Shown here piece by piece: positions 1-64,000 of a stretch of 64,000 bases of DNA. The translations under genes and the position numbers were made by a program. Each line of letters begins with the position of its first letter. Position 1 is the first letter of the stretch. Origin of the DNA: Oceanibaculum nanhaiense (GTDB taxonomy: Bacteria > Pseudomonadota > Alphaproteobacteria > Oceanibaculales > Oceanibaculaceae); contig NZ_MPOB01000008.1 of NCBI RefSeq assembly GCF_002148795.1, positions 62,001 to 126,000 on the forward strand, written 5' to 3'. The notes beneath the pieces are model-generated. The model was not told the origin of the DNA and did no database searches. It saw only the letters and a list, made by a program, of their open reading frames with translations.

Positions 1-70
1 GTCAGCGGGTGTCCTGTCGTGCCGAAAAACCGGAATAAATCAAGAACTAACCCAGGAAACCACCAGTCAA

Positions 71-131
71 TCCCATTGACCACCATATATTCCCATGATA
101 TCCCATTTTATCCCATACGAGACCCATGGGA
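71..131 (+). promoter_or_regulatory. Candidate MraZ operator and dcw promoter
   Basis: TCCCAT occurs at 71, 91, 101 and 111, three copies at exact 10-bp steps and a fourth one phase-step further upstream, followed by CCCATGGGAT at 123-132. On the - strand each box reads ATGGGA. MraZ proteins are known to bind TGGGN direct repeats with 5-nt spacers in front of mraZ, so the 10-bp period fits a MraZ autoregulatory operator. A TTGACC at 76-81 lies among the boxes and could be a -35 element; I could not fix a -10. The operator assignment is inference from motif and position. Confidence 0.7.
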
Positions 132-208
132 TGCCATCGCCACCCAAAGGCGCTGCCGGATCGCGACCGGCGCACCGCCCGGGTGGGGATTTTCGAGGGG
201 AGCTTTCG

Positions 209-682
209 GTGGCGACGTTCATTGGCCAGCACGAGAACAAGATCGACAGGAAGGGGCGTGTCTCCGTTCCGTCGAAGTTCCGTGCCCAGCTCGCCAAGGA
301 AGATTTCCAGGGCGTGGTCGTGTACCCCTCCCCCAAGTTTCAGGCGCTGGAAGGCTGCAGTTTCCGCCGTATCGAGCAGATCGCCGCCAGCCTGGACGAT
401 CTCGACATGCTCTCCGACAAGGCCGACGATCTGGCCGCCACGATCCTTGCCGAAGCCCGCGAACTCCCCTTCGACGGCGAAGGAAGGATCATGCTGCCGC
501 GCGACCTGCTGGACGAGATGGGCATCGACGAGACCGCGCTCTTCGTCGGCCAGGGCTCGACCTTCCAGATCTGGTCGCCCGAGACCTACAGCCGGCGCAA
601 GGAAGAGGCACGCCAGCGAATCAAGGATGGCGAGGTCACGCTGAAGCTGCGCCGCGACGACGATAAGGGGGGCGGCGGATGA
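209..682 (+). CDS. mraZ: Transcriptional regulator/division protein MraZ
   Basis: MraZ is the DNA-binding first gene of the dcw cluster; it binds repeats in its own promoter and tunes the whole division/cell-wall operon. The product is 157 aa, close to the usual ~150. It starts [21 protein letters not shown] and carries a second SpoVT/AbrB-like repeat around residues 85-130 ([15 protein letters not shown]). I chose the GTG at 209 because GAGGGGAG lies about 7 nt upstream; a longer frame back to 95 would run through the operator boxes and adds residues not typical of the family. The stop overlaps rsmH by 4 nt. Confidence 0.93.
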
Positions 683-1644
683 CCAACGCATCCCGGCCCC
701 TGCACATTCCCGTATTGCGCGACCAGGTGGTCGCCGCCCTGGCGCCGCGTGACGGCGCCGTCTTCGTTGATGGCACCTTCGGTCTCGGCGGCTATGCCGG
801 CGCGCTGCTGGAGGCCGCCGACTGCCGCGTCTATGGCATCGACCGCGACCCCGACGCGATCCGCCGCGCCGAGGCGATGGTGACCCGCTATGCCGGCCGG
901 CTGATCCTGATCGAGGGCCGCTTCGGCGAGATGGACCGGCTGCTGGCCGACCGCGGCGTCGATGGCGTCGATGGCGTGGCGCTGGATCTTGGCGTCTCCT
1001 CGCCGCAGCTCGACGAGGCCGGTCGCGGCTTTTCATTCCGCGCCGACGGACCGCTCGACATGCGCATGGAGCAGGCCGGCCCCAGCGCCGCCGATCTGGT
1101 GAATGAGGCCGGCGAGGCGGAGCTGGCCGACATCGTCTTCCATCTGGGCGAGGAGCGGATGGCCCGCCGTGTGGCGCGCGCCATCGTCGCCGCCCGTGCC
1201 GAGGCGCCGATCGAGCGCACCGGACGCCTGGCCTCCATCGTGCGCAGCGTCGTACCGAAATCGAAGGACGGCATCGACCCTGCCACCCGCACCTTCCAGG
1301 CGCTGCGCCTGCATGTGAATGACGAGCTGGGCGAGCTGGACCGCGGCCTCGCCGCCGCCGAACGCGCGCTGAACCCGGCCGGACGGCTGGCCGTCGTCAC
1401 CTTCCATTCGCTGGAGGACCGCCAGGTCAAGCGCTTCCTGAAGGCGCGTTGCGGCGAAGCCTCGCAGCCCTCGCGCCACATGCCGGTGGCCGCGACCGCC
1501 CCACGCGCCCCCAGCTTCCGGCTGATCGGCCGCAAGCCTGTCGTGGCCGACTACGCCGAGACCGCCGCCAACCCGCGCGCCCGTTCCGCCAAGCTGCGTG
1601 TCGCCGAACGCACCGACGCGCCGGCATGGGAGGAGGCCGCATGA
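679..1644 (+). CDS. rsmH: 16S rRNA (cytosine(1402)-N(4))-methyltransferase RsmH
   Basis: RsmH (MraW) N4-methylates C1402 in the decoding centre of 16S rRNA using S-adenosylmethionine. The 321-aa protein has the expected N-terminal SAM loop ([14 protein letters not shown], about residues 31-44), the [11 protein letters not shown] segment near residue 100, and the family-typical [17 protein letters not shown] block near residue 240. The length is normal. It overlaps mraZ and ftsL by ATGA junctions, indicating translational coupling at the head of the dcw operon. Confidence 0.96.
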
Positions 1645-2054
1645 TCCGCCAGGGCTTCCTCTTCTGGGTCTTGCTGGTCGGCGGCGCCGGCGTCGCGCTG
1701 TTCCTGCTGAAATATGAAGTGCAGGCACGCGAGGAACGGCTGGCCCGGATCAATGCCGAGATCATCCGCACGCAGGAGGCGATCCAGGTCCTGCGCGCCG
1801 AATGGAGCTATCTGAACCGCCCGGACCGGCTGGCCGATCTGGCGACGCGCCATCTCGACCTGGTGCCGGCTTCCGGCCGCCAGATTGCCGTGTCGCTGAC
1901 TGCCGTGCCGGAGGCCCGCCCGGTGATCACGCCCGATGGCCTGCCGCTGGCAACCAAGCCGCGCGCCGGCGATCCGCTGGTCTATGCCCCGCTCGATAAG
2001 CCCCGCCAGGACACGTTACAGCCGCTGCTGGCCGCGCAACGGAGCGTCCAATGA
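1641..2054 (+). CDS. ftsL: Cell division protein FtsL
   Basis: FtsL is a short bitopic inner-membrane protein of the FtsQLB complex that links early division proteins to FtsWI septal synthesis. The ATG at 1641 has GGGAGGAGG just upstream and overlaps the rsmH stop. The 137-aa product starts [15 protein letters not shown], one N-terminal transmembrane helix (about residues 5-22), followed by a heptad-rich coiled coil and the typical [18 protein letters not shown] box near residue 55-72. Position between rsmH and ftsI supports the call even though FtsL sequences diverge strongly. A longer upstream in-frame stretch is excluded because it overlaps rsmH. Confidence 0.9.
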
Positions 2055-3814
2055 CCCGCCTCTTCCGCACGCCCTTCACGCGCCCGGCAAATCCGGAGGC
2101 GCCGCCGCCCGCGCATCATGTGGCGCTGGAAGGCGTGGTCAAGCAGGCGCTGGAAACCGGCCGCACCCGGCTGGTCATCGCCGCTGCGCTGTTTGCCGCC
2201 GTGTTCGCCGCCGTTGGCCTGCGGCTGGTCGATGTCAGCGTGCTGTCCGGCGCCAGCGAGCCGCGCCTGGCCGAGACGCCGCGCGCCAACGCCAACCCGT
2301 CGGGCCGGGCCGAGATCATCGACCGCAACGGCCTGCTGCTGGCGACCAGCCTGGCCACGCCGTCGCTCTATGCCGATCCGCAGGCCGTGCTGGACCCTGC
2401 CGAGGCCGCGCGCAAGCTGGCCACCGTGCTGCCCGACCTCAGCGAGCCGGAGCTGATCGCCAAGCTGGCCACCGAGCGCCGCTTCGTCTGGGTGAAGCGC
2501 AATCTGACGCCGCGCCAGAAATACGAAGTGAACCGGCTGGGCATCCCCGGCTTCTATTTCCAGCGCGAGGAGCGCCGGTTCTATCCGCAGGGCGCCGCCG
2601 CGGCCCATGTGCTGGGCTATACCGATGTGGACGGGCGCGGCATTGCCGGCATCGAGAAATCCTTCGACGAGGTGCTGCGCAGCGGCAGCCAGCCGGTGCA
2701 GCTCTCGCTCGATGTGCGGCTGCAGCAGATCGTCCGCGACTCGCTGCTGGAATCGATCGAGGAATTCAAGGCCATCGGCGCGGCCGGCCTGGTCATGGAT
2801 GTGCGCAGCGGCGAAGTGCTGGCGATGGTCTCGCTGCCGGATTACGACCCGAACCAGCCCGGCGGCATCACCGAGGAACAGCAGTTCAACCGCGCCACGC
2901 TGGGCGTGTACGAGATGGGCTCCACCTTCAAGCTGTTCAATCACGCGATGGCGCTGGACAGCGGCAAGGTGCGCATGGGCGGCGGCTTCGACGCCAGCCA
3001 CCCGATCCGCATCGCGCGCTTCACCATCAACGACTATCACGGCAAGAACCGCTGGCTGAGCGTGCCGGAAATCCTGGTTCATTCCTCCAATATCGGCTCC
3101 GCCAAGATGGCGCTGGAAGTCGGTGCCGCCGGTCAGCGCGCCTTCATGGAAAAGATCGGCATGCTGGCCCGCCAGCCGATCGAGATTCCCGAGGCCGGCC
3201 TGCCGCTGGCGCCCAGCCCCTGGCGCGACATCAATGTGATGACGATCTCTTTCGGGCATGGCCTGTCGGTCAGCCCGCTGCATCTGGCGAGCGGCGTGTC
3301 GGCGCTGGTGAATGGCGGCCTGCTGCATCCGGCGACGCTGCTGCGGCGCGAGCCCGACGCGGCGTTGCAGAGCAGCCGCGTGATCGCCGAACGCACCTCC
3401 AATCAGATGCGCAAGCTGATGCGCTTGGTGGTCCAGACCGGCACCGGCCGCAATGGCGACGCCGAGGGCTATCTGGTCGGCGGCAAGACCGGCACGGCGG
3501 AGAAGCTGAGCGGCCGTGGCTATAACCGCAAGGCCCGGATTTCCTCCTTCATCGGCGCCTATCCGATCAACGACCCGCGCTATGTCGTGCTGGCGATGAT
3601 CGACGAGCCGGTCGGCAACAAGCGTACCTTCGGCTATGCCACCGGCGGCTGGGTTGCCGCCCCGGTGGTCAGCCGGATTGTCGCGCGCATGGCGCCGATG
3701 TACGGAATTCCCCCAATTGACGAAAACACGCCAGAAATCCGCCGTGATCTGGTGGTCGATATCGCGCCCCGCGACCCCTCTCAGAACGGGAGCAAGCGCC
3801 TTGCGTCTTATTGA
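2051..3814 (+). CDS. ftsI: Septal peptidoglycan transpeptidase FtsI (PBP3)
   Basis: FtsI is the class B penicillin-binding protein that cross-links septal peptidoglycan with FtsW. The 587-aa protein has a cytoplasmic tail, a transmembrane helix around residues 37-58, a PBP dimerisation domain, then the transpeptidase domain with all three active-site motifs: STFK with nucleophile Ser291, SSN near residue 347, and KTGT near residue 479. The extended N-terminal cytoplasmic part (about 35 aa) is common in alphaproteobacteria. It overlaps ftsL by 4 nt and murE by 14 nt. Confidence 0.96.
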   Translation: MTRLFRTPFTRPANPEAPPPAHHVALEGVVKQALETGRTRLVIAAALFAAVFAAVGLRLVDVSVLSGASEPRLAETPRANANPSGRAEIIDRNGLLLATSLATPSLYADPQAVLDPAEAARKLATVLPDLSEPELIAKLATERRFVWVKRNLTPRQKYEVNRLGIPGFYFQREERRFYPQGAAAAHVLGYTDVDGRGIAGIEKSFDEVLRSGSQPVQLSLDVRLQQIVRDSLLESIEEFKAIGAAGLVMDVRSGEVLAMVSLPDYDPNQPGGITEEQQFNRATLGVYEMGSTFKLFNHAMALDSGKVRMGGGFDASHPIRIARFTINDYHGKNRWLSVPEILVHSSNIGSAKMALEVGAAGQRAFMEKIGMLARQPIEIPEAGLPLAPSPWRDINVMTISFGHGLSVSPLHLASGVSALVNGGLLHPATLLRREPDAALQSSRVIAERTSNQMRKLMRLVVQTGTGRNGDAEGYLVGGKTGTAEKLSGRGYNRKARISSFIGAYPINDPRYVVLAMIDEPVGNKRTFGYATGGWVAAPVVSRIVARMAPMYGIPPIDENTPEIRRDLVVDIAPRDPSQNGSKRLASY

Positions 3815-5276
3815 CCTCATGAATGGCGACAAGCCAGCCGACGCGGCCATCGCCGCCAGCCTGAACATTGATATCGAAGGGCTGACGGCGGATTCCCGTC
3901 AGGTCCGCCCCGGCTTTCTGTTCGCCGCCTTGCCCGGGACCAAGGAAGATGGCAGCAGCTTCATCGCCGACGCCATCGGGCGCGGCGCGCGCGCCGTGCT
4001 GGCCCCCGCCGGCATTACGCTGGACAGTCCGGTTCCCGTAATAGCCGACGCCAACCCGCGGCTGCGGCTGGCCCGCATGGCGGCGCGCTTCTTCGGCCAG
4101 CAGCCGGAAACCGTGGTCGCCGTGACCGGCACCAACGGCAAGACTTCCGTTGCCGATTTCACCCGTCAGATCTGGACCCGGCTGGGCCGCAAGGCCGCCA
4201 GCATGGGCACCCTTGGCGTGATTGCCCCTGACTTGCCGAGCAGCAAGGGGCTTACGACCCCGGACCCGGTGGAGCTGCACCGCGTTCTGGCGGAGCTTGC
4301 CGGTTCCGGGGTCGGCTTTTTGGCGATGGAAGCCTCCAGCCACGGGCTCGACCAGTTCCGGCTGGACGGGGTCCGGGTGCGGGCCGCCGCCTTCGTCAAT
4401 CTGGCACGCGACCATCTCGATTATCACGGCACCATGGAGGCCTATTTCGCCGCCAAGGCGCAGCTGTTCGACCGGGTGATGGCGCCCGGCGGCACGGCGG
4501 TGCTGAATGCCGACAGCCCCCACTTCCCTGCCCTCGTCGAGATTTGCGCCCGGCGCGGCCACCGCGTGCTCAGCTTCGGCCGCTCGGCCGGTGCCGATTT
4601 CCGGCTGGTGGACCGGCTGCCACGCCCCGATGGCCAGACACTCGGGCTGATCCTGAACGCCAGGGCGCGCGAGATCGACCTGCCACTGGCCGGCGGCTTC
4701 CAGGCGATGAACGCGCTGGCCGCCCTGGGCCTTGTCACCGCGACCGGGGCAAAGCTGGACGAGGCGCTGGCCGCGCTGGAAACCCTGCAAGGCGTGCCGG
4801 GCCGGCTGCAGCGCGTCGCCACGCTGGAAAATGGCGCCGCCATCTATGTCGATTACGCGCACAAGCCGGGCGCGCTGGAAGCGGTGCTGACGGAAATCCG
4901 CCCCTTCACCACCGGCCAGCTTTGGGTGGTGTTCGGCTGCGGCGGCGACCGCGACCGCGGCAAGCGGCCGATGATGGGCGAGATCGCCCAGCGCCTTGCC
5001 GACCGCGTGATCGTGACCGACGACAATCCGCGCAGCGAGAGCCCGGCAGCGATCCGCGCCGAGGTGATGCAGGCCTGCCCGGACGCCACCGAGATCGGCG
5101 ACCGGGCCGAGGCGATCCACGCCGCCATCAGCGGCCTGGGTGCCGGCGACGTGCTGGTGATCGCCGGCAAGGGTCACGAGCAGGGTCAGGAGATCGCCGG
5201 CGAAACCCGGCCGTTCGACGATGTGGCGGTGGCGCGGGCCGCCGTGCAGGCGCTGGGCCTTGGGGGTGCGGCATGA
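3801..5276 (+). CDS. murE: UDP-MurNAc-L-Ala-D-Glu:meso-diaminopimelate ligase MurE
   Basis: MurE adds the third stem-peptide residue in the cytoplasm, using ATP. The TTG at 3801 with GGGAG 8 nt upstream gives the usual MurE opening (MRLIDLMNGD) and 491 aa; an ATG at 3819 is a weaker alternative. The P-loop GTNGKTS is at residues 110-116, and the DNPR tetrad plus SE (about residue 413) is the signature of meso-diaminopimelate selectivity, so the wall is expected to be the Gram-negative DAP type. The start lies inside the end of ftsI, and the stop overlaps murF by 4 nt. Confidence 0.95.
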   Translation: MRLIDLMNGDKPADAAIAASLNIDIEGLTADSRQVRPGFLFAALPGTKEDGSSFIADAIGRGARAVLAPAGITLDSPVPVIADANPRLRLARMAARFFGQQPETVVAVTGTNGKTSVADFTRQIWTRLGRKAASMGTLGVIAPDLPSSKGLTTPDPVELHRVLAELAGSGVGFLAMEASSHGLDQFRLDGVRVRAAAFVNLARDHLDYHGTMEAYFAAKAQLFDRVMAPGGTAVLNADSPHFPALVEICARRGHRVLSFGRSAGADFRLVDRLPRPDGQTLGLILNARAREIDLPLAGGFQAMNALAALGLVTATGAKLDEALAALETLQGVPGRLQRVATLENGAAIYVDYAHKPGALEAVLTEIRPFTTGQLWVVFGCGGDRDRGKRPMMGEIAQRLADRVIVTDDNPRSESPAAIRAEVMQACPDATEIGDRAEAIHAAISGLGAGDVLVIAGKGHEQGQEIAGETRPFDDVAVARAAVQALGLGGAA

Positions 5277-6694
5277 CCGAACCTCAGATGACCAGGCCGC
5301 TCTGGACCTCCGCTGATGCCGTTGCCGCCACCGGCGGGAAGAACAGCCGGGACTGGCAGGCCTTCGGCGTGTCCATCGACAGCCGGACAGTGGCGGAGGG
5401 CGATTTGTTCGTCGCCCTGAAGGGGGATGCTTTCGACGGCCATGACTATGTAGGAGACGCCCTGGGTGGGGGGGCGGCCGCGCTGCTGGTCGAGCGGCGA
5501 CCGGAGGGGGTATCGGCGGAGACGCCGGTACTGGAGGTCGCCTCGACCCTGGAAGCGCTCGAGAAACTCGGGCGCTTCCAGCGCGGCCGTAGCGGGGCGA
5601 AGGCGATTGCCGTCACCGGCAGCGTCGGCAAGACCGGCTCCAAGGAGATGCTGCGCGTCGGCCTGTCCGCGCTGGGCAAGACCCACGCCAGCGTGGCCAG
5701 CTTCAACAACCATATCGGCGCGCCGCTGACGCTGGCCCGCCTGCCGCTGGATGCCGAGTATCTGGTCTCCGAACTCGGCATGAACCATCGCGGCGAGCTG
5801 GCGCCGCTGGCGCGCATGGTGCAGCCGGACGTGGCGCTGATCACCAATGTGGAAGCGGTGCATGCCGGGCATTTTGCCTCCGAGGAGGAGATCGCCGAGG
5901 AAAAGGCCGACATCCTGCTGGGCGTGAAGGAAGGCGGCACCGCCGTGCTGAACCGCGACAACCGGCATTATGGCCGGCTGTGGGAGCGCGCCCGGAAGGC
6001 CGGCATCCGTACCATCGTCAGCTTCGGCACCGATCTTTCCGCCGATGCCTGCCTGCTGAACGCCGAACTGCGCCGTACCGACAGCCTGGTGCAGGCCATC
6101 GTCGCCCAGCGCCGGCTGCGCTACCGGCTGGCCGTGCCGGGCCGGCACTGGGTGCTGAACAGCCTGGGCGTGCTGGCCGGCATCGCCGCACTCGGCGGTG
6201 ACGTGACGGTGGCCGCGGCGGCGCTGGAACAGGTCGAGGCGCCGAAAGGCCGGGGCCGGCAGGTCGAGATCGCCATCCCCGGCGGCACGCTGCTGCTGAT
6301 CGACGAGAGCTACAATGCCAGCCCGCCCGCCGTGCGCGCGGCGCTGGACGTGCTGGCGATGACCAAGCCGAAGCCCGGTGGCCGGCGCATCCTGGTGCTG
6401 GGCGACATGCTGGAACTGGGCGACGGCGCGGCCGAGGCGCACAACGCGCTGGCGCAGCCGATCCAGGCCGCCGGCGCCGATCTGGTGTTCACCGCCGGAC
6501 CGAACATGAACCGCATGGCAGAAAGCCTGCCGCGCGGCCTGCAGGGCGGCAGCGGCGACGACACAAAGGCGCTGGCGCCGCTGGTCGGCGCGCTGGTGCA
6601 TGCCGGCGACGTGGTTCTGGTGAAGGGCAGCCTTGGCATGAAGATGGCGCGCGTGGTGGATGCCCTGCTGGCGCTGCGCACGGGGGAGAACTGA
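5273..6694 (+). CDS. murF: UDP-MurNAc-tripeptide:D-Ala-D-Ala ligase MurF
   Basis: MurF joins D-alanyl-D-alanine to the UDP-MurNAc tripeptide, the last cytoplasmic stem-peptide step. The 473-aa protein has the three Mur-ligase domains; the P-loop reads VTGSVGKTGSKEML near residue 112, with Gly where many MurF have Ser or Thr after GKT. The central block with SFNNHIGAPLTL and the ELGMNHRGE metal/substrate segment are typical, and the C-terminal domain opens with DESYNASPPAV. The ATG at 5273 overlaps the murE stop; a much longer upstream frame is a shadow inside murE. Confidence 0.95.
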   Translation: MTEPQMTRPLWTSADAVAATGGKNSRDWQAFGVSIDSRTVAEGDLFVALKGDAFDGHDYVGDALGGGAAALLVERRPEGVSAETPVLEVASTLEALEKLGRFQRGRSGAKAIAVTGSVGKTGSKEMLRVGLSALGKTHASVASFNNHIGAPLTLARLPLDAEYLVSELGMNHRGELAPLARMVQPDVALITNVEAVHAGHFASEEEIAEEKADILLGVKEGGTAVLNRDNRHYGRLWERARKAGIRTIVSFGTDLSADACLLNAELRRTDSLVQAIVAQRRLRYRLAVPGRHWVLNSLGVLAGIAALGGDVTVAAAALEQVEAPKGRGRQVEIAIPGGTLLLIDESYNASPPAVRAALDVLAMTKPKPGGRRILVLGDMLELGDGAAEAHNALAQPIQAAGADLVFTAGPNMNRMAESLPRGLQGGSGDDTKALAPLVGALVHAGDVVLVKGSLGMKMARVVDALLALRTGEN

Positions 6695-6697
6695 CCG

Positions 6698-7786
6698 ATG
6701 CTGCCGCTTCTCCTCACCCCGCTCGCGGACATGTTCAGCGCCTTCAACCTGTTCCGCTACCTGACGTTCCGGACCGGCGGCGCGGTCATCACCGCGCTTG
6801 CCATCGCCTTCCTGATGGGCCCGGCCGTCATCGGCTGGCTGAAGGCCAAGCAGCGCGAGGGCCAGCCGATCCGCGAGGATGGGCCGGAAAGCCACCTGCT
6901 GACCAAGAAGGGCACGCCGACCATGGGCGGCGCCCTGATCCTGCTGGCGCTGGCGGTTTCCACCCTGCTGTGGGCGGATCTGCGCAACCTCTATGTCTGG
7001 ACCGTGCTGCTGGTGACCTGCGGCTTCGGGCTGATCGGCTTCTTCGACGATTTCCTGAAGCTGACCAAGCGCAACGCCAAGGGCCTGCCGGGCCGCCTCA
7101 AGCTGGCCGGCCAGCTGGCCGTCAGCCTGGCCGCCGCCCTGATGTTCGCCTGGATCAGCGAAGACCCGCTTTCGACCAGCCTGACCGTGCCGTTCTTCAA
7201 GGCGCTGCTGATCGACCTAGGCTGGTTCTTCATCATCTTCGCGGCACTGGTCATGGTGGGATCCTCCAACGCCGTCAACCTGACCGACGGGCTGGACGGG
7301 CTGGCCATCGTGCCGGTGATGATCGCCGCCTCCTGCTTCGCGCTGATCGCCTATCTGGCCGGCAATGCGGTGTTCGCCAATTACCTGCAGATCCAGCATG
7401 TGCCGGGCACCGGCGAGCTGGCGGTGCTGTGCGGCGCGCTGGTCGGCGCCGGCCTTGGCTTCCTGTGGTACAACGCGCCGCCTGCCATGGTGTTCATGGG
7501 CGACACCGGCTCGCTGGCGCTGGGCGGCGGGCTGGGCGCGATTTCCGTCGCCACCAAGCACGAGCTGGTGCTGGCCATCATCGGCGGGCTGTTCGTGCTG
7601 GAGACCGTCTCGGTCATCGTCCAGGTGCTGTCCTTCAAGCTGACCGGCAAGCGCGTCTTCCGCATGGCGCCGCTGCACCATCACTACGAAAAGAAGGGCT
7701 GGGCCGAATCGACCATCGTGATCCGGTTCTGGATCATCGCCGTGGTGCTGGCGATCGCCGGCCTGTCCACCCTGAAGCTGCGGTGA
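6698..7786 (+). CDS. mraY: Phospho-N-acetylmuramoyl-pentapeptide-transferase MraY
   Basis: MraY makes lipid I by moving phospho-MurNAc-pentapeptide to undecaprenyl phosphate in the inner membrane. The 362-aa polytopic protein has about ten hydrophobic helices, the KKGTPTMGG stretch near residue 70, the FFDDFLK aspartate pair near residue 115, the NLTDGLDGL loop near residue 195 and the [13 protein letters not shown] histidine motif near residue 325, all diagnostic. Length matches the family (about 360). It sits 3 nt after murF and 10 nt before murD. Confidence 0.97.
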
Positions 7787-7796
7787 GGGGGACGGC

Positions 7797-9212
7797 ATGA
7801 TCAATCTCTCCCGCTTCGCCAACCGTCGTATCGCCGTGATGGGCCTCGCCCGCTCCGGCCTCGCCAGCGTGTCCGCCCTCTTGCAGGCCGGCGCCGAGGT
7901 GCTGGCCTGGGACGACAACGCGGACCGCCGCGCCGAGGCGGAAAAGCTGGGCGCTGCCGTCACCGACCTGGCCACCGCCGACTGGTCCGGCATCGCCCTC
8001 GCGGTGTGGAGCCCCGGCATCCCGCACAGCTTCCCGGTGCCGCACCCCGCCGCCCTTGCCGCGAAGGCGGCCGGCGTGGCGCTGGTCTGCGACATCGAGC
8101 TACTGGCGCTGGCCAACCCACAGGCACGCTTCGTCGGCATCACCGGCACCAACGGCAAATCCACCACCACGGCGCTGGTCGGCCATATCCTGAAGCAGGC
8201 CGGCTGCATGGCGGAGATCGGCGGCAATCTCGGCATGGCGGCATTGACGCTGACGCCGCTGGGGGCCGACGGCATCTATGTGCTGGAACTGTCGAGCTAC
8301 CAGATCGAGCTGCTGCGCGAGGCGCGCTTCGATGTGGCCGCGCTGCTGAACATCACGCCGGACCATCTCGACCGGCATGGCGGCTTCGACGGCTATGTCG
8401 CCGCCAAGCGCCATCTGTTCGACCAGCTGCCGGCAGACGGCACCGCCGTCATCGGGCTAGACGACGAGACCACGCGCGGCGTCGCCCGGGCACTGGGCCG
8501 CGGCATCCTGAGCCGGGGCGTTGTCGGCATCTCGGTCAGCCGGCCGGTGGTCGGCGGCGTCTATGTCGATGGCAGCATCGGTGGAGGGCGGCTGATCGAT
8601 GCCCGCAACGGCAGCGCGCGCACGATCCTCGACCTGGCCGAGGCGCCGGCCCTGCCCGGATCGCACAACTGGCAGAACGCGGCGGCCGCCTACACCATCT
8701 GCACCGCCCTCGACGTGCCGGCCGAGGCGATCATCGCCGGTATCCGCAGCTTCCCCGGCCTCGCCCACCGGCAGGAGCGGGTCGCGGTGCTGGATGGCGT
8801 GACCTTCGTGAACGATTCCAAGGCGACCAACGCCGAGGCGACCGGGAAGGCGCTGGCCTGCTACGAGCGCATCTACTGGATCGCCGGCGGGCGCGCCAAG
8901 GAAGGCGGCATCGACGCGCTGGCCCCGCAGTTCGGGCGCGTGCGCCATGCCTATCTGATCGGCGAATCGGCCGATGGTTTCGCCGCCACGCTGGACGGCA
9001 AGCTGGCCTATTCCAAATGCGGCACGCTGCAGGAGGCACTGGCCGCTGCCGCGAAGGACGCACGCGGCACGGGCGGCGTGGTGCTGCTGTCGCCGGCCGC
9101 CGCCTCGTTCGACCAGTTCGACAATTTCGAGCAGCGCGGCGACCGCTTCCGCGATCTGGTGAAGGCGCTGGCCAGCGATGCCGCCGCCACGCTGACGGGA
9201 GGTGCCGCATGA
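7797..9212 (+). CDS. murD: UDP-MurNAc-L-alanine:D-glutamate ligase MurD
   Basis: MurD adds D-glutamate as the second stem residue in the cytoplasm. The 471-aa protein starts with a Rossmann-like UDP-binding domain (VMGLARSGLAS near residue 13), has the ATP loop GITGTNGKSTTTAL near residue 115, the LELSSYQIE segment near residue 163 and the NDSKATNAEAT motif near residue 340, all typical of MurD rather than the other Mur ligases. The length is normal. The stop overlaps ftsW by 4 nt. Confidence 0.95.
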   Translation: MINLSRFANRRIAVMGLARSGLASVSALLQAGAEVLAWDDNADRRAEAEKLGAAVTDLATADWSGIALAVWSPGIPHSFPVPHPAALAAKAAGVALVCDIELLALANPQARFVGITGTNGKSTTTALVGHILKQAGCMAEIGGNLGMAALTLTPLGADGIYVLELSSYQIELLREARFDVAALLNITPDHLDRHGGFDGYVAAKRHLFDQLPADGTAVIGLDDETTRGVARALGRGILSRGVVGISVSRPVVGGVYVDGSIGGGRLIDARNGSARTILDLAEAPALPGSHNWQNAAAAYTICTALDVPAEAIIAGIRSFPGLAHRQERVAVLDGVTFVNDSKATNAEATGKALACYERIYWIAGGRAKEGGIDALAPQFGRVRHAYLIGESADGFAATLDGKLAYSKCGTLQEALAAAAKDARGTGGVVLLSPAAASFDQFDNFEQRGDRFRDLVKALASDAAATLTGGAA

Positions 9213-10330
9213 GCGCGCTCTCCCGCAACGATACCAGCCTGTTCGGCCGCTGGTGGTGGACCATCGACCGCTGGAGCCTGGCGGCGTTGGGTCTCATCAT
9301 AGGCTTCGGCGCGCTGATGATCCTGGCCGCCAGCCCGCCGGTGGCGGAACGCATCGGCCTCGACCAGTTCTATTTCGTGCGCCGCCATTTCGCGCTGCTG
9401 CCGGTCGCCATCGCCATGATGATCGGTGTGTCGCTGATGCAGCCGCGCACCGTGCGCCGGCTGGCGCTGATCGGCCTTGCCGGGACCCTCCTGCTGCTGG
9501 TGGCGGTGCTGCTGGGCGGCCCGGAAATCAAGGGTGCGCGGCGCTGGATCAACCTGGCCGGCTTTTCGCTGCAGCCCTCCGAATTCGCCAAGCCGTTCTT
9601 CGCGGTGATCGCCGGCTGGCTGTTCGCCGAATGGCGGCGCGGCGAGGGCTTCCCCGGCCATATCGCCGCCGGTGCGCTGTATCTGCTGGTCGTCAGCCTG
9701 CTGCTGATGCAGCCCGATCTCGGCCAGGCCGTGGTGCTGAGCGCGATCTTCTTCGGCCAGTTTTTCCTGGCCGGCATGCCCATCGCCTGGGTCGGCGGCG
9801 CGTTGCTGTTCGGCGTGTTCGGCCTGATCGGCACCTATTTCGCCTTCGATCATGTGGCCAGCCGCATCGACCGCTTCCTCGATCCGGCCTCGGGTGACAG
9901 CTACCAGGTCAACCGCTCGATGGAGGCCTTCATGAATGGCGGCCTGCTGGGGCGCGGTCCCGGCGAGGGCACGGTGAAGGCCTATATCCCCGACGCGCAC
10001 GCCGATTTCGTGTTCGCCGTCGCCGGGGAGGAGCTGGGGCTGATCGCCTGCCTGCTGGTGCTGGTGCTGTTCGCCTTCGTGGTGCTGCGCGGCTTCGCCC
10101 GCGTGCTCAGCGAGCAGAATCTGTTCGTCATGCTGGCGGCCTCCGGCCTGCTGGCGCAGTTCGGCATCCAGGCGATCATCAATATGGGCTCCACCCTGCA
10201 TATGATGCCAACCAAGGGCATGACCCTGCCCTTCGTCTCCTATGGCGGTTCCTCGCTGCTGGCGCTTGCCATCGGCATGGGCATGGCGCTGGCGCTGACC
10301 CGCCGCCGCGCCGGCGGAGGCCAGTCATGA
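9209..10330 (+). CDS. ftsW: Septal peptidoglycan glycosyltransferase FtsW
   Basis: FtsW is the SEDS-family polymerase that works with FtsI to build septal glycan strands. The 373-aa protein is hydrophobic with roughly ten membrane spans, and carries LQPSEFAK near residue 127, the QPDLGQA segment with the SEDS aspartate near residue 170, and the C-terminal GMTLPFVSYGGSSLLALAIG signature. The ATG at 9209 overlaps the murD stop; the very long upstream frame is an out-of-frame shadow of murD. It overlaps murG by 4 nt. Confidence 0.96.
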   Translation: MSALSRNDTSLFGRWWWTIDRWSLAALGLIIGFGALMILAASPPVAERIGLDQFYFVRRHFALLPVAIAMMIGVSLMQPRTVRRLALIGLAGTLLLLVAVLLGGPEIKGARRWINLAGFSLQPSEFAKPFFAVIAGWLFAEWRRGEGFPGHIAAGALYLLVVSLLLMQPDLGQAVVLSAIFFGQFFLAGMPIAWVGGALLFGVFGLIGTYFAFDHVASRIDRFLDPASGDSYQVNRSMEAFMNGGLLGRGPGEGTVKAYIPDAHADFVFAVAGEELGLIACLLVLVLFAFVVLRGFARVLSEQNLFVMLAASGLLAQFGIQAIINMGSTLHMMPTKGMTLPFVSYGGSSLLALAIGMGMALALTRRRAGGGQS

Positions 10331-11496
10331 GCGCCCCCCGGACGACCGTGAAGAAGACCATCGTGCTGGCTGCCGGCGGCACCGGCGGGCATCTGTTCCC
10401 GGCGCAGGCGCTGGCCCATGCGCTGCTGGCGCGCGGCTATGCCGTGGCACTGGTCACCGACCGCCGCGGCAAGGCGTTCGAGGCACCGGAAAACGCCGCC
10501 TTCAGCGTGCACCGCATCCGCGCCGAGGGCATCAGCAGGCCCGGCCTGGCGGCCAAGCTGGGCGGCATGGTCTCGCTGGGTCTCGGCACGCTGGACGCGT
10601 TGCTCCTGCTGCGCCGGCTGAAGCCCGCCATGGTGGTGGGGTTCGGCGGCTACCCCTCGGTGCCGACCGTGACCGCCGCCGGTCTGCAGGGCATCACCAT
10701 CCTGCTGCATGAACAGAACGCCCTGCTGGGCCGCGCCAACCGGCTGCTGGCCAGCCGCGCCAGGCGTATCGCCACCTCCTTCGCAGAGGTTTCCGGTGTG
10801 AAGGAAGCCTTGCGCGACCGCCTCCGCTTCACCGGCAACCCGGTGCGGCCGGACATCGTCGCGGTGCGCCAGACCCCCTACCCGCCGGCCGAGATCGACG
10901 GCAAGCTGACGGTGCTGGTCACCGGCGGCAGCCAGGGCGCCACGGTGTTCTCCGACGTGATGCCCGCCGCCATCGCGCTCCTGCCCGAGACGGTGCGCCG
11001 CCGGTTGCGCATCGAGCAGCAGGCGCGGCCGGAAGATGTGGCCCGTGTCGAGGCCGCCTACAGCGGTATCGGCTTCCAGGCGGAGGTCGCCTCCTTCTTC
11101 TCCGACATGCCGGCACGGCTGACCCGCGCGCATCTGGCGATCTGCCGGTCCGGCGCCTCCACCGTGGCCGAACTGACGGCGGCCGGGCGGCCGGCGATCC
11201 TGGTGCCCTACCCGCACGCCATGGACGACCACCAGAGCGCCAACGCCCATGCCGTCGAGACGGCCGGCGGCGCCTGGGTCATGCCGCAGGACGCGTTCTG
11301 CGCCAAGGCGGTGGCCGACCGGCTGGAGATGCTGCTGACCATGCCGCAGAAGCTGAACGCCGCCGCGCTGAAGATGCGTGAGGCCGGCACGCCGGACGCG
11401 GTCGAGCGGCTGGCCGATCTGGTGACGGCGGAACTTCCCGCGAATGGCGACAGCCTTCGCCATACCTCCCCGGAACCGCAGGAGAAGGCGGCATGA
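10327..11496 (+). CDS. murG: UDP-GlcNAc:lipid I N-acetylglucosaminyltransferase MurG
   Basis: MurG converts lipid I to lipid II at the inner face of the membrane. The 389-aa GT-B glycosyltransferase begins with a short leader then [16 protein letters not shown], followed by [11 protein letters not shown] near residue 105 and [14 protein letters not shown] near residue 129. The C-terminal donor-binding half has VTGGSQGA and [20 protein letters not shown]. It overlaps ftsW and murC by ATGA junctions. Confidence 0.96.
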
Positions 11497-12932
11497 GGGC
11501 GCTTCCACTCGATATCGGCATTGTGCATTTCGTCGGCATCGGCGGTATCGGCATGAGTGGCATCGCCGAGGTACTGCTGAATCTGGGCTATGAGGTGCAG
11601 GGCAGCGATCTCGCCGACAGCCCCAATGTGAAGCGCCTGCGCGAGCGCGGCGTAACCGTCCATATCGGCCACCGCGAGGAGAATATCGGCGACGCCGCCG
11701 TGGTCGTCATCTCCTCGGCGGTGAAGCAGGACAATCCCGAGGTGGTGGCCGCCCGCGCCCGCTTCGTCCCGGTGGTGCGCCGCGCCGAAATGCTGGGCGA
11801 GCTGATGCGCCTGAAATGGTCCATCGCGATTGCCGGCACCCATGGCAAGACGACGACGACTTCGCTGGTCGCCTCGATCCTGGACACCGCCGAACTCGAC
11901 CCGACGGTCATCAATGGCGGCATCATCAACGCCTGGGCCAGCAATGCCCGGCTCGGCACCGGCGACTGGATGGTGGTGGAAGCGGACGAGAGCGACGGCA
12001 CCTTCACCAAGCTGCCGGCGACCATCGGCCTGGTCACCAACATCGACCCCGAGCATCTCGACCATTACGGCAGCTTCGAGAAGGTGCAGGAGGCGTTCCG
12101 CACCTTCATCGAGAACATCCCGTTCTACGGCTTCGCCGCCATGTGCCTCGACCATCCGGTGGTGCAGTCGCTGATCGGCCAGATTCCCGACCGCCGCATC
12201 GTCACCTACGGCATGAGCCCGCAGGCCGAGGTGCGCGGCGTCGATATCGAGATCAGCCCGGCCGGTGCGCGCTTCTCGGTCATCTTCGGGCCGCGTTCGC
12301 GCAATGAGGGCCGCGCCTTCAAGGATCTGATCCTGCCGATGTACGGCATGCACAATGTGCAGAACGCGCTGGGCGCGGTCGCCATCGCCGCCGAGATGGG
12401 GCTGGAGGAGGAGACGATCCGCCGGGCGCTGGCGAATTTCGCCGGCGTGAAGCGGCGCTTCACCCGCACCGGCGAGTCGAACGGCATCGCGGTGATCGAC
12501 GATTACGGCCATCACCCGGTGGAGATTTCCGCCGTGCTGGCCGCCGCGCGCGGTGCCTGCCCGGACGGCAAGGTGATCGCCGTGGTGCAGCCGCACCGCT
12601 ACAGCCGGCTGGAAAGCCTGTTCGAGGAATTCTGCACCTGTTTCAACGACGCCGATTCGGTGCTGGTGGCCGATGTCTATGCCGCCGGCGAGCAGCCCAT
12701 CGAGGGCATGGACAAGGACCGGCTGGTGGCCGGCCTGCAGGCCCATGGCCATCGCAGCGTCTCCCCGCTGTCCGGGCCTGAGTCGCTGGCGAAGAGGATC
12801 GCCGCCATCGCCAGGCCGGGCGACATGGTGGTCTGCCTCGGCGCCGGGTCGATCACCAACTGGGCCAACGCCCTGCCGACCGAACTGGATGCCGTGTTCG
12901 GCGTCGAGGCCAGCCGGAGGGCACGCTCATGA
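11493..12932 (+). CDS. murC: UDP-N-acetylmuramate:L-alanine ligase MurC
   Basis: MurC attaches the first amino acid, L-alanine, to UDP-MurNAc. The 479-aa protein starts with the UDP-binding loop [15 protein letters not shown] (about residues 10-24), has the ATP loop [12 protein letters not shown] near residue 112, EADESDGTF near residue 163, and the C-terminal [10 protein letters not shown] motif near residue 333. Length is typical. It overlaps murG and murB by 4 nt each, so the whole precursor pathway is translationally coupled. Confidence 0.96.
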
Positions 12933-13903
12933 AGGCGGTGCGCAAAGCCATGACCAGTCTGATCGAACGTCTGCCGGCGGTCCGGGGCCGCTATACCGAG
13001 GATGCCGACCTCGCCAAGACCACCTGGTTCCGCTGCGGCGGCCCGGCCGAGGTGCTGTTCCGCCCGGCCGATGCCGACGATCTGGTGGAGTTCCTCGCCA
13101 GCCGCCCGGCCGATGTGCCGGTGACGGTGATCGGCGTCGGCTCCAACCTGCTGATCCGCGACGGCGGCGTGCCGGGCGTGGTGATCCGGCTGGCCCGCGG
13201 CTTCACCGAGGTCAGCGTCGAGGGCGAACAGCTCCGCGCCGGCGCCGGCGCGCTGGACCTGAATGTGGCGCTGACCGCGCAGCAGGCCGGCCTCACCGAC
13301 CTTGAATTCTTCTCCGGCATCCCCGGCACGGTCGGCGGCGCGCTGCGCATGAATGCCGGCGCCTATGGCGGCGAGATCAAGGACGTGCTGATCGAGGCCG
13401 AGGCGGTCGATCCGTTCGGCAAGCGGCACCGGCTGGACGCGGCGGCGATGGGCTTCTCCTACCGCCGGTCCACCGTACCGGCGGGCTGGATCTTCCTGTC
13501 CGCCCTGCTGCAGGGCCGACCCGGCGACCCCGCCGCCATCGCCCAGCGCATGGCCGATATCCGCAAGAGCCGCGAGGAAACGCAGCCGACCCGCGCGCGC
13601 ACCGGCGGCTCCACCTTCAAGAACCCGGAAGGGCATCCAGGGGCGCTCCGGGCCTGGCAGCTGATCGACAAGGCCGGCTGCCGCGGCCTGCGCATCGGTG
13701 ACGCCATGGTGTCGGACAAGCATTGCAACTTCCTGATCAACACCGGCGCGGCCACCGCCACCGACATCGAGACGCTGGGCGAGGAAGTGCGCCGCCGCGT
13801 GTTCGAGAATTCCGGCATCCGGCTGGACTGGGAAATCCGCCGCATCGGCGTGCCGTCGCAGCGCGGCCCCGGCGCCGTGGTCGAAGCGGGAGAGCCGGCA
13901 TGA
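12929..13903 (+). CDS. murB: UDP-N-acetylenolpyruvoylglucosamine reductase MurB
   Basis: MurB is the FAD-dependent reductase that makes UDP-MurNAc with NADPH. The 324-aa protein has the FAD-binding stretch [13 protein letters not shown] near residue 70, [18 protein letters not shown] near residue 130, the YRRST segment near residue 182 and GSTFKNPEG near residue 227 with the catalytic serine. This is the shorter (type II-like) MurB common in alphaproteobacteria. It overlaps murC and ddl by 4 nt. Confidence 0.95.
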
Positions 13904-14826
13904 AGACGCGCGCCGACACCCACGTCGCCGTGCTGATGGGCGGCTGGTCGGCCGAGCGCGAAGTGTCGCTGGTCAGCGGCCGCGAATGCGCCAAGGCGCT
14001 GCGCCAGGCCGGCTACCGCGTCACCGAGATCGACATGGACCGCAAGATCGCCGAGGTGCTGGGCAAGCTGAAGCCGGATGTGGTGTTCAACGCGCTGCAC
14101 GGCCCGATCGGCGAGGACGGCAATGTGCAGGGCCTGCTGAACATCCTGGGCATCCCCTACACCCATTCCGGCGTCCTGGCCTCGTCCATCGCCATGCACA
14201 AGCCGGCGGCCAAGCAGCTGTTCGCCGGTGTCGGGCTGCGCTGCCCGGAAGGCCGCATCGTCGGCAAGAAGGACGTGGTGCTGGAGCATCCGATGCAGCC
14301 GCCCTACGTGCTGAAGCCGATCGACGAGGGTTCTTCCATCGGCGTGCGCATCGTCGAGAAGGGCAGCAACGCGCCGATGCTGAACGGCGACTGGCCGTTC
14401 GGCGAGGAAGTGCTGGTGGAGACCTATATCCCCGGTCGCGAGCTGACCGTCGGCGTGATGTCCGGCAAGGCAATGGCGGTGACCGAGCTGGTGACCGACG
14501 ACGGCTTCTACGATTACGAGAACAAATACGCCGCGACCAGCCGGACCCGGCACATCGTCCCGGCGGAACTGCCGCGTCCGGTCTATGAGCAGGCGCTGCG
14601 CATGGCCGAGGAGGCGCATGCCGTGCTGGGCTGCCGGGGCGTGAGCCGCGCCGATTTCCGCTATGACGACACCAAGGAAGAGACCGGCACGCTGTACCTG
14701 TTGGAGGTCAACACCCAGCCCGGCATGACACCGGCCTCGCTGGTGCCCGAACAGGCCGCCCATCTCGGCATCTCCTTCCCCGAACTGGTGGCCCGCATGG
14801 TCGAGGAGGCGCGATGCGACTCCTGA
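13900..14826 (+). CDS. ddl: D-alanine:D-alanine ligase Ddl
   Basis: Ddl forms the D-Ala-D-Ala dipeptide used by MurF. The 308-aa ATP-grasp enzyme starts [19 protein letters not shown], has [12 protein letters not shown] near residue 68, the [11 protein letters not shown] loop near residue 142 and the C-terminal [18 protein letters not shown] motif carrying the metal-binding Glu/Asn. The ATG at 13900 overlaps the murB stop. Its end overlaps ftsQ by 13 nt, longer than the other junctions. Confidence 0.95.
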
Positions 14827-15671
14827 CCGGCACCATCGCCAGCACCAGCAAGCGCCGGGCGGCCCCGCGCCGCCGGGTCCAGCCGCGCTGGGTGAAGCCC
14901 GTGGCGCGGACCAGCGCCGTTCTGGCGCTGCTGGCCGGGCTGGCCGGCGGCGGCTGGTATCTGTGGTCCAGCGACACCATCCCGGAAGCGGCGATGGAGC
15001 TGCGTGCCGATGCGCTGGAACTGAGCCGCGAGGCCGGCCTCGCCGTTGCCGACGTGCTGCTGGAAGGCCGCGAGCGCACCGATGCCGGGCTGCTGCTGGC
15101 CGTCCTCGACGTGAAGCGCGGCGACGCGCTGCTGGGCATCGACGTGGCCGCCGCCCGCGAGCGGCTGGAAGCGATCAACTGGGTGCGCAGCGCGGTGATC
15201 GAGCGCCGCCTGCCGCACACGCTGTATGTCCGCATCGAGGAACGCCAGCCGATGGCGCTGTGGCAGCGCGACGACCGGCTGGTGCTGGTCGATGCCGAGG
15301 GCGTGGTGATCCTGCGCGACAACATTGCCGCCTTTGGCCACCTGCCGGTGCTGGTCGGTGACGATGCGCCGCTGGAAGCGCCGGCCCTGCTGGCGATGCT
15401 GGAGACCGCGCCGGAGCTGCGCGCCCGTGTGCGGGCCGCCACCCTGGTCGGGGAGCGGCGCTGGAACCTGCTGTTCGACAATGGCATCGACGTCCGCCTG
15501 CCGGAGGAAAATCCGATGGGTGCCTGGACCCGCCTCGCCGCGCTGGAGCGCGAGCACAAGGTGCTGGCCAAGGATGTCATTGCCATCGATCTGCGCTTCG
15601 CCGACCGGCTGGTCGTGCGGGTGGCCCCCGACACGGCGAAGCGTCTGCGTAACCCCGGGAAAAATACCTGA
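14814..15671 (+). CDS. ftsQ: Cell division protein FtsQ
   Basis: FtsQ is the periplasmic scaffold of the FtsQLB complex. The 285-aa protein has a basic cytoplasmic tail rich in Arg and Lys (residues 1-28), one transmembrane helix (about 29-48), then a POTRA domain (about 70-140) and the FtsQ/DivIB domain with the ERRLPHTLYVRIEERQPMALW region near residue 130-152. The C-terminal part ends with an IDLRFADRLVVR strand typical of FtsQ. The start lies inside the ddl end and the stop TGA shares bases with the ftsA ATG. Confidence 0.93.
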   Translation: MRLLTGTIASTSKRRAAPRRRVQPRWVKPVARTSAVLALLAGLAGGGWYLWSSDTIPEAAMELRADALELSREAGLAVADVLLEGRERTDAGLLLAVLDVKRGDALLGIDVAAARERLEAINWVRSAVIERRLPHTLYVRIEERQPMALWQRDDRLVLVDAEGVVILRDNIAAFGHLPVLVGDDAPLEAPALLAMLETAPELRARVRAATLVGERRWNLLFDNGIDVRLPEENPMGAWTRLAALEREHKVLAKDVIAIDLRFADRLVVRVAPDTAKRLRNPGKNT

Positions 15672-16924
15672 TGAGCAAGAGCCTCACCAAACCCCGCACC
15701 GGACTGGTCGCCGCGCTGGATATCGGCACGACCAAGATCGCCTGCTTCATCGCGCGCATCGATCATGGCGTGCCGCGCGTCGTCGGCATCGGCCATCAGG
15801 TCAGCCGCGGCCTGCGCTCCGGTGCCATCGTCGATATGGAGGCGGCCGAGGAATCCATCCTGAACGCCGTTCATGCCGCCGAGAAGATGGCGAACGAGAC
15901 GGTGCGCCAGGTGGTGGTGAACGTATCGGGCGGCCACCCCGCCTCGCACACCATCGGCGTCGAGGTGGCGCTGGGCGGCCAGGAAATCGGCGAGCGCGAC
16001 GTACGCCGCGTGCTGAGTCAGGGCCGCACCCAGCAGGAGCCGGAAGACCGGCAACTCATCCACTCCATCCCCATCGGCTTCTCCATCGACGGCAGCCGGG
16101 GCATCAAGGATCCGCGTGGCATGTTCGGCCAGCGGCTTGGCGCCGACATCCATGTCGTCACCGCCCAGGCCGGCGTGCTGCGCAACCTGACCACCGTGGT
16201 GCAGCGCTGCCATCTGGACATTGAGGCGCTGGTCGTCTCGCCCTACGCCTCCGGCCTCGCGGCCCTGGTCGAGGACGAGATGGAGCTGGGCGTCACCGTC
16301 ATCGACATGGGCGGCGGCACCACCACGGTCGCCGTGTTCTTCGAGGGCCAGGTGGTGTTCACCGACATGGTGCCGATCGGCGGCGGCCATGTGACCAGCG
16401 ACATCGCGCGCGGCCTGACCACGCCGCTGGCCGAGGCCGAGCGCATGAAGACGCTGTATGGCAGCGCGATCTCCTCGCCGCTCGACGACCGCGAGGTGAT
16501 CGACGTGCCGCTGGTTGGCGAGGACCGCCACACCAGCCCGAACCATGTGCCGAAAAGCTTCCTGGTCTCGATCATCCAGCCGCGCCTGGAGGAGACCTTC
16601 GAGCATGTGCGCTCACGCCTGGAAATTTCCGGCTTCGACAAGCTGGCCGGCCGGCGCGTGGTGCTGACCGGCGGCGCCAGCCAGCTGCCGGGCGTGCGCG
16701 ACATGGCGCAGCTGGTGCTCGACAAGCAGGTCCGCATGGGCCGGCCGATACGGGCGCACGGGCTGGCGGATTCCACGGGCGGGCCGGCTTTCGCCACCTG
16801 CGCCGGACTGTTGACCTACGCGGTCAACGAACAGATCGACGTCGCGCTGCTGAAGCGCGGCGACAACGAGGCACCCGCCGGCCTGATGGGCCGGATCGGG
16901 TCGTGGCTGCGGGAGAACTTCTGA
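15671..16924 (+). CDS. ftsA: Actin-like division protein FtsA
   Basis: FtsA tethers FtsZ filaments to the membrane and recruits later division proteins. The 417-aa protein has actin-fold nucleotide motifs: [14 protein letters not shown] near residue 15, [14 protein letters not shown] near residue 210 and [12 protein letters not shown] near residue 333. The C terminus ends in an amphipathic tail (IGSWLRENF), the membrane-targeting helix. A TGATG junction couples it to ftsQ; a 64-nt gap separates it from ftsZ. Confidence 0.96.
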
Positions 16925-16988
16925 TGCTGGGAAACAGGGGTTCGACGCAGTCTTTTTTCAACGATGGTATGAGCAAGCGGAGGGCACA
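16925..16988 (+). promoter_or_regulatory. ftsA-ftsZ spacer with possible ftsZ promoter and SD
   Basis: This 64-nt gap is the only break between ftsL and ftsZ longer than about 10 nt. It holds GGAGGG at 16979-16984, a good Shine-Dalgarno for ftsZ, and a possible weak sigma-70-like pair TTCGAC (16941) and TGGTAT (16965) with an 18-nt spacer. Extra ftsZ promoters here are common in other bacteria; the promoter elements are only a guess. Confidence 0.35.
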
Positions 16989-18716
16989 ATGACCATCAAT
17001 ATCTCTCTACCGAACGAGCCGGACCTGAAGCCGCGGATCACCGTGATCGGTGTCGGCGGTGCCGGCGGTAACGCGGTCAACAACATGATCCGCTCGAACC
17101 TCACCGGGGTCGAGTTCGTGGTTGCCAACACCGATGCGCAGTCGATCGCGCAGTCGGTTTCCGAGCGGCGTATCCAGCTCGGCACCTCGGTGACGCAGGG
17201 TCTGGGCGCGGGTTCGCGGCCGGAAGTCGGTCGTGCGGCGGCGGAAGCCTCCATCGACGAGATTCTGGAGCATCTCGAAGGCTCCAACATGTGCTTCATC
17301 ACCGCCGGCATGGGCGGCGGCACCGGCACCGGTGCGGCGCCGGTCATCGCCCAGGCAGCGCGTGAGCGCGACATCCTGACGGTTGGCGTGGTCACCAAGC
17401 CGTTCCATTTCGAGGGCCATCACCGCATGCGCCTTGCCGAAGCCGGCATCGAGGAACTGCAGCAATATGTCGATACCCTCATCATCATCCCGAACCAGAA
17501 CCTGTTCCGGGTGGCGAACGAGAAGACCACTTTCGCCGACGCCTTCAAGATGGCCGACGATGTGCTACATGCCGGCGTGCGCGGCGTAACCGACCTGATG
17601 GTCATGCCGGGCCTGATCAACCTGGACTTCGCCGACATCCGCACGGTCATGAGCGAGATGGGCAAGGCGATGATGGGCACCGGCCAGGCATCCGGCGACC
17701 GCCGGGCCATCGACGCGGCCGAGGCGGCGATCAACAACCCGCTGCTCGACGACACCTCAATGAAGGGCGCACGCGGCCTGCTGATCAACGTCACCGGCGG
17801 CCCGGACATGACCTTGTTCGAGGTTGACGAGGCGGCCAACCGCATCCGCGAGGAAGTCGATTCCGACGCCAACATCATCTTCGGCGCCACCTTCGACGAC
17901 ACGCTGGAAGGCCAGATGCGGGTCTCCATCGTCTCCACCGGCATCGAGGCGGAGGCGCAGACCCTGAACCGTCCGGCGGCCCGCCCGCAGCTCAGTGTGG
18001 TCGCCTCGCGCAACCGCACCGCCGCTGGCGCACCGGCGGCCGCCCCCGCGGCCGCTACCGCCACCGGCTTCGCCGGCATCCCGCTGAACAGCGGCAGCCT
18101 GAGTGCGGGCATGGGCGGCAGCATGGGCAACCATGCCACCGCACTGGCCTACAAGCTGGACGAGGAGGAGACACTGGATCTCGGTGTCGCCGAGGCCGCT
18201 CCCGCCGAAGCGAAACCTGCCGAGCAGGCCAGCGCCACGGCGGAACCGGTGCGGAACGAGACCGAAGCTGCGGCAAGCACCCCGGCAAGCGCTCCGGCGA
18301 CCGCCCCGGCCACGGCAGAAGCCAAGGCGGCGGCGCCGTTCATCGCCCCACGCCCGGTCACCCCGGCGAACCGTCCGGCTGCAGCCGCCGGCAGGGCCGA
18401 CCCGTTCGCCGAGGCCGCGATGGCCAATGGCGCAAGGCCGGCCGCCGAAAAGCGTGGCCCCAGCCTGTTCCAGAAGGTCACCGGCATGATGCGTGGCCAG
18501 GACAGCGGCACCGCCCCGGCGGCGCAGCAGCCCGCAGCGCAGAAGCCGGCAATGCCGGCAGCCGCCGCACCGCGCGCCTCGGCACCGTTGCCGCCGGCCG
18601 CACCAGCCGCGCAGCCGCGCCTTGGCGGGCTCGATTCGGCTGACCGTCTGCGCAGCTCGCAGGCCGACGAGGACATGCTGGAAATCCCGGCTTTCCTGCG
18701 TCGTCAGGCCAACTAA
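16989..18716 (+). CDS. ftsZ: Tubulin-like division GTPase FtsZ
   Basis: FtsZ polymerises into the Z ring. Residues 1-320 form the GTPase core with [10 protein letters not shown] at 21-30, the tubulin signature GGGTGTG at 109-115, and the NxDFAD T7 loop near residue 212. From about 335 the protein becomes an unusually long Ala/Pro-rich linker of about 220 residues, ending in the conserved C-terminal peptide [12 protein letters not shown] that binds FtsA and other partners. The 575-aa length is large compared with E. coli (383 aa) but normal for alphaproteobacteria. It is followed by a terminator. Confidence 0.97.
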
Positions 18717-18770
18717 GCCGGCCGCCGGGCGATTATCCCCGGCAGTCCGGTTCCCAGCGTCGAACGGCAC

Positions 18771-18803
18771 CCGTCCGGGCGAGACTCCGCCTCGCCCGGA
18801 CGG
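18771..18803 (+). terminator. Hairpin terminator after ftsZ
   Basis: A perfect 13-bp stem (CCGTCCGGGCGAG at 18771-18783, CTCGCCCGGACGG at 18791-18803) with a 7-nt loop stands 55 nt after the ftsZ stop. Only a short T run follows (GTTT at 18807-18810). It most likely ends the dcw operon and separates it from lpxC. Confidence 0.75.
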
Positions 18804-18860
18804 ACCGTTTCACGATTTCAAAAAAGCACTGCAAGATTTTGGAAGCAAAAGGCTTTTCCC

Positions 18861-18875
18861 GTAACAATTCGTTAC
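18861..18875 (+). promoter_or_regulatory. Short palindrome upstream of lpxC
   Basis: GTAAC-AATTC-GTTAC is a 5-bp inverted repeat with a 5-nt centre in the AT-rich spacer between the ftsZ terminator and lpxC. It may be an operator or chance; no recognised regulator motif. The lpxC promoter must lie in 18804-18965, but I cannot name its elements with confidence. Confidence 0.25.
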
Positions 18876-18965
18876 AAAAGGTGATTTGAGGCAACCGTCC
18901 GGCACTGATAAAAGTTCTTAATAGACAAAGCGATTTTATTGCACGGACGAAAGGCCTTCGCGCCA

Positions 18966-19973
18966 ATGCGTATTGACACGGCACTCATGGATCAGGTTCG
19001 CGGCTCCGCACACATGCATGGGGCTGACCATCCATATACCGGCCCTCACACGGGCCGCGCCCGCACCGTGCAGCTTCAGAAGACCCTACGCAACCCGGTT
19101 TCCTGCGTCGGCGTCGGCCTGCATTCCGGCGCCGAGGTGGTGCTGAGCCTGCTGCCCGCCGCACCCGATACCGGCATCCTCTTCCGCCGCACCGATGTGA
19201 GCCGCGGCGAGGCGACCATTCCCGCGCATTACGCCAATGTCGTCGATACCCGCCTGTGTACCCTGCTGGGCAATGCGGACGGCACCACGATTTCCACTGT
19301 CGAGCATCTGATGGCCGCCTTGGCCGGCTGCGGCATCGACAATGCCATCGTCGAGGTCGGCGGCCCGGAAGTGCCAATCATGGATGGCAGCGCCCACCCC
19401 TTCGTTTCGCTGATCGAAAGCGCCGATATCAGTGTGCAGGAGGCGCCGCGCCGCGTCATCCGCGTGCTGAAGCCGGTCGAGGTGCGCGAGGGCGATGTCT
19501 GGGCGCGGCTGGAGCCGGACACCGACTTCTCCATCGAGCTGGAGATCGATTTCGACAGCAAGGCCATCGCCCGCCAGACCTATAGCGGCCCGGCCCTGAA
19601 TGGCGTGTTCAAGAGCGACATCAGCCGCGCGCGCACCTTCGGCTTCGCCCATGAGGTGGAGGCGATGCGCAAGGCCGGCCTCGGCCGTGGCGGCTCGCTG
19701 GAGAACGCCGTGGTGGTCGATGGCGACCGCATCCTGAACGCGGAAGGGCTGCGCTTCGACGACGAGTTCGTGCGTCACAAGGTGCTGGACTGCGTCGGCG
19801 ACCTGTATCTCGCCGGGGCGCCGATCCTTGGCCGCTTCCAGGGCCGCAAGACCGGCCATGCCTTCAACAATCGCCTGCTGCGCGCGCTGTTCGCCGATCC
19901 CGATGCCTGGGAAATGGTGACGCTGGACGGCAACAACGCACACGGCAACGCGGCGCTGGCGCTTTCGGCGTAA
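18966..19973 (+). CDS. lpxC: UDP-3-O-acyl-N-acetylglucosamine deacetylase LpxC
   Basis: LpxC is the zinc deacetylase that commits UDP-GlcNAc to lipid A synthesis. From the ATG at 18966 it is 335 aa, with a roughly 30-residue leader before the usual start (TLRNPVSCVGVGLHSG). Zinc-ligand regions are visible: STVEHLMAAL, the VRHKVLDCVGDLYL block, and the GRKTGHAFNNRLLRAL segment with the catalytic histidine region. The start is uncertain: an upstream TTG at 18939 and an ATG at 18987 are alternatives. It is separated from ftsZ by a terminator, the usual arrangement in proteobacteria. Confidence 0.94.
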   Translation: MRIDTALMDQVRGSAHMHGADHPYTGPHTGRARTVQLQKTLRNPVSCVGVGLHSGAEVVLSLLPAAPDTGILFRRTDVSRGEATIPAHYANVVDTRLCTLLGNADGTTISTVEHLMAALAGCGIDNAIVEVGGPEVPIMDGSAHPFVSLIESADISVQEAPRRVIRVLKPVEVREGDVWARLEPDTDFSIELEIDFDSKAIARQTYSGPALNGVFKSDISRARTFGFAHEVEAMRKAGLGRGGSLENAVVVDGDRILNAEGLRFDDEFVRHKVLDCVGDLYLAGAPILGRFQGRKTGHAFNNRLLRALFADPDAWEMVTLDGNNAHGNAALALSA

Positions 19974-20033
19974 TCCTGGTCGCCTGACCTGAGTCTTTCA
20001 GCCTCGGCTTTCCGGCTACAGGCTGTGCCACCG

Positions 20034-20063
20034 TTGTAGCGAACGCCCGTGCCGGGCTATACT
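20034..20063 (+). promoter_or_regulatory. Sigma-70-like promoter for bamD
   Basis: TTGTAG (20034-20039) and TATACT (20058-20063) are separated by 18 nt, a good sigma-70 match about 50 nt before the bamD start. The distance and orientation suit bamD and the recN-ligA genes behind it. Confidence 0.55.
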
Positions 20064-20114
20064 GTGGCGTGTCGCCCGCGCGGCGCATTAGACCGCAACC
20101 CGTGTCCGGACATC

Positions 20115-20927
20115 ATGACGTCATTTCTTCGCGCTTCCCGGTTTGCCGGCTGCCTTGCCCTTACCCTCCTCGCCGCCTGTTCCGACAAGGAGGAAACCCC
20201 CTATGTCGAGCGGCCGGCCGAGACCATCTATAACGATGCGATGAATACGCTGCTGGCGCGCGACTATTTCCAGGCAGCCCCGCTGTTCGAGGAGGTGGAG
20301 CGCCAGCACCCCTACTCCAGCTGGGCGACCAAGGCGCAGCTGATGGCGGCCTATTCCTATTACCAGCAGAACCAGTATGACGACGCGGTGATCGCGCTGG
20401 AGCGCTTCATCGACCTGCACCCGGCCAGCCCGGATGTCGCCTATGCCTACTATATGAAGGCGCTGTGCTATTACGAGCAGATCGTCGATGTCGGCCGCGA
20501 CCAGCGCATGACCAGCCAGGCGCTTACCGCCTTCGACGAGGTGGTGCGCCGCTTCCCGGACAGCAAATATGCCCGCGACGCCCGGCTGAAGATCGACCTC
20601 GCCAACGACCATCTCGCCGGCAAGCAGATGGAAATCGGTCGTTATTACCTGACGCGCGGCCATTACCTCGCCGCGATCACCCGGTTCCGCAAGGTGGTCG
20701 ATGACTACCAGACCACGACCCATGTTCCCGAAGCCCTGCACCGGCTGACCGAGGCCTATTACACGCTGGGCCTGACCGCGGAAGCGGAAAAGGCCGCCGC
20801 CGTGCTGGGGCATAATTTCCCCGGCAGCGAATGGTACCAGGACAGCTATGCCAATCTGACCGGCGGCCCCGGTTCCGAGAATCGGGAGAAGAAGGGCTGG
20901 TTCGGTCGGCTGCGGAATATTTTCTGA
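20115..20927 (+). CDS. bamD: Outer membrane assembly lipoprotein BamD
   Basis: BamD is the essential lipoprotein of the BAM complex that inserts beta-barrels in the outer membrane. The ATG at 20115 gives a 270-aa protein with a lipoprotein signal peptide ending in the lipobox LLAAC (Cys21), then tetratricopeptide-like repeats; YNDAMNTLLARDYFQAAPLFEEVE and the later SPDVAYAYYMKALCYYEQI block are family-typical. Length is normal. An upstream in-frame start (20049) would bury the signal peptide and overlap the promoter, so it is rejected. Confidence 0.95.
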   Translation: MTSFLRASRFAGCLALTLLAACSDKEETPYVERPAETIYNDAMNTLLARDYFQAAPLFEEVERQHPYSSWATKAQLMAAYSYYQQNQYDDAVIALERFIDLHPASPDVAYAYYMKALCYYEQIVDVGRDQRMTSQALTAFDEVVRRFPDSKYARDARLKIDLANDHLAGKQMEIGRYYLTRGHYLAAITRFRKVVDDYQTTTHVPEALHRLTEAYYTLGLTAEAEKAAAVLGHNFPGSEWYQDSYANLTGGPGSENREKKGWFGRLRNIF

Positions 20928-20934
20928 CCCGCGC

Positions 20935-24752
<3,818 letters not shown>

Positions 24753-24838
24753 TCGCCGGTGCGTGGCAGCGCCGGGTGTGATTTAACAACAACAAGGCCG
24801 GCCTGAAATCGGCCAGCGGGCGTTGAAGGGACAAAACG

Positions 24839-25375
24839 ATGCGTCTGGTGAAAACATCGATCGAGATTGCCTGCTCGCCGGGTGAAGCGTGGCGTGTGCT
24901 GATGGATTTCCCCGCCTATGCGGAGTGGAACCCCTTCATCCAGCAGATCACCGGCACAGCCACCCCCGGCCATCGGCTGCGCCTGACCCAGACACTGCCC
25001 GACGGGCGGACGCGGTCCATCCGCTACCGGGTCGTGAAGCTGGATGTCCGGCGTGAGCTGCGGCTGCGTTCCAGCGCCCTGTTGCCCGGCCTGCTGCGCC
25101 GCGAGCTTGTGTTCCGCATGATCAGCCGCGGGGCGATGGGCTGCAGCTTCTACCAGCAGGAGGAGGTCAGCGGGCTGTTCTCCATCTTCATCGGCGCGGG
25201 TAGCCTCGCGGCGCTGCGGCTGCGCTTTGAGGCGATGAACGCGGCGCTGAAGGCCCGCTGCGAAGGCACCGAGCCGCCGATGCTGGTGCTGGCGCATCAC
25301 GATGCCGTCGAGGACGCACCGGCCAAGGACGCACAGGGCGCGGACACGGTAGAAGGCGGCGCGACGGCGGCTTGA
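24839..25375 (+). CDS. SRPBCC (polyketide cyclase-like) family protein
   Basis: The 178-aa protein begins MRLVKTSIEIACSPGEAWRV, the hallmark of the START/SRPBCC fold whose members bind small hydrophobic ligands in a deep pocket. FPAYAEWNPFI at about residues 22-32 is also typical. No catalytic motif tells the substrate. The last ~30 residues are Ala/Asp-rich and look unstructured. It sits alone, 86 nt after ligA and 35 nt before the toxin gene. Function unknown. Confidence 0.75.
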   Translation: MRLVKTSIEIACSPGEAWRVLMDFPAYAEWNPFIQQITGTATPGHRLRLTQTLPDGRTRSIRYRVVKLDVRRELRLRSSALLPGLLRRELVFRMISRGAMGCSFYQQEEVSGLFSIFIGAGSLAALRLRFEAMNAALKARCEGTEPPMLVLAHHDAVEDAPAKDAQGADTVEGGATAA

Positions 25376-25390
25376 CGTGACCTCACTTGA

Positions 25391-25412
25391 ATGATGTCAT
25401 ATACGACATCAT
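25391..25412 (+). promoter_or_regulatory. Operator-like palindrome at the toxin start
   Basis: ATGATGTC-ATATAC-GACATCAT is a perfect 8-bp inverted repeat with a 6-nt centre. It overlaps the toxin ATG at 25411. TTGACG at 25372-25377 is a possible -35 just upstream. Ribbon-helix-helix antitoxins usually bind such palindromes to repress their own operon, so this is the likely autoregulatory site. Confidence 0.55.
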
Positions 25413-25848
25413 GTTGGTGATTGACACGAATGTTCTTGTCGCGGGACTGCGCTCAAGGAACGGCGCAAGCTTTCATATTCTGAAGGCGTTAGGCGAAGGA
25501 CGGCTTCTGGCGGCGGCCTCCGCAGCGTTACTTTTCGAATATGAGGCTGTTCTGCGGCGCGACGATCAACTGAGCGCCTTCTGGTTGGATGAAACGGAGA
25601 TCGATACCCTTCTCGGCGTGCTGGCCAGCAAGCTGTATCCCACACCCATTCATTTCGAATGGCGGCCACAGCTCACCGATCCGGGCGACGAGAAGGTGCT
25701 TGAAACGGCGATCAATGCCGCTGCGAGGGCAATTGTCACCCACAATACCTCGGACTTCATTCCGAATACGCTTCGCTTCGGCATTGAGGTTATTACACCT
25801 GCCGAATTGTTGCGCCAGCAACCGGAATTAATGGAGGACAAGCAATGA
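25411..25848 (+). CDS. PIN-domain toxin of a type II toxin-antitoxin pair
   Basis: The 145-aa product begins MLVIDTNVLVAGLRS, the PIN nuclease opening with the first metal-binding Asp; a conserved Glu follows in LLFEYEAVL and further acidic residues in DPGDEKVLETAIN and NTSDF. PIN toxins of this group (COG1569-like) cut RNA. The ATG at 25411 is preferred to a TTG at 25387, which would place the start inside the palindrome. It overlaps the antitoxin gene by 4 nt. Toxin-first order is the reverse of the commonest type II layout. The RNA target cannot be told from sequence. Confidence 0.82.
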   Translation: MLVIDTNVLVAGLRSRNGASFHILKALGEGRLLAAASAALLFEYEAVLRRDDQLSAFWLDETEIDTLLGVLASKLYPTPIHFEWRPQLTDPGDEKVLETAINAAARAIVTHNTSDFIPNTLRFGIEVITPAELLRQQPELMEDKQ

Positions 25849-26087
25849 GCACTTATTCTCTGCGCATCCCGGATGATTTGATGGAAGAGGCCAAGAAACT
25901 GGCCGCTAGGAACGACACGTCGCTGAACCAGTTCTTCCTGGCCGCCATTGCCGAGCGTGTCGGCACCGAACGTACCAAGCGTGTGTTCGAGCGCATGGCC
26001 GCCAAGGCGGATGAGCAGACATTCCAGGCGATCCTCAACCGTGTCCCGGCGGCGCCCATTCCGCCTTCCGACGCACTGCCGGAATAG
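25845..26087 (+). CDS. Ribbon-helix-helix (HicB/CopG-like) antitoxin
   Basis: The 80-aa protein starts MSTYSLRIPDDLMEEAKKLA, a beta strand plus helix typical of ribbon-helix-helix DNA-binding antitoxins, followed by the DTSLNQFFLAAIAERVG helix. The C-terminal half is charged and ends with a Pro-rich tail that probably wraps the PIN toxin. It overlaps the toxin stop by ATGA. Likely roles are neutralising the toxin and repressing through the palindrome at 25391-25412. Confidence 0.8.
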   Translation: MSTYSLRIPDDLMEEAKKLAARNDTSLNQFFLAAIAERVGTERTKRVFERMAAKADEQTFQAILNRVPAAPIPPSDALPE

Positions 26088-26093
26088 TCCCCC

Positions 26094-27923
26094 TCACAGC
26101 GGCCGGGTGGCCTCTTCCAGCCAGCCGCGGGTCTCTTCGTCCAGCAGCGGCGCCAGCGTCTCGCGCACGCGGGCATGGTAGCCATCCATCCAGCCGCGCT
26201 CTTCCGGCGTCAGCAGCGGCAGATCGATCAGCGTGCGGTCGATCGGCGCCAGGGTCAGCGTCTCGAAGCCCAGCATCGGCCGCTCGCCGCCCGGCACCTC
26301 GACGGCTTCCGTGACCGCCACCAGATTCTCGATGCGGATGCCATAGGCGCCGGTCTTGTAGTAGCCGGGCTCGTTGGAGACGATCATGCCCGGCTGCAGC
26401 GCGATTGTGTTGCCGGCCTTGGAGATGCGCTGCGGCCCCTCATGCACCGACAGGTAGCTGCCGACGCCATGGCCGGTGCCATGGTCGAAATCGAAACCGC
26501 TCTGCCAGAGCGAAAGCCGCGCCAGAACGTCCAGCTGACTGCCGGTCGTGCCCTGCGGAAAGCGCGCCGTGGCGATGGCGATATGGCCTTTCAGCACACG
26601 GGTGAAACGGTCGCGCATCTCCGCCGAGGGCTGGCCGATGGCGATAGTGCGGGTGATGTCCGTGGTACCGTCCAGATATTGCGCGCCGCTATCGACCAGA
26701 TAGAGCTCGCCCGGCTGCATCACCCGGTTCGTCGCCTCGGTCGCACGGTAATGCACGATGGCGCCGTTCGGGCCGGAGCCGGAGATGGTGTCGAAGGACA
26801 GGTCGCGCAGCAGTCCGGTCTCTGCGCGGAAGGCTTCCAGCCGGTCGGAGGCGGTCAGCTCGTCCACGGTGCCCTTCGGCGCCTCGCGCGCCAGCCAGGC
26901 CAGGAAGCGCGTCACCGCCGCGCCATCGCGCCGGTGCGCCTCACGGCTGCCTTGCAGCTCCACCGGGTTCTTGCAGGCCTTGGGCAGCAGGCAGGGATCG
27001 GCGGCGCGTGTCACTTTCGCCCCTGCCGTCTGCAGCTGTTCCAGCACCGCAACCGGCGCTGTCGCCGGATCGACGCGGACCCGCTTGCCCGCCGTCCCCA
27101 GCGCCGCCAGTGCCGGCAGGAAAGCGTCGGGCGTGGCCAGCGCGACCTCGTTGCCGAGGTGACAGCGCGTTGCCTCGCCCAGCTTGGCCGGATCGATGAA
27201 CAGGCTGACGCTGGCATCGGCGTTCAGAATGGCGAAGGACAGCGGCAGCGGCGTGTGCGGCACGTCCGTGCCGCGAATGTTCAGCAGCCAGGCAATGGAT
27301 TCCGGTAGGGTCAGTGCCGCCGCATCCTCGCCCGCCTTCGCCAGGTCCGCCGCGATCTGGCGGCGCTTGTCTGCCGAGGCCATGCCGGCATGGGCAATTT
27401 CGTGCGGCACGGCGGGGGTGGCCGGCGGCGCCGGCTGGTCAGCCCAGACCGCGTCCAGCGGGTTGCCCTCGACAGCGACCAGCGCGCCCTTCGCCTTCTC
27501 CACCGCCACCTTCAGCTTTTCCAGATCGTTCGGCGTGTGCAGCCAGGGATCGTAGCCCAGCTTCGCCCCCGCCGTCAGGTTGGCCTCGATCCAGTCGGGC
27601 ATCGACTGGTCGGCACTGTGGATGCGCGCGAACAGCCCGCCATCGACCTGTGCCGCCACCTGCAGCGTGTAGCGGCCATCGACGAACACCGCCGCCGCGT
27701 CGCGCAGCACCGCCGCATTGCCGGCCGAACCGGTAAAGCCGGTCAGCCAGGCCAGCCGCTCGGCGCGGGCCGGCACATATTCGCCCTGATGCTCGTCGGC
27801 GCGCGGCACCAGGAACCCGTCCAGCCCGCGCCGCGCCAGTTCGGCACGCAGGGCGCGGAGGCGGGTTTCGTGCGGCGCGCTATGCGTCTTCAGGGGCGCT
27901 GTGGAGGGGCTGACAGCGGACAT
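26094..27923 (-). CDS. Xaa-Pro aminopeptidase (aminopeptidase P, M24 family)
   Basis: This metallopeptidase removes N-terminal residues preceding proline. From the ATG at 27923 the product is 609 aa, the three-domain architecture of the larger aminopeptidase P group: two creatinase-like N-terminal domains and the C-terminal pita-bread M24 domain. The metal ligands are visible in VDSGAQYLDGTTDITRT (two Asp), GTGHGVGSYLSVHEGP (His) and SNEPGYY plus GIRIENL (two Glu). A frame extending to 28007 has no support. It converges with the antitoxin gene, 6 nt apart, with no terminator visible between. Confidence 0.92.
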   Translation of the reverse strand: MSAVSPSTAPLKTHSAPHETRLRALRAELARRGLDGFLVPRADEHQGEYVPARAERLAWLTGFTGSAGNAAVLRDAAAVFVDGRYTLQVAAQVDGGLFARIHSADQSMPDWIEANLTAGAKLGYDPWLHTPNDLEKLKVAVEKAKGALVAVEGNPLDAVWADQPAPPATPAVPHEIAHAGMASADKRRQIAADLAKAGEDAAALTLPESIAWLLNIRGTDVPHTPLPLSFAILNADASVSLFIDPAKLGEATRCHLGNEVALATPDAFLPALAALGTAGKRVRVDPATAPVAVLEQLQTAGAKVTRAADPCLLPKACKNPVELQGSREAHRRDGAAVTRFLAWLAREAPKGTVDELTASDRLEAFRAETGLLRDLSFDTISGSGPNGAIVHYRATEATNRVMQPGELYLVDSGAQYLDGTTDITRTIAIGQPSAEMRDRFTRVLKGHIAIATARFPQGTTGSQLDVLARLSLWQSGFDFDHGTGHGVGSYLSVHEGPQRISKAGNTIALQPGMIVSNEPGYYKTGAYGIRIENLVAVTEAVEVPGGERPMLGFETLTLAPIDRTLIDLPLLTPEERGWMDGYHARVRETLAPLLDEETRGWLEEATRPL

Positions 27924-28175
27924 GGCAGGACTTTCGGTTGCGATTACACCCCAGAAGCTAGGCCCTCCCCCTGCCGGAAACAAGCATTCCTGCGGCTTTC
28001 CGGCCAAGCATCCCGGTTAACGCATGAGCAACGATTAGATATGCACTAATATCATTGCTGCGGTGCACGAAATGCGCGTTTCCTCAGGCCCGGACAGGCA
28101 TATTTATATCTCGTGATTTTAACGGAGCGCCCGGCCAGCCCACGGTCCATAAGGGATTGAGCGACTGAGGCGTCC

Positions 28176-28562
28176 ATGATGATAAAGATGAGGATGACCG
28201 CCATGTCGAGCAACACCGCTCTGAACAACACTGCCAATGCTGCGGCGCACAATGGTGCCTACACCATGCCGCAGATCGACGTTCTGTCGAACATCACCTA
28301 TGCCCGCTCCCTGCAGGCTGCCGCTGTCCGCAAGGGCACGATCTTCGTGGCCCGCGCGATTGCCCGCGGTGCCGTGTGGCTGGTGCAGCCGGTCCTGGAC
28401 TGGCAGCGCAAGAACCGCACCTATTCCGAGCTGATGTCGCTGGACGACCGCATGCTCGAGGATATCGGCCTGCATCGCACCCAGGTGCGCAGCGTGGCCT
28501 ATGACAGCGACGTCGATGCCGGCATCGCCGCCAACACCAACCGTTCCCCGAAGGCAGCGTAA
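28176..28562 (+). CDS. DUF1127 domain protein (YjiS-like)
   Basis: The 128-aa protein ends in a DUF1127 domain: WQRKNRTYSELMSLDDRMLEDIGLHRTQV (about residues 81-108) has the conserved R-x-L-x-x-L-D-D-x-x-L-x-D-I-G pattern. Proteins with this domain are small, basic and linked in other alphaproteobacteria to RNA turnover and carbon or phosphate metabolism. Here a 75-residue N-terminal extension is present. Starts at 28176 (GAGG upstream), 28194 and 28203 are all possible. A strong terminator follows directly, so it is a single-gene transcript. Confidence 0.75.
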   Translation: MMIKMRMTAMSSNTALNNTANAAAHNGAYTMPQIDVLSNITYARSLQAAAVRKGTIFVARAIARGAVWLVQPVLDWQRKNRTYSELMSLDDRMLEDIGLHRTQVRSVAYDSDVDAGIAANTNRSPKAA

Positions 28563-28589
28563 ACTCCCCCCTCTACGCGCCTCACAGGG

Positions 28590-28650
28590 CCGGCGGCTCT
28601 CGCGATCCTTTTCCTCCCTGGGATCTGCTGAGAGCCGCCGGTTTTATTTT
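28590..28650 (+). terminator. Rho-independent terminator after the DUF1127 gene
   Basis: A perfect 12-bp outer stem (CCGGCGGCTCTC at 28590-28601 with GAGAGCCGCCGG at 28630-28641) encloses an inner GATCC/GGATC stem, and is followed by TTTTATTTT at 28642-28650. It terminates + strand transcription from the DUF1127 gene just before the convergent prmA. Confidence 0.88.
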
Positions 28651-28659
28651 GTGCGGAAT

Positions 28660-29541
28660 TCAGCCGATCACAAGCGTGTGCCAGCCATCCTGCGGGATCC
28701 GGCGCTTCAGATAGAGGCGCTGGGCGCGGTGCGCGGACAGCACCCATTTCTCCTGCCGCGCGGTCAGGCCCGACAGCACGGCAATGCCGCCCGGCGCCAG
28801 ATGGCGCTTCAGATCCTTCGCCATACGGCACAGCGGCCGCGCCAGGATGTTGGCGAAGATCAGATCGTAGGGTCCCTTGCGCGTCACCAGCGGGTTGCGG
28901 TAGCCCGGCCCGGAGATCGCGCGCACGGCCGGCACGCGGTTGAGGCGCGTATTCTCCCGCGCCACGTCGCGCGCCTGCGGATCGATATCCGACAGCAGCA
29001 CCCGGCAGGGCCAGCTCTTCGCCGCCGCCACGCCCAGAATCCCCGACCCACAGCCCATATCCAGCACCCGGAACGGCCGGTGCCGGCGCTTCGCCATATC
29101 GCCGGCCGCCATCAGGCAGCCGCGCGTGGTGGCATGCTCGCCAGAACCGAAGGCGATGGCGGCGTCGATCAGCAGCGGGATGCTGCCCGAGGGCGGCTGC
29201 TTCTGGTGATGCGAGCCATGGATGAAATAACGACCGATCTGGATCGGCGGGAAGCGGCGCCGGTTTTCCTTCAGCCAGTCGGTCCAGGGCAGCACTTCGA
29301 TCCGCGTCTCCGGCTCGGCGACGCCATTGGTCAGCGCGGTCACCGCCACGGCGGAGATCACGCCGGCACGGTCCGGCTGGCTCTCGCCGAACCCTTCGAT
29401 CTTCCAGGTCACGCCCTCGCCCAGCTCCACCATCGCCACGGCGCTGACGAAGGGCTCGATGGCCTCGGCGAAATCCAGCGCCAGTTCGGCCGGAACCTCA
29501 AGCTCGACGCGGTAACCGCCAATGCGTTTCTGATCGCTCAT
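28660..29541 (-). CDS. prmA: Ribosomal protein L11 methyltransferase PrmA
   Basis: PrmA trimethylates ribosomal protein L11. The 293-aa class I methyltransferase has the family-specific AFGSGEHATTRGCL stretch near residue 130, motif I LDMGCGSGILGVAA near residue 160 and the DLIFANILARPL motif near residue 230. Its start overlaps the end of the helicase gene by 4 nt, so the two are translationally coupled on the - strand. Confidence 0.92.
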   Translation of the reverse strand: MSDQKRIGGYRVELEVPAELALDFAEAIEPFVSAVAMVELGEGVTWKIEGFGESQPDRAGVISAVAVTALTNGVAEPETRIEVLPWTDWLKENRRRFPPIQIGRYFIHGSHHQKQPPSGSIPLLIDAAIAFGSGEHATTRGCLMAAGDMAKRRHRPFRVLDMGCGSGILGVAAAKSWPCRVLLSDIDPQARDVARENTRLNRVPAVRAISGPGYRNPLVTRKGPYDLIFANILARPLCRMAKDLKRHLAPGGIAVLSGLTARQEKWVLSAHRAQRLYLKRRIPQDGWHTLVIG

Positions 29542-31829
29542 TTCTTCTCCACGAAGGCGGCGAGCACCTTCTTGGTGCCGGCCTTGTCGAATTCGATTTC
29601 CAGCTTGTCGGCCTCGACGCTGCGCACCGTGCCCATACCGAATTTCTGGTGGAACACACGGGTACCGCGCTTCACCCCGTCGGCATTCGGCTTGTTGGTC
29701 GCCACGCTGTAGGGCACGCCTTCCAGGGTCGGCTGCTCGCGGCGCGCAAAGCGCCTGCCACCTTCAAAATAGCCGCCACTCTCGCGCGGCGGGCTGGAGG
29801 CATAGGCCCCGCTGCGGCTGGCCGCGCCCCAGTCGGTCTGCCGCGCGCCGCCACCGAACAACCCGCCCTCGACATCCTGCTCGACATGATCGGCCGGCAG
29901 TTCGGAGACGAAGCGCGAGGGCAGCGAATTCTGCCACAGCCCATGCACCCGCCGGTTGGCGGCATAGAGGATATCCGCCCGTTTACGCGCCCGCGTCAGC
30001 CCGACATAGGCGAGGCGACGTTCTTCCTCCAGCCCGGAGGCACCGCTTTCGTCCAGCGCGCGCTGGTGCGGGAACAGCCCTTCCTCCCAGCCGGGCAGGA
30101 ACACGGTGTCGAATTCCAGCCCCTTCGCGCTGTGCAGCGTCATGATCGAGAGCTGGTCGAGCGAGCTGTCCTCGGCATTCTCCATCACCAGGCTGATATG
30201 TTCGAGGAAGCCGGCCAGGCTCTCGAACTCCTCCATGGCGCGGATCAGCTCCTTCAGATTTTCCAGCCGGCCCGGCGCTTCCGGCGATTTGTCGAGCTGC
30301 CACATGGCGGTATAGCCGCTCTCGTCCAGCACCAGCTGCGCCAGGTCGGGATGCGGCATATGGGTCAGCTCGGCGCGCCAGCGGTCGAAATCGCGGATCA
30401 GGTCGGACAGCGACTTGCGCGGCTTCGGCTTCAGCTCGTCGGTGCCGACCAGCTGCCGGCAGGCGGTCATCAGCGACGTCCCCTGCGCGCGCGCCAGCTG
30501 GTGCGCGGCCTGCAGGGTGGCATCGCCCAGCCCGCGCCGGGGCGTGTTCACGATCCGCTCGAAGGCGAGGTCATCGTCCGGCTGCGCGATGATGCGCAGG
30601 TAGGCGATGGCGTCGCGGATCTCCAGCCGCTCATAGAAGCGCGGCCCGCCAACCACCCGATAGGGCACGCCCAGCGTGATGAAACGTTCCTCGAACTCAC
30701 GGGTCTGGAAGCCGGCACGCACCAGCACCGCCATCTCGGCCAGCGAGTTGCCGGCGCGCTGCAGCGCCTCGACCTCCTCGCCGACGGTGCGGGCCTCCTC
30801 CTCGCCGTCCCAGACGCCGCGCACGCGGACCTTCTCACCCTCATTGGCCTCGGTCCACAGCGTCTTGCCGAGCCGCCCCTCATTCTTCGCGATCAGCCCG
30901 CCGGCGGCGGCCAGGATATGCGGGGTGGAGCGGTAATTCTGCTCCAGCCGGATAACCGCAGCACCAGGGAAATCCTTCTCGAACTTCAGGATGTTGCCGA
31001 CCTCGGCGCCGCGCCAGCCATAGATCGACTGGTCGTCATCGCCCACACAGCAGATGTTCTTGTTCTTCTGCGCCAGCAGCCGCAGCCAGAGATACTGCGC
31101 GACGTTGGTGTCCTGATACTCGTCCACCAGCATGTAGCTGAAGCGGTCGTGATATTCCGCCAGCACCTCCGGATGCTTCTGGAACAGCTCCACGCAATGC
31201 AGCATCAGATCGCCGAAATCGGCGGCGTTCAGAGTCAGCAAGCGTTCCTGGTATTGCCGGTACAGCTGCACGATCTTGCCGCCGGCCAGCTCCATCGCGT
31301 CTTCCGCCGGCACCCGGTCGGGGCTGAGCGCGCGGTCCTTCCAGCGCTGGATCGTGCCCATCAGCACGCGGGCCGGCCAGCGCTTGTCGTCGATGCCCTC
31401 GGCCTGCAGCAGTTGCTTCAGCAGCCGCACCTGATCGTCGGCGTCGAGGATGGTGAAATTGCTCTTCAGCCCCACAAGCTCGGCATGGCGGCGCAGAATA
31501 CGCACGCAGATCGCGTGGAAGGTGCCGAGCCAGATCTGCTCCGCCGCCGGGCCGATGATCGCGGCGATGCGCTCGCGCATCTCGCGCGCCGCCTTGTTGG
31601 TGAAGGTGACGGCCAGGATATTCCAAGGTTTCGCCCGGCCGGTGACCAGCAGATGGGCGAGCCGGGTAATCAGCACCCGGGTCTTGCCGGTGCCGGCGCC
31701 GGCCAGCACGAGGACCGGTCCGTCGAGCGTCTCCACGGCCTGGCGCTGTGCCGCGTTCAGCGTGTCGAGATAGGCGGGCCGGGACGCGGCCGGACGGAAA
31801 TCGGGGGAGGAAGGCGTGGTCATGGACAT
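29538..31829 (-). CDS. ATP-dependent DNA helicase UvrD/PcrA
   Basis: This superfamily 1A 3'-5' helicase acts in nucleotide excision and mismatch repair. The 763-aa protein has Walker A AGAGTGKTRVLITR near residue 41, motif II VDEYQDTN near residue 236, the GDDDQSIYGWRGAE motif near residue 263, and VGLTRARKRADI near the end of the motor. The C terminus carries a Tudor-like tail (FHQKFGMGTVRSVEADKLEI) as in PcrA/UvrD. The start at 31829 and the ATG two codons on are equally likely. Confidence 0.93.
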   Translation of the reverse strand: MSMTTPSSPDFRPAASRPAYLDTLNAAQRQAVETLDGPVLVLAGAGTGKTRVLITRLAHLLVTGRAKPWNILAVTFTNKAAREMRERIAAIIGPAAEQIWLGTFHAICVRILRRHAELVGLKSNFTILDADDQVRLLKQLLQAEGIDDKRWPARVLMGTIQRWKDRALSPDRVPAEDAMELAGGKIVQLYRQYQERLLTLNAADFGDLMLHCVELFQKHPEVLAEYHDRFSYMLVDEYQDTNVAQYLWLRLLAQKNKNICCVGDDDQSIYGWRGAEVGNILKFEKDFPGAAVIRLEQNYRSTPHILAAAGGLIAKNEGRLGKTLWTEANEGEKVRVRGVWDGEEEARTVGEEVEALQRAGNSLAEMAVLVRAGFQTREFEERFITLGVPYRVVGGPRFYERLEIRDAIAYLRIIAQPDDDLAFERIVNTPRRGLGDATLQAAHQLARAQGTSLMTACRQLVGTDELKPKPRKSLSDLIRDFDRWRAELTHMPHPDLAQLVLDESGYTAMWQLDKSPEAPGRLENLKELIRAMEEFESLAGFLEHISLVMENAEDSSLDQLSIMTLHSAKGLEFDTVFLPGWEEGLFPHQRALDESGASGLEEERRLAYVGLTRARKRADILYAANRRVHGLWQNSLPSRFVSELPADHVEQDVEGGLFGGGARQTDWGAASRSGAYASSPPRESGGYFEGGRRFARREQPTLEGVPYSVATNKPNADGVKRGTRVFHQKFGMGTVRSVEADKLEIEFDKAGTKKVLAAFVEKK

Positions 31830-31909
31830 GCCGCCTGATATAGCGGATCGAGGACGATGCGTCTGCCCAAAATGGCGGTTCTATACCTTCGCTCATCTTA
31901 CTAAATCAT

Positions 31910-32063
31910 CCCTCTCCCCAACGCGGGAGAGGGTTGCGCAGCCTTATCGAGGCGTAAGCCGAGATTAGGCGAAGCTGGGTGAGGGGGAGTTGCACGACCA
32001 ACGCCCCCCTCACCCGGTTCGCTGACGCTCACCACCCTCTCCCGCGAGGGGAGAGGGTTTTTT
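31910..32063. repeat. REP-like double palindrome
   Basis: Three hairpins stand in a row: CCCTCTCCC/GGGAGAGGG (31910-31918 with 31925-31933), GGGTGAGGGGG/CCCCCTCACCC (31977-31987 with 32005-32015) and CCCTCTCCC/GGGAGAGGG (32035-32043 with 32049-32057), the last followed by six Ts on +. The outer arms repeat each other around the central stem. This matches the dispersed extragenic palindromes seen in many alphaproteobacterial genomes. It sits between helicase and rlmE, both on -, so the T run points the wrong way for them. Confidence 0.7.
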
Positions 32064-32068
32064 GCCCC

Positions 32069-32767
32069 CTACTCCGCCTCCGGCTCCTCCGGCGCGCCGC
32101 GGAAGCCGCTGGCGACGACGTAAAGCTCCGCCGAGTCAGAGCGACTGGAGGGCGGCTTGGCATGCTTCACTGTAGTGAAGCACAGCTTCATGCGGTTCAG
32201 CAGCGTGCCTTCGGTGCCGCCCTGGAACACCTTGCAGGCGAAGGTGCCGCCGGGCGCCAGCACCTCTTCCGCGAAGGCCAGCGCGCTCTCGCACAGGCCG
32301 ATGATGCGCAGATGGTCGGTCTTGGTGTGGCCGGTGGTCGGCGGCGCCATGTCGGACAGCACCAGATCCGCCTTGCCGCCCAGCGCTGCCTTCAGCCGGT
32401 CGGGCGCGTCGTCGGCCAGGAAATCCATATGCAGCACGGTCACCCCGCCCATCTCGTCCATCGGCAGGATGTCCAGCGCCACGATGACGGCGTTCGGCGC
32501 GCGCTCCACCGCCACCTGGGTCCAGCCGCCCGGCGCCGCCCCCAGATCGACGATACGCTTCGCCCCCTTGAAGAAGTGGAACTTGTCGTCCAGCTGGGCG
32601 ATCTTGAAGGCCGCGCGCGAGCGATAGCCCTGGCGCTTCGCCTCCGCCACATAGGGGTCGTTCAGCTGGCGCTGCAGCCACAGTGTCGAGGAGAGCGAGC
32701 GCTTGCGCGCCGTCTTCACCCGTACCGCCGGTCCACTACGCCCGGAGGGGCCGCTGCCGCGACTCAT
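32069..32767 (-). CDS. rlmE: 23S rRNA (uridine(2552)-2'-O)-methyltransferase RlmE
   Basis: RlmE (RrmJ/FtsJ) 2'-O-methylates U2552 of 23S rRNA late in 50S assembly. The 232-aa protein has the characteristic RAAFKIAQLDDKFHFF block near residue 49 (catalytic Lys), motif I VDLGAAPGGWTQVA near residue 73, the SDMAPPTTGH segment near residue 138 (catalytic Asp) and FACKVFQGG near residue 178 (second Lys). A ~20-residue basic N-terminal extension is present. It follows the phosphatase gene after 32 nt, likely in one transcript. Confidence 0.94.
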   Translation of the reverse strand: MSRGSGPSGRSGPAVRVKTARKRSLSSTLWLQRQLNDPYVAEAKRQGYRSRAAFKIAQLDDKFHFFKGAKRIVDLGAAPGGWTQVAVERAPNAVIVALDILPMDEMGGVTVLHMDFLADDAPDRLKAALGGKADLVLSDMAPPTTGHTKTDHLRIIGLCESALAFAEEVLAPGGTFACKVFQGGTEGTLLNRMKLCFTTVKHAKPPSSRSDSAELYVVASGFRGAPEEPEAE

Positions 32768-32799
32768 GAGTATCTTCCCGCTATCACGTTGATGAATTC

Positions 32800-33927
32800 C
32801 TAAAGCGTCAGGCGCCGGTAATGCGGCCCGGTAGCGTGGCGCACCCGGCCGGTCTCATGCCGTTCCAGCAGGCCGAACAGGATACCCTCGCGCACGCCGC
32901 GATCGCCGACCCGCAGGCGCCCGACCGGCCAGCGCCGGCAGATCGCATCCAGGATGGCGCAGCCGGCCAGCACCAGGTCGGCGCGGTCATGGCCGATGCA
33001 GGGCTGTGCGGCGCGGCCGGCATAATCCAGCGAGACCAGCCTTGTGGTCATCTCCTGCACCTGATCGAAGCCCAGGAAGGTGCCATCCACCTTGGAGCGG
33101 TCATAGCGCGCGAGGCCCATCGACATACCGGCCAGCGTGGTCACCGTGCCCGAGGTGCCGAGCATCTGCACCTCGCCGGCCTTGATGCGCTGGCCGATGG
33201 AGCAGATCGCCTCGAACTTCTCCAGATGCGGCGCCACCTCGGCGATCATCGCCTCATAGACGGTGCGGCCAATATCCTGGCAACCGAAGCGTTCGGCGAG
33301 GCTGACCACGCCCAGCGGGATGGAAATGATCTTGCGCAGCTCGTGCCCGCCGCCCTCCTCCAGCTTGAAGAAGGACACCTCGGTCGAGCCGCCGCCAATA
33401 TCGAAGACCAGGCCGTAGGGCGTGTCACGGTCGAGCAGCGGCACGCAGCCGGCGACGGCCAGCGCCGCCTCCTCCTCGGTGTCGATGATCTCGATGGCGA
33501 GGCCGGTCTCGTCCTTCACCCGGACCATGAACTCGTTGCAGTTGGCGGCGCGGCGGCAGGCCTCGGTGGCAACGGCGCGGAAGGATGTCACCTGGCGGCG
33601 CTCCATCTTCTGCGCGCACACGCGCAACGCCTCCACCGTGCGGTCCATCGCGGCGGGCGACAGCAGGCCGCTGGAACACACGCCCTCGCCCAGCCGCACG
33701 ACGCGCGAGAAGGCGTCGATCACCTTGAAGCCCTCGCAGCCGCGCTCGCGCCGCGCCGGGCGGGCGACCAGCAGCCGGCAATTGTTGGTGCCGAGATCGA
33801 GTGCCGCGAATACCGGCGGGGCTGGCCTGAACGCCGCCTCATCGCGGACGAGCGTGTCCGAGGCCGGCGGCAAAGCCGCCGGCATCCGGGCATTCTCGGG
33901 GCGATAAGGCTTGTTGATGACACGCAC
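32800..33927 (-). CDS. Ppx/GppA family phosphatase
   Basis: Members hydrolyse polyphosphate or guanosine pentaphosphate and adjust the stringent response. The 375-aa protein has the actin-like phosphate loops ALDLGTNNCRLLVA near residue 43 and LVFDIGGGSTEVSFF near residue 168, and the MLGTSGTVTTLAGM segment near residue 255. The C-terminal HD-like domain of long Ppx proteins is absent, as in the short form often paired with rlmE in alphaproteobacteria. Which of the two substrates it prefers is not decidable from sequence. Confidence 0.88.
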   Translation of the reverse strand: MRVINKPYRPENARMPAALPPASDTLVRDEAAFRPAPPVFAALDLGTNNCRLLVARPARRERGCEGFKVIDAFSRVVRLGEGVCSSGLLSPAAMDRTVEALRVCAQKMERRQVTSFRAVATEACRRAANCNEFMVRVKDETGLAIEIIDTEEEAALAVAGCVPLLDRDTPYGLVFDIGGGSTEVSFFKLEEGGGHELRKIISIPLGVVSLAERFGCQDIGRTVYEAMIAEVAPHLEKFEAICSIGQRIKAGEVQMLGTSGTVTTLAGMSMGLARYDRSKVDGTFLGFDQVQEMTTRLVSLDYAGRAAQPCIGHDRADLVLAGCAILDAICRRWPVGRLRVGDRGVREGILFGLLERHETGRVRHATGPHYRRLTL

Positions 33928-34341
33928 TCCGTTCTCTGAACTGGCGATGGCCGCTTCCGCGCCGACGGGCCGTCACACTCCATCAGCTTAGTCTGTATTA
34001 TATATGGTGTTCAGCACAAGGCTGGCCGCCATATAAAGTGAAACCCTGCCATGATTTTCCATCCTGCGGGATTTCCAGAGCCATCGTACACAGACCGGCA
34101 AGCCGCCGTCCAGACGCTGCGGTGCCGCACCCCGCCGCGTCGCGCGTCTGGGCCCCTTCAAACCCCGGGCCAGAACTTGGGCCAGCCACCCCACCAGACC
34201 TTGGGCCGAATTGGGCGAAAATTCGCGCCACCGGGACAGAGAAGGGCTTAACAGCACCAGATTGATATGATAGAGAAGCGCCCTCTTAATCGGGCGGAGG
34301 CATACCGCAGCGCTTTTCGGCGCAGCTTCCCGCCCCACGGT
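33928..34341. other. Gene-poor spacer before tRNA-Gln
   Basis: About 410 bases without a credible gene. Short open frames here are Pro/Arg-rich translations of GC-rich sequence with no family features. The stretch must contain the tRNA promoter; TATGAT at 34265-34270 is a possible -10, without a convincing -35. Confidence 0.5.
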
Positions 34342-34415
34342 TGGGGGATCGTCTAGCGGTAGGACTACGGACTCTGACTCCGTCAACCCTGGTTCGAATC
34401 CAGGTCCCCCAGCCA
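34342..34415 (+). tRNA. tRNA-Gln (anticodon CTG)
   Basis: A complete 74-nt cloverleaf: acceptor TGGGGGA pairs with TCCCCCA (34405-34411), anticodon stem ACGGA/TCCGT with loop CTCTGAC giving anticodon CTG, T-arm CCTGG-TTCGAAT-CCAGG, discriminator G and an encoded CCA (34413-34415). It reads CAG codons. The phage and IS remnants start right after it, as expected when a tRNA 3' end serves as an integration site, but no second att copy was found in the window. Confidence 0.96.
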
Positions 34416-34478
34416 ATTCTAATTTTCCCTTTAAAATCAGCACCATAGAGCACTTTGACAGGCACCTGCTAGTACAGG

Positions 34479-34501
34479 TTGCTATGACAGATTGCTATGA
34501 C
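34479..34501 (+). repeat. Tandem TTGCTATGAC repeat
   Basis: TTGCTATGAC occurs at 34479-34488 and again at 34492-34501, a 13-nt step, just after a TTGACA hexamer at 34455-34460. It may be a remnant phage operator or promoter. Nothing downstream on the + strand is a convincing gene. Confidence 0.35.
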
Positions 34502-34599
34502 GCGGCCTGCCGGTACCTGGGCGGTCGGCCCCTCACAGAAGGGGTTTATCCATGCTCACGCTTCTCAACGACGCCACCTCCGTTAGCCGCCGCTTCAGC

Positions 34600-35133
34600 C
34601 TAGAGCTGGAAGAAGACGATCTGGTGGTGATTGCCCGCGCTCTCGGGCGCTGTCGGCAGCCGGAGGACCGCCCCGACCATCAGGACGAACAGGGGAACAT
34701 TGCAGCCCTTCACGAGCGCTTCACGGCTGGGCAGCAGCTTCTCGGCTTCCTCCTTGGCGACGATGCTGTACGCCTCGGCTTCCGCCACGCGGGCCAGGGC
34801 CTCGGCCATCTTGGCCTTGGCCACCTCCTGCCACGCCGAAGCGATGTCGGCAGGCAGCGGCATGGTCTCGCCCTTCTCCATCGTGTAGGTGCCCGTCTTG
34901 CGGATCGCCGGGAGGACTTCACGGGTAACCCAATCCTGGAAGGGACGGGCGTTCGGGCGGTTGCTGCGCATTATGAGCTTGTAGAGACCGCTTTCGGACA
35001 GAACGGTCTGCGAGCGCTGGCGGTAGCCGGCCTTGGTGGCAGCACCTTGCCATTTCCAGCAGCCGGTCTCCGGGTCGATGGCGACCCGCGTCTTCAGGTA
35101 CTCCTGGAGTTCCGCTGCGGTCTTCTCCGCCAT
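34600..35133 (-). pseudogene. Phage antirepressor remnant: HNH-like start fused to BRO-N C-terminal half
   Basis: The 177-aa frame is a mosaic. Residues 8-38 (YLKTRVAIDPETGCWKWQGA) match the N-terminal zone of phage HNH endonucleases, with the TGCWxWxG pattern, but no HNH core follows. From about residue 43, SGLYKLIMRSNRPNARPFQDW and VTREVLPAIRKTGTY are the C-terminal half of a BRO-N antirepressor domain, whose N-terminal half is missing. An Ala/Glu-rich helix follows, then a hydrophobic tail without known match. Most likely a recombined, non-functional prophage remnant. Confidence 0.65.
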
Positions 35134-35347
35134 CAGCCCCGGCCCTCCGGGCGGCAGCTTTCGGGCATGGGGGTACGCTTGCGCTTCTTGCGCATGATGG
35201 TTCCTTTCCTGGAAACGCAAAAAGCCGCCTGGATTTCTCCAGACGGCTCTTACGGTTGGTTGTGATGGTGTGCGGTGGTGATCTAGCCGGCACCGCGCCG
35301 GTTCGTGTGGAGAACGGAGGTGATTGCCCCCGCTCCCCTATGCGCCC

Positions 35348-35956
35348 TCACTGAACCCCGATGGTCCGCGCTCGGGCCTGGTTCAGCTTCCACTCCCGGT
35401 ACGCTTGATGCACCGCCGGGTTCTCCCGCCATAGCTGCACCTCGGCGGCCTTGCGGTACTGCTCCACGATCCGCTGGACGGCGATCAACCGCCCCCCGGA
35501 GAAGTCCGCATCCCCATCGCTAAGGCGATAATAAGCGGCAGACTGAATGACCGCCTCCAGGGTCTCCTTCAGGGTCCGCCCGCCAACACGGAGGGTCCCC
35601 GTCAGCTCCAGCCAGCGGTCAAAGGCGGATTGCCGATGACTGGTGCCGGGCAGGCCGGAGAAAGCCGGCATGGCGATTTCCCGAAGGTCCACGCCATAGC
35701 GTTCCGGCCTGGGCTGCCGGAAGCCGCCCTCATGGACGATTGCCAGCCGGGCAAGCTCCGTCTTCACCGCCTCGTTCCTGAACTCGGAATAGGCGAAGGG
35801 CGAGAGCCAGTCCGGGCCGAAGCCCGCCGGGACGTTCACGGGTTCCCCCAGGAAGTTCCGCCTCGGGTCCAGCTCCTGGCTGTAGCCGGGGAGCCGGCTG
35901 CGGATGGCCTGAAGCATGCCATTCACCTCCCGAAGGTATGCTGAGCACCTGAACAT
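35348..35956 (-). pseudogene. C-terminal part of a phage structural protein
   Basis: The 202-aa frame looks like the C-terminal end of a large phage virion or tape-measure-like protein: a helical AYLREVNGMLQAIRSRLPGYS start, then DPRRNFLGEPVN, a GVDLREI segment and a long helical end. I base this on general resemblance to podovirus-type structural proteins, not on a defined motif. The reading frame stays open upstream to the IS630 left end at 35974, so the N-terminal part was lost through insertion or an earlier deletion. Confidence 0.5.
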
Positions 35957-35973
35957 TATGCCGCCATTGCCTA

Positions 35974-37020
35974 GAGTTTTTCTGCTTGTAATTGAATCTG
36001 AGGGTTTCCCCGAGGGGTAATTTTGTGATTCAAACTATCCACTGGTTAGGAGGCCAGCATGGATGAGGCCATATTCTGCGGATTTGCGGGCACTTTTCTG
36101 CCGTTATCTGGATGAGGGCATGTCCGCGCGAGCGGCGGGGCAAGTGGTTGGGGTGAGCGCGAGCACGGCGGTCAAATGGGCACAGCGACGGCGCGCGACG
36201 GGATCAGTTGCAGCGAACAAGATCGGAGGCGGCAAGCCCGTTCTGTTGGAGGCCGAACGCGACTGGCTGATGGCGCGGATCGAACAGAAGAAGGACCTGA
36301 CGCTGCACGAGTTGCTGGCCGAGCTTCGCAACGAGCGGGGCGTTGTGGTTTGCTGCGACACGCTGTGGCGGTTCCTGCGGCGCTGCGGCAAGACATTTAA
36401 AAAAAGACGCTTTTCGCCAAGGAGCAGGATCGCCCCGACGTCGTCCGGCGCCGCAATCGCTGGAGCTGGGTCCAGCGCTGGGTAGACCCCAGACGCATGG
36501 TCTTCATCGACGAAACCTGGGCCAAGACCAACATGACCCGCACCCATGGCTGGTGCACAAAGGGCGAGGCGCTGATCGACAAGGTGCCGCATGGGCACTG
36601 GAAAACGCTGACCTTCATTGCCGGGCTGCGGCACGATGGTATCGTTGCCCCCTGCGTCCTCGACGGCCCGATCAACGGCGAGAGCTTTACCGCATGGGTC
36701 GAGCAGTTCCTGATCCCGGTGCTGGAACCAGGCAGCATCGTCGTCGTCGAACAACCTCGGCAGCCACAAGGGACAGGCGGTGCGCAAGATGCTCAAGGCG
36801 GCGGGCATCAGGCTGTTCTTCCTGCCGCCTTACTCGCCCGATCTGAACCCCATCGAAGAGATGTTCTCCAAGCTCAAACGCCTCCTGCGCAAGGCAAATG
36901 AGCGCACAGTCGAGGCCACATGGAGGCGCATCGGCAAACTGCTCGATCACTTCTCGCCCGCTGAATGCAAAAACTACATTCGTGGGGCCAGTTATGCATC
37001 AATATGAATCAGAAAGACTC
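35974..37020 (+). mobile_element. IS630-family insertion sequence (1,047 bp)
   Basis: The ends are imperfect inverted repeats: GAGTTTTTCTGCTTGTAATTG on the left, and the same pattern with four mismatches read inward from 37020 on the - strand. TA dinucleotides flank the element at 35972-35973 and 37021-37022, the TA target duplication diagnostic of IS630/Tc1 transposition. It carries one transposase split over frames. Confidence 0.9.
36063..37007 (+). pseudogene. IS630-family transposase, double frameshift
   Basis: Frame one (36063-~36405) encodes the helix-turn-helix half (RPYSADLRALFCRYLDEGMS). At A7 (36399-36405) a -1 shift is needed to continue with KTLFAKEQDRPD and the first catalytic Asp in VFIDETWAK (36497 frame); A-run slippage is used by several IS families, so this may be programmed. 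Near 36750 an extra A (GTCGAACAAC instead of GTCGACAAC) shifts the frame again and destroys the second catalytic Asp (VVVDNLGSHK); the third part resumes with PPYSPDLNPIEE carrying the Glu. The second shift looks like a real inactivating mutation. Confidence 0.82.
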
Positions 37021-37109
37021 TAGCGTAGGATTCCGCCCCCTTCCGCAAAGTGGCCCGCCATCGGTCCAGTCAGATTGATCTTGGCGCTCCCGTGAAGAAT
37101 CTGGCCCAT
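37020..37109 (-). pseudogene. Possible IS481-type transposase start
   Basis: A 29-codon frame starts MGQILHGSA, the highly conserved opening of many IS481-family transposases, with GGAG a few bases upstream, then diverges and stops at the IS630 right end. Probably a truncated fragment. The nine-residue match is the only evidence. Confidence 0.35.
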
Positions 37110-37335
37110 AGCATCTCCCTCTCCAACGGAGATAATGATACGCCATCACATTGTGGGACTAAACACCTAAGGCCTCCTGCTCAGCGCCGCCATCTCCCGC
37201 TCAAGCGGATCAACCCTTCGGCTTCCTGACGCTGAGCTGTTTTTACTCGGAAATCCTGCTCTGGTTGCCCTCGCAGGTAAAATAGCCAGGCTGTCAGTCA
37301 GATTGCGCAGAAGGTTTTCTTCGTGATGGTTTCAG
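37110..37335. other. Spacer between mobile DNA and tetR
   Basis: No convincing gene. A - strand frame ending in LEREMAALSRRP at 37167-37169 may be the tail of another broken phage or IS gene. GCTCAGCG (37179) and CGCTGAGC (37231) form a distant 8-bp inverted repeat followed by TGTTTTT. Confidence 0.35.
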
Positions 37336-38001
37336 CTATTTACACCGGTTGCTGTCCGGCGCTTGCACGTGGTACAGGCCGTGCCGCACGAACTTCATAT
37401 AGGCCTCGATCACCCAGTCCGGCATTGCGCCGGGGCGATCCCCGCTAAAGCCGTAGCGCATGGACAGATAGCCGCGCGCCGCCAGCAGCATGAAGGCGAC
37501 CACCTCCAGCTCGCGCTTTTCGTAGCCCGGCATCTCGCCGCGTTCCCAGCTGCGCGAAAGCGCGCGGGCATAGCCACCGGCGATCGCGTCGATATGCTGG
37601 CGGTGCGCCTTCGGCGCCAGCGTCTCAGCCTCATACAGGATGCGGTAGAATTCCGGATAGTCGCGCAGGAAGTCGAAATAGGCGCGGATGCGCCGCTCCT
37701 CGCGTTCCGGACCGGTCGCCTCGCCCATCCGGCTGCGAATATAGGCGAGCATCTTATCGCCGAGCGCCGGCAGCAACTGGTCGAACAGATCCTGCCGCGA
37801 GTCGAAATAATTGTAGAAGGTACCTTGCGCCACCTTGGCCCGCGCCGTGATGCGGGAAATCGACGCCTCGGCATACCCATGCTCGCCGACCATTTCGGCC
37901 GCCGCCTGGAACAGCGCCTGGCGTGTTTCCTCGCTGCGTTCGGCGCGCGAACGGCGCCGCGGCTTGTCCGTTTGCTGTTCCTTTTCCTTGGTCGCGCTCA
38001 C
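37336..38001 (-). CDS. TetR/AcrR family transcriptional regulator
   Basis: The 221-aa protein has a Lys/Arg-rich leader, then the TetR DNA-binding domain (about residues 24-70) with the helix-turn-helix ISRITARAKVAQGTFYNYFDSRQDLF. The C-terminal ligand domain contains FLRDYPEFYRILYEAE, a pattern seen in regulators of acyl-CoA and fatty-acid genes. It is the last gene of the - strand island and probably controls it, responding to an acyl-CoA or the substrate; this is inference from position. Confidence 0.88.
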   Translation of the reverse strand: MSATKEKEQQTDKPRRRSRAERSEETRQALFQAAAEMVGEHGYAEASISRITARAKVAQGTFYNYFDSRQDLFDQLLPALGDKMLAYIRSRMGEATGPEREERRIRAYFDFLRDYPEFYRILYEAETLAPKAHRQHIDAIAGGYARALSRSWERGEMPGYEKRELEVVAFMLLAARGYLSMRYGFSGDRPGAMPDWVIEAYMKFVRHGLYHVQAPDSNRCK

Positions 38002-38044
38002 GCATACCCCTCGTTGAAAGCCGCTGCACCGCCATTTACGCGAT

Positions 38045-38080
38045 GGCGTGCGACCATATATTCCACGCGCCGAAGATCAA
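38045..38080 (-). promoter_or_regulatory. Candidate tetR promoter and operator
   Basis: On the - strand TTGATC (38075-38080) and TATGGT (38053-38058) form a possible promoter with a 16-nt spacer. GGCGTG (38045-38050) and CACGCGCC (38064-38071) form an imperfect inverted repeat around it, suitable for a TetR dimer. Tentative. Confidence 0.3.
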
Positions 38081-38095
38081 GCGTTTGCGCATACA

Positions 38096-39454
38096 TCAGG
38101 CCGCCTTGCGCAGGCCGGGCAGCGCGGCAAAGCAGCGCAGCACCTCGCCGATATCGCCATCCGGCAGCCCCCAGACAAAAGCCTCCAGCCGATCATACAC
38201 GGCGGACGGGATATCCGTCTCCGCCCCGACCCGGCGGATCAGCGCCGAATCGGTCGCCCGGTCATAGGCGAAATCGTCGGTGGTCTTGCTCTCGTACCGT
38301 TCGATTATCGCGCCATCCTCCAGCGTCACCGCAATGCGGCAGCACAGCGTCGGCACGGCCTCGTCGCTGACCAGCGTGACACGCCCGACCAGCGCGTTCA
38401 CGGTGGCATCGTCATAGGTCGTCATCATCCGCATGGTCGGCGTGCCGCGCTCCAGCGTGGCGGCGATGCAGAACGGGATGCTCATCAGCGTGCCGGAGAT
38501 GGAGGTGAACGGCCCCGCCGAATCCATACCGGCATAGCCCGTCTCGTAAGGATTCATCGTCACCGTCACCGATTTGATCTTCCGGCCGGCAATTTCCTGC
38601 TTCATTTCCAGCGCCGCCGTTACCGGAGTCTGGTTGAAGGCGCAGACCGGGAAAGGCTTGAAGGTCACGCGCAGGATCGCCCAATCCGTGCCAAGCGCCG
38701 CCGCCAGCGCATCGACGTCGCAGTCGGTACGGGCGAAGGCGCGCACGAAGCCCGCCTTGCCCTCGATGGCATGTGGCGCGGAGACGGAACCGGCGCGCGC
38801 CAGCTCAGCAGCAACGAACCCGTTTCGGCCGGCCATGCCCACCTGATAGCGCCATTCGTCCGTGCCGTCGGCGAAGCTCTGCAATATGCCGCCGGCGAAG
38901 CTGGCCGCATTGGCGATGGCCGCCTGGGTCTGCGCCGCATCGAGGCCCATCAGCTTCGCCGACGCCGCCGCTGCCGCCAGCGTGCCGTAGATCGGCGAGG
39001 CGCGCAGCCCGGCCGGCGTGGTCTTGCCGGCATAGGCCTTTTCCAGCAGTCCGCCAACCTCATAGCCGGCGATCAGCGCCGGTAGCAGCCGGGCGACGGG
39101 GTAGTTGCGCGCCTCGGTGATCGCCGTCAGCAGCGGGATCATGATCGCGCCCAGATGCGCCGCACCGCAGGTATCCTCCTGCGCTCTTCCATGGAACAAC
39201 GCAGAATTAGCCAGCGCCGCGCCGGTGATAGAGGTCTTGCGGCCGTCGCCCAGCAGCGTCGCGCCATCGGCCCGCTCGCCATCCATTGCCAGCGCCGCCC
39301 GGCGCGCGACCGGGGCATAAGGCGTGTTGTGACAACCAAGGCCGATACCGTAGCCATTCAGCAGGCAGACCCGCGCCTTCTCCACCACTTCCGGCGGCAG
39401 CGTCGCAAGCTCGAGGGAGACAACGAAATCGGCGAGTGTGCGGGAGAGTGTCAT
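38096..39454 (-). CDS. MmgE/PrpD family protein
   Basis: The family includes 2-methylcitrate dehydratase, cis-aconitate decarboxylase and many uncharacterised dehydratases. The 452-aa protein has the N-terminal LADFVVSLELATLPPEVVEKAR opening, the ANSALFHGRAQEDT segment near residue 82 with the histidine region, and GLRASPIYGTLAAAAASAKLMGL near residue 150, all typical. Length is normal. It closes a run of six tightly packed genes on the - strand. A hydration/dehydration or decarboxylation step on a small carboxylate is likely, but the substrate is open. Confidence 0.88.
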   Translation of the reverse strand: MTLSRTLADFVVSLELATLPPEVVEKARVCLLNGYGIGLGCHNTPYAPVARRAALAMDGERADGATLLGDGRKTSITGAALANSALFHGRAQEDTCGAAHLGAIMIPLLTAITEARNYPVARLLPALIAGYEVGGLLEKAYAGKTTPAGLRASPIYGTLAAAAASAKLMGLDAAQTQAAIANAASFAGGILQSFADGTDEWRYQVGMAGRNGFVAAELARAGSVSAPHAIEGKAGFVRAFARTDCDVDALAAALGTDWAILRVTFKPFPVCAFNQTPVTAALEMKQEIAGRKIKSVTVTMNPYETGYAGMDSAGPFTSISGTLMSIPFCIAATLERGTPTMRMMTTYDDATVNALVGRVTLVSDEAVPTLCCRIAVTLEDGAIIERYESKTTDDFAYDRATDSALIRRVGAETDIPSAVYDRLEAFVWGLPDGDIGEVLRCFAALPGLRKAA

Positions 39455-39466
39455 GGCGTCCTCCTC

Positions 39467-40990
39467 CTATTCGGCTTGTTGCCGGTCAGCCTGGTCCGGC
39501 ATAAATTCGTCGCGCAGCACGCGCTTCAGAATCTTGCCGGACGGGTTGCGCGGCAGTGCCTCGCGCAGATGCAGTTCTTTCGGCACCTTGAAGCTGGCCA
39601 GATGCTGGCGGCAATGGTCGCGCATCACCTCATAGGCCAGGGTCTGGCCCGGCTTCGGCACGATCACGGCCACCGGCTTCTCGCCCCAGTGCTCGTCCGG
39701 CACACCGATCACGGCGACCTCGCTGACCTGCGGCATCTGGTAGATCACGCGCTCCACCTCCGACGAGGCGATGTTCTCGCCGCCGGACAGGATCATGTCC
39801 TTCTTGCGATCCGTGATGTAGAGGAAGCCGTCGGCATCGACATAGCCGACATCGCCGCTGCGGAACCAGCCCACGGGGTAGAAGCTGGCCTCGGTCTTCT
39901 CCGGGTCTTTCCAGTAACCCTTGGTGACCTTCGGTCCGCGCACGCAGATTTCGCCCTGCTGGCCCGCCGGAACCTCCCGGCCCTCATCATCAGTGATGCG
40001 GATTTCGCAATGCGGCGTCGGCCGGCCGGTGGAACCGATCTTGGCGATCTCCATGCCAGCCTCCATCAGCGTGTCGCCGCTGCAGGTCTCGGTCAGGCCA
40101 TAGCCATCGATATAGCGGCCATTGGGGAACAGCTCAGTAAAGGCGCGGATGCGGGATTCCGGCGTCTTCTCGCCGCCGCCGATGGTCCAGCGCAGGCTGG
40201 TGAGGTCGTATTTCTGCCGCCCGTCCAGAGTCAGCGCGCGGCCCAGCATGACCGGGGCCATCCAGGCGCAGGTCAGCCTCTCGCGCTCGATAGCGGCCAG
40301 CATCCAGGCCGGATCGAAATCGCGCAGGATGCACATGGTTCCGCCAACCCACAGCACCGCCGTGCCCGGCAGGTCGAAGGCGCCGACATGGTAGAGCGGT
40401 CCAACGGTCAGGATGCGGTCATCCCGGGTCAATCCCAGGAAGATCGCCTGCTCCATGTTCTTCCAATAGTAATTGTCGTAGCTGTGCATCACCCCCTTGG
40501 GACGGTCGGTCGTGCCCGACGTGTACATCAGCCGGAACAGATCGCCCGGCTGGCGCGGCCGCTGCGGCGGGATGACGGACGGTATGCCGGTCAGCGCGCG
40601 GATATCCTTCTGTGCCGCCGCGTCCAGCAGCACTGTTTTCGGCAGATCGCGCACCACCGGCTGGAATTCCGCGTCGGCGAAGACCAGCTTTGCCTCGGCA
40701 TTGCCGGTGATATAGGCGACCTCATCCGCCGCCAGCCGGAAATTCACCGGCAGGAAGACGCCGCCCAGATAGGAGGTGGCGAAGGCGATCTCAATGAAGG
40801 AAGACGAGTTCTTCATGAACACCGCCACCACGTCGCCCGCGCCAATACCCTGCCCGTCCATCCACGCCGCCAGCGCCTGGATGCGTGCCCACAGATCGGC
40901 ATAGGTGATGCGCTGGTCCTCATAGATCAGCGCCAGCTGGTCCGGGGTACGGGTGGCATGGAAGCGGATGAAGGCGCTGAGATTGACCAT
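39467..40990 (-). CDS. AMP-dependent acyl-CoA synthetase, long-chain-fatty-acid-ligase type
   Basis: The enzyme should activate a carboxylic acid to its CoA thioester through an acyl-AMP. The 507-aa protein has the P-loop YTSGTTDRPKG near residue 174 with Asp in place of the usual Gly, the YGLTET motif near residue 303, the hinge YITDRKKDMILSGGENIASSEVE near residue 403, and the catalytic lysine in RNPSGKILKR near residue 490. It lies 12 nt from the prpD-like gene and 10 nt from the dehydrogenase. The substrate is not predictable. Confidence 0.88.
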   Translation of the reverse strand: MVNLSAFIRFHATRTPDQLALIYEDQRITYADLWARIQALAAWMDGQGIGAGDVVAVFMKNSSSFIEIAFATSYLGGVFLPVNFRLAADEVAYITGNAEAKLVFADAEFQPVVRDLPKTVLLDAAAQKDIRALTGIPSVIPPQRPRQPGDLFRLMYTSGTTDRPKGVMHSYDNYYWKNMEQAIFLGLTRDDRILTVGPLYHVGAFDLPGTAVLWVGGTMCILRDFDPAWMLAAIERERLTCAWMAPVMLGRALTLDGRQKYDLTSLRWTIGGGEKTPESRIRAFTELFPNGRYIDGYGLTETCSGDTLMEAGMEIAKIGSTGRPTPHCEIRITDDEGREVPAGQQGEICVRGPKVTKGYWKDPEKTEASFYPVGWFRSGDVGYVDADGFLYITDRKKDMILSGGENIASSEVERVIYQMPQVSEVAVIGVPDEHWGEKPVAVIVPKPGQTLAYEVMRDHCRQHLASFKVPKELHLREALPRNPSGKILKRVLRDEFMPDQADRQQAE

Positions 40991-41000
40991 GGCCGTCTGC

Positions 41001-42173
41001 TCAGTAGGAACGGGGCATCTTGAGGTTATGGATGGAGATGAAATTCAGGATCATCTCTTCCGAGATCGGCGCGATGCGGAACAGCCTGGCGTCGCGCCAC
41101 AGCCGCTCGACATAGCTTTCCTTGGCATAACCCATGCCGCCCATGGTCTGCATCGCGCGGTCTGTCGCCTGGGCGCTGGCATGGCCGGCAATCAGCTTGG
41201 CGATATTCGCCTCGCTGCCATAGGGCAGGCCGCTGTCGAACAGGCTGGCCGCCTTGTAGTTCATCAGCCGCGCGGTCTCGGTCTGGGCATAAGCCTCGGC
41301 CAGCGGGAACTGCAGGCCCTGGTAGGAACCGATGGGCGCGCCGCGGAACACCTTGCGCTCGCCGGCATATTTCACCGCCAGCTCGATGGCCAGTTGCGCC
41401 GTGCCGACCAGGCAGGCGGTGGTGACGATGCGCTCCGTGTTCAGCACGTCCAGCAACTCATGCCAGCCCATGTCGAGGGTGCCGACGATCTCGTCCGGCC
41501 CGGCCCAGACATCGTCCAGAAACACCATGGAGGAGGTCAGCGTGTTGGTGCCCACCTTCTCGATCGGCGTGTGGCTCAGCCCCTCGCGGTCGCGGTCGAG
41601 CAGGAACATGGTGATGCCGTCGGTGCGGCGCTTCACATCCTCGGCCTTCTGGGTGCGGGCGATCACCAGCACCTTGTCGGCCTGAGGCACGCCGGTAATC
41701 CAGATCTTGCGGCCATTGATGCGGAAGCCATTGCCCTCCCGCCTGGCGAAGGTCTGGATTTCCAGGCTGTTGGAGCCGGCATCGGGTTCCGTCAGCGCCA
41801 TGCAGAACAGCATCTCGCCGCTGACCAGCTTCGGCAGGTAGTCGCGCTTCATCTGCGCCGTGCCGAAGCGCGAGATGCCGACGCCGCCAAAGATCGGGTT
41901 GTTCATGAACAGCTGCCCGACGGTCGAGCCAGCGCCGCTGGCAGCCAGCGTCTCGACGATCATCGCCAGTTCCAGCATGCCCAGGCCGCTGCCGCCATGT
42001 TCTTCCGGCAGGGCCGCGGCGGCGAGGCCGGAAGAACAGATCGCCTTCCAGATTTCAGTGGGGAACTGCTTCTTGGCGTCAATCTCGCGCCAGTATTCCA
42101 GACCATATTCCCCGCCCACCTTGCGGGCGGTCTCGATGATCATCTTCTGCTGCTCGTTAAGCAGGAAATCCAT
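41001..42173 (-). CDS. Acyl-CoA dehydrogenase
   Basis: A FAD enzyme that introduces an alpha,beta double bond into an acyl-CoA and passes electrons to ETF. From the ATG at 42173 it is 390 aa; a longer start at 42269 is rejected because it runs into the E2 gene. MALTEPDAGSNS near residue 122 is the FAD/acyl-CoA signature and MQTMGGMGYAKESYVERLWRDAR near residue 347 is typical. The following segment reads RIAPISEEMILN rather than the common YEGTSEIQ form, suggesting an unusual substrate pocket. Confidence 0.9.
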   Translation of the reverse strand: MDFLLNEQQKMIIETARKVGGEYGLEYWREIDAKKQFPTEIWKAICSSGLAAAALPEEHGGSGLGMLELAMIVETLAASGAGSTVGQLFMNNPIFGGVGISRFGTAQMKRDYLPKLVSGEMLFCMALTEPDAGSNSLEIQTFARREGNGFRINGRKIWITGVPQADKVLVIARTQKAEDVKRRTDGITMFLLDRDREGLSHTPIEKVGTNTLTSSMVFLDDVWAGPDEIVGTLDMGWHELLDVLNTERIVTTACLVGTAQLAIELAVKYAGERKVFRGAPIGSYQGLQFPLAEAYAQTETARLMNYKAASLFDSGLPYGSEANIAKLIAGHASAQATDRAMQTMGGMGYAKESYVERLWRDARLFRIAPISEEMILNFISIHNLKMPRSY

Positions 42174-42183
42174 GGTCAGTGCC

Positions 42184-43386
42184 TCAACCTTCGGTGAGAA
42201 GAAGCGAATGCGGGGCCTCCAGCGCCTCGGCAACGGCCTGCAACAGCCGGGCCGCCAGAACGCCGTCATAGACGCGGTGATCGCAGGACAGGGTGAGCGT
42301 CATTTCCTGGCGCAGCACCGGCCTGCCCATACTGTCCGGGCGGAAGATCTGCTCCACCGCGCCGACCCCCAGAATGGCGGATTGCGGCGGGCTGATGATC
42401 GGCGTCAGTGCCTTCGCGCCGAACATGCCGAGGTTGGAGACGCTGATTGCCCCGCCCGTCATGTCGGCAGCGTTCAGCCGGCCCTCGCGCGCCTTGGCGG
42501 CAGCGGCGGCGCTGGCGCCCGCCAGCCGGTCAAGCGGCAAGCGCCCGGCATCGCGCAGGATGGGGATGAACAGCCCGTCCTCGCTGTTCACCACCATGCC
42601 GACATCGGTGGCGGCGAAGGCAATATGGGCGTCGTGATCCCAGATGCGGTTGGCCCGTGGCACGGCGAGCAGCGCCCGGCCGACCGCCTTCAGCACCATG
42701 TCGTTGACGCTGATCTTCCGACCGCCGGACTGGTTCAGCTGCCCGCGCAGATCCAGCAGCGCGCCGATATCGGCGGCGCGGACCACCTGGAAATCCGGAA
42801 TCTCGCGCCTGGCCGTCACGACCCGGCGCACCATCGACAGGTATCTGGCCGGCAGCGCGATACGCTCGCCCTCGGCAGACGGTGGAGCGGCTGGAGCCGT
42901 TTTCGCCGCCGCCTCGACATCGGCCGCCTTGATGCGCCCATCCGGCCCACTGCCGATGATGCCCGTCAGATCGACGCCCTGCGCCCTGGCGATGCGGCGC
43001 GCGAGCGGGGTCGCGCGGATGCGCTCGCCAGAGGCTACCGGCAGATTTTCCCCTCTGGCCCGCGGCTTTGGCGCTTCCACAGCCGGCCCGGGCGCATCTG
43101 GCGCCTCGGCGATGAACCCTTTCCCGGTCCAGCGGGCGACAGGCGTGCCGACCGGTACCGTCTCGCCGGCCTGGACCAGAATCTCGGCGATTGTGCCGGC
43201 GCTGGGCGCTTCGACCTCATTGGCGATCTTGTCGGTCTCGACGACGAAGATCACCGCCCCGGCTGGCACATTGTCGCCGGGCTTCACCTTCCAGTCCGCC
43301 AGCACGCCTTCCGTCATGGTGAGGCCCAGCTTCGGCATCACCAGATCGGTCAGCACGGGCGCGTTATTTGCCGGTGAAGACGGCAT
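42184..43386 (-). CDS. 2-oxo acid dehydrogenase E2, lipoyl dihydrolipoamide acyltransferase
   Basis: E2 takes the acyl group from E1 on a lipoyl arm and transfers it to CoA. The 400-aa protein has one lipoyl domain (VMPKLGLTMTEG and the lipoylated Lys in VETDKIANEV, about residues 17-65), a linker, the E3-binding domain (RATPLARRIARAQGVDLTGI near residue 131) and the catalytic core ending with SCDHRVYDGVLAARLL (His and Asp). No E3 gene is in the cluster. The start at 43386 overlaps the hydratase end by 23 nt. Confidence 0.9.
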   Translation of the reverse strand: MPSSPANNAPVLTDLVMPKLGLTMTEGVLADWKVKPGDNVPAGAVIFVVETDKIANEVEAPSAGTIAEILVQAGETVPVGTPVARWTGKGFIAEAPDAPGPAVEAPKPRARGENLPVASGERIRATPLARRIARAQGVDLTGIIGSGPDGRIKAADVEAAAKTAPAAPPSAEGERIALPARYLSMVRRVVTARREIPDFQVVRAADIGALLDLRGQLNQSGGRKISVNDMVLKAVGRALLAVPRANRIWDHDAHIAFAATDVGMVVNSEDGLFIPILRDAGRLPLDRLAGASAAAAAKAREGRLNAADMTGGAISVSNLGMFGAKALTPIISPPQSAILGVGAVEQIFRPDSMGRPVLRQEMTLTLSCDHRVYDGVLAARLLQAVAEALEAPHSLLLTEG

Positions 43387-44149
43387 TCCGCTTCTCCACA
43401 AAGGCGGTGCATCCCTCATGCGCGTCGGCGCTGTCCAACACCAGGCTGACCATCGCCTGCTCATGCGCCAGCGCGGAGGGCAGCGCCATGTCGGCGCCGT
43501 TGTTCAGCGTGCGCTTCAGCATCTTCAGCACCAGCGGGGATTTGTGGGCGATGCGCTCGGCCAGCGCCATCACCTCCTCCATCAGATTTTCCTTCGGAAC
43601 GGCGCGGTTGATGAGACCCATCGCCGCCGCCTCTGCGGCGGTCACATGCGTTCCCGCGAACATCAGTTCTTTCGCCTTGCACAGCGGCACCTGGCGGATC
43701 ATGCGCTGGGTGCCGCCTGCGCCGGGGAACAGGCCCAGCGTGATCTCCGGCAGGCCCAGCCGCGCAGTATCGGCGGCGATCCGGATATCCAGCGACAGCA
43801 GAAACTCCGTCCCGCCGCCCAGCGCCCAGCCATTGATCGCGGCGATGGTCGGCTTGTCGCTGGTCTCGAAGCGGCGGAATACGCGGTGAATGATCTCGGC
43901 GAATTCCTGATAATGCGGCAGCCCCTGCCGGGAATTCAGGTCGGCGATGTCGCCGCCGGCCACAAAGGCCTTCTCGCCTGCGCCGGTGACCACGATAACG
44001 CGCACATCCGCATTCTTCTCCAGCCCGTCCAGCGCCTGTTCCAGCGCCAGCACGGTCGGCACGTCGAGCGCGTTCATCACCGCCGGCCGGTTCACCGTGA
44101 TGATGCCGATTGCCCCCTTCACTTCGGTCAGGACTGTCTGCTCGCTCAT
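43364..44149 (-). CDS. Enoyl-CoA hydratase/isomerase family protein
   Basis: The 261-aa crotonase-fold protein has AGEKAFVAGGDIADL near residue 57 and INGWALGGGTEFLLSLDIRI near residue 105, the two oxyanion-hole loops, and LPEITLGLFPGAGGTQRM near residue 133 with the catalytic Glu region; LGLFPGAGGTQR is typical of true hydratases with both Glu-like positions. It should hydrate the enoyl-CoA made by the dehydrogenase. It lies 23 nt after E1 beta and overlaps E2. Confidence 0.9.
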   Translation of the reverse strand: MSEQTVLTEVKGAIGIITVNRPAVMNALDVPTVLALEQALDGLEKNADVRVIVVTGAGEKAFVAGGDIADLNSRQGLPHYQEFAEIIHRVFRRFETSDKPTIAAINGWALGGGTEFLLSLDIRIAADTARLGLPEITLGLFPGAGGTQRMIRQVPLCKAKELMFAGTHVTAAEAAAMGLINRAVPKENLMEEVMALAERIAHKSPLVLKMLKRTLNNGADMALPSALAHEQAMVSLVLDSADAHEGCTAFVEKRNAVFTGK

Positions 44150-44172
44150 CGGGAATGATCCTCGTTACGGTT

Positions 44173-45147
44173 TCAGGCCAGGGTCTTGCGGACGGCATCG
44201 GCGATTCGGCCGGCATCCGGCAGATAGCCCTGCTCCAGGGTCTTGGCGAACGGCACGGGCATGAAGGGCGCGCCGACACGGACAATCGGGCCGTCCAACT
44301 CGTCGAAGCCGATATCCGCCATGCGCGCCGCGATCTCCGCGCCGATGCCGAAGGCCTCCACCGCCTCATGCGCGACCACCAGCCGGTGGGTGCGCGACAG
44401 GGACTCCAGTACCGCCGCCTCGTCCCAGGGCTGCAGCGAGCGCAGGTCCAGCACCTCGGCCTCCACCCCCTCGCCCGCCAGTGTGTCGGCGGCGTCCAGC
44501 GCGGTGTGAACCGCCGCGCCATAGGTCACGATGGTCGCATCCCGGCCGGGCCGGGCGATGCGGGCCTTGCCGATCTCCACGGCAGGCAGATCGTCGGGCA
44601 CATCCTCCTTGCGGGCATAGAGCGCCTTGTTCTCCACCATGATCACCGGATCGGGATCGTTGATGGCGGCGCGCATCAGCCCATAGGCATCGGCGACGCT
44701 GGCCGGGCACACCACCTTCAGGCCAGGGATATGCGCGAACCACGCCTCCAGGCATTGCGAATGCTGTGGCCCGGCGGAAACGCCGCCGCCATGCGGCAGG
44801 CGCACCACCATCGGCACGCTGCCCTGGCCACCGAACATGAAGCGCGCCTTGGCCGCCTGATTGACGATGGCATCCATCGCAATGGCGACGAAATCCATGA
44901 ACATGATTTCGACCACCGGCCTCAGCCCGGTCATCGCCGCGCCCACGGCGGCACCGACGATGGTGGCTTCCGAGATCGGCGTGTCGCGCACCCGGTCCTC
45001 GCCATAAGCTTCCAGCAAGCCGCGCGTCACGCCGAAGGGGCCGCCGGCGGCTGCGATATCCTCGCCGAACACGATCACGGACGGATCGGCCGCCATGGCG
45101 TCCGACAGGGCCTGGTTCAGCGCACGGACGTAGCGAAGCTCTGCCAT
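44173..45147 (-). CDS. Thiamine-dependent dehydrogenase E1, beta subunit (AcoB-like)
   Basis: The beta subunit completes the thiamine diphosphate site of 2-oxo acid or acetoin dehydrogenases. The 324-aa protein starts AELRYVRALNQALSDAMAAD and has VFGEDIAAAGGPFGVTRGLL near residue 25, DTPISEATIVGAAVGAAMTG near residue 55 and the C-terminal HEAVEAFGIGAEIAARM block. Length and pattern match AcoB/PdhB. It follows E1 alpha after 2 nt. Confidence 0.9.
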   Translation of the reverse strand: MAELRYVRALNQALSDAMAADPSVIVFGEDIAAAGGPFGVTRGLLEAYGEDRVRDTPISEATIVGAAVGAAMTGLRPVVEIMFMDFVAIAMDAIVNQAAKARFMFGGQGSVPMVVRLPHGGGVSAGPQHSQCLEAWFAHIPGLKVVCPASVADAYGLMRAAINDPDPVIMVENKALYARKEDVPDDLPAVEIGKARIARPGRDATIVTYGAAVHTALDAADTLAGEGVEAEVLDLRSLQPWDEAAVLESLSRTHRLVVAHEAVEAFGIGAEIAARMADIGFDELDGPIVRVGAPFMPVPFAKTLEQGYLPDAGRIADAVRKTLA

Positions 45148-45149
45148 CG

Positions 45150-46169
45150 CTACGCTCCTGCCGGGGTATAGACATCGGCCTGCGCTGCCGCGAATTCCGG
45201 CAGGGGTGCGGCGCGCGCCGCCGCGGTCGCGGCGTCGATCTCGGCCATGATATCGCTCTCGATCCGCAGCAGCATTGCCTGCTCCACGCCCAGGGAGACG
45301 AGCCGGCGGGTGGCACGCTGCAGCGGATCGAGCCTGTCGCGGTCGTGCAATTCTGCCGGATCGCGGTATTTCTGCGCGTCGCCCTCATAGTGACCGCGCA
45401 CGCGCTGGGTGATGCATTCCAGCACACGCGGCCCGCCACCCTTGCGGATTTCGGTGACAAGCCGGCCCGCCGTTTCGGCGACGATCTCGACATCATTGCC
45501 GTCGATGGTCTCGGCCGGGATGCCGAAGGCGTCAGCCAGCTTCGCCAGCGGAGCGACGAACTGCTTCGATGTCGGCGAGAATTCCGACCAGCCATTATTC
45601 TCGCACACGAACAGCACCGGCAGCTTCCACAGGGCGGACAGGTTCAGGCTCTCATGCAGCACGCCTTCGGCCAGCGCGCCATCGCCGAAGAAGACCACGC
45701 CGACGCCGCCGGTCTTGCGCACCTGATGGGCCAGCGCACTGCCGACGGCGATCGGCATGCCGGCGCCGACGATACCGTTCGCGCCCAGCATGCCGGCCGA
45801 CATGTCGGCAACATGCATCGAGCCGCCCCGCCCCTTGCACACGCCGGTCTCCCTTCCCATCACTTCCTGGAAGAAGCCATTCAGTTCGACGCCCTTGGCC
45901 AAGGCGTGGCCGTGGCCGCGATGGGTCGAGGCGATGGTGTCCTTGCGCTCCAGCACCGATCCCAGCCCGGCGGCAATCGCCTCCTGCCCGATGGAGAGAT
46001 GGATGAAGCCCGGCACCTCGCCATCGGCGAAAAGCTGGGACAGCCTCTCCTCGGTGCGCCGGATCAGCAGCATCTGCCGGTACAGCGCCAGCAGCGCCTC
46101 CGGCGTGTTGCTGCCTTTCCGGGCCCCATTCCGGGCTTTAGATGGCGAGATAGCGCTGCTTGATGGCAT
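45150..46169 (-). CDS. Thiamine-dependent dehydrogenase E1, alpha subunit (AcoA-like)
   Basis: This subunit binds thiamine diphosphate through GDGALAEG near residue 152 and the distant NN of VCENNGW, the classical GDG-x(~25)-NN motif. The 339-aa protein also has FIHLSIGQEAIAAGLGSVL near residue 55 and GRGGSMHVADMSAGMLGANGIVG near residue 113. The shape is nearer acetoin dehydrogenase AcoA than pyruvate dehydrogenase, but substrate class cannot be settled. It overlaps livF by 32 nt, physically joining catabolic and transport genes. Confidence 0.9.
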   Translation of the reverse strand: MPSSSAISPSKARNGARKGSNTPEALLALYRQMLLIRRTEERLSQLFADGEVPGFIHLSIGQEAIAAGLGSVLERKDTIASTHRGHGHALAKGVELNGFFQEVMGRETGVCKGRGGSMHVADMSAGMLGANGIVGAGMPIAVGSALAHQVRKTGGVGVVFFGDGALAEGVLHESLNLSALWKLPVLFVCENNGWSEFSPTSKQFVAPLAKLADAFGIPAETIDGNDVEIVAETAGRLVTEIRKGGGPRVLECITQRVRGHYEGDAQKYRDPAELHDRDRLDPLQRATRRLVSLGVEQAMLLRIESDIMAEIDAATAAARAAPLPEFAAAQADVYTPAGA

Positions 46170-46851
46170 CGTTCGCCCTCAACCCCTCGATTGTATCGCG
46201 ATAGACGATCTGCCCCTTATCGACCACGGTCGCATGAGTGGCGATGCCGAGGCAGAAATGCATGTTCTGTTCGGCCAGCAGGATGGTCGCCCCCATGTCC
46301 CGCAATCGCCGGATCAGATCGCCGATGGCCTGGACGATGATTGGTGCCAGCCCCTCGGACGGCTCGTCCAGCAGCAGGATTTCCGGATTGCCCATCAGGG
46401 TGCGGGCGATGGTCAGCATCTGCTGCTCGCCGCCGGACAGGCGGCCGGCCATGCGGTGGCGCATGCCGGCGAGGATCGGGAACGCCTCATAGACCCGCTC
46501 CAGAGTCCAGTAATCCTCGCCATTCGGACCTTTCTTGGTGCCAATGACGAGATTGTCCTCGATGCTGTGTTCCGGGAACACCTGCCGGTCTTCCGGTACG
46601 TAGCCGATGCCGGCGCGGGCGATGCGGAAAGGTTTGCGGCCCGAGACTGTCACGCCGGCCAGATTGATCTCGCCCCGGCGTGGCGGGGCGATCCCGGCGA
46701 TGGCCTTGAAGGTCGTGCTCTTGCCCGCGCCGTTGCGGCCAAGCAGCGCCATGGTCTGGCCCTTCTCCACCGTCAGGTCGAGGCCGAACAGAATCTGGCT
46801 GGCGCCGTAGAACACGTCGATGCCCTTCACTTCCAGCATGATCTCGGCCAT
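46138..46851 (-). CDS. livF: Liv-type ABC transporter ATPase LivF (system 1)
   Basis: One of the two ATPases of a branched-chain amino acid/organic acid importer. The 237-aa protein has Walker A LLGRNGAGKSTTFKAI near residue 37, the signature LSGGEQQMLTIAR near residue 140, Walker B ILLLDEPSEGLAP near residue 160 and the LAEQNMHFCLGI tail typical of LivF. It lies 3 nt after livG. Confidence 0.93.
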   Translation of the reverse strand: MAEIMLEVKGIDVFYGASQILFGLDLTVEKGQTMALLGRNGAGKSTTFKAIAGIAPPRRGEINLAGVTVSGRKPFRIARAGIGYVPEDRQVFPEHSIEDNLVIGTKKGPNGEDYWTLERVYEAFPILAGMRHRMAGRLSGGEQQMLTIARTLMGNPEILLLDEPSEGLAPIIVQAIGDLIRRLRDMGATILLAEQNMHFCLGIATHATVVDKGQIVYRDTIEGLRANDAIKQRYLAI

Positions 46852-46854
46852 CCC

Positions 46855-47622
46855 TCAGTCCTCCCCGACGGATTCGGTGATGTGATGGTCGGTGCCGAGA
46901 TAGGCGTCGATCACATCCTTGTTGCGGCGGATGTCGTCGGGCGTGCCCTCGGCCAGGACTGCGCCGTACTTCAGCACGCGGATGGTCTGGGCGATCTTGA
47001 AGACGATATCCATATCGTGCTCGATGAAGATGAGGGTCATCTTCTCCGCCTCCCACAGGCGATAGACCTTGTCGATCATCTGCCAGCGCTCTTCCGGCCC
47101 CATGCCCGCCGTCGGCTCGTCGAGCAGCAGCACCTTCGGCTCCATCGCCAGCGCCAGCGCGATATCGAGCAGCTTCTGGTCGCCATGCGACAGGTTGCGC
47201 GACAGCACCGCCGCCTTCGCCGAAAGCCCCAGCAGCGCCATGATCTCCTCCACCCGCGCCTCGGCGCTCTGCAGCGGGAAGCGAGTCAGCACCTGCGTGG
47301 ATTGCCGGCGGTGCGAAATGACGGCCGCCATCAGACTCTCGTGCAGGGTGAGACTCGGGAAGATCGAAGCTACCTGGAAGGCGCGGCCAATGCCCTTGCG
47401 CACGATTTCCAGGCTGGAGCGGCCGACGATATCCTCGCCATCGAACAGCACGCGCCCGCGATCCGGACGGATATGGCCGGAAATCAGGTTGAAAAAGGTC
47501 GTCTTGCCGGCCCCGTTCGGCCCGATGATCGCAGTCAGCGAGCCGGTCGGGAAGTCCAGCGAGACATCGTTCATCGCCACGACGCCGCCGAAGGCCTTGT
47601 ATAGATTCTCGACTTTCAGCAT
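46855..47622 (-). CDS. livG: Liv-type ABC transporter ATPase LivG (system 1)
   Basis: The second ATPase. From the ATG at 47622 it is 255 aa, with Walker A IIGPNGAGKTTFFNLISG near residue 32, signature LSHGDQKLLDIALALA (H-for-G, usual in LivG) near residue 150 and Walker B VLLLDEPTAGMGPEE. The longer frame up to 47910 is a shadow within the SDR gene and is rejected. It sits between livF and the SDR gene. Confidence 0.92.
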   Translation of the reverse strand: MLKVENLYKAFGGVVAMNDVSLDFPTGSLTAIIGPNGAGKTTFFNLISGHIRPDRGRVLFDGEDIVGRSSLEIVRKGIGRAFQVASIFPSLTLHESLMAAVISHRRQSTQVLTRFPLQSAEARVEEIMALLGLSAKAAVLSRNLSHGDQKLLDIALALAMEPKVLLLDEPTAGMGPEERWQMIDKVYRLWEAEKMTLIFIEHDMDIVFKIAQTIRVLKYGAVLAEGTPDDIRRNKDVIDAYLGTDHHITESVGED

Positions 47623-47627
47623 CGCGG

Positions 47628-48416
47628 CTAACTCCGCTTCGGCGGCACGCCGCCATAGGTGTTCCATGGCGTCGCCACCAGCCAGCCGGCATCGACCGGC
47701 AGGGTGACGCCGGTGATCCCCGAGGCATCGTCGGAAACCAGGAAGCTGCACGCCTTCGCCACCTCCTCCACGCCGACCAGCCGGCCGAAGGCGGAGTTCT
47801 CCATCAGCGCCGCCGGGTCGCGCTTGCCATCGTCGATTGCCGCCTGCAGGGCGGGCGTCGCCACATAGCCGGGGGCGATGGCGTTTACCCGTACGCCGGA
47901 ACGGCCCCATTCGGCGGCCAGGCCTGCGGTGATCGAGGCGACCGCCGCCTTCGCCGGCCCGTAGGCATGCAGCGGTGTCGAACGGAAGGTCGTCACCGAG
48001 GCGATGTTGACGATGGCGCCCTGCCCCCGCTGCGCCATGCGCTTGCCGAAGGCGACATTGCTGACATAGACGCCGCGTTGATCGACCGCGACGACGCGGT
48101 CCCAGACCGCCATCGGCAGTTCCTCCGGCGGCAAGGGCGGCTGCAGCACGCCGGCCGAGGCGACCAGGATATCGACCGGCCCGATCTCGCGGGCAACCCG
48201 TTCGGCCAGTACCTCGGTCTCCTCCACGCTGGTCACGTCCAGCCGGGCGTGGATGGCGCCCTTCAGATCGGCCGCCACCCGTTGCGCCAGCTCTTCATTG
48301 ATGTCGGCGATGACCAGCCGCGCGCCGCGCGCCGCCATGTCGCGGGCGCAGGCTTCGCCGATGCCGCTGGCACCGCCGGTGACCACGGCGACCCTGCCGT
48401 CGAGCGCTCGGTTCAT
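47628..48416 (-). CDS. SDR-family NAD(P)-dependent dehydrogenase
   Basis: The 262-aa protein has the NAD(P) loop VVTGGASGIGEACARDM near residue 12, the NIAS segment near residue 138 with catalytic Ser, and YGPAKAAV near residue 152 (YxxxK). Asp/Ile after the loop (VIADINEE) favours NAD over NADP. It is embedded between livG and livM, overlapping livM by 4 nt, so it is transcribed with the importer. A 3-hydroxyacyl-CoA or secondary alcohol dehydrogenase role would fit the pathway. Confidence 0.9.
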   Translation of the reverse strand: MNRALDGRVAVVTGGASGIGEACARDMAARGARLVIADINEELAQRVAADLKGAIHARLDVTSVEETEVLAERVAREIGPVDILVASAGVLQPPLPPEELPMAVWDRVVAVDQRGVYVSNVAFGKRMAQRGQGAIVNIASVTTFRSTPLHAYGPAKAAVASITAGLAAEWGRSGVRVNAIAPGYVATPALQAAIDDGKRDPAALMENSAFGRLVGVEEVAKACSFLVSDDASGITGVTLPVDAGWLVATPWNTYGGVPPKRS

Positions 48417-49396
48417 CGGCCTCCCTCCTTCTCGCTACGCCGGGTCCGGCGATCCAGCAACCAGTGGAAGACGAAGTCGGCCAGGCCGCGCCGCAACCCC
48501 AGTACGAAGACCAGAATGACGGCGCCCAGCACCAACCCGTGATGTTCGGTATAGATCGTCACGAAATGGTTGAGGGTCTGCAGCAGAATGGCGCCGACGA
48601 AGGGGCCCAGGAAAAGCTGCGTGCCACCCAGCATGATCATGAAGATCGCCTCGCCGGACATGGTCCAGAAGGCGAATTCCGGGTAGGCGCCGGAGACGAA
48701 CAGCGCCAGGATGATTCCGCCGACCGAAGCCATGGTCCCGGCAACAACAAAGATCGCCAGCTTCATGCGCACCACGTTCACGCCCAGAAAATTGGCGCGC
48801 AGCGGGTTGTCGCGGATCATCCGCAGTGTATAGCCGAAGGGCGATTGCACGATCTGCCGCATGATCACCATGCAGGCGACGAAGACCACCGAGCAGAACA
48901 TATAGAGCGTCATGCTGTCGTTCAGGTCGATCCCCAGGAAGGCGGGGCGCGGGATGCCGCCCATCAGCCCCTGGTCGCCACCGGTCAGCGACACCCAGGT
49001 CAGGATGATCGAGTGGATGAACATCTGGAAGGCAAGCGTCAGGAACGTGAAATAGATATCCTTCAACCGCACGCAGATCGCGCCGATGACCAGCGCCAGC
49101 AGCGCCGTGCCGCCGACCGCCGCCAGCATCGCCACCGGGATCGACACGTCGCCCGACTGCATCAGCAGGCCGAAGATATAGGCGCCGGAGGCGAAATAGG
49201 CGGCATGGCCGAAGGACACCAGCCCGGTGAAACCGACCAGCAGATTCAAGGACATCGCCAGCAGGCCATAGGCAATGACATAGATGACGAAATCGCGCAT
49301 CGCCGGGTGCGGCACCAGAATGGGCAGCACCAGCAGCCCGGCCAGCAGCAAGCCGGCCCAGGCGAGGTCACGCAAGGAAGACCGGCCCAGCATCAC
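48413..49396 (-). CDS. livM: Liv-type ABC permease LivM (system 1)
   Basis: Inner-membrane permease subunit. The 327-aa polytopic protein has the family-typical LLVGFTGLVSFGHAAYFASGAYI stretch near residue 50 (NLLxGxxGxxSFGHAAF consensus), TLALAFQ-like helices and the MIRDNPLRANFLGVN loop near residue 193. It overlaps livH and the SDR gene by 4 nt each. Confidence 0.92.
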   Translation of the reverse strand: MMLGRSSLRDLAWAGLLLAGLLVLPILVPHPAMRDFVIYVIAYGLLAMSLNLLVGFTGLVSFGHAAYFASGAYIFGLLMQSGDVSIPVAMLAAVGGTALLALVIGAICVRLKDIYFTFLTLAFQMFIHSIILTWVSLTGGDQGLMGGIPRPAFLGIDLNDSMTLYMFCSVVFVACMVIMRQIVQSPFGYTLRMIRDNPLRANFLGVNVVRMKLAIFVVAGTMASVGGIILALFVSGAYPEFAFWTMSGEAIFMIMLGGTQLFLGPFVGAILLQTLNHFVTIYTEHHGLVLGAVILVFVLGLRRGLADFVFHWLLDRRTRRSEKEGGR

Positions 49397-50295
49397 TGCA
49401 CCGGCCGGCCGAACAGGCCACTCGGCTTCACGATAAGGACCAGGGCCATGATGCCGAACATCATGCCATCGACGAACAGCGGGAAGCCCATTGAGCCGAA
49501 GGAGCGCGTCAGGCCGATCAGCAATGCCGCGACGAAGGCGCCCGCGATGGAGCCCATGCCGCCGATCACGGTGACGATGAAGCTTTCAATCAGGATCGAC
49601 AGCCCCATGCCCGGCGTCAGCGTGCGGATCGGCGCGGCCAGCGCACCGGCGGTGCCGGCCAGCAGGCTGCCGATGCCGAAGACGCACGCATAGAGCAGCG
49701 TGGTGTTGATGCCGAGCGCGCCGACCATGGTGGGATTGATCGCGGCAGCGCGCACCACCTTGCCGAAACGGGTCTTGGCGATGCCGATCCAGAGCACCAG
49801 CCCGACGACCGCCGAAATGCCGATCATGAACACATAATAGGAGGGGATATACCCGCCGGCGATCTGCAACGGCGGCAAAGCAAAGGCCTGCGGCATGCCC
49901 ATCAGCTTGTATTCGGCACCGTAGAGGATCTTAACCATGTCATCCAGGATCAGGATGAAGGCATAGCAGACCAGCAGCTGCATCAGCACGTCACGGCCAT
50001 AAACCTTGCTCATGAACAGCCGTTCGAAGGCCATGCCGAAAATGCCGACGCCCAGCGCGCCGGACAGGATTGCCAGGGTGAAACTGTCGGTCAGCTGATA
50101 GGCGCTGAAGGCGAAATACGCCCCGATCATATAGAACGAGCCATGGGCGAAATTGATGACGCCGAGCACTCCGAAGATCAGCGACAGGCCCGATGCCACC
50201 AGGAACAACAACATACCGATGATCAGCCCGGTCGATACCTGTGTAACCGCACAGGACATTGATGACAGGCAGCCCGCGAGTGCTTCCAACTCCAA
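49393..50295 (-). CDS. livH: Liv-type ABC permease LivH (system 1)
   Basis: Second permease. FGVLGVINFAHGSFYMIGAYFAF is the LivH hallmark, and VVRAAAINPTMVGALGINT the cytoplasmic coupling loop. I place the start at TTG 50295 (300 aa), which has GGGAG about 7 nt upstream; an ATG at 50259 (288 aa) is an alternative without a clear ribosome site. The longer frame to 50454 would cross the terminator stem and is rejected. Confidence 0.88.
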   Translation of the reverse strand: MELEALAGCLSSMSCAVTQVSTGLIIGMLLFLVASGLSLIFGVLGVINFAHGSFYMIGAYFAFSAYQLTDSFTLAILSGALGVGIFGMAFERLFMSKVYGRDVLMQLLVCYAFILILDDMVKILYGAEYKLMGMPQAFALPPLQIAGGYIPSYYVFMIGISAVVGLVLWIGIAKTRFGKVVRAAAINPTMVGALGINTTLLYACVFGIGSLLAGTAGALAAPIRTLTPGMGLSILIESFIVTVIGGMGSIAGAFVAALLIGLTRSFGSMGFPLFVDGMMFGIMALVLIVKPSGLFGRPVQ

Positions 50296-50320
50296 GGCCG
50301 TTCTCCCGTAAATTCCGTGG

Positions 50321-50363
50321 AAAAAAGGAGCGGCACCCGGGGAATCCCTTCCCCGGGTGCCGC
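50321..50363 (-). terminator. Rho-independent terminator between the binding-protein gene and livH
   Basis: Read on the - strand, a perfect 13-bp stem (50351-50363 with 50330-50342, loop of 8 nt at 50343-50350) is followed by TTTTTT at 50321-50326. It lies 9 nt after the binding-protein stop. Partial termination here would give many binding-protein copies per transporter. Confidence 0.9.
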
Positions 50364-50371
50364 AAGGTGCG

Positions 50372-51652
50372 TCAGGCGTACCCTTTCCGCTTTTTCCACT
50401 CGGTTTCGAGCTGGATGATTTCCGACCACGCAGGCGCGGTGAAGTTCTCAACATACGGGAACTTGCTGCTCGTCACACCCCAGGCGGCCGGATAGCCGAT
50501 GATGGTGTGATCGTCCGCCCGCATGGTGATCTTATCTTCCACCGCGAAGGGCGAATCCAGCTCCATGCCTTTCACCTCGGCCGCCAGCGCCGCACCGTCA
50601 GTCTTGCCGTTGGTCCGTTTCAGGGCTTCGAAGATGAAATGACAGGCCAGGCGGTTCTGCCAGGACCAGTTGGTCGGCTCCTGTTTGGCGATGCCGTTAT
50701 AGCCCTCGGCGAAGGCCTGATTGCCCGGCTTGTCCGGGTAGAACCGGTTGTAGCGATAGACCGTGTTCAGCCCGGCTGGCAGGTTCTTGATCGCGGTCAG
50801 CACGGGCGGATCACCGAGCCCGCCAGAGAAGAAGGTGATGTTGTTGAACAGGCTGTAGAGGTTCGACTGCTCAATGAAGGCAACGAGATCGCCCCCCCAA
50901 AGCGCCGAATACATCGCCTGCGGCTTCACCTGCAGGATCTTGGTGATGTTCTCGGTGTAGTCTGGCTGGAACAGCTTCGGCCAGACCTGATCGACAACCT
51001 CGACATTGGGATCGAAGACCTTCAGGTATTCCAGGAACTCCGCCGTGTTATCGCGGCCATAGGCGTAATCCGGCGAACAGGTCATCCACTTCTTCAGGCC
51101 CTTGGCTTTGGAGATGACGGAGGCATACTTGCCGCCCGCCACCGCGTCGTGGATGCCCTGGCGCGCACTGCGGAAGGCAGTCTTCACATGCAGCTTCGGA
51201 TCGGCCGTGAGGGTCGAGGATTCCGAGCAGGTATGCAGGCAGAGCACCGACAAATCGCGAATCACCTCATGCACCGCGAAGGAGCCGGAGGAGGCCTCGC
51301 CGTCAATGATGATCTCGCAACCGTCATTGTTGATCAGGTCGCGCGTGACCTTGGCGGCCTCGTCCGGGCGGCCCTTGGAATCGCGGTCGATCAGTTCGAC
51401 CGTGCGGCCGTTCACGCCGCCGGCGGCGTTAAATTCCTGCACCGCCAGCTGCACGGCGGCGCGGCTGGAGGTGCCGAGGATGGCGACGCGACCGGACAGG
51501 ATGGTTGGCATGCCCACGCGGATCACCTTCGCCTGGGCGCCGGCGATATGCGGAAAGCCTGTGATGGTGGTGGCAAAGGCGCCGGCCGCTGCGGCGGAGC
51601 CGGCGCCTTTCAGAATCGTGCGACGCGACACGCCGCTCTTTTTACTGGCCAT
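50372..51652 (-). CDS. ABC transporter substrate-binding protein, Tat-exported (system 1)
   Basis: The 426-aa Leu/Ile/Val-binding-protein family member opens with a twin-arginine signal (SRRTILKGAG, residues 9-18) ending near AHIAGAQA, so it is likely exported folded. The mature part starts KVIRVGMPTILSG, a type 1 periplasmic-binding fold of the kind that often binds amides, urea, or aromatic and short organic acids rather than amino acids. It supplies livHMGF. The terminator behind it should uncouple its level from the permease. Confidence 0.9.
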   Translation of the reverse strand: MASKKSGVSRRTILKGAGSAAAAGAFATTITGFPHIAGAQAKVIRVGMPTILSGRVAILGTSSRAAVQLAVQEFNAAGGVNGRTVELIDRDSKGRPDEAAKVTRDLINNDGCEIIIDGEASSGSFAVHEVIRDLSVLCLHTCSESSTLTADPKLHVKTAFRSARQGIHDAVAGGKYASVISKAKGLKKWMTCSPDYAYGRDNTAEFLEYLKVFDPNVEVVDQVWPKLFQPDYTENITKILQVKPQAMYSALWGGDLVAFIEQSNLYSLFNNITFFSGGLGDPPVLTAIKNLPAGLNTVYRYNRFYPDKPGNQAFAEGYNGIAKQEPTNWSWQNRLACHFIFEALKRTNGKTDGAALAAEVKGMELDSPFAVEDKITMRADDHTIIGYPAAWGVTSSKFPYVENFTAPAWSEIIQLETEWKKRKGYA

Positions 51653-51915
51653 TGATTTCCTCCCTCAGGCCGTTCGGGCGAAAGGAGGTTCGCACGCCGG
51701 CCCCTCTTGTTTGGGTAGCCCGCCGCTACGCCTGACGGGCAACAGGAGTTTGGGGTTGGGAAAGCAACGTCGTCAATAAAAAATGAACTGCGAGTCATAA
51801 ATCATTTTTTGTGCAATGCACCTTCGCGAATGCGAAACTCACCAGCCGCTAGGATTTCCTGATTCACGGTCTCGGCGAGAATCCGGCAGCCGAGCACAGT
51901 CAAATTTACCGAGTT
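51653..51915. promoter_or_regulatory. Intergenic region before the binding-protein gene
   Basis: A 263-nt AT-richer gap between the second CoA ligase and the binding-protein gene, both on -. It contains GTGCA-A-TGCAC at 51811-51821 and TTCGC-GAA-TGCGAA (51824-51837), inverted-repeat candidates for an operator. On - a TTGACG (51771-51776) could be a -35. No gene is seen. Confidence 0.35.
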
Positions 51916-53559
51916 TCATGCCTCTTCTTTCTTCGCCAAGAAGCTCTGCGCTGCAAATTCACGGTCACGCAGCGCGCGCCGCCTGATCTTGCCTGATGCG
52001 GTCTTCGGCAGGTCGGCGGTGAATTCGATGCGGCGCGGATATTTGTACGGGCCGGTCAGACGCTTGCAGTGATCCTGCAGCAGCTTCACGAGGGTATCCT
52101 CGCCGACATGTCCGGCCTTCAGCACGATGAACGCCTTCACCACCTCGCCGCGTTCCTCATGCGGGCTGGCGACGACGGCGCATTCGGCGACGCATTCATG
52201 CTCCATCAGCACATTCTCCACCTCCATCGGGCCGATGCGGTAGCCGGCGGAGTTGATGACATCATCCGAGCGTCCCTCGTAGAACAGATAGCCATCCTCG
52301 TCCATGCGGGCGAGATCGCCGGTCAGGAACCAGTCCGCGCCGCCGATCTTCATGTAATTGGCCGCCGTGCGCTCCGGCTCCTTCCAGTAGCCCAGCATGA
52401 TCTGCGGGTTATCGGCGCGGATCGCCAGCCGGCCGGGTGTACCAGCGGGGGCGAATCTTCCCTCCATGTCGATTACTGCCGCCTCGGTGCCCGGCAGCGG
52501 CTTGCCCATGGAGCCGGGCTTCACCGCCAACGGCGGATAGTTCAGCACCGTCATCAGCGTTTCGGTCTGGCCGTAGCCGTCCAGCAAATCGACGCCGGTC
52601 AGCCGCTTCCAGCCGCGCACAATCTCGGGATTCACGCTTTCGCCGGCCGAAACGGTGAGACGCAGCGCCGACAGATCATGGCCCGACACATCCTCCTGCA
52701 CCAGCCGGCGCAGCTCGGTCGCCGCCGCGCAGAACACCGACACCCGGTGCCGCGCCAGCGTTTCAAGCCGGAGCTTCGGGTCGTAGCGGCCATTATAGAA
52801 AACCACGGTCGATCCACAGCTCCACGGCCCAAAGATGATCGAGGTGCCGGCCTTGCTCCAGCCGGTATCCGCCGTGCACCACATCACATCGTCGGGCGTC
52901 AGCGTCAGCCAGTACCAGGCCGAGACGCGCCAGGCGAAAATGCCCCGGCTGGCATGCAGCACACCCTTGGGATGCCCGGTCGATCCCGACGTATAGTACA
53001 TGATCGCTGGCTCGTCGGCGGCCAGCCGGGCTGGTTCGAACTGGTCCGACGCATCGGCCAGCACCGCGTCGAAATCCTCCCAATCGCCCTCTGCCGCCCC
53101 GACCGACAGGCAGGCCAGCAGATGCTCGCCGGAAGCGAACTTGCCGATATTGGGCAGGGTGGTGATGGCACCCGATGCTTGCGAATTCTTCAGGCGATAG
53201 GCGATGTCGCGCTCGGTCAGCATGTCGATGCAGGGGATCGGGATCGCGCCCAGCTTCAGGCAGCCGACCATCGCCATCTGCCATTCCGGGATGCGCGGCA
53301 GCATGATGATGACGCGGTCGCCGCGCTTTACCCCGCGCACCGCCAGCGCGTTGGCGACCCGGTTCGATAGTTCGGCTATGTCGGCATAGCTGAAACGCCG
53401 CTCGCACCCCCGGTCGTCGCACCAGATCAGCGCCGGATGATCGGGCCGCTCGCGCGCCCAGGCGTCGATCACATCGGCGCCGAAATTGAAGCTCTCGGGC
53501 ACGTCCCAGCGGAAGGCGTCGCGGGCGGCCTCGTAGCTTTCCATCGGTATTCGCTGCAT
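51916..53559 (-). CDS. Acyl-CoA synthetase, medium-chain (MACS) type
   Basis: The 547-aa adenylate-forming ligase has YYTSGSTGHPKGVLH near residue 190, DGYGQTETL near residue 330, the hinge FYEGRSDDVINSAGYRIGP near residue 430 and the catalytic Lys in KTASGKIRRR near residue 524. The SGSTG and SAGYRIGP forms point to the ACSM/medium-chain or aryl acid group, unlike the partner ligase at 39467. It is the first gene of the island and probably activates the imported acid. Confidence 0.9.
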   Translation of the reverse strand: MQRIPMESYEAARDAFRWDVPESFNFGADVIDAWARERPDHPALIWCDDRGCERRFSYADIAELSNRVANALAVRGVKRGDRVIIMLPRIPEWQMAMVGCLKLGAIPIPCIDMLTERDIAYRLKNSQASGAITTLPNIGKFASGEHLLACLSVGAAEGDWEDFDAVLADASDQFEPARLAADEPAIMYYTSGSTGHPKGVLHASRGIFAWRVSAWYWLTLTPDDVMWCTADTGWSKAGTSIIFGPWSCGSTVVFYNGRYDPKLRLETLARHRVSVFCAAATELRRLVQEDVSGHDLSALRLTVSAGESVNPEIVRGWKRLTGVDLLDGYGQTETLMTVLNYPPLAVKPGSMGKPLPGTEAAVIDMEGRFAPAGTPGRLAIRADNPQIMLGYWKEPERTAANYMKIGGADWFLTGDLARMDEDGYLFYEGRSDDVINSAGYRIGPMEVENVLMEHECVAECAVVASPHEERGEVVKAFIVLKAGHVGEDTLVKLLQDHCKRLTGPYKYPRRIEFTADLPKTASGKIRRRALRDREFAAQSFLAKKEEA

Positions 53560-53760
53560 CGTTACATCCTCCCGAATGGCCGCTTTTACGGTTTTTATAT
53601 TTTCTAACCCAGCAAGGCTCTTCGCTTCGTCCCCCTCAAGCCTGTGTGACGCTGATGATGCATTGTAAATTCCGGTGAGCTGATGGGGTGGCTGCCACCT
53701 TCACCGGGCATAGTATGATGCCAGCTGCGCCGTTGTGGCGCTGTCGAAGGAGGAGAGACC

Positions 53761-53812
53761 ATGTCTAACGTGCATATCCTGACGACCGACCTCGCCAAGC
53801 GAAGCTTCCTAG
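53761..53812 (+). pseudogene. IS110-type transposase start, interrupted
   Basis: After a strong ribosome site (GGAGGAGAG) an ATG opens MSNVHILTTDLAKRSF, the usual first residues of IS110-family transposases (DLAK with the first Asp of the DEDD site). After 16 codons it is interrupted at CTAG by the IS1182-type element. Sequence beyond 54925 does not continue the transposase, so this is only a 5' remnant. Confidence 0.5.
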
Positions 53813-54921
53813 CAGCCTGTCGGACTCGGGTTGACGAAACGAGGTTCGAAGGCTGTGAGAAGTGAAGTTATCATGGTTCCGGCACTTTCGATGCGACGGC
53901 GCAGTGAAACTGCGCGTTCAGGTTGGGCTGAGAGCGAACATGCGCTTCATGTTCCAGGCCATGGTGACGAGGCTCCACTCGCCTTTGACCTTGTCGAGGC
54001 CGCGCAGGGAGAACTGCCGGAAGCCCATCACCGATTTGATGATGCCGAACACCGGTTCCGGGGTCTGCTTGCGCAGGCCATAGGCTTTGCGGCCCTCGGG
54101 CGTTGCCAGGCGATGCATCATCGCCCGCAAGGCGGTCGGGTTCTCCGGCGCCGGCGGCTTGCCGCCCGGCTTCTTGCCCGTCCGCTTCGCCTTTTCCTCG
54201 CGCGCCTCGATCTTCGCCTTGGCCTCGGCAATGCGGGCCAGCCGGGCCTCGCGCAGGGCCAGTTCCTCCGGCACCGACATGCCGTCCGGCACGTCGGCCC
54301 GATCGGCCGCTTCCGCCAGCGCCAGCAGCTCGGCCACCTCGGCCTTCAGCTGCGCCTCGATCCTGTTGGCATGCTCCCACGACAACGCGCTGTGCCGGCT
54401 GGCATTGGCGTGCACCTTGGTGCCGTCCAGCGCCACCGTGCCCAGCTGCAGCATCCCCACCTCGCGCGCCACAGCCAGAACCTGAACGAACAGCTCCTCG
54501 ATCTGCGCCAGAAAGCGCCGCCGGAACGTGGCGATGGTGTCGTGGTCGGGATGGTCGTTAGCGGCGATGAAACGGAACGCAACCGAGTCGTAGGTCGCCC
54601 GCTCCAGCTTGCGGCTCGAAAACACCCCCGTCGCGTAGCCGTAGACCAGAAGCCCCAGCAACATGCTCGGGTGATACGACGCCGAGCCCGAGCCGCGATA
54701 GGCCTTGACCATCGCCGACACGTCCAGTCGCTCGATCACCTCCACAACGAAGCGCGCCAGATGTCGCTCGGGAAGCCACTCGTCAACCGACGGCGGCAGC
54801 AAAAAGCCGGTCTCCCTGTCCACCTGGCGGAAATTGCTCATCGTCGCCCCCCTCAACTCCGAAAGAATCAATCAATGAAAGTGAATCTCATCCCGGCCCT
54901 CGGCTCAAGTCCGACAGGCTG
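53813..54921 (-). mobile_element. IS1182-family element with internal deletion
   Basis: The ends are inverted repeats beginning CAGCCTGTCGGACT (53813-53826 and the complement at 54908-54921), and the element is bracketed by identical CTAG (53809-53812, 54922-54925), a perfect 4-bp target duplication. The 1,109-bp length is shorter than full elements because the transposase gene has lost its middle. Confidence 0.88.
53918..54871 (-). pseudogene. IS1182-family transposase, internally deleted
   Basis: The 317-aa frame begins with the family-typical FRQVDRETGFLLPPSVDEWL and ATYDSVAFRFIAANDHPDHDT and ends with KQTPEPVFGIIKSVMGFRQF. Full proteins are near 450 aa; here KPGGKPPAPE jumps directly to NPTALRAMMHRLATPEGR, so roughly 130 residues with the second catalytic Asp region are missing without a frameshift. 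The first catalytic Asp (VALDGTKVHANAS) and the last Glu region remain. It should be inactive but its ends could be moved by a full copy elsewhere. Confidence 0.88.
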
Positions 54922-54925
54922 CTAG

Positions 54926-55110
54926 TTCTGGCGCTGAGCAGCAGCTGGCTGAAGGGGCTGCATGTGCGCATGGAAATGGCGCCCGGCATGCCGCTCACCG
55001 CCGCACCGCCATCGCCGAGGATGCGGCGCGTCCCCGGCGGCGAAGGCGATCCCGGCCACGGCGGCGCTATCGGCGGCGGGGAGTCTGTCCCCGCCGCGTC
55101 ACTCTCCAGA
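54926..55110. other. Spacer with hairpin after livM (system 2)
   Basis: No credible gene. A 10-bp perfect stem GCGGCGGGGA/TCCCCGCCGC (55073-55082, 55088-55097) lies 14 nt beyond the livM stop on the - strand and may help end that operon, though no T run follows. Confidence 0.45.
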
Positions 55111-56049
55111 TCAGCCGGTCCGGGCCTGCTTCTCGCGCAGCTTGCGGATCAGCGCCAGCACTTCGCCGACGATGCCTCGGCGAAACAGCAGTACGCAGAC
55201 CACGAAGATGCCGCCCTGGATGATCGTCACCCAGGACCCCATCTGCGCCAGATAATTCTGGATGCTGACCACCAGGAAGGCGCCGACGACCGGGCCAAAC
55301 ACGGTGCCCATACCGCCCAGCAGGGTCATCAGCACCACCTCGCCCGACATGTGCCAGTGCACATCGGTCAGCGAGGCCAGCTGGAACACCAGCGTCTTGG
55401 TCGATCCTGCCATGCCCGATAGCGCCGCCGACAGCACGAAGGCCACCAGCTTGTAGTGATCGGTGCGGTAGCCGAGCGAGATGGCGCGCGGCTCATTCTC
55501 GCGGATTGCCTTCAGCACCTGGCCGAAGGGCGAATGGATAGTGCGGTAGATCACCAGCCAGCCGAACACAAAGATCGCCAGAACGAAGTGATACAGCGCA
55601 ATCTCGCTGGTCAGATCGATGAAGCCCAGCAGATGACCGCGCGGAATGGCCTGGATGCCGTCCTCGCCGCCGGTGAACGGCGCCTGCAGGGCGTAGAAGA
55701 AGATCATCTGCGACAGTGCCAGCGTGATCATCGCGAAATAGATGCCCTGTCGGCGGATCGCCAGCCAGCCGAAGACCAGCCCGACCAGTGCCGCCGCCGC
55801 GGTGCCGGCCAAGATGCCCAGCTCCGGGGGCAGCCCCAGCACCTTCATCGAATGACCGGTGATATAGGCCGCCGTCCCTAGAAAGGCGGCATGCCCGAAA
55901 GACAGCAGCCCGACATAGCCCAGCAGCAGGTTGAAGGCACAGGCGAACAGCGCGAAGCACAACGCCTTCATCAGGAAGATCGGGTAGAAGAAATAGGGGG
56001 CCGCCAAGGAGGCGGCCACCAGCACGACGAGACCGAGTATGCGGATCAT
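55111..56049 (-). CDS. livM: Liv-type ABC permease LivM (system 2)
   Basis: The 312-aa membrane protein has LLLGYVGLLSFGHAAFLGTAAYI near residue 42 and the KAIRENEPRAISLGY coupling loop near residue 190. It is clearly diverged from the LivM of system 1, so the two operons are not a recent duplication. It lies 13 nt after livH. Confidence 0.92.
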   Translation of the reverse strand: MIRILGLVVLVAASLAAPYFFYPIFLMKALCFALFACAFNLLLGYVGLLSFGHAAFLGTAAYITGHSMKVLGLPPELGILAGTAAAALVGLVFGWLAIRRQGIYFAMITLALSQMIFFYALQAPFTGGEDGIQAIPRGHLLGFIDLTSEIALYHFVLAIFVFGWLVIYRTIHSPFGQVLKAIRENEPRAISLGYRTDHYKLVAFVLSAALSGMAGSTKTLVFQLASLTDVHWHMSGEVVLMTLLGGMGTVFGPVVGAFLVVSIQNYLAQMGSWVTIIQGGIFVVCVLLFRRGIVGEVLALIRKLREKQARTG

Positions 56050-56062
56050 GCGGCGGCTCCTC

Positions 56063-56950
56063 TTACCGTGCGCGGCCGAACAGGCCGGCCGGCTTCAATA
56101 CCAGCACGATCGCCATGATGATGAAGATCACTGTGTTCGAGGCCTCGGGATAGAAGACCTTGGTCAGGCCCTCGACCATGCCGAGGCCGAATCCCGTCAG
56201 GATCGCGCCCATGATCGATCCCATGCCGCCGATCACCACCACGGCGAAGACGACGATGATCAGGTTGGAGCCCATCAGAGGATTGACCGAATAGATCGGC
56301 GCCGCCAGCACCCCGGCAAAACCGGCCAGCGCCACGCCGAAGCCATAGGTCAGCGTGATCATGCGCGGCACATTGATGCCGAAGGCTTGCACCAGCGCCG
56401 GATTTTCCGTGGCGGCCCGTAGGTAGGAACCGAGCTTCGTACGCTCGATCAGGAACCAGGTGGCAAAGCAGATCAGCAGCGAGGCCACCACCACCCAGCC
56501 CCGGTAATTGGGCAGGAACATGAAGCCCAGATTCTGCCCGCCCTTCAGCGCATCCGGGATCGGATAAGGCAGGCCGGAGACGCCATACATCTGCCGAAAC
56601 AGGCCTTCGATCATCAATGCCAGGCCGAAGGTCAGCAGCAGCCCGTAGAGGTGATCCAGCTTGTACAGCCGGCTGAGCATCGTCTTTTCAAGCAGGATGC
56701 CGAAAAGACCGACGAGAACAGGGGCGAGGAACAGCGACGGCCAGTAGCCGATGCCGAGCATGTTGAGCAGCAGCCAGGCCACGAAGGCCCCCATCATGTA
56801 CAACGCCCCATGGGCGAAGTTGATGATGTTCAGCAGCCCGAAAATAAGGGCCAGGCCAAGGCTCAGCGTGGCGTAGAACGCGCCATTGATGAGCCCCAGC
56901 AGCAGCTGGCCGAACAACACTTGCGGCGGTATGCCGAGCAGTTCGAACAT
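56063..56950 (-). CDS. livH: Liv-type ABC permease LivH (system 2)
   Basis: The 295-aa protein has FGLLNIINFAHGALYMMGAFVAW near residue 39 and RAATENPALVQAFGINV near residue 180, both LivH hallmarks, with about eight hydrophobic helices. Normal length. Confidence 0.92.
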   Translation of the reverse strand: MFELLGIPPQVLFGQLLLGLINGAFYATLSLGLALIFGLLNIINFAHGALYMMGAFVAWLLLNMLGIGYWPSLFLAPVLVGLFGILLEKTMLSRLYKLDHLYGLLLTFGLALMIEGLFRQMYGVSGLPYPIPDALKGGQNLGFMFLPNYRGWVVVASLLICFATWFLIERTKLGSYLRAATENPALVQAFGINVPRMITLTYGFGVALAGFAGVLAAPIYSVNPLMGSNLIIVVFAVVVIGGMGSIMGAILTGFGLGMVEGLTKVFYPEASNTVIFIIMAIVLVLKPAGLFGRAR

Positions 56951-56981
56951 CCCAATCCCCGTCGGTCCGTTCAGGTGACGC

Positions 56982-58193
56982 TCAGCCCTTGACGAGCGGG
57001 CAGGCGGGGCTCATCGGGCCATAGGCATCCTCGCCCGAAATAGTACGCAGGACCTTGTAGTAATCCCACGGACCCTTGGATTCGGACGGCTTCTTCACCT
57101 CGACCAGATACATGTCGTGCACCATGCGGCCATCGGCGCGCAGGCTGGCATTGCGGGCGAAGAAATCCTTCACCGGCAATTCCTTCATCTTGTCGACGAC
57201 CTTCTTGCCGTCATCGGTACCGGCTTCCTTGATCGCTTTCAGATAATGTGCGACGGCGGAATAGACGCCGGCCTGGGCCATGGTGGGCATGGCGCCATTA
57301 TGCCTGGCGGCGAATTTCTTCGACCAGGCGCGGGCCTCGTCATCCATGTCCCAGTAGAAGCCGGTGGTTAGTTGCAGGCCCTGCGCGGTGTCCAGGCCGA
57401 GGCTGTGGATGTCGGACAGGAAGACCAGCAGCCCGGCCAGCTTCTGCCCGGCCTGGGTGATGCCGAATTCGCCGGCCTGCTTGATCGAGTTGATGGTATC
57501 GGCGCCCGCATTGGCCAGGCCGATGACCTGCGCGCCCGAGGCCTGAGCCTGCAGCAGGAAGGAGGAGAAGTCCTGGTTCGGGAAGGGATGGCGCACAACG
57601 CCCTTCACCTCGCCGCCGGCCTCCTTCACCACCTTGGAAACGTCTCGCTCCAGCGCATGGCCGAAGGCGTAGTCGGCGGTCAGGAAGAACCAGTTCTTGC
57701 CGCCCTGGGCCACGATGGCCTTGCCGGTGCCATTGGCCAGCGCCGTGGTGGAGTAGGTCCAGTGTACACCGGTCGGCGAGCAGGCCTTGCCGGTCAGGTC
57801 GGAGGTGGCTGCCGTGGAATTCAGATGCACCTTGCCCTTGCGGTTGGTGATTTCCTGAACGGCGAGCGCCACCGAGGAGGTTGGCACGTCAACCACGACA
57901 TCGACCTGTTCGGCATCGATCCAGCGATTGACGATGCTGGAGCCGACATCCGGCTTGTTCTGGTGGTCGGCGAAGACCACCTCAATCTTCTTGCCGAGCA
58001 CGGTGCCGCCGAAATCATCGACTGCCATCTGCGCGGCCAGGGTGGAACCGGGGCCGGCCAGATCGGCATAGGTGCCGGACTGGTCATTCAGCACGCCGAT
58101 CTTCACCACATCATCGGAAACCTGCGCCAGGGCCGAACCGGCCGAAAGCGCCAGAGCCGCAACGCCCGCAAGCAACGCTGTACTATGTTTCAT
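56982..58193 (-). CDS. livK: Branched-chain amino acid-type substrate-binding protein (system 2)
   Basis: The 403-aa protein has a Sec signal peptide (residues 1-23, ending ALA before Q) and the periplasmic-binding fold: VKIGVLNDQSGTYADLAGPG near residue 30 and FADHQNKPDVGSSIVNRWI near residue 70. In contrast to the Tat-type protein of system 1 it uses the general export path. It lies inside the operon, between livF and livH. The ligand is not predictable beyond a small organic acid or amino acid derivative. Confidence 0.9.
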   Translation of the reverse strand: MKHSTALLAGVAALALSAGSALAQVSDDVVKIGVLNDQSGTYADLAGPGSTLAAQMAVDDFGGTVLGKKIEVVFADHQNKPDVGSSIVNRWIDAEQVDVVVDVPTSSVALAVQEITNRKGKVHLNSTAATSDLTGKACSPTGVHWTYSTTALANGTGKAIVAQGGKNWFFLTADYAFGHALERDVSKVVKEAGGEVKGVVRHPFPNQDFSSFLLQAQASGAQVIGLANAGADTINSIKQAGEFGITQAGQKLAGLLVFLSDIHSLGLDTAQGLQLTTGFYWDMDDEARAWSKKFAARHNGAMPTMAQAGVYSAVAHYLKAIKEAGTDDGKKVVDKMKELPVKDFFARNASLRADGRMVHDMYLVEVKKPSESKGPWDYYKVLRTISGEDAYGPMSPACPLVKG

Positions 58194-58211
58194 CGTAACC
58201 TCCCTTGGTTA

Positions 58212-58916
58212 TCAGACACCCAGATAGGTGTGCAATTTGTCGAGTTGTGTCTCGACTTCGGCGTTGGGGATCATGTCGATCACCCTGCCATGTTCGACGA
58301 TGTAGTGCCGGTCGGACACTGTGGCTGCGAAATGGAAATTCTGTTCGACCAGCAGGATCGTCAGCCCCTTTTCCTTCAGCTTGCGGATGACCGCGCCGAT
58401 CTGCTGCACGATCACCGGGGCCAGGCCTTCGGTCGGTTCGTCGAGCAGCAGAAGATTGGCGCCGGTGCGCAGGATGCGGCCAATCGCCAGCATCTGCTGC
58501 TCGCCGCCGGAAAGCTTGGTGCCCTGGCTTTTCAGCCGGGTCTTCAGATTGGGGAACAGATCGAAGATTTCCTCAAGCGGCATGCCGCCGGGCTTCACCA
58601 CCGGCGGCAGCAGCAAATTCTCTTCGACATTCAGGCTGGCGAAGATGCCGCGCTCTTCCGGGCAGAGCGCGACGCCCAGCCGGGCGATCCTGTTCGATGG
58701 CAGGCCGATGGTCTCCGTGCCCTCGAAGGCGATGGAGCCGCTGCGCTGCGCGACCATGCCCATGATCGCCCGCAAGGTCGTGGTCTTGCCCGCACCATTG
58801 CGGCCCAGCAGGGTGACGACCTCGCCCTGTCCGACCTCCAGGTTCATGCCATGCAGGATATGCGATTCGCCATAGAAGGCCTGCATATCCGTGACTTTCA
58901 GCAGCGCCTCAGCCAT
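58212..58916 (-). CDS. livF: Liv-type ABC transporter ATPase LivF (system 2)
   Basis: The 234-aa protein has Walker A LLGRNGAGKTTTLRAI near residue 36, signature LSGGEQQMLAIGRIL near residue 137 and Walker B NLLLLDEPTEGLAP. It overlaps livG by 8 nt. Confidence 0.93.
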   Translation of the reverse strand: MAEALLKVTDMQAFYGESHILHGMNLEVGQGEVVTLLGRNGAGKTTTLRAIMGMVAQRSGSIAFEGTETIGLPSNRIARLGVALCPEERGIFASLNVEENLLLPPVVKPGGMPLEEIFDLFPNLKTRLKSQGTKLSGGEQQMLAIGRILRTGANLLLLDEPTEGLAPVIVQQIGAVIRKLKEKGLTILLVEQNFHFAATVSDRHYIVEHGRVIDMIPNAEVETQLDKLHTYLGV

Positions 58917-59667
58917 TGCCGGTCCCCAGATAGGCGCTGATCACCTCGGGCATTTTCGACACCTCATCATACGATCCCTCGGCCAGAATCTCGCCGCGCT
59001 GCAGCACCGTGATGACATTCGACAGATTGGAGACGACGCTGAGATTATGCTCGACCATCAGCACCGTGCGGTTCTGCGCCACCTTGCCGATCAGGTCGGT
59101 GATCCGCACGATATCCTCATGCGTCATGCCGGCCGTCGGCTCGTCGAGCAGCAGCATCTCCGGGTCCAGCGCCAGGGTGGTGGCGATCTCCAGCGCCCGC
59201 TTGCGGCCATAGGGAAGGTCGCCGGCCATATGGCTGCGGAATTCGGTCAGTCCGACCGCCTCCAGCAGTACCTCCGCCCGGTCGTTCAGCGCCGCCAGGC
59301 TGGCGTCGGATTTCCAGAAATGGAAGGAGGTGCCCAATTCGCGCTGCAAAGCGATGCGCACATTCTCCAGCAGCGACAGATGCGGGAAGACGGCGGAAAT
59401 CTGGAAGGACCGCACCATGCCCTTGCGCGCAATATCGGCCGGGCTGGTTCGCGTGATGTCCTCGCCCTTGTAGAGGATGCGCCCCGATGACGGTGTCAGG
59501 AATTTCGTCAGCAGGTTGAACACAGTGGTCTTGCCGGCGCCATTCGGACCGATCAGGGCATGAACATCGCCCTTCCGGACACGCAGGCTCACGCCGCGCA
59601 CCGCGAAGAAACCCTTGAATTCCTTGCTGAGGTCGTCCGTCTCCAGGACGAATTCGCCTGACGCCAT
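58909..59667 (-). CDS. livG: Liv-type ABC transporter ATPase LivG (system 2)
   Basis: Start taken at ATG 59667 (252 aa); an ATG ten codons earlier at 59697 is possible. Walker A LIGPNGAGKTTVFNLLTKFL is near residue 39, the LPYGRKRALEIATTLA signature (YG form, common in LivG) near residue 150 and Walker B LLLDEPTAGMTHED follows. It is the first gene of the second operon. Confidence 0.92.
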   Translation of the reverse strand: MASGEFVLETDDLSKEFKGFFAVRGVSLRVRKGDVHALIGPNGAGKTTVFNLLTKFLTPSSGRILYKGEDITRTSPADIARKGMVRSFQISAVFPHLSLLENVRIALQRELGTSFHFWKSDASLAALNDRAEVLLEAVGLTEFRSHMAGDLPYGRKRALEIATTLALDPEMLLLDEPTAGMTHEDIVRITDLIGKVAQNRTVLMVEHNLSVVSNLSNVITVLQRGEILAEGSYDEVSKMPEVISAYLGTGNG

Positions 59668-59983
59668 TCCCGTTTCGCTCCCTGCGCGCCCGGACATTCC
59701 TTGCCACGCGATGGCGGTGTGCCCCCGAAATCGGCGGCACTGAGAATGACCCGGACCTTGCTTCCCTGACCTTCTCGTGCTGCTTCGGCCGGCAAATTTC
59801 TCTGCCCGTCGAAATGCCCCGGTTTCCGGAATCTGACCGCACGACTTATTCGGTCTTTTTTATTTATCTACCGACACTATCCAACATAGTCCACCCGCAC
59901 AAGACACGAGGCGCACATAAAATACACCCAATGGAAATCGGTGCACCCCCTGCCGGCCGACGGACCGGCAGGGGCGCTCTGGA
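59668..59983. other. Upstream region of the second Liv operon
   Basis: About 315 nt without a credible gene, including an AT-rich part at 59850-59935. It should hold the promoter of livG-livF-livK-livH-livM on the - strand; I see no convincing hexamer pair or operator. Confidence 0.4.
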
Positions 59984-60133
59984 TTACGCTTTCCTGGTAT
60001 CGCCGCGGATGCTGGCCAGGAACTGGGCGACCTGGGCGCGTAACGCATCCGCCCCGCGCCAAAGATCGCTGGAGGAGGAGAGCAGTTGGTTCGACGCCGC
60101 CCCGGTATCCGAGGCGGCCTGGCGCGGTTCAGT
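59984..60133 (-). pseudogene. C-terminal tail of a methyl-accepting chemotaxis protein
   Basis: Read on -, the frame ending at TAA 59984 gives SDTGAASNQLLSSSSDLWRG, then ADALRAQVAQFLASIRG and a short tail, the characteristic end of a chemoreceptor (TGxAAxxVLxAAxxLxxQAxxLRxxVxxFLxxIR). Everything upstream is missing. It is a 50-codon remnant with no start. Confidence 0.75.
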
Positions 60134-60348
60134 CACTATGTCCTCACCTCACCGGACCAGGCCAAGCAAGCGATGACCGCCATGGGAATGACGGAGATGC
60201 TGGCTGATGCGATGAACGAATTATACGCCGCTCCTCTGCCGGGCATCTGGAAGGTGTGCTCGATACGGTCGAGCAGATCACCGGTCGCCCCGTCCGCACG
60301 TTTCAGGAATTTGCACGCGACCATGCAAAGGTGTTCCGCAGCACTTGA
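60114..60348 (+). pseudogene. C-terminal remnant of an NmrA/SDR-type protein, frameshifted
   Basis: The + strand reads GLARFSHYVLTSPDQAKQAM and AMNELYAAPLPG, then after a one-base shift near 60240, HLEGVLDTVEQITGRPVRTF followed by QEFARDHAKVFRST and a stop. This resembles the C-terminal end of NmrA-like NAD(P)-binding proteins (GRPxRTFxEFxRDHxxxF). The N-terminal two thirds are absent. It abuts the chemoreceptor tail head to head, so the site is a rearrangement scar. Confidence 0.6.
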
Positions 60349-60443
60349 TGTTGCGACTCCGGCTGAACCGCATCGCCGAGGAATATGAGATACGCTTCTG
60401 TGACTTCCGGGAAAACTCACCGACGCGCGCCGAAGATCAGACA

Positions 60444-61478
60444 TCAAAACCGTACCGAGAGGCTGAAGGCTCCGAAATTGTCGGCCTCGTCCTGGGTCTC
60501 GAACTCCCGCGTGCGCAGCACGTGTGTATAACTGAGGCGCACGTTCCTCCAGGTCAGGGCGATGCCGAACTGGAGGTCGCCGACCAGCGGCTCCTTGTCC
60601 ACGCTGCGGCTGTCGCGGAACGTGTTGCCGTCGAGGAAGATGTTGCGCGCGACCGCCCTCCCCTCCACGCCGGCGAACAGGTACCAGCCGAAGCCGTCCT
60701 GCGGCACGAAGAAGCCCGAGCCCGGCAAGCTGGGCTGGATGCGCGGCGGCCCATAGTCGAGCGGCAGGCGCTGGCCCAAGCGCAGCATCATCCCGGCGTT
60801 GGCGTAGGTAAAGACGTTGCCGAGGGCACCGCCGGCATGCGGCGTCACGTCGAAACCGAAGCCGGAGACCGGCTGCGAGATGAAGCCGCGCCAGCTGCGC
60901 TGGTAGGTCAGGACGACACCGGGCTCGTTCTTAAGCTGGGTATCCCATCCGCGCGGCTCCTGCGAGCCCGTGATCTCGTGGATAAGCGTCTGCGTCTGCT
61001 CGGCGAGCGAGGCCGGTCCGACGACCCCGAGCGTGAGCTCCAGCTGGTCGAGCCGACGGCCGGTCTCGGCGATCAGCCCGACCGAGCCGTACAGCCAGCC
61101 GGCATAGGGGCGGTCGTCGAGGGGCGGATCGCGCAGCGCGATGTCCTCCGGCGTGTACATGTTCTGGCCCATCGCATAGCTCGTCCGCACGGTGCCGCCC
61201 TCCGGGAACAAGGGGAACCAGCGGGCCGCGCCCAGCGCCCAGTCGGGCGTCCCGTCCGGATTGGACAGCCAGGAGGCGCGCACACCGTTCGTGTAGTTGC
61301 GGTCCGTGTCGTAGAAGAGATCGTTCTCGAAGACCAGGCTCAGGGTGCCGGGTTCCGTCTCGTCGGCCGCAACAGCCGGATGAGACCCTACAGAACCCGC
61401 GGCAGCCACCACCAAGGTGGATAACCATCTTCTCAATGGCGAGGGTGTCCTGACCTTTTGTCCCTGTCTCATTTGCAT
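60444..61478 (-). CDS. LpxR-family lipid A 3'-O-deacylase (DUF2219)
   Basis: Outer-membrane beta-barrel hydrolase that removes the 3'-acyloxyacyl group of lipid A. The 344-aa product has an N-terminal signal peptide (ending near VAADE, about residue 40), then the LpxR core opening SLVFENDLFYDTDRNYTNG with the Asn-Asp pair and Tyr-Thr-x-Gly region of the active site, the LIHEITGSQEPRGWDTQL motif containing the catalytic His, and an aromatic C-terminal strand ending in Phe. The ATG at 61478 follows the permease stop after 2 nt. Function in this organism is inferred from the family. Confidence 0.88.
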   Translation of the reverse strand: MQMRQGQKVRTPSPLRRWLSTLVVAAAGSVGSHPAVAADETEPGTLSLVFENDLFYDTDRNYTNGVRASWLSNPDGTPDWALGAARWFPLFPEGGTVRTSYAMGQNMYTPEDIALRDPPLDDRPYAGWLYGSVGLIAETGRRLDQLELTLGVVGPASLAEQTQTLIHEITGSQEPRGWDTQLKNEPGVVLTYQRSWRGFISQPVSGFGFDVTPHAGGALGNVFTYANAGMMLRLGQRLPLDYGPPRIQPSLPGSGFFVPQDGFGWYLFAGVEGRAVARNIFLDGNTFRDSRSVDKEPLVGDLQFGIALTWRNVRLSYTHVLRTREFETQDEADNFGAFSLSVRF

Positions 61479-61480
61479 CC

Positions 61481-62602
61481 TCAAGCCATGGTGCTGATGG
61501 TACGTCGGAAGCGGATCAGGGCGAGGCTGAACAGGGCGGCTCCGATCGCGGCGATGGCGAGGAACTGCGGCCAGACCGCCGCGAAGCCCGCGCCGCGATA
61601 GAGGATCGCCTGGGCCAGCATCACGAAGTGTGTGTTGGGCGCGGCGAGCATGAGGTACTGCACCGCCTCCGGCATGCTCTCGCGCGGCGTCGAGCCGCCG
61701 GAGAGCATCTGCAAGGGCAGCAGCACCAGCATGAGCAGCAGGCCGAACTGCGGCATGGAGCGGGCGACGGTGCCGAGGAAGATGCCCATCGAGGTGGTCG
61801 CGAACAGATGCAGCGCCGCCCCGGCCAGGAATAGCGCGAGCGAGCCTTGAATCGGCACGGACAGCCAGCCCTGCACGACGGCGGTGAGCGCGAAGGCGGT
61901 GGCGGCAAGGACGACGAGCCCCATCGACCACACCTTGCTCGTCATGATCTCGAACGGCGTGACCGGCATGACCAGCAGATGCTCGACGGTGCCGTGCTCG
62001 CGCTCGCGGATCAGCGCCGCGCCGGTGAGGACGATAGAGAGCATGGTCACGTTATTGATGACCTGCATGATGGCACCGAACCACGACTTGTTCAGCTGGG
62101 GATTGAAGCGCACCCGGAGCGCCAGATCGACCGGCAACTCCGGAACCTCGCGATAACGCTGCGCGAAGGCGCGCACCTCGTCGCTCACGATGGTCTGGAT
62201 ATAGCCGCTGCCGGTGAAAGCCTGGCTCATGCGCGTGGCATCGACGTTGAGCTGGACCGTTGGCCGCCGCCCCGCCAGCAGGTCGCGCTGGAAGTTAGGC
62301 GGGATGTCGAGGGCGAAGGTGTCGACGCCGGCATCCATGCGGGCGTCCATCTCGGCCTGGTCGATCACCTCGGGGAGAACGAAGTACGGCGGGTAAAAGG
62401 CGCTGACGATGCGCCATGACAGCGGCGAGCGATCCTCGTTCACCACCGCGATCGGCGCCTTGTTGAGGGTCTCCGGCATGGCCGTGGCCGCCGTGTAGAC
62501 CGACAGGGTGAAGGCGTAGACGATCAGCACCAGCATGATCGGGTCGCGGACCAGGCTGCGCAGTTCCTTGACACCGAGATGGAGAATATTGGCCGGGCGC
62601 AT
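61481..62602 (-). CDS. ABC-2 type permease (YhhJ-like)
   Basis: The 373-aa membrane protein has one N-terminal helix (IMLVLIVYAFTLSVYTAATA), a large periplasmic loop with FQRDLLAGRRPTVQLNVDAT, then five helices; IREREHGTVEHLLVMPVTPFEIM near residue 197 is typical of the ABC-2 export permeases YhhJ/YbhR. It sits 3 nt after the RbbA-like gene. It probably pairs with it in a drug or lipid exporter; the substrate is unknown. Confidence 0.9.
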   Translation of the reverse strand: MRPANILHLGVKELRSLVRDPIMLVLIVYAFTLSVYTAATAMPETLNKAPIAVVNEDRSPLSWRIVSAFYPPYFVLPEVIDQAEMDARMDAGVDTFALDIPPNFQRDLLAGRRPTVQLNVDATRMSQAFTGSGYIQTIVSDEVRAFAQRYREVPELPVDLALRVRFNPQLNKSWFGAIMQVINNVTMLSIVLTGAALIREREHGTVEHLLVMPVTPFEIMTSKVWSMGLVVLAATAFALTAVVQGWLSVPIQGSLALFLAGAALHLFATTSMGIFLGTVARSMPQFGLLLMLVLLPLQMLSGGSTPRESMPEAVQYLMLAAPNTHFVMLAQAILYRGAGFAAVWPQFLAIAAIGAALFSLALIRFRRTISTMA

Positions 62603-62605
62603 GGA

Positions 62606-64000
62606 CTACCGCTCCTGCTTCTTGAGCAGCGCCGCGGACAGCCCGATCAGGATCGGCACCGCCAGCGCCAGCGGCACAAAGGCGGCATGCAGGTCGGAGA
62701 AGTTGAGGGCCTTCGAGAAGGTGCCGCGCGCGATGGTCAGGAAATGCGTGGTCGGGTAGATCTCGCCGATCACTCGGCCCACCCCTTCGAGGGACGAGAC
62801 CGGGTCGATCATGCCCGAGAAGTTCGCCGCGGGCAGGATGGTGAGCACCGCCGTGCCGAAGATCGCCGCGATCTGGCTGCGCATGAAGGTTGAGATCAGC
62901 AGCCCCACGGCCGTCGCGGCGCCGACATAGAGCAGCGCGCCCGCCGCCAACGTCAGGAAGCTGCCCTTCAGCGGCACGCCGAAGACGGTCACCGCCAGCA
63001 GCGTGAGCAGCAGGAAGCTCAGGAAGGACAGCACCACATAGGGCAACTGCTTGCCGAGCAGGAATTCGAGCCGCGTGGTCGGCGTGACGTAGAAGTTGGT
63101 GATCGAGCCGAGCTCCTTCTCTTGCACCACGCTGAGCGCCGCGAGCATGGCCGGGATCAGCATGAGCAGCAGCGGGATCACCGCCGGCACCATCGCCACC
63201 AGGCTCTCGACGTCAGGGTTATAGCGGAACCGGGTCTCGATATTGACCAGCCCCGCCAAGGCCTCGCCGTAGCCGGCCTCGCGCGCCCTGGTCGCCAGCC
63301 AGTGGGCGTGAATCCCCTGCACATAGCCGCGGACGGTCTCTGCCCGTGTCGGCATGGCGCCGTCGATCCAGGCGCCGATCTGGACCCGCCGGCCGCGGGC
63401 GATGTCGCGCGCGAAGCCCGGCGGGATCTCGATCGCCAGACTGATGTCGCCTTCGCGCATTCGCCGGTCGAGATCGCCATAACCGGTAATCGGCGCCCGC
63501 TCGACGAAGTACCGGGAGCCGGCGAGGTTGAGCGTATAGTCGCGGCTGACGGTGGTCTGGTCGCGATCCAGCACCGCGAAGGTGAGATCCTCGACATCGA
63601 GGTTGATCCCATAGCCCATCACGAACATCAGGATGACGCTGCCGAGCAGCGCCAGCGTCAGCCGGATGGGATCGCGGCGCAGCTCCAGCGCTTCGCGCCG
63701 GGCATAGCTGATCATGCGTCGGGGGTCGAACTGGCGCCGCCAGCCCTGCGGTTCGACATGGCCTGCCGACGCGCCAACCAAACCGAGCGAAGCTGCCCCA
63801 CCTGGTTGCCTTTCGGCGGCTCCGCCTTCCTGCGACGCCTCCTCCAGATGCGCCACGAATGCCTCTTCCAGGGTCTCCGCGCCCCGCTGCTGCACGATAT
63901 TCGCCGGCGTGTCGGTGACCAGCACCCGGCCCGCATGCATCAGCGAGATGCGGTCGCAGCGCTCGGCCTCGTTCATGAAATGGGTCGAGATGAAGATGGT
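62606..64000 (-). CDS. RbbA-like ABC ATPase/permease fusion (5' end outside window)
   Basis: The visible 464 residues start inside the second ATPase domain ([20 protein letters not shown], the switch-region His and what follows), then a short linker, and from about residue 105 an ABC-2 permease with a large loop ([16 protein letters not shown]) and the [20 protein letters not shown] coupling motif near residue 300. This architecture, ATPase(s) plus C-terminal permease in one chain followed by a separate YhhJ-type permease, matches RbbA/YhiH. The frame is open to the window edge, so the N terminus is missing here. Confidence 0.85.

Follow-up and report, generated by a model that had tools for sequence, protein, structure and literature searches.

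A gene set in Oceanibaculum nanhaiense that joins a thiamine E1/lipoyl E2 complex to an enoyl-CoA hydratase (ECH), an acyl-CoA dehydrogenase (ACAD) and a CoA ligase is not confined to this organism but recurs in many Proteobacteria, and the recurrence of its ordered core exceeds chance. The operon is probably catabolic, serving the uptake and breakdown of an organic acid. We tentatively propose that this acid carries a keto group at C4, or can be converted into one that does, and that E1/E2 replaces a thiolase in its degradation, a possible reading to which we give less than even confidence. Our confidence is moderate for the acyloin type of reaction and weak for the 4-oxo position and for every intermediate. 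If the proposal is correct, thiamine/lipoate complexes would gain a catabolic job undescribed in the literature searched, namely splitting a C-C bond of a CoA-bound acyloin where a thiolase would otherwise act. With its recurrence across many Proteobacteria, the set may represent a new degradation route.

Organization of the operon

The operon lies at positions 37336-53559 of the window, the whole stretch of 64,000 nucleotides that was analyzed. Counting of open reading frames and measurement of the gaps gave fourteen minus-strand genes plus tetR, one more than the thirteen that the original prediction placed between the MACS ligase and the MmgE/PrpD protein, with tetR extra in both counts. 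In order from the MACS ligase, the genes are:

51916..53559, minus strand: MACS-type acyl-CoA ligase (MbcS-like), 547 aa; PF00501/PF13193
50372..51652, minus strand: livK-type substrate-binding protein; PF13458
49393..50259 (longest ORF to 50454), minus strand: livH-type permease; PF02653
48413..49396, minus strand: livM-type permease; PF02653
47628..48416, minus strand: SDR oxidoreductase; PF13561/PF00106
46855..47622 (longest ORF to 47910), minus strand: livG-type ATPase; PF00005, PF12399
46138..46851, minus strand: livF-type ATPase; PF00005
45150..46169, minus strand: E1alpha, own clade (core); PF00676, tree, motifs
44173..45147, minus strand: E1beta, own clade (core); PF02779/PF02780
43364..44149, minus strand: enoyl-CoA hydratase ECH (core); PF00378
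42184..43386 (longest ORF to 43464), minus strand: lipoyl E2 acyltransferase with E3-binding domain (core); PF00364, PF02817, PF00198
41001..42173 (longest ORF to 42269), minus strand: acyl-CoA dehydrogenase ACAD (core); PF00441/02770/02771
39467..40990, minus strand: second acyl-CoA ligase (core); PF00501
38096..39454, minus strand: MmgE/PrpD family protein (upper part); PF03972
37336..38001, minus strand: TetR regulator; PF00440

For livH, livG, E2 and ACAD the longest ORF begins too far upstream; the likely starts (50259, 47622, 43386 and 42173, respectively) were picked by eye from homologous N-termini. All gene kinds named in the original prediction were recovered by Pfam and NCBIfam profile matches, and the Pfam scans agreed with it that the fourteen genes include no thiolase. 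In these scans of the operon proteins no model above its own cut-off named a substrate. The predicted dense packing holds from livH to MmgE, including the 32 nt overlap of E1alpha and livF (46138-46169), but fails at both operon ends, where gaps of 263 nt (MACS ligase to livK), 112 nt (livK to the likely livH start) and 94 nt (MmgE to tetR) were measured. Transposase remnants flank the operon on both sides, at 36063-36901 and 53918-54871.

An ordered core shared by Proteobacteria

Gene order was compared at the best 80 of 276 E1alpha relatives, picked by score from named genomes. For 49 of these 80 loci each flank extended 8 kb or further, and the 31 with less on one side were left out of the counts given per 49; because they are drawn from the best 80 of 276, the 49 represent the nearest relatives. 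Among them E1alpha, E1beta, ECH, E2 and ACAD were all present at 47, in identical order at 47 of 47, and a second CoA ligase accompanied them at 42 of 49. The remaining two loci (L079 and L096) carry E1/E2 without ECH and ACAD, and E1/E2 can therefore work without them. A thiolase-like gene adjoins the core in 9 of the 80 loci. The cluster was found in many soil and marine Proteobacteria and some copies are on plasmids predicted to be conjugative, so the substrate is probably common.

The MACS ligase does not fit the pathway membership originally predicted for it. It occurs in just 2/80 loci, both from the source's own genus, and its copies in three genomes (G001-G003) are 85-94% identical; its best NCBIfam match, MbcS, scored 484 bits, below the cut-off of 850. 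This ligase is probably outside the conserved pathway.

The MmgE/PrpD protein, the SDR and the importer, joined in some relatives by an old-yellow-enzyme, seem to make up an upper part that can be exchanged. Importers of the relatives vary (liv, TRAP, TctC or SSF), MmgE/PrpD is present in 39 of the 80 loci, a TetR gene in 42/80, and the SDR at 25 of the 49 well-flanked loci versus 49 of 49 for E1/E2. A shared TetR operator palindrome was sought across loci and in the window alone, and none was seen. Old-yellow-enzymes, which often reduce enones, are encoded at 7 of 37 MmgE-bearing loci versus 0 of 43 others; in the source genome the gene lies on another contig, and an EthD gene was not found there. 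Fisher comparisons of MmgE-bearing with other loci, seven uncorrected tests on related loci, gave p values of 0.003 for the old-yellow-enzyme, 0.008 for EthD, 0.017 for ACAD2, 0.06 for DctM, 0.17 each for thiolase and a MaoC-type family (c14), and 0.29 for Fe-alcohol dehydrogenase. An assignment of family c14 as an OB-fold protein was dropped, as its letters look MaoC-like. Other neighbors in relatives include Fe-alcohol dehydrogenase, luciferase-like monooxygenases and an amidohydrolase, and in Rhizobium lusitanum a P450 with a weak BVMO-like match; these genes differ so widely that none fixes a substrate. The P450 was rejected as a substrate clue, its nearest matches being CYP105-type chains that indicate no single compound.

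Judged by its predicted structure (pLDDT 90) and Pfam domain, the MmgE/PrpD protein belongs to the MmgE/PrpD fold family, its nearest folds being cis-aconitate decarboxylase (Z 43.5) and iminodisuccinate epimerase (Z 42.8), with Z 36.2 for the PrpD family; the model does not tell its function. D94 and H100 are conserved in 40/40 sequences.

E1 forms a clade of its own

The original prediction named placement of E1 within pyruvate, branched-chain or acetoin clades as evidence against it, and both subunits fell outside the reference rows of all three. Specifically, the core sequences of E1alpha (88 rows, core thinned to 46 including L127, mislabelled 'OTHER' there) and of E1beta (73 rows, core thinned to 32) each formed a separate clade with SH-aLRT 100, relative to pyruvate-type rows labelled by motif (the own-genome row by a nearby E3) rather than by assay, and to three branched-chain rows assigned from their low identity and motif, with no family model. 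The acetoin rows and seven relatives formed another branch (99) in the E1alpha tree and did not form a single branch in the E1beta tree. The deep forks of the E1alpha tree are unsettled. Neither PDH model was passed by E1alpha at its curated cut-off (TIGR03182, 311 bits against 394; TIGR03181, 206 against 411).

The E1alpha loop GH[FY]EGDxQxYR together with HRGHG is as in acetoin-dehydrogenase rows; in the operon protein these motifs appear as H83-R84 and as GHYEGDAQKYR at 259-269, with H83 conserved in 80/80, E262 in 78/80 and Q266 in 80/80 rows. Pyruvate-type rows have GHSMSDPxxYR and YRDHG instead, and sugar-linked rows share HRGHG, in combination with the loop GHSxSDRNRYR. Among 31 E1alpha positions at which the core differs from pyruvate-type rows, the acetoin residue is found at 17, and E1beta is undiscriminating (15 of 33 positions match acetoin rows and 15 branched-chain-type rows). 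The core shares its loop with acetoin dehydrogenases, yet its clade is distinct from theirs.

The other core enzymes retain their expected residues. ECH has E115 and E135, which we take to be the catalytic glutamate pair, in 68/68 rows. E2 combines a lipoyl domain, an E3-binding domain and a catalytic domain with His, as in the 2-oxo-acid-dehydrogenase type, with the lipoyl Lys in 68/68 and the catalytic His in 63/68 rows. In alignment, ACAD has Pro at the usual catalytic-Glu place and Glu at the isovaleryl-CoA-dehydrogenase place (E279 in 62/62 rows, P401 in 61/62). The second ligase scored 821 bits against PRK06145 (cut-off 850), and its nearest solved chains are the feruloyl-CoA synthetase chains 8weu and 8wev (E about 1e-89).

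Proposed pathway and alternatives

The conserved ordered core plus ligase comprises just the activities that the following route needs. A liv-type importer would take up the acid, and the SDR, in relatives also MmgE/PrpD and the old-yellow-enzyme, would install the ketone. The second ligase would turn the 4-oxo (or 4-hydroxy) acid into its CoA ester, 4-oxoacyl-CoA, from which ACAD would form 4-oxo-2-enoyl-CoA and ECH, by hydration, the acyloin 3-hydroxy-4-oxoacyl-CoA. E1 with thiamine diphosphate would then split C3-C4, and E2 would hand the acyl part to CoA to give R-CO-SCoA, with NADH via a shared E3 and 3-oxopropanoyl-CoA as the remaining product; two E3 genes lie at other places in the genome. 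The prediction that E1/E2 could replace a thiolase through acyloin cleavage is supported by an E1 that falls outside the reference rows and has an acetoin-kind loop in its alpha subunit. The residues kept by ECH and E2, the absence of a thiolase from the operon, the two E3 genes and the old-yellow-enzyme at MmgE-bearing loci also speak for the proposed route. The predicted order, from ECH through SDR oxidation to a 3-oxoacyl-CoA and then E1/E2, is possible, but so is the direct formation of an acyloin by hydration of 4-oxo-2-enoyl-CoA. The core route leaves the role of MmgE/PrpD without explanation. The undiscriminating E1beta, the separation from the acetoin clade, the occurrence of HRGHG in sugar-linked rows, the two loci with E1/E2 but no ECH and ACAD, the thiolase-like gene beside some cores and, in the source genome, the old-yellow-enzyme on another contig and the missing EthD gene count against the route.

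A somewhat unlikely alternative, modeled on branched-chain amino-acid breakdown, is that import or the SDR yields a 2-oxo acid, which E1/E2 decarboxylates oxidatively to an acyl-CoA for ACAD and ECH, with the ligase admitting the free acid. The logic of Bkd followed by ACAD and ECH is known, E2 belongs to the classical 2-oxo-acid type (PF00198), and E1beta agrees with branched-chain-type rows at 15/33 positions. However, E1alpha lies outside the pyruvate-type and branched-chain-type rows and below both PDH cut-offs, with its acetoin-kind loop, and the ligase at 42/49 loci would be redundant because E1/E2 itself would make the acyl-CoA.

We consider it unlikely that the SDR makes a free acyloin from a vicinal diol, which E1/E2 cleaves before CoA attachment while ligase, ACAD and ECH process the acid from the aldehyde half, much as butanediol dehydrogenase and acetoin dehydrogenase act together. 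The acetoin-kind E1alpha loop would suit this, an SDR adjoins E1/E2 at some loci without ECH and ACAD (L063, L071 and L079), and the operon SDR weakly matches meso-butanediol dehydrogenase (BudC, 165 bits, cut-off 270). Its other NCBIfam scores are also under cut-off (PRK07231, 201 against 215; ChcB2, 182 against 350). On the other hand, in 47/47 complete loci the ECH gene lies between those of E1beta and E2, an arrangement that couples hydration to cleavage, and the operon differs from the acetoin reference loci in lacking an acoX-like gene and in the catalytic type of its E2.

It is quite improbable that E1/E2 opens rings, a thiolase- and oxygen-free opening on a CoA thioester. Here MmgE/PrpD would dehydrate a hydroxy-keto alicyclic acid, the old-yellow-enzyme would reduce the enone and the ligase would make the CoA ester; once ACAD and ECH had introduced a hydroxyl beside the ring ketone, oxidative cleavage of this cyclic acyloin by the thiamine/lipoyl complex would leave an acyl-CoA whose chain is open and ends in an aldehyde. 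A pathway of the Bad/Mrc type, in which alicyclic beta-oxidation uses a ligase, ACAD, hydratase, SDR and ring hydrolase and E1/E2 acts on a side branch, is very improbable: ligase, ACAD, ECH and SDR do correspond to Bad/Mrc activities (PMC4109377) and the SDR is weakly like cis-4-hydroxycyclohexanecarboxylate dehydrogenase, but the single crotonase-type gene has both hydratase glutamates, leaving none for the ring hydrolase, the SDR is far less constant than E1/E2, and neither lipoamide nor pyruvate dehydrogenase is named in the consulted passages of PMC4109377.

Comparison with known systems

No published operon matching the gene set was found in the literature searched, which mostly lacks subscription journals. 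E1/E2 complexes as such are known; here they are tied to a pathway without a match in that literature.

The MmgE/PrpD protein shares its fold with cis-aconitate decarboxylase, iminodisuccinate epimerase and PrpD but only about 20% identity, and it has no Lys where a lysine of cis-aconitate decarboxylase, presumably catalytic, aligns. The Bad/Mrc systems share ligase, ACAD, hydratase and SDR with the operon, which differs in having E1/E2 and no second crotonase for 2-ketocyclohexanecarboxyl-CoA hydrolase. The Lva or ACAD10-ACAD11 route would serve the same substrate class, 4-hydroxy and 4-oxo acids (PMC11342911). Lva relies on a kinase together with an ACAD that eliminates phosphate. In contrast, no relative of the 4-hydroxyacyl-CoA kinase was detected in the window at E 1e-3, and the operon ACAD shares 32% identity with an ACAD that adjoins such a kinase at another place in the genome. 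An APH-type kinase gene stands beside the core at one locus (L089) and another near the old-yellow-enzyme in the source genome; the kinase link was non-recurrent among loci (E 1e-20, identity at least 38%) and was dropped as support.

The Bkd pathway likewise has E1/E2 alongside ACAD and ECH, but the operon E1alpha is outside that group with an unlike loop, and a ligase belongs to the operon core. AcoABC resembles the operon in the E1alpha loop GHFEGDAQ with HRGHG and in the E1alpha/E1beta/E2 set. It differs in that the operon E1 forms a separate clade and is joined to ligase, ACAD and ECH, in that four acetoin reference loci carry an acoX-like NAD kinase gene absent from the operon, and in that the operon E2 is of the PF00198 kind whereas those four loci are annotated with an acetoin-type acetyltransferase.

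Organization of the operon and its borders

The operon foreseen in the original prediction was confirmed, with small corrections. It lies on the minus strand among the following features:

34342, tRNA-Gln, close to the operon border
34600-35220, Bro-N ORF, close to the operon border
36063-36901, transposase remnant bordering the operon
53559 down to 37336, minus strand, operon: MACS-type ligase, livK, livH, livM, SDR, livG, livF, E1alpha, E1beta, enoyl-CoA hydratase (ECH), lipoyl E2, acyl-CoA dehydrogenase (ACAD), second ligase, MmgE/PrpD, TetR
53918-54871, remnant of a different transposase, bordering the operon on the other side
54962-59697, minus strand, second complete liv-type importer (livM, livH, livK, livF, livG), directly upstream of the operon past a transposase remnant

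From livH to MmgE the intergenic gaps range from -32 to 23 nt after start correction, while the MACS ligase lies 263 nt ahead of livK and tetR 94 nt past MmgE. A near-identical cluster is present in Oceanibaculum pacificum (locus L040) and in G002, another genome of the same genus.

Conservation of the core

The core is a conserved catabolic module with an E1 clade of its own. A single scan of named genomes returned 276 E1alpha relatives, the best 80 of which were kept for counts; many of these 80 loci end at contig ends, and 49 are flanked on each side by 8 kb or more (well-flanked loci).

Loci carrying each gene (best 80 of 276 loci; 49 well-flanked loci)
E1beta: 79; 49
ECH: 68; 47
E2: 72; 49
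ACAD: 64; 47
Second ligase: 53; 42
MmgE: 39; 28
SDR: 31; 25
TetR: 42; 33
At least three liv genes: 26; 20
MACS ligase: 2; 1

The order E1alpha-E1beta-ECH-E2-ACAD was kept in all 47 of the well-flanked loci that carry these five genes, and two of the 49 (L079 and L096) carry E1/E2 without ECH, ACAD and ligase. The full set seen in the window, with the MACS ligase not required, was found at 14 of the best 80 of 276 loci. Carriers are Alpha-, Beta- and Gammaproteobacteria plus a few doubtful MAGs, and some copies reside on plasmids. E1/E2 of the core clade without adjoining ECH and ACAD occurs at L063, L071, L079 and L096.

Genes flanking the core vary among loci. Old-yellow-enzyme genes were found at 7/37 loci with an MmgE ORF versus 0/43 without (Fisher p 0.003), and EthD genes at 6/37 versus 0/43 (p 0.008), both values being uncorrected and drawn from related loci. 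A second acyl-CoA dehydrogenase pair, thiolase-like genes and TRAP importers occur mostly at loci without MmgE. Within the genus, G001 has an old-yellow-enzyme gene directly after tetR, the window genome has an 88% identical copy on contig C4 and G003 a copy on C8; in G002 only relatives at 35% were found. Searches for EthD had hits in G001 and G002 but none in the window genome or G003. On C4 of the window genome (locus L160, 2637-8353), the old-yellow-enzyme relative has an APH-type kinase, an ACAD, an SDR and a GntR regulator nearby, a set reminiscent of the 4-hydroxyacyl-CoA kinase/ACAD route. On a Rhizobium lusitanum plasmid (L122) the core adjoins a P450 system, SDRs, a hydrolase and a BVMO-like flavoprotein; together these resemble a full pathway acting on an oxygenated ring compound. 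Close to a core-clade locus, a single ORF (L061, 7708-9813) fuses a permease domain to a strictosidine-synthase/SMP-30-like domain, and this fusion recurs in three loci.

Phylogeny and active-site residues

Core E1alpha rows formed one branch (SH-aLRT 100) in a tree of 88 rows, as did core E1beta rows (SH-aLRT 100) in a tree of 73. In the E1alpha tree, the acetoin references with seven relatives (99), the sugar-linked rows (99), 16 pyruvate-type rows (99) and three branched-chain-type rows (100) made up other branches, the last two groups having been labelled by motif, identity and neighbouring genes rather than by assay. Forks joining these branches and the core lack support, and the tree singles out no group as the closest. 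The original prediction had proposed comparison with the acetoin, pyruvate and branched-chain clades; by these tree tests the core E1 belongs to none of them. A further E1alpha/E1beta/E2 group (L126, L131, L132, L133) has its own clade and the loop GHSxSDRNRYR, next to sugar ABC or PTS transporters and a homoserine-dehydrogenase-like or NAD(P)H oxidoreductase gene.

His-Arg at positions 83-84 of E1alpha is kept in 80/80 aligned rows and the loop GH[FY]EGDxQxYR with Glu262 in 78/80. The corresponding loop reads GHFEGDAQTY in acetoin rows (4/4), GHSMSDP in pyruvate-type rows (16/18) and GHS[KR]SDRNRYR in sugar-linked rows (4/4). The acetoin-kind loop, together with the acetoin residue at 17 of the 31 positions separating core from pyruvate-type rows, speaks for E1alpha being an acyloin-type enzyme. 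Among 33 E1beta positions, 15 match acetoin rows and 15 branched-chain-type rows, so that E1beta is silent on enzyme type.

E2 combines a lipoyl, an E3-binding and a catalytic domain, with the lipoyl Lys in 68/68 rows and the catalytic His in 63/68; at other places, the window genome carries two E3 genes that score above the family cut-off. Both ECH glutamates are kept in 68/68 rows. ACAD has Pro in 61/62 rows where short-chain enzymes align Glu, and an invariant Glu279 (62/62) at the position that we take to hold the base in isovaleryl-CoA dehydrogenase. Among solved chains, those closest to the second ligase are feruloyl-CoA-synthetase-like. MmgE/PrpD matches the folds of cis-aconitate decarboxylase (Z 43.5, 428 residues, 2.4 A) and iminodisuccinate epimerase (Z 42.8); D94 and H100 are kept in 40/40 rows, whereas the decarboxylase's lysine is absent at the aligned place. 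That it acts on a keto acid as a dehydratase or epimerase is at most a reasonable conjecture.

Proposed route and comparison with known systems

The earlier suggestion that E1/E2 could replace a thiolase by cleaving an acyloin or diketone is partly supported and can be made more precise. From gene content and residue types we infer, tentatively, a 4-oxo acid route: ligase, ACAD, ECH and E1/E2 could act in series if the acid carried a C4 keto group. The ligase would form the CoA ester, ACAD the 2-enoyl ester and ECH the 3-hydroxy-4-oxo ester, an acyloin, which E1/E2 would cleave between C3 and C4, passing the acyl part to lipoate and then CoA; a 4-hydroxy acid could enter via the SDR. Such a route would use every core enzyme once and need no thiolase, and it would explain the placement of ECH between E1beta and E2.

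No published operon with this gene set, a match that by the original prediction would have counted against it, was found in the literature searched. As described in the available part of PMC11342911, known 4-oxo/4-hydroxy acid routes use a kinase and a phosphate-eliminating ACAD; a search of the window for the 4-hydroxyacyl-CoA-route kinase found none. The operon has ligase, hydratase and SDR in common with the Mrc ring-opening pathway, which, in the available part of PMC4109377, is without E1/E2. Judging from its genes, the core is predicted to work like an acetoin dehydrogenase coupled to half a turn of beta-oxidation.
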